From Bugula neritina (taxonomy: Eukaryota; Bryozoa; Gymnolaemata; Cheilostomatida; Bugulidae): a stretch of 64,000 nt of DNA. The position numbers and the translations under genes were made by a program. Under the pieces are notes generated by a model that saw only the letters and a program-made list of their open reading frames with translations, was not told the DNA's origin and did not search any database. Location: contig OZ037771.1 of NCBI GenBank assembly GCA_964035545.1, forward strand, positions 930,001 through 994,000, read 5' to 3'. Below, piece by piece: positions 1 through 64,000 of this stretch (positions are counted from its first letter, which is position 1; the number at the start of each line of letters is the position of its first letter).

Positions 1-85
1 AGGTCATGTGATCTAATAGTACCAGGTCATGTGATCTAATAGTACAAGGTCATGTGATCTAATAGCACCAGGTCATGTGATCTAA
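1..85. repeat. 24-bp tandem repeat at window edge
   Basis: About three and a half copies of a unit beginning aggtcatgtgatctaatag run from the first base. The array may extend outside the window. It lies upstream of the first exon I can support (253) and holds no coding signal. Confidence 0.85.
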
Positions 86-252
86 TGTACGCATGTATAT
101 TGTCCAGCCAAAAGCTCTATAATGCGTGACTCAATATGAACCTGCTATAAGTAAAGCAGTTCGTATGTGTAGTTATTGAAATATTGCTTTCTATGTTGTT
201 GGCCAAACTATGTCTTGCACATTAACACAACGGATGCAGTCATTACTTCTAG

Positions 253-2304
253 AAATCCATGGAGACAGCAGTGTTCAAGATGACACCATCTTGTTACCAG
301 AAGAACTCTCCCTGTGGCTGCACACCGGATAAAGAAGCAAGTAGACTGGTCACTCACTCTGACTGCATCAAACGGGTTTGTACTTGCACACTGTCATCTC
401 AACTTACGAGGTTGTTGCTACTGTCGTAGTTGTCTTCTCTACCTACATTGTACAATAAACTACCTACAGCATAGATTCTTTAGAATAACTTAGATCTAAC
501 ATTCCTCATTTATAATGCTGGTTTCTGCTGTCAGCTGGTTAGTTGTGTCAGCAAATATAATATATTAATAAATAACAAAAATAGTTGCATATGTAATTAC
601 TATCCAATATATGCTATTACACTATTATACATGTGTCACTGCACTCACCTACATATGTCACTACACTCACCTACATATGTCACTACACTCACCTACATGT
701 GTTACTACACTCATCTACATATGTGATTACACTCACCTACATATGCGATTACACTCACCAGCTACATATGTCACTACACTCATCTACATATGTCACTACA
801 CTCATCTACATATGTTACTACAGCTCACTAAGACAATGTGTTGCTGCAGGTGTATAAGTTAACTCTGCCAGGATGGCTCTACCTCTGCTTTGCTTTTGAA
901 GTCCTCAATACGACGTCTAATCGAATCTATTTGTCACCCATAGACAGCATGTACAACTTAACTCGTAAGTATACAGTACGTACAACTTAACTCGTAAGTA
1001 TGCAGTACGTACAACTTAACTCGCAAAGTTTACAGTATGTACAACTGGATAAAGTGGGAGTAAGGGTAATTTGTAGATTTGTAGAAGCTGTCTGAACTTC
1101 TGTGTTGGTAGTAAAGGAACTGAACGGCAGAAAGGACTTTCAGCTCTATCGACAAGAATCTGCTAGAAGCAAAGCTGACACTATAAGCCAAAAGTCCGCA
1201 GACTTAGAAAGTTTTGCGTACAGTACCGACCCCTATAATCTGAGAATAAAGATGATGGGATCTGGGCTATACCACTTCAGATCTGCTGTGCCGCCCATCA
1301 TGTCGTATTGCACCTTGCAGACAGAGTTTGTGGTGAGCCGGTTTAGCCTGTCATATCCCGCGATACAATAGTATCAGTTAGTTTGTATGCTGACAGAGAA
1401 AGAGCCTTGTTTGGTGAAATTATGATGATACTTGTGGGATTAGAGAGAATAAAATTCAACTAGAGTAAAATAAAATTGGAGACACTACAGCTTGCATTTG
1501 TTTCTCTTGTGACAGGTTTATGTTGATGAGCCTCCTGTACCTTACCCTCTGCTATTTCTCATGAACTTTGGGGTGGCAATCGGTAAGCCCCTTTATGTAC
1601 TTGGTTGGTGTCAGCTGTCATACTATACAGTGTCAGCTGTCATACTATGCAGTGTCAGCTGTCATACTATGCAGTGTCAGCTGCCATACTATACAGTATA
1701 CAGTATACAGTGTCAGCTGTCATATTATACAGTGTCAGCTGTCATACTATACAGTGTCAGCTGTCATACTATGCAGTGTCAGCTGTCATACTATACAGAG
1801 TAAGCTGCCTACTATACACTATACAGTGTCAGCTGTCATACTATACAGTGTCAGCTGTCATACTATACAGTGTCAGCTGTCATACTATACAGCTGTCATA
1901 CTATACAGTGACAGCTGTCATACTATGCAGTGTCAGCTGTCATACTATACAGTGTCAGCTGTCATACTATACAGTGTCAGCTGTCATACTATACAGTGTC
2001 AGCTGTCATACTATACAGTGTAAGCTGTCATACTATACAGTGTCAGCTGTCATACTGTGCAGTGTCAGATTTCTTGTATGTTCTAGGAATGGGGTTTGTA
2101 ATCTTCCTTATATACGCTGCGTACAGACTCAACAACGACTACAGTCTGTATATTCAAGAGACATTGCACAAGCCGGCGTGTATTCACACACCCACAGAGT
2201 TCAACCACGTTACCACCAAGCCATCTGACGCAGCCCTGCTCAATCATTACAACTCCCCGCTCAACTCTCCAGGTGTACGTAGAAGAACAAATGCTCTTGT
2301 ATAG
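253..2304 (+). CDS. C-terminal exons of a single-pass membrane protein, possibly a CatSper auxiliary subunit
   Basis: Five exons join in one frame: 253-375, 850-964, 1112-1332, 1516-1582 and 2087-2304 (stop TAG). The 5' part lies outside the window. The extracellular part starts with a Cys-rich stretch (CYQKNSPCGC, then HSDCIKR) and continues into VYKLTLPGWLY. Before the membrane there is a GLYHFR...SYCTLQTEFVVYV beta-strand-like block. One hydrophobic helix follows (FLMNFGVAIGMGFVIFLIYA), split by the last intron, and then a cytoplasmic tail of about 60 residues. The SDC motif, the Y.F.....SYC.L...F block and a C-terminal single helix remind me of CatSper beta/delta/epsilon subunits. That is recalled resemblance, not a search result, and another large ectodomain protein is possible. 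An AATAAA lies 35 bp after the stop. Confidence 0.65.
620..826. repeat. ~21-bp tandem repeat in intron
   Basis: Roughly ten copies of a unit like cactcacctacatatgt fill the end of the intron between exons 253-375 and 850-964. The open frames here (611-862, 633-857) come from the repeat and are not genes. Confidence 0.85.
933..1045 (+). repeat. Tandem array duplicating a 5' splice site
   Basis: The exon ends GTACAACTTAACTC, followed by the donor gtaagtata at 965. This junction is then repeated: gtacaacttaactcgtaagt recurs about 33 bp on, and a third degenerate copy reads aactcgcaaagt. Each copy carries the last 14 exon bases plus donor-like intron bases. Confidence 0.85.
1609..2065 (+). repeat. 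22-bp tandem repeat in last intron
   Basis: About 20 copies of tgtcagctgtcatactatac fill the intron between exons 1516-1582 and 2087-2304. Each unit ends in tactatacag, which looks like a weak 3' splice site. The open frames across it are repeat artefacts; only the last part of the 1930-2304 frame is real exon. Confidence 0.9.
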
Positions 2305-2338
2305 AACCTACTTGCTTCACTTTCTCTGTGTACAGTGA

Positions 2339-2344
2339 AATAAA
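2339..2344 (+). promoter_or_regulatory. Polyadenylation signal AATAAA
   Basis: AATAAA lies 35 bp downstream of the stop codon at 2302-2304, as expected for the end of the first gene. Confidence 0.6.
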
Positions 2345-2596
2345 TTTAATACATTGCTGATGATTATCATTTATTTCTATCTACAATTGGCATTGTTCTG
2401 AAATAAGTTTGGAATGAATGAAACAGAGTGCAGCTACTACTCTCAGGTATGACACTGTTAATTGACATTAACCACAATCTACCGGCACTTTACATGTTCG
2501 CATTTCAACACTGGTTTCCGTTGGTTGATAGAAAATGCTAATGGCTGCTGACTATAACCATGATTCAGAGCAGAATGATTAGTAAAGTTAGCGCTT

Positions 2597-7521
<4,925 letters not shown>

Positions 7522-7985
7522 GATACTGCAGGAGAAAGATGAGCTATTGATGTGACTTAGTGACAACAATAAGGACTGAATGTTGAACAATCAGCTCAGG
7601 TAGTATTCTCACTGGACAGTTTCATATTATTGTTGTATTTAGCATAATGTTATATCATTGTTGTAATAGTGTTGTGCTATTGTTGTATTAGTGTTGTGCT
7701 ATTGTTCTATTATTGTTGTGCTATTGTTGTATTAGTGTTGTATTATTTACTTGCATAGATAGAATACATGTAATGAATTCTCTACGTTGTAACACTAACA
7801 TTGCATATGGAGCCAACAAACTGAATATTTTTCAAGCTGACTAGTTTTATTTGTGATAATCAAAAGCCATAACGGAGCCTCAAAGTTTGTATGCCAAGTG
7901 TTGAGATACAGGATTTGGTTCTAAAGAGTATAAAATGTATTAGAATGTGAGTTAGCAAAGAGTCACGAGTCCATAGCCTGAGTTT
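7522..7985. other. Intergenic spacer with ATTGTTGTATTAGTGTTGTG repeats
   Basis: This stretch separates the start of the Cys-rich membrane protein gene from the end of ESD. It holds a short degenerate repeat at about 7640-7745 and a minus-strand AATAAA (plus-strand tttatt near 7846) that could end the ESD transcript. No coding exon was seen. Confidence 0.5.
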
Positions 7986-10042
7986 CTACTTGAGGAACTT
8001 GGCGTGGTGGTTGAGGTGGTCCCCTATGAACGTGGAGATGAAGAAGTAGCTGTGATCATAACCGTCCTGCATTCTCACAATGGCTTTCTGACAGGCAGTA
8101 GCACACGCTGTCTCTAGGTGGTCTGTCAGCAGTTGGCCATCAGAGAGGAACTGGTCAGCTGCACCCTAAACACCAATAAGAGCTCAGGCTACTAGATAGT
8201 AAGAACTTAGGTTATCAGATAGAAAGAACCTAGGGACTACGGTATTGAGTTAAAAATAAATCATCCACAGATTAGTGTGGTAGAACTTAGTAGCTGTGAG
8301 GTGGAAAGGCAAACAGCGTACCTGGTCGACTAGAATATTCAGTGCTGGACCACTGTAGGTCTTCAAGAGTTGGCAACTGTCGTAGGCCTTCCAGGTGTCT
8401 TTGTTAGAGCCTAGGTAGCCGGTGAAGGCCTTCTGCCCCCAGGCGCACTCCATAGGGTTACAGATGGGAGAGAACGCCGAGACTGAAGAATACAAGCCTG
8501 GGTTCTTCAGGGCACAGATGAGCGCACCGTGACCTCCCATACTGCAAGTAGAAAACAGGGCTAAATAAGTTTACACTATGCGTATGTCTTTCTTGTAGGT
8601 TTCAATGTGGATTGAGTGCCATATATTGCTATGCCAGTAAGTTCTGCATATTGAGCGTGCTCGGCAATAACAAACCTGTGTCCGGTGATGGATTGCTTCC
8701 CGCTGGTATTGAAATATTTATCTACGAGCTGCCGAAGTTCTGAGGTGACATAAGAGTACATCCTGTAGTTGGTCTTCCACGTCTCCTCCGTCGCATCAAC
8801 ATAGAAACCCGCTCCGCTGCCGAAGTCATAGGAGTCATCTTCTCCCTCAATGTTGCACCCACCTACGGAGCATGTCAACACCTACATGGTCACAACTGAC
8901 ACCCTGGGCAGGTGAGTTCAGTACTACATCCCACCTATCAATTTGATCCCTACAGCTTCATCAGGTTCTCTTAATGTTTTATAATCTATGTCAGCTTTTA
9001 GGAATTATATTGACTACTGCATTACTATTGCTGGAGTTAAATTAATTGATATGGGTGAATCCGTTTCAAACCATTTGCACTACCAAAAACAAGTCAATTA
9101 AATGTGCTCATATGGGTTCAATTACACATATTACATCTAAAAAAACCACAACTATATCTTCAAGAGCTTCCTGCAACAGGAGTTATAACTAAACATCTCA
9201 TCTAAAGTAAAGCAAGATTACTGCTTGTTTTTAGGTTTGTAAATTGTGTAGATCAGTGGAGTGACTAGATACTGACGAGGGCTGGTGTCTGGGGCCACAA
9301 TGATAACACCGTGTTCGGCAGCGTGCTGCTGAGCTCCCGCCTTAGTCACAAAGTTAGCCTCAGTGCAGGTCAGCCCGGACAGGTAGTAGAGGACAGGTAG
9401 CTTGTCCCCGTCGGCTTTAAACTGCGGGGGCAGGTACACACCAAACTTCATATCACACTTCAACTCAGTGCTACAAGACAACAAATTCTTCATATTTAAA
9501 ATGATTTAACATTTTTCAACATTTTAAAATGATTTCTAAAAGTTGCTAAAATAAGGAATTAATGGGATCATCAAATTAACAACAGGATTTCATGTAATTT
9601 TGTTTGATAAACTTACAAACTGATGAATAGAGACTATAACCATAAGTATAAGTATACATAAGCAATTAGCTAAGGCTAAACACTAACAGACAACAGTAGT
9701 ACTAGTATTATTATTTAATATTATTATTAATAATAATAATACATTTAATAATAGCTTTATTAAAACAATAAACTCAACTCAACTCTTATGGCAATCATTC
9801 TTATAGTAATAATTAATTAATACTAATACTAATACAGTAATAGTAATACTAATAGTAATACTAATACAGTAATAGTAATACTAATACTAATAGTAATAGC
9901 AAAAGTGATTTTAATCCTAGAACTAGAAGTAGATATTTCAATTAGAGTTTTACCTTGAGTGAGAATAGACTTGCTGCCATCCACCGAAACTTTTATTACT
10001 AGATACCTCTTTGAGATGATCATTTTTAGGAATTGGACCCAT
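7986..10042 (-). CDS. ESD: S-formylglutathione hydrolase (esterase D)
   Basis: Five minus-strand exons: 9954-10042, 9277-9470, 8676-8862, 8322-8541 and 7986-8165, phases consistent, 289 residues (human about 282). The enzyme hydrolyses S-formylglutathione to formate and glutathione in cytosolic formaldehyde detoxification. The alpha/beta-hydrolase nucleophile lies in [12 protein letters not shown]. Its Ser codon (residue 157) is split by an intron, AG at the end of exon 3 and T at the start of exon 4. The other triad members fit Asp234 (GAADQF) and His268 (GYDHSYFF). Further family landmarks are [46 protein letters not shown] and SAFSPICNP. The start [20 protein letters not shown] matches the usual N-terminal region. 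Exon 2 uses a GTCAGT donor. Identification is very secure. Confidence 0.96.
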
Positions 10043-11082
10043 ATTTGTTGCTATGAATTAAAAATAGTTCTCTAGAACCCCAACTTTTTTATAAATATAC
10101 GATAACGCAAGTTGAAGTTTGACGTTAGCCTGCAGCACAAAAGGAACCGAGCCCTCGTTGCAGAACTTTGCATAAAGGAATAAATAGATGCAGTGCAAAG
10201 TTTGAGGTCAGTTATCGTTTAGCAATCGTTGACTGAACTCCAAACTCGATACTTCTCAATGGTTGCACTCAGTGTATGCCAAGTTTGCGCTGCTTCCAGG
10301 GATCTATTTTGCAAAGGACTAGCAAAAGAAAGTATAGAACGAGTTCTATAGTTTAGAACTGAATCCAAACCATTGAAAATATTTTTCATATATCCGTTTT
10401 ATTTCTACCAGTCACGTTAAACCTGAAGCTAAATTTTCTTGTGCCAAGCATTTTACTAATAAGTTCATTTCCGCCTACAATTTCCGCTTCAGTCAATCCA
10501 AAGATAATAAAAGTAAAACTAAAGGCCATGTCTAAAATAAGTAGGTTTCACTTCATTTAGTGCTTAACCTTTTTTTGTTATAGTCACAGCGATAGCTCAC
10601 ACAACCACATGTAATGATATAATTATATAGATGTAATAATTAGTATTATTATTATTGTGTTTAAAATTGTTTTTTTAATATTAAACTAATTATTAAATTT
10701 AAAATAAAAATTAATATCCTAAATTACTAATTTAAGTTACTATTAGTATTAGTATTAGTAATTTAGTATTTTCTAATTATTAGTAGTATTACTATAACTA
10801 TTATCAACTTAGACTAAGACTTTCATTTAGAGTTATTATTACTACTTACTTTGAATTAAAATCATAACTAAAACTTTGTCTTTGACTATACCCAAATATA
10901 ATATTAATACTAATACTAATAGTATCAATAATATTTATACTTTTACTACACAGTATCAGTATGTCTAATAGTAACAGTATTAATATACTACTTTGACTTG
11001 TTCCTGTTACTAGTATTACTACTACTAGTAGTAGTAATACTGTACTACTACTAGTACTAGTAGTATTACTATTGTAGTAAAC
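10043..11082. other. AT-rich spacer with TAC/TAG-type simple repeats
   Basis: This lies upstream of ESD. From about 10610 to 11060 it is low-complexity sequence built of tactaat, agtagtatt and similar trinucleotide-like motifs. The first 300 bases or so presumably hold the ESD promoter, but no TATA box or clear element was seen. No exon recognised. Confidence 0.5.
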
Positions 11083-11650
11083 TGTGGGTTATGAATGCAA
11101 CTAGTGCTTGAACATACTCTTTGCGTTAGAGAGAATAAGCCAAGTATTTGAATACGAATGAAAGATAAACTTTATTTGCATCAGATACAGCTTATGTGGT
11201 CCTACTACCAGCGAGCTCCAGTAGTAGTCTGAATCTACACTGGAAACTCGCCTGCTTTTATACACAAGAATTCACATCTAGAATGTTCCAACAGACAAAA
11301 GAAAGTTAAGCTTGACAGTAACAAAAGAAAAATAGACAAAGGAGAATGAATAATTCAATAGGCCAAGAATTTAGCTATAATAACAACCTATTGAAGGCAT
11401 TCATAAAAGCTACACAAATTTCCAGTATCAGTATTAATGCAAAACGATGAAATAGCAAAAAGGGAAAATAACTCTGGAAATGCGTATTTAATGAAAATTA
11501 CAGTATACTGAAAGCTTAATCACAATAATAAGGCATTAGAAAGCTAGTGCAACTTAGCTACAATTACAGCATTCAAAATATACGCAACAGTAATTATAAT
11601 ACTGACACACGCAGTTACTTGAAAACAGTAGAGGATGAGAATCTATCACA
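11083..11650 (-). repeat. Probable 3' LTR of the gypsy element
   Basis: On the minus strand this begins TGTGATAGATTC just after a polypurine tract, contains an AATAAA near 11177-11182, and could end ...AACCCACA at 11083. The inner boundary is fairly convincing. The outer one is a guess, because there is no second LTR to compare and no target-site duplication could be read. Confidence 0.5.
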
Positions 11651-11837
11651 TTCTCCCCCCATCGAAAAGCATCCCCTTTTCGATAACAAAACAATGATTC
11701 CACACAAAAAAAATGAAACACAAACGTAGAAAAATATGCGGTTAACAGGAAAGTATTATGATTAATCACACGTAACACGAGAACATTTACAGTTCAATTG
11801 GCTATTGCCAGCGGCCCCTGGTTGTCCGGTTTTATCA

Positions 11838-14800
11838 TTAGAGGTGGTGCACCAGGCTTTCTATCTCTTCTGTACTTGGATCGAGGATATGGGACCAGGC
11901 CTCGATTGCGCTATCCAGGACGCACTCTCGGTAAGGAAGTGCCATACTCTGCCCGTGACGGGGCAATTGTGGGTGGGTTGGCTGAGTCTGTTCTTCTATC
12001 TGGTTGCCTGGTGCTCCAGATATCCAATACTGGCGGGCGACCAGGGCCCGAGGCATTGCCAGTATTGGAGGGTCCTCTTCGTCTCTGCCTGCGAGGTGGT
12101 CGCCGTATAGAGTGCCCTGCTCCTCCCCAGCTGTGAGCTGGAGCTCAACCGGTTCGGGGTCAGGGCCACTAACGCTGGCGGAACACACCTCGGAAGAGGG
12201 GGTGTCGTACTGCTGGCTGCGGGGAGCCGAAACAGGAGCTGGTGGGGGAGGGGAGTCGGATCGACTGGCCTCCTCGGTATCCTTACGCTCCTCTGTTTGG
12301 GTATCTGGCGAGGTAACTCCCATAGCTGATGCTAGTGTCTGAATAACAGTGTTTAAATTATACTTAGGGGTATCAGGATTACAATTCAACGTGAGCTGTA
12401 ACTCACGTGCTAGCTGTGTGAAATCTTCTTCTTGGTGGAATTCTCCGGGGTGATGGAGGGAATTTCCAGCCAAGATGGGGTGGTCGTCCGTACTGGGTGG
12501 GTTGTCTTCATGAGGGGGCCACTCCAGGTGCCCTACAGCATAGTCTGCCAGATACCTAGGGGGTCTTCTTGACCGCTGGCTCCTCTCAATTGGAACAGGC
12601 ACCGGTGGTGTTGGTGGCTCCTGTGCTACCCTAGTAGGGGGGTCCCCGCCTTCACCCAACACGGGGGTGGGGGTGTCCTCCCCCAGGGAGGGTGGTGGTC
12701 CTAGGGCTTGCCGCTGTTCCTGTTCCCGCTCTTCTCTCTGCTGTCGCTCCAGCTGCTCTATCAAGGCGGCCTGCTCCTGGTCCGCCTCCCTGGGGACCAT
12801 AATCTCCACCTCACGGGGCTGGGTGGCCCGTCCACGACGGTTGGGCTGACGGTGGGGCTCCAAGAGGGGTGGAGCCTGACCCACCGCGTCTGGGCTGGCA
12901 TGGTAAGGTTTGAGGCGCTGCTCGCTCTGGACAGAGACCTGTCCAGAGCGCTCCACACGGTATGTGTGGTTGGGCAGCACCTCTACTACGCAGTAGGGGC
13001 CGACGAACTTGGGCTGAAGCTTAGCCGACTGTCCGCGCCGCCTACGGTAACTCACCATCCAGACCCAGTCTCCCACTTGGTACAACGGGGGCTCTTCCGA
13101 GTCCTCTGTGCGGGTCTGCCACTGCTGGGTGCGCAGCGCATCATGAGCTTTGCCCATGATGTCCATCAGACCCTCCACATATTCGTGTACCGGTGACTCG
13201 GGGGCAGGAACATGGTACGTCAGGTGTTCCGGGACCCGCGTCTCTCGGCCTAACATCAGGAAGTTTGGGGTCTCCTGCGTGGCGGAGTGTGGTGTGCTGC
13301 GGTAAGCCCGCATGATCTGCGGCAGCACCACGTCCCATTCTTCCTGACCTCGACCAAGCAGCAGGCTCCGGAGCGCGTCACCCAACATCCTGTTGTTCCG
13401 CTCGACGACTCCGTTCCCTTGCGGGTGATATGGGGTGGTCCGACTCTGGTTCACCCCCCATATCCGGCAGAGGTCTCCCATGAGCTGGGACTGGAACTGG
13501 GCGCCCTGGTCCGTATGTATCTGCTCGGGTAAACCGAGGTAACAGAACACATGTTGGTCCAGGGTCCGGGCCACCGTGGGGGCGGTGGCGTCTGGAATAG
13601 CCAGAGCATCCGCCCACCGGGTAAAGTGGTCCGTGAGCACCAGTATCCAGGTGTTTCCTCTGGCGGATAACGGCATAGGCCCGACGAGGTCTACCGCCAC
13701 TACTTGCCACGGTCGACCAGCGTACAGCCGGCGTCGACCAGTGGTTTCCGTGGGGCGGCCATGCTTGCTAGCTTGGCAGACCTCGCATTGCCGTACCCGC
13801 AGTCGTACGTCCCGAGTCATTCCGGGCCAATACCAACGCAGCCGCAGACACCTGATGACCCGACTGACTCCAGCATGAGCCTGCTTATGGGTGTCCCAGA
13901 TCAGTTCCCGCCGGAGGGCGCGTGGACAGACGACGCGGTCCCTCTTCTGCTGGCGGTTGTCTGCTGCTAACGTTATCATCAGGAGGCCATCAGGACTGAC
14001 CTTGAGGGCATCCCAGCGACGACAGAGGAGTTGGAACTCAACGTCTCCCTGCCGCTGCTGTTCCTCGCTAGGTCGTCGGCCCTCCTTCTTGGCCCGGAAG
14101 ATGTCCGCTACCGCGCCGGGTAGCGTCTCCTGGAGTCGGCACAGCTCCTTGACGTTCTGGTGCAGAGTAGGGTTGGCGTGGAGCGCCTGGACACCGTCCT
14201 GGTGGGTTTCGGTCCGAAGATGGCCGTGCTCCCACCGGTAGGCGGTGCCCTCCACTAGCTCTGTTTCCACGTCAAGGCGAGCGGGTCCCCCGTCCCGCTG
14301 TTCAATGTGCAGGCATTGCTTACAGTCCTCTACCGGCCGGCGGCTCATGCCGTCGGCGTTCCCATGCTTCCGGCCTGCACGGTGCTCTATACGGTAAGAG
14401 AACTCGGCAAGAATCTCTAGCCAACGAGCCACCTGGCTCGAGGGCTCTGCACGTTTACACAGCCATATCAGTGATGCATGGTCTGTTCGCAAACGGAACG
14501 ATTTCCCATACAGATATGGCCGAAAGTGCTTGACCGCCTTGACTACTGCTAGGAGTTCCTTCCTAGTGGTGCAGTAGTTCTTCTCGGCGGCCGCGAGAGT
14601 CTTGCTATAGTAAGCCACGACCACCTCACTTCCACCCTGGACTTGAGACAGGGCGGCTCCCACGCTGTGGTCGCTGGCGTCGGTGTCCAGGATGTACTCC
14701 TTGGCTGGATCAGGATACGCCAGGATTGGCGCTTCCATTAGCCGTTGCTTGAGGTGGTCGAATGCCTGCTGCTCCTCCTGTGTCCACTGCCACCGGACTC

Positions 14801-16520
14801 CCTTTGCGGTCAGCCGATTTAACGGCTGAGCCACTCCTGCGAAACCAGGTATGTACTGCCGGTAGTACCCTACTAGGCCCAGGAATGCACGCAACTCAGG
14901 GAGGTCGCGGGGGACAGTCCACTCCTTCACAGCTTGTACCTTCTCTGGATCGGTAGCGACCCCATCACGGCCAACCACATGGCCCAGGTATGTGACTTCT
15001 GGCTGCAGGAGTGCGCACTTGGAGGGCTTCAGCTTCAGTCCGGCTGCCCGGAGACGGTCAAAGACCTCCCGCAGACGACTGACATGAGTCGAAAAGTCTG
15101 GGGAGATGACAATGACATCGTCCAGATAGATGAGGAGGGTCTTCCAGTGTAACCCACTGAGGACTTGCTCCATGAGCCGTTGGAATGTTGCCGGAGCGGA
15201 CGTTAGTCCGAATGGCAGTACTTTCCACTTCCAGAGCCCGTCGCGAGTAATGAATGCTGCTTTGTCCTGGGCATCAGGACTGAGGGGCACTTGCCAGTAC
15301 CCGCTAAGCAGATCCAAAGTACTGAAGTACTTGCTACCCGCGAGGGCATCTAGAGACTCATCTATCCGTGGGAGAGGGTAGGCGTCCTGGATGGTAGCGT
15401 TGTTGAGTCTGCGGTAGTCTACGCAGAATCTCCAGCTACCATCCTTCTTCTTGACCAGGACCACTGGGGAGCTCCACGCACCGTGGGCAGGCTCAATCAG
15501 ATCCCGGTCCAGAAGATCCTGTACCTGTCGGCTCACCTCCTTCTCCTTCTCCGGGCCCAGACGTCGGGTAGGCTGCCTGATGGGAGTGGTGTCGGCTGCC
15601 AGGGGTATCTCGTGAGAGATAACCTTAGTCAGCCCCATGTCTCTATCGCCACGACTGAAGACATCACTGTACTCCGCGAGTAGTTGAGCCAGTACTTGGC
15701 GTTCAGTACTACTCGTACAGTTTCCACATGCTCCGCCATACAGGTCAGCCAGATGCTCCGGGACTGCTTCTCGTCTGGTGTGAGGGGGGTTTCCCTGGTT
15801 GTCGGCTACTGTCTCCAGTGCCGGACCCACATCCGCTTCCTGGATGGAGTGGTACTTCCCCACCAGCGCTCCAGCCGATAGTTGGACAGGTTCCGTGAAG
15901 GGGTTGATGCACTGCACGAGGAGCTCTTGCCGACAATCTAGCCGATTCAGGCTGTTTGCTAGTCGGATGGCTCCGTGCGTTCCCTCAACCATCCCCAGGC
16001 CGGCGATCCCTTTGCAGTTGACTCTGCATCGGAGGGTCGCCTGGGATCTCCCCGGAACCGTGCAGTCCCGCACTACCTGGACTCCGCCCACCAAGGGCCT
16101 GCCAAACTTGTCAACACAGACAAGTTCCTTCCCAGCCATCACCACCACTGACTTCTGGAAATCCATGTGACACTGGTGTTTCTCCAGAAAGGGCATTCCC
16201 AAGATGGCGTCCTCCTTCAGCTGGCTGACTATGAACGTCTCGTGAATTGCTTGATCACGGACGCGTCCAGGCAGTGAGATGACGCCGTAGAAAGGGATGC
16301 ATGATCCGTCCGCCAACGTACCATGCGCACCTTCATACGGCTCGAGGCTCGCCCGCTCTCGAGCACCAAGAGTATCAAAGAGACGCCTACTCAGCAGGTT
16401 GGTAGTGCACCCAGTATCCAGTAGGAATGTGGCAGCTTTACCCGAAATCTTTCCGGGCAGGAAGTAGCTGCTTCCGTACGGCTGGGTGCTCCTGGAGCGG
16501 TCAGTCTCTGGGGGAGACAC
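11838..16520 (-). CDS. pol: Gypsy-type Pol polyprotein (PR-RT-RNaseH-IN)
   Basis: A single open frame of about 1560 codons. The aspartic protease carries FLLDTGCTTNLLS (DTG at residues 35-37). Reverse transcriptase has FCVDYRRLN, PFGLTSAPATFQ and IYLDD (465-468). RNase H starts at LDTDASDHSVGAAL (about 612). Integrase has the HHCC finger (HKQAHAG...CEVCQ, near 890), a core with VDLVGPMP, TDQGAQF and a downstream Glu, and a GPY-like FVGPYCVV. A C-terminal extension of about 380 residues follows, Glu/Gln- then Pro-rich and apparently without a known domain. There are no in-frame stops, so the copy may be young. The first codon is GTG, preceded by a stop; the true start, normally gag-fused or frameshifted, is missing. 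Open frames on the opposite strand here are shadows. Confidence 0.95.
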   Translation of the reverse strand: MSPPETDRSRSTQPYGSSYFLPGKISGKAATFLLDTGCTTNLLSRRLFDTLGARERASLEPYEGAHGTLADGSCIPFYGVISLPGRVRDQAIHETFIVSQLKEDAILGMPFLEKHQCHMDFQKSVVVMAGKELVCVDKFGRPLVGGVQVVRDCTVPGRSQATLRCRVNCKGIAGLGMVEGTHGAIRLANSLNRLDCRQELLVQCINPFTEPVQLSAGALVGKYHSIQEADVGPALETVADNQGNPPHTRREAVPEHLADLYGGACGNCTSSTERQVLAQLLAEYSDVFSRGDRDMGLTKVISHEIPLAADTTPIRQPTRRLGPEKEKEVSRQVQDLLDRDLIEPAHGAWSSPVVLVKKKDGSWRFCVDYRRLNNATIQDAYPLPRIDESLDALAGSKYFSTLDLLSGYWQVPLSPDAQDKAAFITRDGLWKWKVLPFGLTSAPATFQRLMEQVLSGLHWKTLLIYLDDVIVISPDFSTHVSRLREVFDRLRAAGLKLKPSKCALLQPEVTYLGHVVGRDGVATDPEKVQAVKEWTVPRDLPELRAFLGLVGYYRQYIPGFAGVAQPLNRLTAKGVRWQWTQEEQQAFDHLKQRLMEAPILAYPDPAKEYILDTDASDHSVGAALSQVQGGSEVVVAYYSKTLAAAEKNYCTTRKELLAVVKAVKHFRPYLYGKSFRLRTDHASLIWLCKRAEPSSQVARWLEILAEFSYRIEHRAGRKHGNADGMSRRPVEDCKQCLHIEQRDGGPARLDVETELVEGTAYRWEHGHLRTETHQDGVQALHANPTLHQNVKELCRLQETLPGAVADIFRAKKEGRRPSEEQQRQGDVEFQLLCRRWDALKVSPDGLLMITLAADNRQQKRDRVVCPRALRRELIWDTHKQAHAGVSRVIRCLRLRWYWPGMTRDVRLRVRQCEVCQASKHGRPTETTGRRRLYAGRPWQVVAVDLVGPMPLSARGNTWILVLTDHFTRWADALAIPDATAPTVARTLDQHVFCYLGLPEQIHTDQGAQFQSQLMGDLCRIWGVNQSRTTPYHPQGNGVVERNNRMLGDALRSLLLGRGQEEWDVVLPQIMRAYRSTPHSATQETPNFLMLGRETRVPEHLTYHVPAPESPVHEYVEGLMDIMGKAHDALRTQQWQTRTEDSEEPPLYQVGDWVWMVSYRRRRGQSAKLQPKFVGPYCVVEVLPNHTYRVERSGQVSVQSEQRLKPYHASPDAVGQAPPLLEPHRQPNRRGRATQPREVEIMVPREADQEQAALIEQLERQQREEREQEQRQALGPPPSLGEDTPTPVLGEGGDPPTRVAQEPPTPPVPVPIERSQRSRRPPRYLADYAVGHLEWPPHEDNPPSTDDHPILAGNSLHHPGEFHQEEDFTQLARELQLTLNCNPDTPKYNLNTVIQTLASAMGVTSPDTQTEERKDTEEASRSDSPPPPAPVSAPRSQQYDTPSSEVCSASVSGPDPEPVELQLTAGEEQGTLYGDHLAGRDEEDPPILAMPRALVARQYWISGAPGNQIEEQTQPTHPQLPRHGQSMALPYRECVLDSAIEAWSHILDPSTEEIESLVHHL

Positions 16521-16772
16521 AACTTAAAACTCTGCAAATGAGTTGCTGAGTTATTTATTAGTTCACTACAATAAATAGTGTACCCGACTAGGATCAAAAT
16601 AGTCTATCTTCTAGATAATATTATTTAGATTTGTCTTCTTAAAATGAAATTGGTTGTTTACATCTGAACAATCATTTTTGCTTGTATGCAGTTTTTGTTA
16701 ACTCATGTTGTTTAATTATGTTTACTTTTAGTTTTGTGAGTGTAGGCAAGTCGAAAAGATTCGTTTACAGAG

Positions 16773-17905
16773 ATGAGTTATTATTTTGTAATTGTTGGTC
16801 ACAAAGATAATCCACTATTTGAATTAGAGTACAATACTAAACCTGACCAGAAGGTATGGATACATTTCATGTACAATGTATATATGCAGCTTCTGGAGAT
16901 ACTTTGAGAGATCGCAACTTCTTACTATCGCAGCTTTACGTATTTTTTACTCCAGTCATGATATTCATGCATAGAATTATTTAATACATGTGGAGAAAAG
17001 GTAGTAGTAATTTGTTGCATGTTTATTTAGAAAGACGACCATGGCCATTTAAGTCAGTTTATAGCTCACGCTGCTCTGGACCTGGTGGATGAGAAGATTT
17101 GGACTACAAACAACATGTTCTTGAAAGTGGTTGACAGGTTTAATGACTTCATGGTGTCAGCCTTTGTCACATCTGGCAGTATCCTTGCTCATCAGCTGTT
17201 TCTATTTATTAGTTGTGTTTCAGTAACCACTACTTGCAGGGGATTAGGGGTGGGGGGTTCTCAGCTGCCTGTAAATCCTTAGTGCAGCTGAGAGATGTTT
17301 TTGAGTGAACTAGTTGTTAGTGAGAAACTAATGTTCTCTTGAAATTCTCACAGCTGTTGCTAGGAGACCATCTGAGTAGCTGTGTCTATCAAAGTTAAAC
17401 TAATGTATTTCAACGCACACTCTGCATCATATTCTTTACTCAGTAATGCACTTTCCTTATACTAAAACTAGAAACACGATTTATGATGGTACATGATGTT
17501 AAAAATGAAGATGCAATCAAGTCGTTTTTCCAGGAGGTCTATGAACTATTTATAAAGGTATGCTTACTTGTTTTCTTCCTACTAATTATTTTATTGTGAA
17601 GCTTTCAATAAAGTTTCTGTTTTTCCAGTGTTTGTAAGTGAGACACACAATACTTGTAGTCTAACTTCTAGTAGTCTAACTAGTCCAGTTACTCAGTTGG
17701 CAGCTAGTTTGGTGTTACGAGAATTCCAACTCTCACTGATAGGCTTTTTTAGCATTCTTATAATTCATTTTATTTGTGAATGTACTTTATCTTTTAGCAA
17801 TCAATGAATCCGTTTTACAAACAGAATACGATAATAAAATCTGCTCATTTTGAGAAAAAGTGCCAGTCATTAGCAAAGAAGCACCTGGGTGGATCACGTA
17901 CCTGA
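16773..17905 (+). CDS. TRAPPC2: Trafficking protein particle complex subunit 2 (sedlin)
   Basis: Four exons: 16773-16853, 17031-17178, 17472-17557 and 17798-17905. They give 140 residues, the length I recall for human sedlin. TRAPPC2 is a longin-fold subunit of TRAPP complexes, which act as Rab exchange factors in ER-Golgi traffic. Diagnostic pieces are [64 protein letters not shown] and SMNPFYK. The ATG sits only about 250 bp from the right end of the gypsy pol, so the element lies in or beside the upstream region of this gene. Identification is secure. Confidence 0.96.
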
Positions 17906-18346
17906 ACAGAGTTACCTGCGCAAAGTTACCTGTGCAAAGTTACCTGGACTATTATCATCTCTAGAGTCAGTTTCTAGGTGCGATGCTTTTATGACTTGCA
18001 TGTAGCTTCTGAGTTTAACTTTTATCTATAACTATTTTATTTTTGGACACAATGTCAACCTTGCAGCTGGCTGAATATTAAATATATTAAACCTCTAGGT
18101 ATTGACTCTCACCGAGTATCTATATTTGTAGTCATAAGTGTTATGTAATATGGAAAGTGTTATGTAATATAGAAAGGGTTATGTAATATGAAAATAATTA
18201 AAGTTTATTTAAATCTGTATAAAGCTGATATAAGCACTGGAATACATGATAGTATATTTGTATAATATGTGTTTTGTTTTCCATCACCATACTTAGAGTT
18301 TAGGCTGATAGATGTTAGCACGGTTGATAGAAAGAAGGGGGCGTAT
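17906..18346. other. Tail-to-tail spacer between TRAPPC2 and SPATA4
   Basis: This is the 3' UTR space of two convergent genes. It has three short copies of gtgttatgtaatatggaaag near 18137-18195. No exon or RNA gene seen. Confidence 0.5.
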
Positions 18347-20617
18347 TCATTCTCCACCCACACTTATTTGTCTGGCACTTGAAGTGTCCATCTGCTTTAC
18401 AGGCAGCTCAGGAATTGTGACTGACTGCTGACCAGGAGTTGCTTCTCGTGTTGATGACTTTGATTTTAGCGCTGACTTTCTCGTTTTCCCAGTTCCCGGC
18501 AAACTGGTCAGGATTTTATCTCGGGCAGCCGACACCTGCAAGTTTTGGTAGAGTGGTTGTCTTAGAATATGACTAGTTTGTTTAAATATGTGTGCATGCA
18601 TTGTAGACAGGAGATGTTTTTACCTGCATGTCACTGCTTTCATCGTAAGCACTAGTTTGAGGAGGGGGTCTTCGTACGGCCCGCTCTGCTATTGTCGGTT
18701 TTATGTCGAATCTTTCTGGATTTTGTAATCTTTCTATCCTTCTTTGTTCTACATGGTTTCTTATGACATCATGAGCCTAAAATAGACAATTAGTTTGAAT
18801 GAATATCAATTCTACAGCACTTGAGTTTGTCTTCTCAATATAATAAACTATGTTATGTTAATGATACAAATAGCTAAACAGGAATGCCTGCTGAGACTAG
18901 GACAACACGGGTTTTAATGCAGCTGACAAATAGAGTTTGATAAAAGACATATGTACAGGTTCTACACTTCTACAAGCAGACTAATACTGTGTCAGCTCAT
19001 GACAGTACAACTTTCAAATCTAGAATGTTATCACATCTTATTGCTGATAAACATGTTGATTCAGATAAGTTCTGTCTTTCATGCAGGTGCAATGATCTCT
19101 ACAAATTATAAGCTTGGCATGCAAACTAAAAACTGAAGATCAATCAGTAGTTGGATGTTGCAGTACTTACTATTGTCTGTTCAGACATCATCTGTATACA
19201 CAATGACAGTTTAAATAGTCATCAGTCACCATAGAATAATGCAATACACACAATGAGCTCTACACACACAATGAGCTCTGCTCACACAATGAACTCTACA
19301 CACACAATGAGCTCTACACACACTGAGAGCTCTACACACACAATGAGCTCTACTCACACAATGAGCTTTACACACACAATGAGCTCTACTCACACAATGA
19401 ACTCTACACAAGCTGGCTACATGCATCATATTTTATAGTTGAGTTGTAACTGTGAAACTTTGCCGTTTCAAAATGTTTATAGGTGTTAGTCTGAGTTATA
19501 AATGCACTATTTCAGTTTTAAATTAAATCTTATTCAACCCATTGACTAATCAGTGCATACCTTAAACTGTGTGTGTAAGATACTTGGCTGAGCCTTTAAC
19601 TCTGTTCCTTTCAAGTTGTTCTTGACAGCCTGAGAGGCTGTAGTTCTTGCATGCATAGGCAGCTTATCCTGATACGCTCTGTCTGTAAAATCTATTTCAT
19701 TTCCTTCTTTTTTTCGAACCCTAAGTAAACCATGAAATACATAACTAAAACATCTATAATGCTTCGTATCACTTTAAACTTGTGGTAAATTGCACAAACT
19801 GTACATATGCAGATTGATGCACTAATATATGTTAAGCGATTTTGATTATGCATTGTTACTGCTCAACCTACTGTCTGTTTGTGAGTATTTCATACATTCT
19901 TTCTATCAATAACTGAGCAGCTCCTTCTTTGCAATGCATTGTTCCTTCACTATATTCAGGAGGAATGTCGATGTCATGCTTTTTAAAAAACTGAAACACA
20001 AAAGGCATTATTAGATTAGTATTTGACATTTGTAAACTAAATACAGAAGTATAGTAAAAGAACATTACAATAGCATAAGATTGTAACACAATTTGAACTC
20101 ACATTGTTGAGTAAATTCCAGTTTAGTTGCTTAGTCTTGAGAGAGGTGCAGTTTGTGTAATAATTGTGCATCTGAATTGCCTGAGGATGATACCATGAAA
20201 ATATCTCTGCTACTAGATAGCCGTTAGAAAGATCCCTAAAACAATTATTATTGTTATTTTTAAAAACATACAAAATTTATTATACTGAAATGATTATTCA
20301 GAAAAGATATTATAGTAAGTATGATGCAATTGACCAAGTTTCATACATGTAATGCCAGCATCAAATGCCATGTGCAAACTAGTTGAACAATATTATAAAA
20401 CCTCTTTAAATTAAAACATTAATGATTACTTACAGTGCAACTATTTTATTTAATATTTATTGACGCAGAGTTTAAGTTGTCGGGCAGTTCTAAGCTAACA
20501 TGACAATTTGGACTACTCTAGTCTAGGTTTAATGACTTACCATTTGGCATTCTTTACTTGCCATGTCAAGTCTAAGCTCTGCAACCATCTAATTACTTCT
20601 CTTGATAACCCAGCCAT
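18347..20617 (-). CDS. SPATA4: Spermatogenesis-associated protein 4-like (CH-like domain)
   Basis: Seven minus-strand exons: 20541-20617, 20103-20235, 19872-19990, 19561-19720, 19171-19191, 18624-18776 and 18347-18535, about 283 residues. The CH-like N-terminal half shows VIRWLQSLDL, DLSNGYLVAEIFSWYHP, NCTSLKTKQLNWNLL and GTMHCKEGAAQLLIERMYEI, which I match to SPATA4. The later parts FTDRAYQDKLP and PERFDIKPTIAE also fit that family. SPATA4 and relatives are linked to sperm and ciliary axonemes. Exon 5 is a 21-bp microexon (MMSEQTI) with both edges in phase 0, so it could be skipped without a frameshift. The tail (TSLPGTGKTRKSALKSKSST) is basic and Ser/Thr-rich. The start codon begins a compact CH domain directly. 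Confidence 0.88.
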
Positions 20618-21006
20618 TATTTGATAAAGTCTTACTTTTGCACTATGCGATCTTGCAGCTGTGATCACCTCAACGCCTAAATAAACCTAAATAAACCCGG
20701 TTACCAACATTGCTTCGACTAATGATTGTTATTTATGTTGCTCCATGACTACCATCGATAGCTTTATGCTCGCCAAAGCACCGTAAATATTTTGCATTTA
20801 ACCGATAAAACACGCATACTGTGATTTCCTTTTAAAGCGAAAAAAATTTACTTGGCACTCTAAAGCAACCGGAATTGGCATTCGTAAACTTTTGATCACG
20901 AGTGTAGAAATCTTAAGCTAAATTTAAATTTGTCTGCCAATGTCTAACTTCTGAGTCAATTATGAATATCCCAAAGAAAAAGTAATAAATTGCTGTAAGT
21001 GTAGCC
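20618..21006. promoter_or_regulatory. Divergent promoter region SPATA4 / CHM
   Basis: The start codons of SPATA4 (minus) and CHM (plus) are 389 bp apart with no other gene between, so this stretch must hold both promoters and 5' UTRs. No clear TATA box was found for either direction, which fits a shared housekeeping-type promoter. Confidence 0.6.
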
Positions 21007-24000
21007 ATGTCTGGCAACTCGGAATCACTAGACACATTTGATGCTATTATATTAGGAACAGGTGAGGCTCATTAACATTATAATTTATTGCTACAACTAA
21101 AATTAGATAATGATAATCAATGCAAGTTTATCATAATCATAATGATAATCATAATGGACATTCACATGGTATTGTCGTTGCCAATTGGTCACTGGTCTTG
21201 GAGTTTGAGCTTGGTATTTACTTCAAACTCTCAGTCTTACTCAGTAAATCACTAAAATTGAATGTAATATGATCACTTTAAGTTTATGATAATATAAATG
21301 AAATTAAATATGGTTAACTTTATCAGTTTATGTAAAATGCATTTTTTACTGTCTCATTTGTTGTTAATTTTTGTTTATATTGTGATTGTGTGAATGTCAT
21401 ATTTATATTGAATTTGATGCTCATCCTTATCACTTGAAGTTGATCATCTGTGAGTGTGATCATCATGATCATGGTCAACATGATTGTCATTATGATTATG
21501 AATACAATAATCGTCATTATTATCATATTCATGTTGTTGTATGGACACATAAATATATGCTTATCGTTGTTGCTATAATTAATTATCATTATGATGTAAA
21601 ATTAGTTATTGATTTATGATTATTATCATTATGATTATTATTGTTATAAGACTAGGTATCAATTGTAACTTGAGCTCATGCCTATGGGCATAGTGATTGT
21701 CATGACGATCATGATTTCACTAGTACTAGTATTACTCCTAGCAGTACCTTACCTAAAAGCCAAAGCTAATTTTAATTGTTGTCACTTAATTTTATATCAA
21801 TTTTATTAAATATGCTAATCCTAAAAATAATAACTTTCAGTGAAAGTTTAATTTAATTACACTGTTGCTATTACTGCATTAATACTATAATTTCTACTAA
21901 CAGACCAGTTTAATCTAATGTACCAATAGTAATAGTAATTATTACATAAAGTAGCTATTACTTATAATGTATCGATATAAATATTCTCTGTTTAACCGTT
22001 TCTGTCAGGTCTGAGTGAAAGCATCTTAGCTGCAGCCCTATCTCGTGTAGGCTACTCAGTGCTCCATCTTGACAGGTTGGTAATTACATTCCATGCAATA
22101 TAGTGTAGTTTTACAACTTTCAATCATATCAATGCATATACATAAAATGATATATTTTAATGTATTTGTGACGCACTGAAGCGGGGATAAGTAATAAGTT
22201 AATATATTGCAGTTTTAAACTTGAAGCTCACATTAAAAGTTGGGGTGTGGAATGTTTTATTTGTTCATATTACTTCTGAATCTGGATTCACAAATTGCAA
22301 ACAACTATCTGTTGATTTGCAGTTTTCTATACTTGATGCATCTGACCTAAATCAATTAGGTCAAACACTGTTAGTGTTGAACAGAGTTTACTTAGTTTTA
22401 GGGCTGCTAATAAATCTACAACTTTCTTCAATACTGGACTGTGTTCTGTTTGTGTAGAAACACTCACTGTGATTGGCTGTGTTCTGTTTGTGTAGAAACA
22501 CTCACTGTGATTGGCTGTGTTCTCTTTGTGTAGAAACACTCACTGTGATTGGCTGTGTTCTGTTTGTGTAGAAACACTCACTGTGAGTGGCTGTGTTCTG
22601 TTTGTGTAGAAACACGTACTATGGTGAGCTAGAGTCAACTCATACACTGAATGGTCTACTAAACTACGCAGAGAACCATGCAGAGAGATTGCCTCCTCCA
22701 CACACTACACTGTCACTAGACGGTGACCAACTCTCCATCTCTCTCCCTGTAAACAGTGCCCCATCCATCACCAACCTGTCTTATGTGACTTACAACATTA
22801 CGTATGCTTGTTATTTCTACTACTTCTTTATTAAAATTATTATTTATATTCTGTTTTCTGAAGTAAAGACAGTTTAGTTTATTATTCTAATAGCAGAGTT
22901 CAGTTGACTGGATTCTATAAAATCTTTGTTGTTGCGTTGTCATAACATGCTTTTTTTAATTCTCACAAACTGGATATTTTGAGTTTTAAAATCTATCAAA
23001 GATTTTTTTACGTGCATCAAAAATGTTTTTATAGAAATAATAATTACGTTAAAACTGTTTGTGTTGTCTTCAGTGATGAAGAACGGTCACTTTATCTGAG
23101 AGGAATCAAAGAGCTGGATGCATGCATTACCAATTCATCAGCTTCTCCAGAAGTTTCTTCAACTGTGGAGGTAAGCTGTGGTTGCTGTGTTACTTATAGA
23201 GACAGAGTATGAATAGTGAAGTCAAAGACACATTATATTTCTTTACGTTTTCCGAAGTTATTTGTTCTTGATGCACATTTTAAAATAATTTTTTGTATTT
23301 AAAATGGCGTAGATTTAAATTGAAGCAGCTATTTGGTTTTAGTGTGTACCAATACCTTTATTATGATAATTTCAATAGGTTATCTATGCAGGATAATACT
23401 ACGCTACATGTTTTATAACAGTTTTACAGCAAGTATAAAGCTTTAGCCTTTTATATATATACCCCACTTCCTATTATTGACAGTCACAGGCTAACAGTGG
23501 AACAGACAACTCCCAATCTCTCAACTCTACTGTTGAGTTGGAAGGGAACAAGGAGGTTGAGAAGACAACTGCAAATGCTGAACTACCACACATAGATGAG
23601 ACCAAACTCAACCCGGTGTTGCAGACTTGCATCAATCTGGACCAGGAGTATGGTGTTTGTGAGGAGCACAAGCTTGCTTACTTGACAAAGAAGAGCAATA
23701 AATTTATTCTAGACTTGACTCCAAAGGTAATCATACAGTTTATAATGATATTTTGCTTTGTTAATTTAAAAAATATATATTATAATGGTTTTATAGAAAT
23801 CAGCGTAGTAAATGTAGCAATCCTGAATGTAACTTTAAAAGTAATAAATAAGTTCATGAAATGAAGATAATGTTTTCACAACTGTCTTGTATATAATAAA
23901 TATTATTTTCATGGACTGGGTTCATAGCGGTAATGGGTGAAATTCTGGCTTTGATGGTTACCTCGGGTAGCAGGTGTGAAATAGCTGCCATTTCTATAAT

Positions 24001-27000
24001 AGCGTTCATTACTATTATTATAGTTCATTGCTTGCCTAGTGAAGCCTCCTCTTTGGTATCTGCCTTGATTTGTGTAACCATGATTACCAGCACGTCTTCT
24101 GTTACCAGAACTACTTTGATTGCGCTGTATATCTGCCAGAATTTGCAATCCATTTCTGGCCATATGTAACTTCAGTTTAGTGTCATCATCGCATTCTTGA
24201 TTCGCTGCATCAAAATGAACCTTTGCCTCGGCACATTTGTGCTGTGTTCCGCAAAAGTAACCCCAGTGTTCTAAGACACTAGCACGCCTATAGCCTGGAT
24301 CACTGCGTTTCTTTGCTTCCCTGAATGCCTGCTCAATAACCTCTGGTGGATCTGCCAGCAGACTCATAACTCTAGCATATTTCACACTCAAGGTGGAGTT
24401 CAATGGAGCCAGATACTCAAGGTAAAATTTTGCCCGTCGTAGTCTCTCCAGAGTACACTCATCTGATGATATTGCTGGGCCGTAGTAGTGGTTTTGTAGA
24501 TAATTCCACTTTTCATTTACGAATTTCCCTAAAAAATAAAATTCATAAATAAGAATGTAAGAAGCATTAGCCAAGGGGGTGGTCTATATTATAATTAGTT
24601 AGCCAAGGGGCGTGGTCTATATTATAATTAGTTAACCAGGGGGTGTGGTTTATATAATTAGTTAGCTAAGGGGTGTGGTTTTATATAGTTAGTTAACCAA
24701 GGGGTGTGGTTTATATTATTAGTGGCCAGAACTTTCATATCTGTTTAAATAGCAAAAGACTGCTGAAATCTCGGCACTAAAGTTTAGGCTATGTTTTTAC
24801 CTTTCCTGTTCCAAAAGTCGTAGAACTTGTCTTCAACGTGTCGTCGGTTCACTGAATAGTACTTCATTGACCAGATGTGAATGAGGGCTTGTGCACTAGT
24901 GCTGGCACACATGATCTGCATGCCGTGCTTCTGTATCCACTGTTCACTAATTTCCAGAGCTAACCGAAGCCATTGCATCTTCGTCTTACCATCTTTTAAC
25001 TTATAGGAATAACTAAGGCAGTTTTTAGCAAGTCGAGGCGAAAATTTTCTATCTTCTGTCTTTGATTTAAAATTTATAGCTCTATTTAAACAAGACTCAA
25101 TATCCAACTCTAAATTTTCAAGATTGGCTTCTCTACTGAAAATCTCAAGAGCTTCTTGTAGCAGGTCTGAAGGAATTTTAACTAATTGCAGCTCTGCAAG
25201 CCAGAGCCACATGTGTCCCTTATAGTCGTTGTTATCTGATTGGTTCAGTATCAAAAGCTGATCCACCGCATCTAGCACTCTATTTTTGAACCACTCTTCA
25301 TCCTCGGTGTATTTAGCATCGCAGTTTATATCCCGAACCAAGATTTTCAAAAAAAGATATGCACAGTATTCCCGTATGTCCGATTTGGTGTGCATTGATC
25401 CTTCTTCCTGACATTTTTGAAAAATCGTATAACTTTCCAATTTTGCCTGCTGGGTCCTGTGACTTTCTGCTAGACGGTATGCAAATTCAATTTTTGATCT
25501 CAATTGAGGTATTCCTGACGGGTCCACCAGCAAATCCATAAGTTTAAAAGCCACTTCTTCCAAATCCCCAGAAGATGACTGCTCAAGCACGAGGAGAGAG
25601 CCTTTGTTACACCAGGTATTGATGTTGTCTGGGTCTACTCTCTGTGCTACTTCCACCATCCTCCGTGACTCTTCTATGTCCGGATTGTCCTGCAATAGGC
25701 TGACAGCGGCATCGTAGTTGACATCTCGTCGGGTTGACAGATCATCTTCAGCATGCTCCTTTGTTATTTTACTCCAACTCACAAGTTTTTCATTTGGAAT
25801 GTTCAAGGTGTAGAATGTGTGCTGAACTTGGTGAAACAATTTCTCTCTTTCTGTAGATACTAGTTGTTGGTGGTCTACAATTGTATTATAAGATATATGT
25901 TTAGATATTTTTACATAAAGCATTGTGCAATACTAATCACTGTTGTGTAATTCTAATCCATTAAAATTTTAAACATGATTAAATTGCCATGTTTAATTTG
26001 GTTCAAAAATTGTTTAGGGATAGTTTCATGAAAATATAAGTTGATAGGAGTTGTGTGCTGCTTGGCTAATTGACAGCTCTCTCGGGTGAACCTGTAGTAA
26101 TTGATATAACATGAAAAGAATGAAGTTTACAGCTGTCACAGTAGTTTGATTAGAAAGGCTTACATTCCAAAATCTTCTCTACTGTGTTGTAACCCAGCCT
26201 CTTGGATACTTGCAGTGCTGTCTCACCCCCCTCATCTACCATATCCATCACTTTCTTCCTTTCAACACTACTCTGTATCCTTTTCAGAATTGTGTGAATT
26301 GCAGCAGGGTTATTGTGAACAACAGCCAAATGCAAAGCTGTTCGGCCTCCATCGCTTGTGGTTAACAAATGGTTTACGAACTCGTCCTCATTCATCTTCT
26401 TGGATATCTCCTCTATAACCTCATTACTGTTAGCATGGCTAGCCGACTGCAGAACAGTTAGTCCGTCTTGATTTCTCTTACTAATCTGAGTGCCATATGA
26501 GTCATAATGTGTCACCAGGATCCATTCAGCCAAGAGTCTGTCGTTATCCAGTGCCGCTTGGTGCAGCGGAGGGCTTTCGAACTTCACTGCCAACTCCACA
26601 TACTCTTCTAGGAGTGGAAACTGGCGTGATGTGTAACTTTGTGCGGTCCTGTTACTCCTATCTCGAATAGCTAGCAGCTTCTCTCTGTCTTTACCAGCAA
26701 TGTCTAACAGCATAATAACCGCCTTTGCATTGCCTTCTGCTATAGCAATATGCAATGCCGTCTTGCCCTGGGGGGTGGCACATTTTATAATCTTCCATCT
26801 GGTTGTGTCATCTTCAAACCTGCCCATCAGACACTTCATAGTGTTGATTGCGTCCCCCTGTGCTGTTGCATGCAGCAGGGACCAACTTCTCGTCATCAAA
26901 TCCACCTGGTCATCCAGGGACAGCTTACTCATGGTCTCTTCCACTGACGCCGTGTTGTCCAGCATGCAACCCCACTGCAGAGATGTCCAACCCAAATTGT

Positions 27001-30000
27001 CCATTTGTCCAATGAACTGGCGTCGCTCTTCTTCATTCTGTATCTTGTCAAGGATGTATGATATGACGTTGGCGTTGTTCACTATGGTGCTGATATGCAG
27101 GCACGTCCAACCTTCATTTTCCGTTCTCTCGTTTATCATAGCAATGGCCTCTACCGGGCTCTGATTTTCCAGCAGACTTCTCACAGCTGTGGAGTCTCGC
27201 ACCGCTGTCAGGTGTAGCACAGTGTGTCCTTGAGTATTCCGCTCTATTCGGTGAGGCAACTCCGTCACTCTCAACTGTACTGACGCAGTTGTCTCCCCGC
27301 TCCTTTCAGAAACCTGAATATTGGGTACGTCTACATACTGCTGTCTAAAGGGAGGGGCAACTCCATAACTGTCATCATTGTCAGCTGCAACATACATGTT
27401 TACTCATAATGTGCTACTATGGTGGTCACTAATTTATACACTGGCTACTACTTGAAGCAAATGTAAGCATGAATATGATTGCTTAAAGCTTCAAAACAAA
27501 CTAAAGACATTAATAGTGCATTTTAAGACCTATTTTATCCTATGTTTAGTTATCAAATTTATTATATTTGTTCAAATAAGCACGGTGATACTGAGAGAGT
27601 ACTTTAGGGGTTATAAATTCTATTTAAGACTTGCATATCATTTTGATTGGCTTTAGTCAATATGAATAGGACTCATTATAATATAGCTTTTCATTTCAAA
27701 GCAATGACTGCCCCATCAACTATTGATTTGAATCAGATGACTAGATCACTGCTAACCTATACATCTTAGTCTAAATTGCTTCTCATCTTGATACTCTGAA
27801 AGTTTGCTCTTACTTTTAGTAAATAGTCTGCTTTCTCAATGTATTTATACTACTGACTATGCTTACCTGCAGCACTACTGGGGTCATTAGTTGCCATTTG
27901 CAGCCTCTCCAAGATACTGTATCACCTCAAATAGCTTTATGCCAGCCAAAGTACTGGTAGATCTCTATCAGTCTATGATATTGTCTTCTGACAATATTGT
28001 ACTGCTGTAGTTATAACTTTTTAGTTAGTTCACATCCACTCCCCTCATTCATGCATCTGCAGGCACAGTGACTTGCAAGCACTTGCTGTTATGACTCACT
28101 CACTTGTCGCTCTGTCAAATGCCTTCTCACAGATCACGGGTTTGTGTAAATATATCAATGCGCTGTCCACAGCTCCGAGTCCGTGTGTACTTTTTAACAT
28201 TATCTTACTAGCAGTGAACACAAGTTACAAGTGTGTACATTGTGCACAATCGGTTGCTTTTCATATAGCCGAGTTTATGAGGTTAATCTTTATTTATAAT
28301 TATGTTAATTATCATGCAAATCGGTATTGTCCCGTGTGGAAAATTTTACAGAGGGGATTCCCCATTTTTATACACTGTGCCGCACTCTGCGTATCGAATT
28401 GTAGCCTATAGACTGAGCTGTAAATTGGATTCATAATCAATAAATATATACATCACCCGTTGAATTGAATGGTAAGGGAGCTAAGGTCAAGTATATCACC
28501 ACAAACATTGGTGTTGCTGTTTACATACATCACAGTATAGACTATATAGTATAGATTATAGAGTATAGATTATAGAGTAGAGACTATAGGGTATCGAGTA
28601 TAGACAGTATAGTGATGTTAACTCCACTGCATCTCTTACTAATCTGAAAACATAATATACTAGACTAGAAGTAACACGTCATAGACTGTAACTGGTGTCC
28701 GTTTCTCCCCTGCAATGTTCAGTTTAATACCCCACATCCCACACTTGGGTGTAGTCTATTTCATATGATGGCCTGCTGTCAAAGTAGTAGCGGACTTGCT
28801 GCCTTTACCTCTTGTGTACTGTCAGCGCACACTTGTATACTCTGTGTATGTTGGTGCAAGCATCTCTTCCTGCAACCTTTTTGTTATTCCACCATTAAAG
28901 AATACTGCAAGGTGTAGATCTCATTGCTGAGCAGACCACTTCAGTAGGAAGGTAGACAACTCTGGTAGGTGATTCATAGTGTACTCATTGTGATATTTCC
29001 TTTGCTGTAGTTGCTGTTCTCTCGAAGTGACATGATCGAGTTGCTGATCACATCTGATGTGGCGAGATATTGCGAGTTTAGGTCCGTCTCGCAAATACTA
29101 ACTCTGAGAAATCGCAATGAAATAGAGGTAAGGAAAATAATTACTACTACAGAGAAGTAACAATGAAGAGATCATTGTATAAGCTCATTGATGTCTCCAT
29201 ATAACTGTGTTACAGGTGGTGCCCTGCAGTCGAGCTGACATCTTCTCTACCAAGTCTCTTTCTATGATCGAGAAACGAATTTTAATGAAAGTCTTGACTT
29301 TGTGTATGAATTACGAGGAGAAGAAACCTGAGTTTGAAGGTAGAGTAAGCTACGTGGAGTACTTACTTGTATAGCTTATATTTATACAATATAACAGCTT
29401 GTATTCTGTGTGTACATTAATATAACATTTCATTTGCTTATGTGATGAAAATTATGTTTGAGTTGTATTATATATACTATATTATACAAACTATTTTATC
29501 TATACTGTATTATATTATTATAACTATACCGTATTATAACTATACCGTATTATAAATATACCATATTATAACTATACCATATTATAAATAGACCGTATTA
29601 TAACTATACCGTATTATAAATATACCGTATTATAACTATGCCGTATTATAACTATACCATATTATAAATATACCGTATTATAAATATACCGTATTATAAA
29701 TATACCGTATTATAAATACACTGTATTATAAATATACTGTATTATAAATATACCGTATTATAAATATACCGTATTATAAATATACCGTATTATAAATATA
29801 CCGTATTATAAATACACTGTATTATAAATATACTGTATTATAAATATACCGTATTATAAATATACCGTATTATAAATATACCGTATTAAATTACTGCTTG
29901 TAGCATTCTTAGATAAGCCCTTTATGGAGTTCCTCAAGTTCCACAAACTCACACCAAACCTCCTGGGCTACATCCTAGACGCCATAGCCATGGTGTCCCC

Positions 30001-33000
30001 TGCTGCCTCTCTCCTTCAGGTGCTGCCACTCTCTCGCTCAGTGTTATGTATACTAACATAGTGTTACTAATACACAGGATATGTATAAGTATATAGTCAG
30101 TTGTAGAGTCTACAGTAATAGCCCAAGTTCTTGTTAAATATTGTGTGTTTTGATGTTGTCTGAATAGGGCCTTGAGAGAACACAGCTATTTCTGAAGTCA
30201 ATAGGGAGGTATGGCCCTACGCCCTTCCTATGGCCTCTCTATGGTGGGGAAATCAACCAGGCTTTTTGCAGGTACTTAATCTATGGAATGTAATATATAT
30301 TTCATAGTAACGTATACCCTGTATTATGTAATATATATTTCATAGTAACGTATACCCTGTATTATGTAATGTATATTTCATAGTAACATATACTCTGTAT
30401 TATGTAATACGTATCTACCTGTAGAATGTCTGCTGTGTTTGGAGGTACATACATTCTAAACAGAACTGTTTCAGATATCATCGTCAGCAAACACACCTCC
30501 CAGTAAGTATATATTATACTCTGTTATATTGTCAAGTATATATTATACTCTGTTATATTGTCAAGTATATATTATACTCTGTTATATTGTCAAGTATATA
30601 TTACACTCTGTTATATTGTCAAGTATATAATTATTATACTCTGTTATATTGTCAAGTATATATTATACTCTGTTATATTGTCAAGTATATATTACACTCT
30701 GTTATATTGTCAAGTATATATTATACTCTGTTATATTGTCAAGTATATATTACACTCTGTTATATTGTCAAGTATATATTATACTCTGTTATATTGTCAA
30801 GTATATATTATACTCTGTTCACTGATGTCTTCCTGCAGAGTTACACACATAGTATGCAATGAGGGCAAAGAGATCAAGTGTAAATGGCTCGTAATCAACG
30901 CAGACTACACAAGAAATATTCTGTCGGGTGCTGAGCAGGTAGCCCCTAGCAGGCAGATATCTCGGGCTATAGTTGTCACGTCGGGTAGTCTGAGAAACAC
31001 CGACGGCAGGGAGGAGGTCTGTTGGTTATAATATTATCTTCTCACTGTCACCAGGTGTCTGGCATCACATAGCACCTGTTCAGTGTGTCACATCCATGTG
31101 TCAGTTGAAACTTGTCTCTCTCTTGCTGCCCGCTCTGCTGACCTTGGCAGCAGGTGCTGCCTGTCAGTGAGTAATCAGGTGATTTCTCTGTAGACTGTGC
31201 TCCTGAGTATCCCTGCACTGGATGGGGCTAGTCCGCCAGTAACCGCTATAGAGTTAGGATCCTCGGCTTGTGTCTGTCCCAAAGATGAGTCTAACCTTCG
31301 TAAGTCTATACTCTACTGTCTATACTCTACTGTCTATACTCTACTGTCTATACTATACTGTATATACTATACTGTCTATACTCTACTGTCTATACTCTAC
31401 TGTCTATAATCTACTGTATATACTCTACTGTCTATACTATACTGTATATACTATACTGTCTATACTCTACTGTCTATACTCTACTGTCTATAATCTACTG
31501 TATATACTCTACTGTCTATACTCTACTTTCTATACTCTACTGTCTATACTCTACTGTCTATACTCTACTGTCTATACTCTACTTTCTATACTTTACTGTC
31601 TATAATCTACTGTATATACTCTACTGTCTATACTATACTGTATATACTATACTGTCTATACTCTACTGTCTATACTCTACTGTCTATAATCTACTGTATA
31701 TACTCTACTGTCTATACTATACTGTATATACTATACTGTCTATACTCTACTGTCTATACTCTACTGTCTATAATCTACTGTATATACTCTACTGTCTATA
31801 CTATACTGTCTATACTCTACTGTCTATACTCTACTGTCTATACTCTACTGTCTATACTCTACTGTATATACTCTACTGTCTTCACTCTACTGTCTATACT
31901 CTACTGTCTATACTCTACTGTCTACAATTTTTCTTGTTTTGTATATATATTTTATCAAGATATTTTGACCTCTTCTAGTTGTACTTTTGTTAACAGAACA
32001 TCTCATTGAACTCCATTACTGATACTGTAATGTATGACAGAGTAGATAACTCCCAACTGGTCACATTAGTGTATTCTAGTAATCATGTGTTAATAATATA
32101 TTTAGGAGTTGTGCACCTTACCACTCTCTCTAAAGGTACAGCAGAAGATGACCTTCACGAATATGTAGACTTATTGTTCGCCAGAAGTAAGTAACAACTT
32201 CTTATTGTATTTACAGAGTATGTTGGCGTACTATTACATAACATCCTGTCTGCTATATAGTACTAAATATTACACGCTTGAGCTGTTCATTATTTCAACT
32301 AGTACTGTTTTAGATGAAGATGAAAGTAAACCAAGAATGTTGTTAGCCTGTTATTTCAACATGCCTGACTACAGTGAGGGTGGTAGGCTCTCACCCCTCC
32401 ACCCAACTAACCTGTACATCACACCAGGGCCTGATGCTAACATTAATCCTGACAACTCGGTGCTGGAGGTAAATTCACTGCAAGACTATCGTGTAGTCTG
32501 CTTACTATTTGCTGTTACGTCTTCTGAATGCTGCCTGATGACTCACTCACTCTCTCACTCACTCACTTACTCACTTACTACTCACTCTCTCACTTACTCA
32601 CTACTCACTTACTACTCACTCACTACTCACTTACTACTCACTCACTCTCACTCACTCACTTACTCACTTACTACTCACTCTCTCACTTACTCACTACTCA
32701 CTCACTACTCACTCACTCACTTACTCACTACTCACTCACTACTCACTTACTACTCACTCACTCACTCACTCACTCACTAATCACTCTCTCACTACTCACT
32801 CACTCTCTCACTTACTGTGCAATCTGATTGCCTGTATTTGCTGAATATTCATACGTTTAGGAGTACATAAAGTAACTTCCCACATAGTTTCTAAAAAACA
32901 CTTCGAGCAATAAATTGAGTTCTGAAACCATTTAACCAGTGATCCACAGATAAGCAGTGGGTAGAACTATTGTAATTGTGTTTTATTAAACCCACAGGCT

Positions 33001-33318
33001 AAAAGAATATTCCACGAGCTGTGTCCGGGGGCGGAGTTTATCCCTCGACCTCCCAACCCCGAGGACATTATTTATTGTGATGAGCAGTCTAAAGCACAGT
33101 CACCTGGTGAGTCATTCGCTGAAGAGGTCAGTGTTGATTCTTCTGCTGCAACTGACCAATCAGCAAAGGAAAAAGATGGTCAGAGCCAATCAGATGCCAG
33201 CAATACTGAGTACAGCTCTTCAACTGCCCTATCAGACGTTGTTTCTCATGTGACTAACCAATCACACGCTGGTTTAGAAAGTGCTAACCAGTCACCAGAT
33301 GATATCACTAAAGACTAG
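21007..33318 (+). CDS. CHM: Rab escort protein (Rab geranylgeranyltransferase component A)
   Basis: Fifteen exons keep frame: 21007-21061, 22009-22075, 22610-22801, 23074-23170, 23484-23726, 29011-29127, 29216-29339, 29904-30019, 30168-30271, 30425-30502, 30839-31016, 31194-31299, 32106-32186, 32314-32468 and 32998-33318, about 677 residues (human REP-1 653). REP presents newly made Rab GTPases to Rab geranylgeranyltransferase and delivers them to membranes; it belongs to the GDI superfamily. Landmarks are the N-terminal dinucleotide-fold motif [100 protein letters not shown] and [15 protein letters not shown]. The Ser/Thr-rich tail after [11 protein letters not shown] resembles that of REP. 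The fifth intron (5.3 kb) holds an entire opposite-strand gene. Several introns start or end in tandem arrays. Confidence 0.95.
22446..22609 (+). repeat. CHM: 38-bp tandem array duplicating a 3' splice site
   Basis: The real acceptor of exon 22610-22801 reads tgtttgtgtag followed by AAACACG. The same tttgtgtag/aaacac string occurs four more times upstream, with AG at 22457, 22495, 22533 and 22571, exactly 38 bp apart. Each copy carries the pyrimidine-poor acceptor plus the first six exon bases. Confidence 0.93.
23909..27897 (-). CDS. Ankyrin-repeat plus TPR-like protein nested in a CHM intron
   Basis: Four minus-strand exons: 27867-27897, 26164-27384, 24801-25874 and 23909-24528, about 981 residues. 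It starts [18 protein letters not shown]. Residues of roughly 50-417 hold about nine ankyrin repeats ([50 protein letters not shown]). Exon 3 is all-helical and TPR-like ([31 protein letters not shown]), and exon 4 continues it ([20 protein letters not shown]). The C-terminal 80 residues are rich in Gly, Arg, Asn and Tyr, like an RNA-binding RG region. The whole gene lies inside the 5.3-kb CHM intron on the opposite strand. I do not recognise a named orthologue. Ankyrin-TPR fusions occur in stress or innate-immune expansions of invertebrates, but any such role is inference. Three of the four exons are very large for this window, which hints at a retroposed or recently assembled gene. Confidence 0.82.
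24575..24720. repeat. ~38-bp tandem repeat, four copies
   Basis: Copies of ttagccaaggggcgtggtct followed by an AT-rich segment lie in the intron between exons 24801-25874 and 23909-24528 of the nested gene. They do not include a splice site. Confidence 0.85.
29480..29890. repeat. CHM: 13-14 bp AT-rich tandem array in CHM intron
   Basis: About 30 copies of taccgtattataaata fill most of the intron between exons 29216-29339 and 29904-30019, ending about 13 bp before the acceptor. CGTATTATA and TATAAATA motifs recur in each copy. Confidence 0.93.
30505..30825 (+). repeat. CHM: 29-bp tandem array starting at a 5' splice site
   Basis: About 11 copies of agtatatattatactctgtt plus atattgtca. The first copy is the donor itself: exon 30425-30502 ends CCCA, followed by gtaagtatatatt. 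Later copies read gtcaagtatatatt. The array fills nearly the whole intron. Confidence 0.93.
31300..31925 (+). repeat. CHM: 14-bp tandem array starting at a 5' splice site
   Basis: About 45 variants of tactctactgtcta start within the donor (exon 31194-31299 ends CTTC, then gtaagtctatactctactg). Higher-order blocks of several units, including tactgtatatac variants, are themselves repeated. Confidence 0.93.
32540..32815. repeat. CHM: ACTCACT-type simple repeat in CHM intron
   Basis: A mosaic of actcactcact and acttactactcac lies in the intron between exons 32314-32468 and 32998-33318. Long open frames here are repeat artefacts. Confidence 0.93.
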
Positions 33319-35180
33319 AGTACGATACACTACAGTGCAATACCTCATCACCTCTATGTCTACTCACAGCTTCTATTCTCTTCTTATTGGTTCCTCTCTC
33401 TATACTCAGCTCCATAGTTTCTAGCCTCAGTACCTCATGTATCTGCTGTGTGAAGGAAGACAACTCTACTTGTACTTACAATGTTCCACGTGACTAACTT
33501 ACCAATAATGGGGAAGATTGACTGACTATTTTATATACTTCAACTGTGGGCCTGTAATATTATGCTGATCAACTTTTACTTTCTGTTGGCTCTGAAGTCA
33601 AGCAGAATGGTTTTTAATCATCAAATTACTATTATATTATATTATTTATATAAATGTAATATATTTATATTATGTGGTGCATTTCGTAAGTTAACTATTG
33701 GGGATGTAGAAGATACATTTAAAGATAATAAATGAAACAGCCCTCTACTAGTCTGGGATTATCCTGATAACATTTCTGTATGAAATGGTAAATTTTATGA
33801 CTTAAAATTTCTTGTTGAAAGTGCCAGTTATAATGAATGCTAGTGGCGGATATGTTGAGTTGGAGTAGGGGGCAATAATTTTATTTTATGAGTGTAGCAT
33901 TTCATAATAGCAGTAATAGCAGTAATAGCAGTAATCCTATACTAGTATATTATATAATAGCATATATAGTACATAATAGTATACTTTACCCATTTCATCA
34001 TTTTAGTACTAAACCCTTAGTTCAGTGTTTATCTTGGCAACTGTATATCTCCACACATGTAGAGGTGTTGTGTAACTTTCAGAATATTGTATTATGGGTT
34101 GCTGTGCTGAAAGGTAATGTAGAGCCTGTGCTACATCAATGTATGGCATGTGTATAGAATATTATATAACTATGTGTATGACTGCAACAAGTGGTGATAG
34201 TAACTGCAGGGGCTATTTGTGTCCTGTATATATACTCTCTGTTATACACTTTGTATATGTATGCTCTCTGTTATACACTGTGTATGTATGTATACTCTCT
34301 GTTATACACTGTGTGTATACTCTCTTTTATACACTGTGTATGTATATATACTTTCTGTTATACACTTTGTATATATGTACACTCTCTGTTGTACACTGTG
34401 TATATGTATACTCTCTGTTGTACACTGTGTATGTATATATACTCTCTTTTATACACTGTGTGTATACTCTCTGTTATACACTTTAGATATACTCTGTATT
34501 ATACATTGTATTATATACTGTATTATACACACTTGACATTGTTTCAACCATCTTCAGCACAGTTCAATAAGATATTGTATTTTAGCCAATATTATACAGT
34601 AAGCTGTATGCAGTGTATTGTGTATCTATTGTACAGCGTATGGGGTCAGGAGATTTACACATATATAATTAGCAGTGCTAGTAGAATAGTAGTGCCAATA
34701 AGCATAGCCCGTCATTATCTATTGAATATACTGCATGCTATACATTCTACCTGCAGTCTATTATACACACTCTACAGTTGCTAACTCTACCTACTGAAGG
34801 TAACTCTACCCGTTGCTAACTCTACCTACTGAAGGTAACTCTACCCGTTGCTAACTCTACCTACTGATAGTAACTCTACCCGTTGCTAACTCTGCCTACT
34901 GATAGTAACTCACTGTCGCTATCTTATCTACACTCTAACACTGCACACATTCATCAGGAACTTGTTTTCTTATCTGTGAAATTAGCTGCTCAAAATTCCG
35001 TTGTTGCTTTACTCGGAGCTAAATCCACTCAGCTTATCTAGACCAGAGTGCAGTATACACAACACACCTACATATAGACTCTACTAACACTGGAATACAG
35101 TATAACACTGGAATACAGCTGTACTGTAGGGGTAGAAGAAAGGAGGTATAAATACAGTAACTTACTCTACTGTAGTTAAC
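33319..35180. other. Intergenic region after CHM with several tandem repeats
   Basis: After the CHM stop there is an AATAAA at 33727-33732, a likely polyadenylation signal. Then follow a (agtaatagc)n patch near 33905, an approximately 26-bp array of tatactctctgttatacact at 34215-34530, and a 36-bp array (gttgctaactctacctactg) at 34775-34915. TATAAAT at 35147-35153 lies just before the proposed first exon of the Ig gene. No coding exon recognised. Confidence 0.6.
33727..33732 (+). promoter_or_regulatory. CHM: Polyadenylation signal AATAAA for CHM
   Basis: First AATAAA downstream of the CHM stop, about 410 bp away, before a gene-free repeat-rich stretch. Confidence 0.5.
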
Positions 35181-38100
35181 ATGGTAAGTTATACTTACTT
35201 CTACTCTACCACATCTTAGCTGTAGCACTTGCTGGGAGTATAGTAGAATAACAGTTAGTGTTATTATTTTATCGCCTCTTTAATGACTAAGTTTGGGTTC
35301 ATTTGAACTGATGTCTCTATTGTGGCTGCACTCTCTATGTACATGTATATCTACACCTACTAGTGGAACTGTGTATGTACATGTATATCTACACCTACTA
35401 GTGGAACTGTGTATGTACACATTTACAATTACTAATATAACTGTGTATGTAAACCTACCAGCTACATGAAAATGAAATTACTTAATAACATTTTCAGCAA
35501 GTGAAGTGGAAGCGTGATGTTCTAAAGACTCACATTAAATGTATGGAAATTTTCGAAAGAGAGAATCGATACTGTATTATTAGAATTAAGTAGGTGTTTT
35601 CTGAACCACCTGCCAGTTGAGTCATGGGCAATCATGACAGGTACAGCAAGTGCCCTATCACGGGCTTTCCATGTACCGATCTCAGATCGATCTCAGCAAG
35701 ATCGATCTGAGAAATGTGCTCAGATCGATCATTTTTCCATGGGAGTGTCAGATCAATCTCTCGAAGTTGCCTCCTCTTAAGTGAAGGATACTTTAAAAGT
35801 ATAATTTGTTCACCTATTTGAGTGATTAAAGCTACTACTGTTGAAAACAAGATGGTAGTAGTCTAAAATTTAATCCCAGCTATAAAATATACGCAGCAAA
35901 GCTTTCAGTGTATGGTAATTTGGCCAATTTAAAATAATTAATTTTAATCTTTTAGCTTGACAGCTTATATAAAATTAATGGCTGTCTTGCAGATTATTAA
36001 TAAACTTACAGGATTGTTAGGCTTAAAATTACAAAGAAAATAGCTAATGAAACTAAGTTTTGATAGTCATTTAAATTCAATTTAAATTTTCCCATTTTTT
36101 TACCCTCTACTGCATATAATTGAGTTTTCTTAATCACTGTACTGAAAGTCAAAGTTTTGGCATCTGAAAAAGTGGCTATCATGATTATTAAATACTTTGC
36201 TTAGTAATTATCAATAACTTATCATTTTTATTAGCAGACAACATTGTAGCGCGCAGTCTTTTTCTACTTCTCAGATCGATCTGGCGTCTTTCCATGGTCT
36301 TATTGTCATGAGATCGATCTTTGGCGTCTTTCCATGGATCGATCTCATGGAAAGCCGGTGTATGTGCTCTATGCTACCACTTGACATCTGTACAGTTAAC
36401 CTTAACTCCCAACCTGGAGACATAAATTTGAAGCTATAGTAACTGATAGCACGTGTGTAGTAAGTAGGTCATCTCTGTTTATCCAGAGAGCATACAGCAG
36501 CAGGTGGTAAGCTATTTTATTGCCTGTACCATCTCTGCTTACCAATACATATGAAGAAGGGATCCTAAACTTATTAAGTATTGTATTTTGCTATTTTAGA
36601 GTCAAATACACAAGACATGGATATTGAGTGTACTGGTAGTTGTGCTCTCTCTGTATACAAGTCGGGCAGCTGAGATCAGCTGGATAGGTAACTGGCTCTA
36701 CTCTGTACAATACTTGCTCAGCTCATAGCATTGGCAAATACAGCTGTCTCAGCTCTGAACTGTCTTTATTGTCGACTATCAGTGTTATAGCAGCATACAT
36801 ATCACGCTGCCATAGGTGGAGCCTGTTGAACAGGTGCTGACCATGTCATTGAAATGTAAAAGTGTCAAGTTTTTATCCTAACCTGTCATTCCACTCAAGT
36901 ATATAGTACTATGAACTAGTGGAGTAGTGAATTCAAATGGTTTGTGTTTCGTGTCTAGTCTTTAGCAAACAAAGTAGAATGCATGACAAAAAGTGACAAC
37001 GTTTTAATACGGAGTTATACTTGAAGCTGTTTAAGTTGAGGTTCTTATCAAATATCAAAGTTTAGGCAGAAAAAAGAAATAAATATTTGACATAATATTT
37101 TTACGAACATAAAAAGACTTTAGGTGAGCCGTTGGCCAGACTATGTGCAGTTCATGTGTCATTATATACTAACTATGTATATTAGCCTGTATTATTATAT
37201 ACTAACTATGTATATCAGCCTGTATTATTATATACTAACTATGTATATTAGCCTGTATTATTATATACTAACTATGTATATTAGCCTGTATTATTATATA
37301 CTAACTATGTATATTAGCCTGTATTATTATATACTAACTATGTATATTAGCCTGTATTATTATATACTAACTATGTATATCAGCCTGTATTATTATATAC
37401 TAACTATGTATATTAGCCTGTATTATTATATACTAACTATGTATATTAGCCTGTATTATTATATACTAACTATGTATATTAGCCTGTATTATTATATACT
37501 AACTATGTATATTAGCCTGTATTATTATATACTAACTATGTATATTAGCCTGTATTATTATATACTAACTATGTATATTAGCCTGTATTATTATATACTA
37601 ACTATGTATATTAACCTGTATTATTATATACTAACTATGTATATTAGCCTGTATTATTATATACTAACTATGTATATTAGCCTGTATTATAATATACTAA
37701 CTATGTATATTAGCCTGTATTATTATATACTAACTATGTATATTAACCTGTATTATTATATACTAACTATGTATATTAACCTGTATTATAATATACTAAC
37801 TATGTATATTAACCTGTATTATTATATACTAACTATGTATATTAGCCTGTATTATAATATACTAACTATGTATATTAGCCTGTATTATTATATACTAACT
37901 ATGTATATTAACCTGTATTATAATATACTAACTATGTATATTAACCTGTATTATTATATACTAACTATGTATATTAGCCTGTATTATAATATACTAACTA
38001 TGTATATTAGCCTGTATTATTATATACTAACTATGTATATTAGCCTGTATTATAATATACTAACTATGTATATTAGCCTGTATTATTATATACTAACTAT

Positions 38101-41100
38101 GTATATTAGCCTGTATTATTATATACTAACTATGTATATTAGCCTGTATTATAATATACTAACTATGTATATTAGCCTGTATTATTATATACTAACTATG
38201 TATATTAGCCTGTATTATAATATACTAACTATGTATATTAGCCTGTATTATTATATACTAACTATGTATATTAACCTGTATTATTATATACTAACTATGT
38301 ATATTAGCCTGTATTATTATATACTAACTATGTATATTAGCCTGTATTATTATATACTAACTATGTATATTAACCTGTATTATTATATACTAACTATGTA
38401 TATTAGCCTGTATTATTATATACTAACTATGTATATTAGCCCACATTATTATATACTAACTATGTATATTAGCCCACATTATTATATACTAACTATGTAT
38501 ATTAGCCTGTATTATAATATACTAACTATGTATATTAGCCTGTATTATTATATACTAACTATGTATATTAACCTGTATTATTATATACTAACTATGTATA
38601 TTAGCCTGTATTATAATATACTAACTATGTATATTAGCCTGTATTATTATATACTAACTATGTATATTAACCTGTATTATTATATACTAACTATGTATAT
38701 TAGCCTGTATTATTATATACTAACTATGTATATTAGCCCACATTATTATATACTAACTATGTATATTAGCCCACATTATTATATACTAACTATGTATATT
38801 AGCCTGTATTATTATATACTAACTATGTATATTAGCCCACATTATTATAAACTAACTATGTATATTAGCCTGTATTATATACTAACTATGTATATTAACC
38901 TGTATTATTATATACTAACTATGTATATTAGCCTGTATTATTATATACTAACTATGTATATTAGCCTGTATTATAATATACTAACTATGTATATTAGCCT
39001 GTATTATTATATACTAACTATGTATATTAACCTGTATTATTATATACTAACTATGTATATTAGCCTGTATTATAATATACTAACTATGTATATTAGCCTG
39101 TATTATTATATACTAACTATGTATATTAACCTGTATTATTATATACTAACTATGTATATTAGCCTGTATTATATACTAACTATGTATATTAGCCTGTATT
39201 ATTATATACTAACTATGTATATTAGCCCACATTATTATATACTAACTATGTATATTAGCCCACATTATTATATACTAACTATGTATATTAGCCTGTATTA
39301 TTATATACTAACTATGTATATTAGCCCACATTATTATAAACTAACTATGTATATTAGCCTGTATTATATACTAACTATGTATATTAACCTGTATTATTAT
39401 ATACTAACTATGTATATTAGCCTGTATTATTATATACTAACTATGTATATTAGCCTGTATTATTATATACTAACTATGTATATTAGCCTGTATTATTATA
39501 TACTAACTATGTATATTAGCCCACATTATTATATACTAACTATGTATATTAGCCTGTATTATTATATACTCTCTTTTAGGGACATACAAGTGGGCGGCTG
39601 CCACCACACTTGGTGCCAACATCACCTTCCATTGTGTTCTGCAAGACAACGGCACAGATGTGCTGCCAGAAAATGCAACTGCTATGACAAACACTGCCCA
39701 GTGGCGGCTGGTTGGTGACTCAACTCTGCGGAAAGACAGTTACTCTGTTGAGAATAAGTGAGTCATTCTATTGAGAATAAGTGAGTCATTATATTGAGAA
39801 TAAGTGAGTCATTCTATTGAGAATAAGTGAGTCATTCTATTGAGAATAAGCGAGTCATTATATTGAGAATAAGTGAGTCATTCTATTGAGAATAAGTGAG
39901 TGAACTCTGCTAACTAGGAGTTATCTTTACATTAGTTATAATGCTACGTCTTGGAGGTGGTTGACTATTTCATTTTATCTAAACTTTTGTGCGGCTGAAA
40001 TAATAAATTCCACTCCCAATTTAACATATAGACAAGAGTCAAATATTAGAATAGACTAGTATTGGTAAAACAAGGCATACTAGAGGGTTACTGATAATCA
40101 CTACATCTCCACAAATGTTCGCCATTAATTCCATTCACTACAACTTTTTGAGAGGATAACTCTAATTACACTCTCAACTGCTGCCCAGTAGCATGGGATA
40201 GAGGCAGCACCTGATGACCTTTAGTGTCAGGTCACATGGCTCCTTTGCTGCCTTGAGCTTACCATGAAACTCTTGTGTTGCAGAGTTGTAAAAGGAGACC
40301 AACTTCTCATCATGGGTGTGTCAGAGGCAGACAAAGGGATCTACATGTGCCGCGTGGACCTACAGTGCTCTGTTGTGGTTAGTATAAAACTATCTGAATT
40401 TACTAGATGACCCTGTTGAAGGTACTGTATCACCACATCCCCCTCCACTCCCCACCTGATTGCTATATTGGTATGATCATGTGGTATAGCACAATATTAG
40501 GCAATAAAATCTTAGAGAATTGTCCAGTTAAATATAATATTATATACAACTACTCTAGTATGTAGTATATATTGCATGTTGTTACAGGATGGATGTGACG
40601 GCAAGACAGAGATGTGGTACAAGCATGGACTGAATCTAAATGGCCCCCTTTATACGGACCTGCTAGAGAAATACACTAGAAACATCATAACGGGGAGCAT
40701 TGCTGCTGCCAGCGTAACAAGTCAGTATTACTTGAGTTTCATTACTTCTAATATTTCTAATATACTTGGAAAAAAATTCAGAATGAAAATAAATAGGTTT
40801 CAAAACGGAAATTTGCAGACCCTGCAAGTGGTAGCTCAGGGGTGATGGCTTTATGTTTCAAAACGGTGTTTTGTGAGTTCAAAATTCAGCTATTGATGGC
40901 TTTTTTTCAGTGTAAATATTTTCAAAATTAAAAATCAGCAGGTTTTAAAAGTAGGATATTTGGAGAGTACAAGTGCTAGCTCAGTGGTAGTGGTTTGGTC
41001 TTGAAATCCGGCATTTTGTGAGTTCTAAACTCAGTTAACTTTTTTAAAAAAAAAATTTCTACATAGATATTTCATAATAAAAAACAGTAGGTTTTAAGAA

Positions 41101-43215
41101 AGTTGAATAAGAAGGTACAAGCGGTAGCTCAGTGGTAGAGGTTTGGTCTTGTAATCCTGTGTTTTCTGGGTTCAAAATTCAGTTATTTACTAAAAAATAT
41201 TATTTTTTCTATAAAAATACTTTTAAAATGAAATGTGAAATAGCATTTTTAGGTGCACAATGGGAAGGTACAGGCGGTAGTAGAGTGGTAGAGGCTTAGT
41301 CTTGTAATCCTATGATTGTGGGTTCAAGCCTCTGCCTCTGTATGGTGCTTACCTGGGTGTAGTTATATATTTTGCTGTAAAATAAATTGAACTGGTAAGC
41401 ATCAGATGAACTAGTATGTCTTCTTTCAAGGGGGACCCAAAGTAGCACAGTGGTAGAGCTCATGTTCAGACACTTCAGAGGTGTGGGTTCAAATCCAGGT
41501 TGAGCTCAACTCATTGAAGTCTTCTAGGAGTCTCACTCTCTCAGGCACTCTATATAATCAGTGAGAGCCAATAAGAAATAATTATTTTGCTAAAATTTTC
41601 TATTTTGCTATTACTAAATCTTAGCAAAATATTTATTTCTTATTGGCCCGAGTGCCTGAGAGAGTGAGACTCCTAGAAGACTTCAATGAGTTGAGCTCAA
41701 CCTGGATTTGAACCCACACCTCTGAAGTGTCTGAACATGAGCTCTACCACTGTGCTACTTTGGGTCCCCCTTGAAAGAAGACATACTAGTTCATCTGATG
41801 CTTACCAGTTCAATTTATTTTACAGCAAAATATATAACTACACCCAGGTAAGCACCATACAGAGGCAGAGGCTTGAACCCACAATCATAGGATTACAAGA
41901 CTAAGCCTCTACCACTGAGCTACCGCCTGTACCTTCCCATTGTGCACCTAAAAATGCTATTTCACATTTCATTTTAAAAGTATTTTTATAGAAAAAATAA
42001 TATTTTTTAGTAAATAACTGAATTTTGAACCCAGAAAACACAGGATTACAAGACCAAACCTCTACCACTGAGCTACCGCTTGTACCTTCTTATTCAACAT
42101 TCTTAAAACCTACTGTTTTTCATTATGAAATATCTATGTAGAAAATTTTTTTTTTAAAAAGTTAACTGAGTTTAGAACTCACAAAATGCCAGATTTCAAG
42201 ACCAAACCACTACCGCTGAGCTAGCACTTGTACTCTCCAAATATCCTACTTTTAAAACCTGCTGATTTTTAATTTTGAAAATATAATGAATTTGTCATGT
42301 TCTACCCCAAAAAGTAAATACATATGCCTTAGCCGCAACCCCACAGGCATAAATGTACGGTTGAGCCAATATTATTCTCGTCCAGTAGACAGTGTTTTTT
42401 ATATTGCTATCTTTAGAAACTTATATCAAGATGCAACTGTTGTCTTAGACAAGCCAGCCGATTGTGGTACTCATAATATGATTTCCTGGCGCTTATTGAG
42501 CAACTTGACTTGTCAGACTTGGAAAAAACTTAAACTAAATTTCCTCAATCCTGACTAGTTGTTTAATTTTACAAGAAATTCTATCAGCCAAAAGTGGGAT
42601 AAAAAGAATTTGTACTAAAATAATTATTACAAATTAGCCCATCAGTGGCCAGTATAAAATAGTAATATATTACGCCTTTTAATCTCTAAATTTAAGAGTG
42701 CCAAGAGCAACAATTACAAATTTTTTTTCTGGTATTACACTATACCTACAAGCATACTACATCTATAATATATCTACAAGTACAGTATATTTACACTATA
42801 CCTACAAGCATACTACATCTATAATATATCTACAAGTACAGTATATTTACACTATACCTACAAGCATACTACATCTATAATATATCTACAAGTACAGTAT
42901 ATTTACACTATACCTACAAGCATACTACATCTATAATATATCTACAAGTACAGTATATCTACACTATATTTACAAGTATACTATATCTACAAGTACAGTA
43001 TATCTACACTATATCTACAAGTATACTATATCTACAAGTACACTATATCTACACTATATTTACAAGTATACTATATCTATATTTTAGCGATATTCGCACT
43101 CCTCTGCTTAGTCTACAAGTTCCGACACAAACAGCCCGAGGAATATGACCCTGACACTGAGCTGGACACATACACAGGAAACAAGATGTCTGCTGAAATC
43201 AAAACAGAGCTGTAA
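35181..43215 (+). CDS. Small single-Ig-domain type I membrane protein
   Basis: Six exons join in frame: 35181-35183 (ATG only, followed by gtaagt), 36600-36687, 39580-39757, 40284-40377, 40588-40720 and 43088-43215, about 207 residues. Exon 2 encodes a signal peptide core (TWILSVLVVVLSLYTSRA). Exons 3 and 4 form one Ig domain with ITFHC (Cys49), QWRL, and the ADKGIYMC motif (Cys112). Extra cysteines follow (QCSVVDGCDG). A helix (SIAAASVTTIFALLCLVY) spans the exon 5/6 junction, then a short tail with EEYDPDTELDTYTG. It is likely a cell-surface recognition or adhesion protein; no orthologue recognised. The first exon is the weak point: it rests on the ATG/gtaagt signal and phase 0 alone. Introns hold a MITE, a giant minisatellite and a palindrome. 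AATAAA at 43425-43430. Confidence 0.72.
35659..36360. mobile_element. 702-bp non-autonomous inverted-repeat element (MITE-like)
   Basis: The ends are inverted copies: CACGGGCTTTCCATG at 35659, and CACCGGCTTTCCATG on the minus strand ending at 36360. Both are flanked by TAT (35656-35658 and 36361-36363), a likely 3-bp target duplication. Both subterminal regions carry repeated AGATCGATCT palindromes and TTTCCATGG. The interior is AT-rich and encodes nothing. It lies in the first intron of the Ig-domain gene. The superfamily is uncertain. Confidence 0.85.
37150..39570 (+). repeat. 33-bp minisatellite, about 73 copies, open in one frame
   Basis: The unit is tattatatactaactatgta plus tattagcctgtat (33 bp) with few variants (agcctg/aacctg, attatta/attataa, gcccac). 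Because 33 is a multiple of three and the unit lacks a stop in one frame, it reads as an 864-codon frame. It lies in the intron between exons 36600-36687 and 39580-39757 and runs up to the acceptor. Each unit holds TACTAAC followed by TATTAG. Confidence 0.97.
39745..39900 (+). repeat. 23-bp tandem array duplicating a 5' splice site
   Basis: Exon 39580-39757 ends TTGAGAATAA, followed by gtgagtcatt. The string attgagaataagtgagtcat is repeated about six more times, so the last ten exon bases plus the gtgagt donor recur every 23 bp or so. One copy has gcgagt. The exon's own donor is the first in the row. Confidence 0.94.
40820..41510 (+). repeat. Tandem tRNA-like units (SINE-like A/B boxes)
   Basis: Five units roughly 150 bp apart (starting near 40825, 40972, 41119, 41272 and 41435) each carry an A-box-like GGTAGCTCAGTGGTAGAG and a B-box-like GGGTTCAAA. 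Two have GGTCTTGTAATCC or AGTCTTGTAATCC, like the anticodon arm of tRNA-Thr(TGT). No unit was seen with an obvious paired acceptor stem, so these look like degenerate tRNA-derived repeats rather than tRNA genes. Confidence 0.75.
40916..42285. repeat. 1.4-kb near-perfect palindrome of tRNA-like units
   Basis: Bases of about 40916-41592 are repeated inverted at about 41623-42282, with a spacer of about 30 bases. For example ggttgagctcaactcattga near 41500 returns as tcaatgagttgagctcaacc near 41683, and the outer arms end in aaatcagcaggttttaaaag and its complement. The arms differ only at scattered bases. The palindrome lies in the last intron of the Ig-domain gene. Confidence 0.93.
42740..43087. 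repeat. 55-bp tandem repeat running to an acceptor
   Basis: Four copies of a unit with actatacctacaagcatact and acatctataatatatctaca, then shorter degenerate copies of tatctacactatatttac, reach the acceptor of exon 43088-43215 (ctatatttttag). The 60-codon frame here is an artefact. Confidence 0.9.
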
Positions 43216-43622
43216 GCCTCTTTGTTTAGGAAGCAAGCAACAAAGACTAAAATTAACTATTAATATATTACTAAAAGAAACAGAATATTGCTATGAAATT
43301 AAGAAACCCCTGCATTTGAGAAATAACATAACGTAGTGGCTAGTTGGCATTTATTTATGTTTTAATGTGCACTTTGTTCAAAATTCTGAAAATGCATTCT
43401 AAATTTAATATTTATAAATTGTCAAATAAAGTAAAAGACATTTCAACAACTAGTATTTGCATAGCAAAGATGAAGTAACTTATATAAACTATAAATACAA
43501 TCCTGTTGCTATAGCAACATAAACTGCACAGATTACACCTGCTTCTTCTACTGACCGCAGAATGCTTTTATAAATAATTGAAAAATTATCTAAGCTGGTT
43601 AGACACTGAATATGGGGAGTTG
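43216..43622. other. Tail-to-tail spacer, Ig gene / UBXN7
   Basis: Convergent 3' ends. AATAAA at 43425-43430 serves the plus-strand gene, and a plus-strand tttatt near 43353 could serve UBXN7, so the two 3' UTRs may overlap. No exon seen. Confidence 0.5.
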
Positions 43623-46600
43623 TCACCTCTCTTGAATATAAAACATTTCTTGTTTCTGGAAATCTAAATCACTGAATGTCTGTTCTAAAGGGAGTTCGGA
43701 TATTTTACGTCGTGGGAAGTTTGAAACTATTTCATATTTTTTTTCATCAAACCCAAGGCTGCGGACGTATAAGACCAGAGCCTAAAATTAATAACTGGAG
43801 TGTGAATATATAAACTAAGGCTCATTGCATACATACTAAACTCAACACTATAAAGTACTCATACTATAAAGTACTCATACTATAATAAAGTACTCACACT
43901 ATAAAGTACTCATACTATAGAGTACTCATACTATAAAGTACTCATACTATAAAGTACTCATACTATAAAGTACTAACACTATCAAGTACTCATACTATAA
44001 AGTACTCACACTATAAAGTACTCACACTATAAAGTACTCATACTATCAAGTATTCATACTATAAAGTACTCACACTATAAAGTACTCATACTATAATAAA
44101 GTACTCACACTATAAAGTACTCACACTATCAAGTACTCATACTATAAAGTACTCACACTAGACATTCTAACAGGTGCTAATAAAGCATAGAATTATTTTA
44201 TCCAGACAGAGAAACAAGACTCGTAATGCATATATGATGTTTTCACACCGATTCGAACTACTAACAAATATTCACATGACCCTCACCTTCAACTTAGACT
44301 GTGACTTGACGCACCACTGACACCTGGATTGGTCGGGTTTTCTAAGTAATATCTGAACGTCAGTGCCTAGAAAGTAGAGAACTCAAGCTATTACACCACC
44401 AGTCACTATTACATCACCAGCCAGGTTACAATAAGAAGAGTATACCATGACACAAGAGAGGTGTACCTACCGTGGACAGATGTGTACTCTCTCCAGTCTG
44501 AGCTCTCTGGATGTGTGTCGTGTGGACTCTGTTTAGATAGTATGTTCTGAGTACTGTCTGTGTGTGAGGTATTGTGTACACTATTGTTAGGAGTTGTGTT
44601 CCCTGTAGCGCTTTGTGAAGATTTTATAGATTGAACACCTGACTGGAGTTGTTTTCCCTTATTTTTGGACGGTTTACTGTCTTCCTACAACAATGGAGTA
44701 GAGTTCAGTATGATTTGTATAAGCGACTTTCAGACTCTGCAAACCCTACGTCTCAGATTTTCTACATGCTCAGTCTACTGTTGGTATATAGCTAGTCTAT
44801 AGTCAGTCTATAGCTAGTATATAGTCAGTCTACTGTTGGTCTATAGCTAATCTATAGCTAGTCTGTAATTAGTATATAGTCAGTCTATAGCTAGTATATA
44901 GTCAGTCTACTGTTGGTATATAGCTAGTCTATAGCTAGTATATAGTCAGTCTACTGTTGGTATATAGCTAGTCTATAGTTAGTTTATAGTCAGTCTACTG
45001 TTGGTATATAGCTAATCTATAGCTAGTATATAGTCAGTCTACTGTTGGTATATAGCTAGTCTATAGCTAGTATATAGTCAGTCTACTGTTGGTATATAGC
45101 TAGTCTATAGTCAGTCTACTGTTGGTATATAGCTAGTATATAGTCAGTCTACTGTTGGTGTATAGCTAGTCTATAGTCAGTCTACTGTTGGTGTATAGCT
45201 AGTCTATAGCTAGTCTATATTTAGTTTATACTACCAATACAGAACAAATAAAATTATTTATATTTACACAAAAGTTTCTACAAAACAAGTCGGTAAGTAC
45301 AAATAGCACATCCTGTGAGTCCAGTGCATAACATAAACAAGCGACAGCAGTGCACTATTTACATCTCTACATTTAATACAAGTACACTAATACACACATG
45401 ATCGCTGCTGCCGCTGTCTGAACCTGAGAAAGTCTCTAGGTCGCTGCCGGAGTCTGACTCATAGACGAGATCTTCCTTCTGCTGATTCTCTACAAGGGAG
45501 GCCTGTATGGCTGCCTCTAACTGCAGCTCCTCACTAGCTTCTAGCTTCGGATTAATGGCAATCTGCAGCAGACACTAAACTGTTATCTGCAGCAGATACT
45601 AAACTGTTATCTGCAGCAGATACTAAACTGTTATCTGCAGCAGATACTAAACTATATATACACACACTGTAATATATACACTGTAATATACACACTGTAA
45701 TATATGCACTGTAATATACACACTGTAATATACACACTGTAATATACGCACTGTAATATACACACTGTAATATACACACTGTAATATACACACTGTAATA
45801 TACGCACTGTAATATATGCACTGTAATATACGCACTGTAATATACGCACTGTAATATACGCACTGTAATATACGCACTGTAATATATGCACTGTCATATA
45901 TGCACTGTAATACACGCACTGTAATATACGCACTGTAATATATGCACCGTCATATATGCACTGTAATATATGCACTGTAATATATACACTGTAATACCTT
46001 GTAAGGTGAATTTGTCACAGAACTGCATTCTGTACCATCTGGTTTAGAGTGAACTCGAATAAATTCCTCCAACTCCTACAACAGGTAGTCTGAGTTGAAC
46101 AACACGTAGTCTTAGTTGAACAACAGCTAGTCTGAGTTGAACAACAGGTAATCTGAGTTAAACACTAGAAACAACCTTGGGATGAAATAGCCCAAGGTCC
46201 AAGGAATGTGAGTGACATCATGCTGTAGGACTGACCTGTGTGAATGACTTAAGAGTGACTGCGTTCCAGGTGTGTTGCAGCTCCGCAGTTAATGGATGTA
46301 GGATGGATATGTACGGCCAATGAGCCACAGGATAAAATTGAATAAACTTGCTACCTTCGGCGCTGTCGTGGTACACCTGGAAAAAGAGAATACATACTAG
46401 AACAATCTAGAACACATATTATGTGTGCAAGATGAAACGATGTTTGCAGTGTATGAGGGAGAAATGGTACACACATATTACATAGTATCCCAAGTTCTAC
46501 GTGGTGTAATACGGTATACTATGTGATATGTTTTAAATTTCACTAATTCAGATGAGAAAGAAACAACGAATCAACTGGCAAAAAATACTCATTGAAACTC

Positions 46601-48475
46601 AACTTTGGGACCACCCATGTGCGTATGTTTCTATTTACAGTACTTTGGTATTACCACCTACAAGGGCAAACAGCATATAACCTTACCTGCCAGAATATGA
46701 AGTGTTTACAGACCAAACTGCGTATGTGGGGGTCCTTCCAAATGTCCCTATTGAGCACCTGACAGGAGAACTCCGCCGTGTTCTGTATGTTCACCAGTAT
46801 CCACTTGTTGTCAAGTTTAGCCTTAGCCTGCACCTGCAACGCACACAGAGAGAGGTCCAGGTTGGAGAGTAAACCACTTCACTACAAACTTACAGACTCG
46901 AAAGAACCGTGGTGTATAATACAGACTACACACTTACAGACTCGAAAGAACCATGGTGTATAATACAGACTACACACTTACAGACTCGAAAGAACCGTGA
47001 TGTATAATACAGACTACACACTTACAGACTCGAAAGAACCGTGGTGTATAATACAGACTACACTTACAGACTCGAAAGAACCGTGATGTATAATATCTAA
47101 AGGAGGTCTGAACAGATCTTCTAATTTAGAAAGACGCTGAGAACTGATTGAAGATTCTTCTCCATTCTTTAACCTCCTCTCCTGCTCCCCTGAAATGACA
47201 CAAACATGACTCATCACGCCTACTGAGAAGTCCATAAGACACGCCTACTGAGAAGTCCATAAGACACGCCTATTGACTAGAACTAAACAGAGTCTTACTG
47301 GCTTCAGCTTGAAAGTCTCGGAACTTGTCGAACACCGAGTCCCGATGTGTACGCCGTCTCTTCCGCTCATTGGCCAACAGGTAATGATCATGTTCGACAA
47401 GTATTTCACGCTTTTGTGGGATTGGGGCCCTAACCTCTTCGCAGCTTCCAGATCTGCTCCTGTTGGTATAAAAAAATTCATATTGCAGAAAAATTTGTAA
47501 GAATATATGAGTTTTACTGATACCATAAAGATAGACTTATGTAAAGTTAAAGTAAAGTAAAATATTAATAAATTTGCAAATAAGATATATGCTAACGGTA
47601 AAGCTTCAGCCACAGCACCATTGCTGTCCATATGCATAGAAACAGCTAAATCTAAGTTCCCGCCACATGCTTCCAAGTAATTCTTAGCAACCTCAGCATC
47701 TGTCACTCCTACAATTGAAATAAATTGACACACTAGAGACACAGACAGTGTATGAAGTTATTCTAGAAAATTGATGCATAATAGATAAACTATTCATCAT
47801 TAACATGCCGAATGGTTAAAAGACGAGTCAAACATTAATTCTGAATCTCACTTATTTTATTTATTTTATAATCATAATGAAAATCAGTACTACCTTGAAG
47901 TTGATGAGTTCAATTCAAAATAACAAATTAAAATGGCGCTTATAAAATTAAATGCATGGCCATATTCACATTGGTATGATGAGACCCCATAGCCATAGGC
48001 TGCTAATAGTAGTACTAATAGTAGCACTATTAACTCTAAGTTGAAACTGTACTTGTAGAAATAGATAGTAGATATAATCATAATAATGCAATCACAATGA
48101 CATAGTATATCATATACTTATACTTATAGTACTACTTACAGTTACGGTTATATTCATATTGACTACGTTTACTTACCGATTTAGTTTTGCAAGTATAAGT
48201 ATTAATATATTAACTATTGTCTAGTAGTATTAGTATTATTCTATTACTATTACTATTAGTATTAGTATTAGTGACACTGAGTCAGTGTCTGACTACGAGT
48301 AAGTTTAAATTTATTCGAACTTGATTAGTAATTAGTATTATAATTAAAAAGTTTATTTTAAAACCAGCAAAGGATTTTAACATAGTAACAATAATAGAGC
48401 ATAAAGTTTCGTTATAGAAATATCAACATTACCTGTCACTGTCAAAAAGCTAGTGATTAAATCTTCCTCCTCCAT
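43623..48475 (-). CDS. UBXN7: UBX domain-containing protein 7 (UBA-UAS-UIM-UBX)
   Basis: Eleven minus-strand exons: 48433-48475, 47597-47708, 47299-47459, 47068-47189, 46687-46833, 46236-46376, 45998-46075, 45398-45562, 44471-44684, 44287-44366 and 43623-43781, 473 residues (human about 489). UBXN7 is a p97/VCP cofactor that links ubiquitylated proteins and cullin ligases to p97. Seen in order: UBA-like start (MEEEDLITSFLTVTGVTDAE, EACGGNLDLAV), EEVRAPIPQKREILVE, VFDKFRDFQAEA, a UAS thioredoxin-like domain (WILVNIQNTAEFSCQVLNRD, HFIFWQVYHDSAEG), a UIM (EELQLEAAIQASL), a Ser/Thr-rich linker, and a UBX domain ending NFPRRKISELPLEQTFSDL. Four junctions lie in splice-site-bearing tandem arrays. 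Exon 2 uses a gttagc donor and exon 8 a gtgtgt donor. Confidence 0.95.
43845..44160. repeat. UBXN7: 16-bp tandem repeat (aaagtactcatactat)
   Basis: About 20 copies fill most of the UBXN7 intron between exons 44287-44366 and 43623-43781. They do not reach either splice site. Confidence 0.93.
44770..45225. repeat. UBXN7: Compound tandem repeat (agtctatagctagtatatag)
   Basis: A higher-order array of tctatagctagtatatagtc and tctactgttggtatatagc blocks lies in the UBXN7 intron between exons 45398-45562 and 44471-44684. Confidence 0.93.
45561..45655 (-). repeat. UBXN7: 24-bp array duplicating a 3' splice site
   Basis: On the minus strand the acceptor of exon 45398-45562 reads gtctgctgcag followed by ATTG. 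The unit gtttagtatctgctgcagat is repeated three more times upstream, each with tgctgcag/AT. Confidence 0.93.
45656..45997 (-). repeat. UBXN7: 15-bp array starting at a 5' splice site
   Basis: On the minus strand exon 45998-46075 ends TACAAG, followed by gtattacagtgtatat. The unit attacagtgcatat is then repeated about 22 times. With the acceptor-derived array next door, the whole 435-bp intron is built from copies of its own two ends. Confidence 0.93.
46880..47085 (-). repeat. UBXN7: 44-bp array duplicating a 5' splice site
   Basis: On the minus strand exon 47068-47189 ends ACGGTTCTTTCGAGTCT, followed by gtaagtgta. The block ggttctttcgagtctgtaag then recurs four more times downstream, about 44 bp apart, each with the last 15 or so exon bases and an intact gtaagt. 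Confidence 0.95.
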
Positions 48476-49147
48476 TATGAACTTTCTTATTGATGTTCAC
48501 GAGTTCACAAAAATTACGCACAAAATGTCAATTTACGCCTTTTGTATCAAAGCACAAGATTACTGATATGCGGGGATCTATTGACCCCCCCCCCCAAACT
48601 AAAGCAATTTATGTTTTCATTAGCAAGGTTATTTACTACTATTGGGTGGCCACAACTCCAATACATAAAGAGTATGTTCAAGTTTTTGTTATTAATAAAA
48701 TTCTTCGAACAATTGAGTATTAGAGGTGCTGCACATACTTTATTCAGAAAAAATATTTCAAGTGCTAAAAGATCAAATTGACAAGAAATAGTAGAATGCT
48801 ACAATTACATATATATAATAATAATATAGACCACATAGAATTTTATTACTTGGTGAATGATGTAATAATTGGTGATAGCAAAACCTGGGTTATACAGAAA
48901 ATATTTCATGCATTGAGAAACATTCAACGGAAAAATATTATGAAAGATTCAAAGACTGAGCATTAATTTGCTATGACAAACATCATGAACCAGTGTCGCA
49001 CACACACTGCTTCAGCAAGGCCATGGTGCCCATAAAACACTACACCAGCACACTGCATGTATGTCCAATCAGTACACTGTATGTACGTTCAATCAGCACA
49101 CTGCTTATTTGTCCAATCAGCACACTGCTTGCATGCTCTGAAACGTC
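48476..49147. other. Spacer upstream of UBXN7, downstream of COQ3
   Basis: It has a run of C (about 48585-48596) and, at 49060-49130, four copies of an approximately 20-bp unit with CCAATCA or TCAATCA. These CCAAT motifs lie about 600 bp upstream of the UBXN7 ATG and could be promoter elements, or simply a repeat. No exon recognised. Confidence 0.5.
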
Positions 49148-50986
49148 TCATCTGATAGATTTAGAGAACACGGCAGCATAATTCATGAGAGTACTTTGAG
49201 TCCACGACCATGTCAAGGTCAATATATTTAATGACATTCCGTGTAGCAGAGTGAGACGACATCCATCTGCAGAATATCAAATTAACAATGACTTCTACAC
49301 ACAAGCATACCAAGAATTACATAACATTATATTCATATAATTTCATATATCAGATACATATGTGAATATCAAAGTCTAAATATGTTGCATTTATTTGAGA
49401 ATTTAAAATAAACAGAAACAAGACAACTTTTGGAATGTCTGAAGTTGCCCTTCATAGGGGATCAAATAAAACTCTTAGTTGAGGGAGGAAATAAGAGAGT
49501 GAGTGTTTCCTACAGCAAATCGAGTATAGTAAAGTGTTATCTGCAGTTACTCACGTTGTTCACAGACGTGCTGTAAGTGCTGAGGCTGGACGTACTTGTT
49601 CCAGTCGTGAGTTCCTTTCTCTACTATACTTAGTATATTCTCAGCAGCTACTATGGTCAGCCAATAGGATAGCTGTGTTCTGTTGATAGTCGTTACTATG
49701 AGGCTACCTCCAGGCTACAACAGTTCCATTTATTACCATTTATTACTGTTATGACAACAATAAGAACAACATCTTGAGCATCCTAAAGATAAACAAAAGA
49801 ATAGCCATGCTTACACAGCTCATTCTGTAAGAAGTTTACAGATAGATTATAGTCCTTAGAACAAAACAGAGAAAAAGTTAAAACTTTATAACATATACGT
49901 TTTAACAAGGCTCATAACACAACCAACCTTCAGTAGTCCAGCACAAGACTCGACGAAAGTGTCCAGTGACGCTACGTGCTCCACTACCTCCGACGCTACA
50001 ACTGCATCAAAACTTTCCTCCCTTCCAATAACAAAGTTTTCAATAGTATCACATTGATAGTCAAGGTTTCTGCAAAACAATACATCCTTTACACACTAAA
50101 CCTTCCATTCAACAGTTGAGTTACACAATATGTTGATATTTACCTGTTGAGTATGTCTTCATTAAGACTATCACGGTGCTGCAGTGCGGCCTCGATTCCA
50201 TCCTTAGACGCATCTAGTCCGGTGACTTGAGCCCCCAGCCTCGCCATCGGCTAATAAAAAAAAGGCTACAATTTCAGGAACTTTAGTAACACACGGAATT
50301 CCTCAGCAGATGTGAGAATGAGTGAGAATAGATAACTATATATAATATAAAACTAGTGAACCTCAGGCAGATGAACAAAGTAACTTAGTCTACAGGATAT
50401 GTTGGTAGTCGTCTAACCTCGCTTAGAACCCCTCCACCACAACCGACATCCAGTATTTTATTGCCAAACAGTGGAGTTGTCTCATCTTCAGACGAAAGAG
50501 GAAGTGACTGCTTTATTAGCGGTACTCGAAGTTTATTCATTGTATGCAAAGCAGCAAAACTGCTCTTTTCTTCCCACCTACATAAATTAAATCATTTCTC
50601 AATCTGCATTGTTACCGAAATGTAAAGTCAGTTCACAGATATCCACTGTTCACTATAATTTAAATATCCTTCCAGCAGCTTACTGAATAGAAAAAGAGAA
50701 AGTAGGTACAGGCAAACTTACCATGTATTTGATAACTGGTTGAACCTGCCAACTTCTTCATTGTCTACAGTGCTGTGTCCTCGTGCTAGACCACCTAGCT
50801 GTTTCCAACCACACCCCTTTAGTTTTACACTGCCTGGTACGCTGAAGAAAATGACTCCTGCATTAGTTCTAGCTAAACACAAAAATCGAAAAGAAAAAAG
50901 AAAGCTAATTGTGCACTAGAAGATAGAATTTCTCACCTCGGATAATATAATGCAGAGCTTTGTTTCTGAAGAGCTCTCTTAAGCAT
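49148..50986 (-). CDS. COQ3: Ubiquinone biosynthesis O-methyltransferase, mitochondrial
   Basis: Seven minus-strand exons: 50937-50986, 50722-50841, 50418-50577, 50144-50250, 49928-50069, 49555-49714 and 49148-49266, about 285 residues. COQ3 carries out both O-methylations of the ubiquinone head group on the matrix face of the inner membrane. Motifs: STVDNEEVGRFNQLS (pre-domain conserved start), W-WEEKSSFAALHTMNKLRVP, SAM-binding motif I LDVGCGGGVLSE (residues 99-110), GLDASKDGIEAA, AVVASEVVEHV, PGGSLIVTTINRTQLSYW, ENILSIVEKGTHDWNKYVQP and the late NYAAVFSKS. The N-terminus is Lys/Arg/Gln-rich without acidic residues (MLKRALQKQSS), fitting a mitochondrial leader. The last exon is diverged from the usual GMLYNP..W region. 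Confidence 0.95.
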
Positions 50987-53001
50987 TTTTATTCTATCAA
51001 TTTCATCCAAAATTTATTTCAGCATCTTCAAAACAACAAACAACCCTTGATAACTACACAGCATATTAACTTGCACCACAGCGTTATTTAACATATAAAT
51101 TATTCTGTCTACAAACGCTGTTACAATATTTATACTTGAAGCTTAAATTTAGGTACTGCAATTTACTTACATATTAAGAATAAATATAAATAAATATAAA
51201 TCATAATACTTTAATAAATACTTCTAACCAATACATGTATAGTAAGTAGTATAAGTATTTTGGTACCAGTATACAGTACGAGTATTATACTAGTACATTA
51301 GCAGTGATGTTTACTTCAAGTGCAATGCTTGATCATCAAACACTACCTGAAAGGCTGACCTAGACATACTATGACATCTATATTATACACCCATGTAAAC
51401 TCCATAATAGCACTATATACTTGCTGCTAATTAAAAATAAATTAACAATGACATGTAGTGATGATGCCAATGTTATACCAGAGCACAACTTTGAATAGTT
51501 TTGTCTAAAAGAACCAGGAACTGTCTGGTATACAAACAAGCCATAGCTTATATTTGCCTTCAAATTTAATTTATATTCTTATAGTTATACATATTGATAT
51601 TTGTTCAGTTTAGAACAAATTTAATAATAATTTAATAATTACAAAAATTCAATTATAAAAATAGTAACATGAGAAAACAAGACAATAAAAAAATCTTGAT
51701 TAAATTTGTTTAGGCATCATATAATTAATATAACAATAAATACTCAAATTTAAAACATGGCAGAAGTGAGAGTCAAAACCAAACTAAAAACTGATGACAA
51801 TTAAGAATATGAAAAAAATATTGATACTATTTCATTTAAAATAATCACCAATTACAATAAAATAATAATAATTTGTTATTTATGTGTGACTTGATTAATT
51901 ATAAGATGATTCAATTTAAACTTTATAATTATTGTAAAGAAATAACATGATATGATTATCATCATTATAGAGATTATGATATTAAATAAATCAAATAATC
52001 AACATATATATTATGATAATTATTTATATCCTGATTTAAATTATGATTAATTAATAATAATAATTTAAATTAATATAAATTTTAGGGTAATTTGAATTTC
52101 ATCTATTACTAAATTTAATTTATAATTAATCAAGCCTGAAGGTAAGTAGTCGTAGTTGTAGACTCTTAGTCTTATCCTTAGGAAAAAACTCAAATTAAGT
52201 TTTGCTTTTACAGCATACTCTATAGCAGTTTTTTTGCTCTAAAAGCTAATGCTATGTAAAGATTGGGATGTTTTACAGTTGGAGTTTACTGCGAGTTTGT
52301 GTAGTTTGCACCAGTAGGAACTTATATAATACGAGCTTCTATCCGCACGACTCTTCTGAGAAACATATATCTAATAATTTAAAGAGAACAACTCTGTTAT
52401 TGTGAACCGAGTACATTTAGTGAGAAAACAACTTCAAAAGTTTTGCAAACGTTTTAGAAGAATAATAATTATTGTTTATTTTGTTGCTGTAAATATATAT
52501 TTCTACCATATATGATTTAGCTGTTATAACCTACCATGTATAATCATTTCTATATATATATATTATAATCTAGCTGTTGTCTTATAACAACAAAATTGCA
52601 TGTTTACAAGTATAAGGCAAGCAGACCTTCATCTAAATGTTTACAATAACAATGTTAGGTTTTCTTGTTATAGCGGTTTGCATAACCCAATTGTTCACAA
52701 TTTGATGTGCTATAATTTAATAACTTCATTTCCTAAAACTCATGGCTATAAAGTATACTATAAATTTACAATACTTTTAGCACCTCATCAGCGTTATAGA
52801 TACATACTATCTTTCTCTACTGAAAAATGATATAAATTATATATTCCGTATGGACTCTCATATTTTAAAAGTAATTACACACGCCTTTGTCTATAATGAT
52901 AGAATAGCATATTGATCTGGGGCACTGCACTGTACTGCTATAGAATAATTTATACTCTGAAAGCTCAGTATATCTAATATTGATTGGTCTCCCGGGAGCC
53001 G
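50987..53001. other. AT-rich intergenic region, no gene seen
   Basis: About 2 kb of AT-rich sequence between COQ3 and the secreted-protein gene. Short open frames (51378-51563, 52600-52830) show no splice support or recognisable protein. The first part must hold the COQ3 promoter. Confidence 0.55.
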
Positions 53002-53008
53002 TATAAAG
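53002..53008 (+). promoter_or_regulatory. TATA box (TATAAAG) of the secreted-protein gene
   Basis: TATAAAGGAAGG sits in a short GC-richer island (CCCGGGAGCC upstream). A start site about 30 bases on would give a 5' UTR exon ending at a good donor (GACGTGAG, then gtgtgt at 53134), in line with the next acceptor at 54250, where the ATG follows at once. Confidence 0.5.
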
Positions 53009-53034
53009 GAAGGAGGCGGACATTGCTGCCGTGT

Positions 53035-53133
53035 TTAGTAAACTGTTATCTGATGAGTAAACAGGCAGCGTATCTGTCAACAAGTCAAACGAACAACAAC
53101 ATTCACAGATAACAGATTACATCCAGACGTGAG
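53035..53133 (+). other. Proposed 5' UTR exon
   Basis: This runs from the predicted start site to the donor at 53134. It has no long frame. It would splice to the coding exon that starts at 54251 with its ATG directly after the acceptor. Inference from signals only. Confidence 0.4.
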
Positions 53134-54250
53134 GTGTGTATACAATATACTGTACAGTGTACACTCTTAGAGCATTATTCAGTGTAAGTGTTTCAATTAT
53201 ATATTATGTTAAAAAAGAGAAATTTAAATTTAATTTAGGTTCATCAAACTATTTTTATGTTTAAAAATTCAAATCTTGGCAGTATTTTCCTAGAAGATAA
53301 AGATATTTATATATGATGTATTTATCCTTTTGTTTTTGTATATTTACTTCTAAGTGTATTTATATAACATCAAATATTTGAAAAACGTAAAATTTCACCA
53401 CCTGTTGAACGAAGCAACTGCATGGAACCAATTTTGAGCTTGTTATCAAAATGAGCCTGCTGGGTAGATATCATATGTAAATTTGGCAACACAAACTCAC
53501 AACACAATCATCTTCTAACAACTCTCTGCAGATGGTGGAGTATGTAAAACCTTGGTTGTTAAAAACGATCTAGTTTTTATAACAACTACAATTATTTTGA
53601 TAGCTGCCACATAATATATTTTAGTTCATTTATGTTGCACCATGAAGTAAATACCACATTACTATATTATAATGTAGTCATAAGTCATAATAATATGCAA
53701 AACTATATAATGTGTATGTTTATTAATCAAAGGAAAAATGTCACTATATAAATATGAATAATAAAACAAAAAACATACTACGGAAAAGTATTAAGGAGAG
53801 AGTAAGAAATGTAGAAGGTCTAGTTATTACTACAGGATGCCATAATCTAACAGCATATATTTCTGCATACACACAGTGTACCATAGCATCATTGAGCTAT
53901 TATTACTTATATTGTTGTATTAATTATTGTGAGTTATTATAATTATTACTATTGTTATATAGGAGTTAGAATATTTATTATTATGGTATACCATTTCACT
54001 AGCTTGCTTAGCAGTGTGGAGTGAGTAAACTATTTTGATAGCTTATAGTGGGTAGAGGCTCACTCCACAATATTAATATATAGCTATGAGAGCTGATGCC
54101 ATAACCATTCAAACCCTCTTATGAATGTCATATTATTATATGTAGTTTGTCATATATATTATATTTCACTTGTTATACTACACATATTTATCATATGTAT
54201 TATTTGTAAATCTTATGGCTGACCTTCTTTGGTGACAACTTATTGTTTAG

Positions 54251-57200
54251 ATGATGTTGAGGAAAAGCTGTCATGTGATCGTCTGGTGGCTGCTTGCTGA
54301 CGTCTACCAGATGGTAATGTCAGCACCCTGGAGTGACAGCAAGTTTAGAGAACTCAATAGGTAAGTGCATGGATTAAAAGACAATATAAACATCGATGTT
54401 TATATTTACTTGATACTCTGTTAAATGTCATAGCAGCTGGAAACCTTCCCAGCTTTTGTCAGAGTCCTACACTTTCCATGCTCTACTATATAAGTAAATA
54501 AGTGAATGAGCTACTTGTCAATATATTCCTGGCTAATCGGACATCATAACCTTCTTGTGTCCTTGACTTGACTTTTTCAGAGCTAAGACTATATTTGCTA
54601 TAACTTGATAAAAACCAAAGCATAGTATAACTTGATATTTTGATAGCTTTGAGCAAGTAAGTTGCTGCTATGGGTAGCACTTACAATAGCTGTGGTTGCA
54701 AATAAAAACAATATTTACAAATAATATTATTTAAGATATAAGCCATTGAGGAAAGAAATGGCGGACAGGGAATATCTCTCAAGATACGAGATGCCAGAGA
54801 AAGACAGCAGTGAATATTTCCCGCAGTACAAGTCAAGACCAGTCAATCCTGCTTACAGTTTCTATGCACCTGCTGAGAGAATGAGTTGGTACGGCAAACA
54901 GGCAGACCCGGTGAGTCATGCATCCTGTGACTGCTGTGTGTGTGGAAGTGTCTTGTGAGTTGTGTGTTTGTGGGTGCCGGTATGTGTGCTTGTACGTGTG
55001 TGTGTTTCAAATTAACACGTGTGTGGAAAGATGTTTAAGGTAATCAATGCCGTAAGCTGTGTTGAAAAATGTGTGTAAGAGAAACGCAGCTGCTCTGATA
55101 TTTTCTAAGCGTCCAAAGCCATTACTTAATTAATTGCATGTCAACGTGTATAACCAGTACAGGTAAAATATTCTTAAACATTAGCTTGACTTGAAGCAAA
55201 TGAAAATGCTGACTTGAAAACATTCACCATAATTAAAATCAATAAACTCATCAGTTTAGTTGATAAGTGGAAATTGAGTTTTGTTTTGAAGGCCAAACTG
55301 CCAAACTACTTGTGTTTAAGAAAGTATGCCAGGGTCATTTTGGAAGATATAAAAGATTACCTAACATGTCATAATATTATTGAAAAGCTTCATTGATTTT
55401 GTAAACTGTGAGCTCTAAAGTAGAAGGAAAGAGAAGCTAGCCTATTGGGGACTGCCACGTAACTATTGCAACTGTATTATTGCTATACAAACCAGGACAT
55501 CTCCTCACTAACTTTTAGAGCCTGAACTAAACACCATAATGCAAATAATCTGGTTAGAATACCATCTCAACAGCTAAAATCATATAAAATAATATATATA
55601 TATTATTTCATTTTAGAAGAGATATAATAAATGCAAAGTTATTTTTAGAGTTTGTTATATTACTTCAACATAGTTATTAAAATTATACGACTATATTATT
55701 ATAAATAAATGATACATTATAATTATATGATTATCTTATCTATCATAAATAAAAAATTTAGTTATGTATATCGCTGATGGATCATTTAACATAAACTAAA
55801 AACTGAATATAAACACGAGCCAGGAGAAACTGTTTCACAAGCATGTCTGGTGCATGTGATATTTGTGTACAGTGGTATGACACCCCCTATGTTTACAAGC
55901 ATGTCTGTCACATGTGATATTTGTGTACAGTGGTATGACACCCCCTATGTTTACAAGCATGTCTGTCACATGTGATATTTGTGTACAGTGGTATGACACC
56001 CCCTATGCAAGAATAGCAAACCAGAATGAGCCTGACCAAGTGAGCAGACAGAGAGACGATGTGGCAATATTCAAGGAAGCGGATTACTACCCTGACCCTG
56101 AGGTAACGATACCCAAAAGTAGCCATATTGTCACATGTGACCCAAAAGTAGCCATATTGTTGAATGTGACCTTGAGGTAGCCACAATATCATATGTGACC
56201 CCGAGGTAGCCATATTGTCATATGTGACCCCGAGGTAGCCATATTGTCATATGTGACCTTGAGGTAGCCATATTGTAATACGTCACGAATTTGGTCACGC
56301 CTCAGTTAGGTTTGATACCAAACAGATAATGTAGCCTCAGATGGAAACAAGTTTAATAATGTATGATAATACAATGTTGACAAAAATTTTTTATTTCCCT
56401 CAATTACACAAATGCTTGCAGAAAGGGGACAAGCCCGAGGGCTGGGCTAGTGAGAGAGTGGAAGGTGATAGACTGAGATCCATACTAGAAGATGTACCAG
56501 AGGAGCACTCAACCGACCCCTACAGCTACCCTACCTATACTCCGCAGGACGGACTTGACATCCTTCAAAAGATCGGAGTAAGAGTTATAACATTGTCAGT
56601 TTGAGTCAGATTGCTAATGCTGTATAGTGTATAGTGTAGTGCTGAGATAGTATTTAGTATTGCTAATTGGTATCAATATTTGTTGGTATTGGTTTCAGAA
56701 AACCTAAGTGCAAAATGTACGGTTTAGAAATGAAAATTGAAAATAAAATTAAAAGAACATATTGATACTGAATTGAGAGTTATTTGCATACCGTATGGTA
56801 AAAGTATAACATAAATAGCACTATAATAATTAAAATAGTTTCAAAAGAACAGATTTTCCATAAACAATAAAGGTTATTTTTAATTTGATGAGATATTATG
56901 TTAACTGTAACACCTTCACACCAATTGTAATTGCAATAAAAGTCAAATACTTTTCAACATGAAAATTAAATTAAAAACAATCCAATAGTCCTACACACCT
57001 CTGGAGGTTACTTTTCAACCCATCTGCCTGATTTACAGTTCTGGCTAATTAATATGATTACCAAACATTAGTATGTGTGTAGCCATATATGAGTAAGACT
57101 ATAAGCATAAATGTGTGCATAATCAATAGATGGTAAATGTTTCCCACAAGTTGGCACTAAATTAATATTAATAGCATTTAATAGAATCAAGTGTCAGGGG

Positions 57201-58533
57201 AAATGTGTGTAGAGAGTGTGATATTTGCTGTTAACTTGTTAACCTATACTAGTGACAATGACCACAATTTCTATCAAAATATAGTATATTACAGTTGAAG
57301 TGTGAGCATAATATATGAAAAGTTTGAATCAAATGGCATTTGTTCTTTTAAAGTGAGAGAACTAGCAGATTTTTTCCAGCACTTTTCTAACTGTTTCAAC
57401 TCCTTTCATCCAGATAGTCAACAGTATAATAAACAGTACAGTAAACAGTACAGTAAACAGTACAGTAAACAATACAGTAAACAGTATAGTAAACAGTACA
57501 GTAAACAGTATAGTAAACAGCATAGTAAACAATATGGTGCTAATATGTGTAGATGCGACTGACAGACCTGACAACTGAGAGAGAAAATGGAGAGAATGAT
57601 GAGAAGGTTCTAGAAAATGAAGTCATTGAAGAAAGTGCAACAACTGAGCTGATGTCAGACAATGAGGCTAGGTCTCTACTTAGACAGCTTGAGGTGAGAA
57701 AACGCTGCCAATACATGTTGCTGCCGCTATGTAGCAGCGTCTTCAATTCCTCAAACTTCCTCACAAAGAGACAGTGATGTCATGGAAATCATTGGTTTTA
57801 GTAATAACAATCTTGGATTTCATTTTCTCTTCAATGTTTACAATTTCAATACTAGATAATGATGAGGCAGCTTTAGACTCTGTCTGTATCTTTAGGAAGC
57901 CGAAAGCATTAGAGAGGGAAACAGAGAAGGTAACTCCGAAGGTGAACATAACAAAGAGAGACTGGACATGAGCCAGCTGGCGGCCATGTTTGATGATACC
58001 GAGCAGAATGAGGATGAGGAGACACCTAAGGACAAGAAAAAGGCGGAGAGGTTATTAGTCTGTTATACTATATTTAGGACACCATAAAAGGACATCAGAA
58101 TAAAAAGCTTAGAAATTGTCTACTCATGTAGTGCTAGCCACTCCAACGTGCTAGGTGCACTCGTGCTGCTAATAGACCTAAACTAGTTATTATTTACAAA
58201 CAAATCAATCCCTGTGTCGCTATAAGAGAGTCAGAGTTGTGACGCAGGCAGACGAGTAATAGAGTGAAAATGTAACAAACTGTTTACTTGCATGCTTTCA
58301 GGGTCGGTTCTAAGGATGTCCCGACAAGAGATGAGATGAAGGACGACCTGCTAGACCTGATGTACAGCCAGAACCTGCTTCTCATGCAGGCCATACAGCG
58401 CATACCCTACGGCCAGTTGAAGTCGACTGAAGCTATCCAGCAGATCCAGGACCTTATCAACGAGGCCACCATGATTCAGACGGGCATTGACTCCATCTTA
58501 TCTCAGCTGAAGGAGTTGGGCGTAACAGAGTAG
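54251..58533 (+). CDS. Secreted acidic protein, unrecognised (possible prohormone or matrix protein)
   Basis: Seven exons: 54251-54360, 54736-54910, 55989-56102, 56422-56577, 57553-57693, 57896-58050 and 58302-58533, 360 residues, no phase conflict. It starts with a signal peptide (CHVIVWWLLADVYQMVMSA, likely cut before PWSD) and has no later membrane helix. The first half is Tyr/Pro-rich (SRPVNPAYSFYAPAERMSWY, ADYYPDPE, YSYPTYTPQDG). The middle is acidic (ENGENDEKVLENEVIEE, EQNEDEETPKDKKK). The last 75 residues form a well-behaved helical segment (DDLLDLMYSQNLLLMQAI, TEAIQQIQDLINEATMIQ) that looks like a conserved functional domain. There are a few dibasic sites (RK, KKK) and one GK, so a neuropeptide precursor is possible but unproven. 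Two of its junctions sit in duplicated-splice-site arrays. Confidence 0.75.
55840..56008 (+). repeat. 58-bp array duplicating a 3' splice site and exon start
   Basis: The acceptor of exon 55989-56102 and its first 19 bases (gtgtacag then TGGTATGACACCCCCTATG) occur three times, with exon-like starts at 55873, 55931 and 55989, exactly 58 bp apart. Only the last copy continues into the open exon. Confidence 0.95.
56090..56270 (+). repeat. ~36-bp array duplicating a 5' splice site
   Basis: Exon 55989-56102 ends CCTGACCCTGAG, followed by gtaacg. Downstream, tgacc(c/t)(c/t)gaggtagcc recurs four times within units ending catattgtcatatgtgacc. Two more copies have lost the gag|gta. The same exon thus has arrays at both edges. 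Confidence 0.92.
57415..57535. repeat. 10-bp tandem repeat (cagtaaacag)
   Basis: About 12 copies of acagtaaacagt lie just upstream of the acceptor of exon 57553-57693. The Lys-Gln-Tyr-Ser frame across it is an artefact. Confidence 0.9.
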
Positions 58534-58598
58534 GCGTGACCACTCAGAGTAACTTCCTGTCCACTTATTGCAATAGTTTATGCAGAGTAAAAATAGTG

Positions 58599-58604
58599 AA
58601 TAAA
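58599..58604 (+). promoter_or_regulatory. Polyadenylation signal AATAAA
   Basis: AATAAA lies 65 bp after the stop of the secreted-protein gene; another follows near 58747. Confidence 0.6.
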
Positions 58605-59166
58605 CCTTATATGTTGTCATGTGTGTCTAGCCCCGATGATGTCGTATGAGTGTATGAGTCAGCGTATGAGTGCAACAGTCAGCATTGTGCTTCAGACTGA
58701 CAGATAAATATATTTCTGGTATGTTATTATATGAGATATAGTCTTAAATAAAACTATACACTTCACAGTGATCTCTCATCTTGTTGTCACTAAATTACTA
58801 GTGTGTAGAATGCAGAGATCAACACACACCCGTCCTGATGCATCACTAGGAAGATAGAATGGCTCTTTCCAGAGACATTCTACATTATGAATCCTGCATA
58901 CGCTCGGTGTATATAGGTTGGTGTAGGCTAAACCTTTAGCACTGTCTCAGTAGTATTTATATATAAATGTATTGAGTAACCTTACAGTATTCTGTTAATA
59001 CAAGAAAGTGTAAAGTGCATTTGATATGAAACAACATAAAAATTGATTTATATAAACTACTAACAGTTGGCTTATTGTATGTTGAAATGTAACAGAAAAA
59101 TATAAGTAAAATAAGTCATCTCCCCTTGCACATGTCGCTGCTAATACTACTGAATGTTAACTTAGC
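58605..59166. other. Tail-to-tail spacer, no gene seen
   Basis: Convergent 3' ends of the secreted-protein gene and VPS36. AT-rich, no exon or RNA gene recognised. Confidence 0.5.
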
Positions 59167-62100
59167 CTAAGATATGCAGTCCGTGAGAAATTTGTTAGGG
59201 TAGAATCTAAGACCTTCCACAGTGTCATCCCGGCACAATTTTCCCTTCTGTTCAGCTAGAAGTAGTCTACAATACAGTAACTGACACTAGTAATCGACAC
59301 TAGTAACTGACACTAGTAACTGACACTAGTAACTGACACTAGTAATCGACACTAGTAACTGACACTAGTAACTGACTGCCAACTGACACTAGCAACTAAT
59401 GCAAGCATAAACTTTGAAATATGACCAGGTGTAACATAACACTCCATAGCAACAGAATGAAATAGTCCAATAGCAGAAGGTTTAACATACCGTTCTTTAG
59501 CAATAATAACTGATAGGCCAATGACACGAGCCAGTTCATCAGCTGACAGGCAACTTCGTTCTTCTACCTGCAGAATACATGATCCGTTGATAAACAAAAG
59601 AATGTAATACAAATTGATTACTTAACTAGCATAAAACAGCATAGAATACAGTGTATTAGTTGTTAGTAGTAACAGTACTGACATCACCATTAGTGGCACT
59701 AATAGTATTAGTTATACTAGAAGTGTTAGTCATACTAATAGTAATAGTAGCCGTACTAGCAGTATTAGTCATACTAATAATAATAGTAGCCATGCTAGCA
59801 ATATTTGAAGAATTACTATGAGTAGATTAAGCATCCTTCAATTTTTCTAATAAATATCCAACATTATCAGACAACTGTATGTTGGTATAACATAATACAG
59901 TATAACATAAAGTATAATATATTAAAGTATAACATAATAAAGTATAATATAACAAGGTCTAATATGGTAAGATATAAGAGAGTAACGGCAGCCTCACCAG
60001 CAGCGCTGTCTCAGCTACCACACTCTCCTCGTCGCTAGACCGCAGCTGGATCAGTCTCACCCCGCTGCCGTAAGTCTTCAGAGTGACGGGCAGATCCATT
60101 GAAGGCAGCAACTTACACGCGTCGTACAGATCTTGAGGGGAGAGAAGCTAATAGAGAGAGCAGAGCTATTTGCAGATAGTACAACATACAAGGGGAGATA
60201 ACACATCATGTAGCCAAAACAATGTACTAACGTAATAAATGACAAGAAAAATTAAGAAAAATCAAAAATGGGTACAATATCGGAGCCTGTGAAAAATCTG
60301 AACATTGTATCAGATGAGTTGGTAGGTGAGTTAGTAGGTGAGTTAGTAGGTGAATTAGTAGGTGAGTTGGTAGGTGAGTTAGTAGGTGAGTTGGTAGGTG
60401 AGTTGGTAGGTGAGTTGGTAGGTGAGTTAGTAGGTGAGTTAGTAGGTGAGTTAGTAGGTGAGTTATCCAAGTCTGCAAGGTTGATGCAGGGATAATGAGC
60501 AGAATGAAATGAGCTCTAGACTAGGTAAGTTTCGACTGAGAAGTTTTGTGACAAACACTAAGACTTTACAGTTTAGTTAATCAGATTAAGAATTCACATT
60601 ATCATGTTAGAAAAGAATTTACCTCAACACCCCTGGCCCTGTTAATCCTACAGTAGACATCAGTGAGGGTCATCATACCCCCGCATTCCTGTGAACAGGA
60701 AAACATAGGCTATCGAGTGATACATATATTGAAACACTGCCAGCTAATGCAGTAACTTCAACTATATTTAATATGACTGTAGCAAAATCATTTAAAGAAA
60801 TGTAGAACTGACACATAAGCTAGACGGCAGCTATGTAAAGAAGGTAATATACCTGTAAAGGTGTCACAAGAACTGAGCTGATTTGTTTAGAAAGTTCTAG
60901 AAGATACTTGGAGTTTGATTTATGGGAATCCCGGGTAACCGGGTCGGGAATTCCCAAAGACAGAAGATATGATTTGAATCGAACTGTCTGTAACAGGAAT
61001 GCAAATAAGTTGTTGGATAAAACGGTGAGATATACACAATTTATGTCATATAAGAGATGATGTCAGAGCAAGTTAGACCTGCATGAAATAAATTAACAGA
61101 ATAAAATTAAGTAAAATTATGAATTAGTGTTGTAACATATGAGCTTTATGTTTCAAATTCTCTCAACATCCAGAGTTATCCTCTCTTTCTACTAAAGTTA
61201 CTAGATAGTATTGTAAGCTATATATGGGGGTAGAATATTCTGGCAACAGTGTTTCATCATTTGAAATTATAATCTACCTTTCTAGTAACACACTACATAA
61301 ATACAACATGACTCTTAAACTGAGATATTTACACATATCAAAAAGATGCAATCGAATAGTACGTCTGCAGCCTCATGTGTGTAACCACTCACCTCATCCT
61401 CTGTTATATTACCCTGCTTCTGCTCTATCTTAGCAGCAATTGACTTTGATATGGCCACCATCTCCTTAGCCTAGAGTTACAACACATCTTAGTAACAGCC
61501 AAACTTATTAACCAAAATAGAAGGCAACAGAAGTCAAGTTGGTTCTATTTCCGGATATTTAGCTGATGACAATGAACGAAATATTAGAGCCTTACTTTAA
61601 CCATGAGGGCATCTAAATCCTCAAACGCTGCCGAAATAGTGCTGTCTGTTCGTCTCTGTTGCTCGTTTATTTTCTTCTCAATGCCAGCAATTCCCTGTTT
61701 CAGTTTGCCAACCTAAATCAAACACTTTCTACATATGATACAAGTGAAAGTGTTTCCAGTTAAATTCAAACAAATCATCTAATTCGACAGTATCAATCCG
61801 CCATTCTGGCTGACAACAATATTGTTAGAAGCACTTTTAAATGATGAGTGACTTTGTAACAAGTACATGTTGTATGGATTGCAGTATATATATCACCAGT
61901 GGTAAGTAAGAGTATAACACAGAACACTGTGAAAAGAAAGTGTCTACCTGGTAAGAAGATCCCTGATTGGCCGGTGCTTTCTTCACTTCCCACAGTCTCC
62001 GCCCAACAACATCCTTCAACTGTCTCATAAACTAGAATATAACAAAACAACTCAACACATCAGGTGTGCAGGACTCACACAGAATATACTTTTATGTTGA

Positions 62101-63185
62101 GCTAATGAAAGAAAAGAGATTCTTACCTCAGTTTGCCCACCTTTTTGAAAGGACCACCGAACAAATGTGTAAGAGCTGTGAGTGACAGGCCCAGAGCCAG
62201 TGCCGGATTTACGAGGGGAGAGGTAGCACACTATCTTCGCACTGGAAAACAGCAGATACTTTCACATAATCACTTATTTGTAAAGTGTGTAGAATAGGTA
62301 AGGATATAGTAAGACAGAGCATACCTTCTAGTGAATGAGTATATAGTAAGACAGAGCATACCTTCTAGTGAATGAGTATATAGTAAGACAGAGTATACCT
62401 TCTAGTGAATGAGTATATAGTAAGACAGAGTATACCTTCTAGAGAATGAGTATATAGTAAAACAGAGTATACCTTCTAGTGAATGAGTATATAGTAAGAC
62501 AGAGTATACCTTCTAGTGAATGAGGATATAGTAGTATACCTTCTAGTGAATGAGGATATAGTAAGACAGATTATACCTTCTAGTGAATGAGTATATAGTA
62601 AGACAGAGTATACCTTCTAGTGAATGAGTATATAGTAAGACAGAGTATACCTTCTAGTGAATGAGTATATAGTAAGACAGAGTATACCTTCTAGTGAATG
62701 AGGATATAGTAGTATACCTTCTAGTGAATGAGTATATAGTAAGAGAGAGTATACCTTCTAGTGAATGAGGATATAGTAGTATACCTTCTAGTGAATGAGG
62801 ATATAGTAAGACAGAGTATACCTTCTAGTGAATGAGGATATAGTAAGACAGAGTATACCTTCTAGTGAATGAGGATGGTTCTTCATCTAAGGAAGTGATG
62901 TAACTCAAGTCAAGTGAGAGGCAGACTCTCTCATCATTGACATTAGTCCAAATAAGTCGATGACTAGTAAGAACAAGGTTACCATCTTCATATGCTGATG
63001 CCTACAGAGTCAATGGTAGCGATTGAACATTTATCTCGTAAGCAGCAGATCATGATCAGGAGTAACAAGAATAAATTAATCCACTGCACCTTGTTGTCTC
63101 CGTCATAAAGTTTAACACCATCATTAGAATGATGAAAATTTTCATCATCTTTCAATGAAACATTAGACCACTGCAGTCTATCCAT
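59167..63185 (-). CDS. VPS36: ESCRT-II subunit VPS36 (EAP45)
   Basis: Eleven minus-strand exons: 63090-63185, 62859-63001, 62127-62241, 61948-62031, 61596-61712, 61393-61470, 60853-60987, 60623-60688, 59998-60147, 59491-59567 and 59167-59266. They give 386 residues, the length I recall for human VPS36. The protein binds phosphoinositides and ubiquitin through its N-terminal GLUE domain and forms ESCRT-II with VPS22 and VPS25 for multivesicular-body sorting. Seen: [42 protein letters not shown] (GLUE); [20 protein letters not shown]; then the two winged-helix regions ([84 protein letters not shown]). No NZF finger, as usual in animals. The ATG at 63185 is chosen over an in-frame upstream GTG. 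Confidence 0.97.
59275..59390. repeat. VPS36: 13-14 bp tandem repeat (actgacactagta)
   Basis: About eight copies of ctgacactagtaa or tcgacactagtaa lie in the last VPS36 intron, starting just upstream (minus strand) of the acceptor of exon 59167-59266. Confidence 0.9.
60318..60465. repeat. VPS36: 12-bp tandem repeat (gttagtaggtga)
   Basis: Twelve copies of gagttagtaggt lie in a VPS36 intron, open in several frames on both strands. Low-complexity Val-Gly-Glu-Leu and Thr-Asn-Ser-Pro frames here are artefacts. Confidence 0.95.
62290..62858 (-). repeat. VPS36: 37-bp array duplicating a 5' splice site, about 16 copies
   Basis: On the minus strand exon 62859-63001 ends CTCATTCACTAGAAG, followed by gtatac. 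This junction recurs about 16 times as tcattcactagaaggtatac in 37-bp units (some 27-bp deleted forms). Every copy keeps about 14 exon bases and a usable gtatac donor. The array is almost the whole intron. Confidence 0.96.
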
Positions 63186-64000
63186 GGCCACAAAATTAGC
63201 CTTGCTTACCTAGCCTGTAAACCACAATAAGAATATTTTAAAAACAAAATTTTGTATATATTAATCTACAAAAATTAAATAGCAAGACTAAAACAAGTCT
63301 AAAACCTGGAGGCAACAGAGGATTTTAAGGTAGGTAAACTGTTGATACTTCCTTCTTTTGACTGAAAGCAAATTTCATCTGTTTTATCAAGAACATTTCT
63401 TTCAAATATCAAACAATGTATTAGCATATCAAAGTATTTCATCTTCATTATATTCCACAAATCCGATTAGAAGACTGTTAAAAATTATTAGATTCTAGAG
63501 TTTCGGTTGAAGTCTAAGAACTTAATCTTCTTTTAAAATTAAATTGAAAACTTGGCAATTATAGAAGCATTTAGTTTTTTCATCATTCTTACACCCTACT
63601 TCAGGTTAGAAAAATTGTCTCCAATTTAGGTAAAGTTGTGATTAGTGGCCATACTTAATACTATTAGTAGTACCAAAGAAAATGCTTAGCTTATGTTGTG
63701 ATACTGAATCCAATTGCAAATATCAAAATAACTTAATAAGCTGAACGTGAGTGTAACTGTCAGTTATTTTATTCACAATCGATCCCCATCATATTGAAAA
63801 AGTCCATAGTGATAGTCCATAGACATAGTGATGGATAACGCTGATAAGCATGCTAATGCTGAGTATCAGTATGGCTATAGTCTTAGTCTATAAGCAACAG
63901 TGAGTGTAAAACTAATACTATTAATAATACTCAGTAAATTAGTAATACTAATAGTAATACTAATACTAATAGTAATACTAATAGTAATACTAATACTAAT
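63186..64000. other. Upstream region of VPS36, no gene seen
   Basis: AT-rich. The last 80 bases are a (taatactaatag)n simple repeat running off the window. No TATA box or exon recognised. Confidence 0.5.

Follow-up and report, generated by a model that had tools for sequence, protein, structure and literature searches.

Zhuo et al. reportedly described, in 2007, introns made from tandem arrays that carry splice signals. In amphioxus, the 'mirages' of the Adh3 and globin genes are minisatellite-like tandem duplications of exon–intron boundaries (PMC3087553). Mirages affect either boundary and contain splice signals in many of their copies, their length is variable and they show somatic instability, while the mRNA is normal (PMC3087553). 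In human segmental duplications, internal tandem repeats with units averaging 30 bp and ∼4 copies alter genes (PMC2812944). Among the papers listed in a literature search of open PMC, mirages were found only in amphioxus, and no bryozoan case was met. We studied splice-site-containing tandem arrays of the ruby bryozoan, Bugula neritina, where a sequence-only reading had considered introns growing from their own ends to be a mechanism not known to be described. This novelty is lost to the amphioxus mirages, which already amount to tandem duplication of exon–intron boundaries (PMC3087553).

The window, that is, the whole stretch of DNA analysed, covers 64 kb of B. neritina chromosome 7 (930001–994000) in an assembly totalling 215.8 Mb. 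The assembly was built from HiFi reads at ∼132-fold with a QV of 53.7 (PMC11480708), so that assembly artefact, raised in the sequence-only reading as a possible source of the arrays, is unlikely. TRF run over the window returned 101 rows, and the exons of 12 window genes were curated by hand. Outside the window, junctions come mostly from the predictions of a self-written gene-finder, trained on the window and neighbouring stretches and working from DNA rather than RNA; its predictions on masked and unmasked sequence were concordant. The curated set comprises 69 introns and 32 arrays, and the enlarged sample, in which most junctions are predicted, 315 introns and 186 arrays in 344 kb.

Pfam families were assigned to nine of the ten proteins tested (CATSPERB C-terminus, EGF, esterase, sedlin, CH_2, GDI/REP, methyltransferase, EAP30/Vps36 and Ig, the last below the cut-off), and PDB matches were obtained for VPS36, UBXN7 and REP1. 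A B. neritina database protein matches VPS36 at 99% identity, and the next best match, from the bryozoan Watersipora, reaches 72%. The window also holds a Ty3/gypsy-like retroelement ORF of 1561 codons on the minus strand (11838–16523), typed by eye from translated motifs, with a GC content of ∼60% that is much above that of its surroundings, and a perfect TC microsatellite of 144 copies (3137–3424). The REP1/CHM intron at 23727–29010 houses an entire antisense gene (23909–27900) for an ankyrin- and TPR-like protein whose domains were assigned by eye; the hand model of this gene has frame breaks (32 stops).

As can be seen in Table 1, the curated models place a splice site inside a TRF array at nine junctions of the window, involving nine arrays in seven genes. 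When the copies are aligned under one another, the units of each array are seen to include that gene's own exon end or start. At four of the nine junctions (965 in the CATSPERB-like gene, 22609 in REP1, 47067 in UBXN7 and 62858 in VPS36), protein homology passes uninterrupted when the exon-proximal copy is used; at 62858, both the Pfam Vps36_ESCRT-II match and the B. neritina database protein continue through. The other five are supported by reading frame and splice consensus. The sequence-only reading had counted at least ten junctions in at least five genes. Eight of its nine main junctions do lie in arrays, and junction 4182, absent from its list, qualifies as well, which gives the nine arrays in seven genes. 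The remaining main junction, 56103, adjoins a degenerate array, several of whose copies look like the end of the exon followed by GTA, and the weaker cases fail: at 45997, 30503 and 31300 the arrays leave out the first 1, 2 and 4 nt of the donor and so do not include the whole GT, and at 4700, in an intron outside the curated set, the array begins 44 nt off and just a degenerate stretch reaches the site.

Table 1. Tandem arrays at or near splice junctions of the window, with the strand of the array and the length of exon sequence that it includes
Array	Strand	Unit (bp)	Copies	Splice site or array edge	Gene	Exon included (nt)	Basis or remark
944..1046	+	29	3.5	5′ site 965	CATSPERB-like	21	TRF; Pfam CATSPERB_C match through junction
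4131..4189	-	22	2.6	5′ site 4182	EGF-domain gene	7	TRF and curated model
4307..4393	-	20	4.3	3′ site 4309	EGF-domain gene	2	Exon shared with 4182
22439..22615	+	38	4.7	3′ site 22609	REP1/CHM	6	PDB 1vg0 alignment gapless across junction
39744..39901	+	23	6.9	5′ site 39758	Small Ig-like membrane-protein gene	14	
45561..45653	-	24	3.9	3′ site 45563	UBXN7	2	
46881..47095	-	44	4.9	5′ site 47067	UBXN7	28	PDB 2dlx alignment gapless across junction
55831..56007	+	58	3.0	3′ site 55988	Predicted secreted-protein gene	19	
62304..62876	-	37	16	5′ site 62858	VPS36	15–18 by TRF row	15 decoy donors
56103..56280	+	29	∼6	5′ site 56103	Predicted secreted-protein gene		Degenerate toward the site; TRF edge 56111, 8 nt inside intron
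30505..30819	+	29	10.7	From intron base 3	REP1		Fills intron but for 21 nt; without donor GT
31304..31924	+	14	44	From intron base 5	REP1		
45665..45996	-	14	24	From intron base 2	UBXN7		
37161..39570	+	33	73	Ends 9 nt before 3′ site 39579			

Two observations adjoin this list. The gene with arrays at both 55988 and 56103 encodes a predicted secreted acidic protein of 360 amino acids (54251–58533, plus strand) that has no Pfam match. In addition, a 14-bp array at 17899–17946 overlaps the stop codon of TRAPPC2, with the coding end and the stop in its first copy, and resembles a junction-type array placed at a stop.

The GT or AG dinucleotide is kept in 39 of the 41 inner copies, a count that favours intact copies because those with more than three mismatches in the 12-nt context were left uncounted; the inner signals are thus not purged, and their retention is no proof of selection. 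Use of the nearest decoy would shift the reading frame in seven of nine cases, implying that the exon-proximal copy is probably chosen reliably. In UBXN7, the nearest decoy donor lies 42 nt away, in frame and with no intervening stop, and its use could possibly yield an isoform with a 14-residue insertion, as judged from the reading frame. In the Ig gene, all six intronic copies have an A where the exon has a G; this common A suggests, for this one gene, that the inner copies evolve together and separately from the exon.

A genome search that skipped simple repeats and very common words found no second site for the units at 39758 (Ig), 22609 (REP1) and 47067 (UBXN7), and outside its own array the VPS36 unit reached matches of 71–74% at most. 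With three of the four queried units lacking a second site and the fourth so weakly matched, we infer that the arrays formed in place. The segment 40902–48069 has a copy on another chromosome (C3, ∼986000–991000), in which exon stretches are 90–98% identical and introns and arrays ∼75–90% identical. It gave no before-and-after comparison, since the exons adjoining the junction arrays, those of UBXN7, are missing there. The same segment begins with a large inverted repeat (40902–42284), whose arms contain several tRNA-like boxes (GGTAGCTCAGTGGTAGAG, GGTTCAAA-like) and are, by eye, perhaps head-to-head SINE copies.

Whether nine junctions are many depends on the null model. In the founder null, each array is collapsed to one unit and placed at random so as to overlap its collapsed intron. 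In the curated set (69 introns, the REP1 intron with the nested gene being omitted), 9 of 32 arrays contain a splice site compared with 7.9 expected (p 0.38); in the rest of the 344 kb, with predicted junctions, the figures are 14 of 154 and 22.1, and for the combined 315 introns 23 of 186 and 29.9. A full-pipeline simulation, in which arrays were moved in the sequence and TRF and the gene-finder were rerun (14 runs), gave 25.1 crossings (range 17–30) against 19 of 171 observed, with some arrays unmoved because the procedure passes over those in overlapping blocks. When the gene map was rotated against the arrays, 14.5 crossings were obtained compared with 9 of 52 observed. For crossings overall, an excess appears only when whole arrays are shuffled at their present length across the window, their overlap with exons being kept below one unit (9 observed against 3.4, p 0.006). 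Among the founder, rotation and whole-array nulls, we trust founder placement most. The whole-array shuffle has no room for long arrays in short introns, spreads arrays over intergenic DNA despite their lower density there, and ignores the large share of their host introns that arrays occupy; its excess accounts for the impression, in the sequence-only reading, that arrays repeatedly include the junction. The comparison with shuffled positions that was proposed there, made here on curated and predicted junctions, is therefore null-dependent: enrichment is present under the whole-array shuffle and, for crossings overall, absent under founder placement, rotation and simulation.

Crossing arrays have longer units than the others (median 29 compared with 21, p 0.0002), as expected if straddling occurs by chance; since the introns are short, units of 20–58 bp will frequently straddle a junction by chance. 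The two intron ends are alike, with 11 crossings at 5′ and 12 at 3′ ends in the 344-kb sample, and multiples of three are not preferred among crossing units (4 of 23, compared with 57 of 163 in other arrays). The founder and simulation counts, together with the longer crossing units, lend no support to the idea that arrays are generally drawn across the junction. We conclude that, overall, arrays span junctions at or below the frequency expected under neutrality for short introns.

Ordinary repeat growth from a chance duplication across the junction is the explanation that we consider probable for the junction arrays, with the exon-proximal copy as the predicted working site. Such an array would start with one small tandem duplication that happens to straddle an exon–intron junction. 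As the exon end and the splice site stay complete in the outer copy, the duplication should be nearly harmless; within an exon, by contrast, an array would disrupt the reading frame. Growth would then proceed inward into the intron, with slippage or unequal exchange as the likely process; the copy next to the exon would stay the functional site, and the inner copies would evolve together and lengthen the intron. Array density is 1.18/kb in introns, 0.66/kb in intergenic or unassigned DNA and 0.13/kb in exons (8 arrays for 63,650 exon bases outside arrays), and the rarity in exons fits removal by selection.

The positions of arrays within introns bear on a second explanation. In the enlarged sample, 87 arrays have an end in the 50 nt of intron next to a junction, compared with 67.3 in simulation (range 62–73), and array density falls from 4.05/kb in the first 15 nt from the junction and 3.54/kb in the next 15 nt to ∼0.5–0.7/kb beyond 75 nt; microsatellites of the same introns are evenly spread (1.5–2.7/kb). 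In introns whose unique DNA amounts to 200 nt or more, 27 arrays of at least three copies lie within 50 nt compared with 11.0 expected, and crossings show a modest excess (9 against 5.3 simulated, range 3–8; 7 against 3.4 for arrays of at least three copies, p 0.048). This is the pattern anticipated if transcription, R-loops or splice motifs favoured the birth or growth of arrays near splice sites, so that introns expanded from their ends and the crossings were the visible tip; the similar end excess of arrays with low and high copy identity also agrees with it. We nevertheless regard favoured growth near splice sites as unlikely. Two-copy duplications outside TRF arrays are flat along introns (14 within 50 nt and 56 further away, 0.47 compared with 0.50/kb), crossings overall show no excess, acceptor motifs are not enriched in the units, and the curated introns alone have no significant end excess (16 compared with 13.4 within 50 nt, p 0.21). 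Given this last result, the end preference, which depends on predicted junctions, is kept as a tentative hint. A seemingly strong excess near the 3′ sites of introns with 200 nt or more of unique DNA (20 compared with 6.4, or 17 compared with 6.0 without the polypyrimidine term) shrank in simulation (23 compared with 17.4, range 12–21) and was set aside.

Splice motifs as the driver of array growth, another proposal of the sequence-only reading, receive little support. Acceptor motifs are as frequent in array units as elsewhere (1.07 compared with 1.05 per kb); donor motifs are twice as frequent (24 hits, 1.84 compared with 0.91 per kb), in a count that includes the junction arrays themselves. 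The pentamer GTATA was considered as a shared core (89 of 256 units in the 344-kb sample, compared with 8% of matched windows) and rejected, as its abundance mostly reflects dinucleotide content.

The suggestion that introns here lengthen through tandem arrays, in some cases starting at the intron's own ends, is borne out in the enlarged sample by the end counts given above and by the array content of introns: arrays account for 33,484 of the 177,239 bases of intron, and in 14 of 100 single-array introns there is little besides the array, both unique flanks being at most 40 nt long. A more ambitious form of this idea, in which end-anchored minisatellite growth is a leading route of intron lengthening here, tied to exon borders and leaving inner site copies intact yet unused, so that hundreds of genes would serve as splice-choice experiments between identical sites, we hold only tentatively and think rather doubtful.

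Array-bearing introns also tend to have little else in them. The non-array residue plus one unit is shorter than 100 nt in 19% of array-bearing compared with 10% of array-free introns (p 0.032), which is more than a lone founder duplication in an ordinary intron would explain. Non-array DNA falls below 60 nt in 24 introns, and 21 of these contain arrays. Together with the introns that are nearly all array, this raises the prospect that arrays take over introns, the array supplying the length while unique DNA is deleted down to the splice signals, until the array ends are pressed against the junctions. Such takeover is quite improbable, since a simulation starting from short residues yields 15.9 of these introns compared with 18 observed, which makes them indistinguishable from short ancestral introns, and since the end excess is present in long-residue introns as well. 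Selection for redundant splice sites, as spares or for alternative splicing, would suit the intact dinucleotides of the decoys and the in-frame, stop-free donor of UBXN7, but is very hard to credit given the frame-shifting nearest decoys, the few crossing units that are multiples of three, the lack of excess crossings and a unit identity that is high across whole arrays.

Chance straddling followed by ordinary repeat growth, our preferred reading, leaves arrays of identical sites as material for splicing studies: the 16 donors of VPS36 would allow one to ask how the spliceosome selects the exon-proximal copy. If the crowding at intron ends is true on RNA-defined junctions, the growth of introns from their ends would become measurable.

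In the arrays attributed to Zhuo et al., the array is said to create the intron, whereas in B. neritina existing introns apparently gained an array at one end; none of the 186 arrays in the 344-kb sample reaches both junctions of an intron, as would be the mark of an array-derived intron. Work on array-derived introns in human and fish differs from the present case in the same respect. The human internal repeats resemble those of B. neritina in that minisatellite expansion alters exon and intron length, and differ in that they belong to recent primate paralogues with half of them in coding sequence, while the coding sequence of B. neritina is largely spared (PMC2812944). The likeness to the amphioxus mirages goes further: in both, units span the 5′ or the 3′ boundary and AG or GT is kept in many copies, and the homogenisation of inner copies apart from the boundary unit, described for mirages, is suggested here by the one Ig gene (PMC3087553). 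Unit sizes overlap, being 10–72 bp in Adh3 and 150–160 bp in the globins compared with 20–58 bp in B. neritina (PMC3087553). The hosts differ, mirages being described there in a cephalochordate, whereas nine arrays lie in one 64-kb window of a bryozoan (PMC3087553). By this analogy, the junction arrays of B. neritina appear to be mirage minisatellites in kind, which would extend the phenomenon to another animal phylum, now with a null model.
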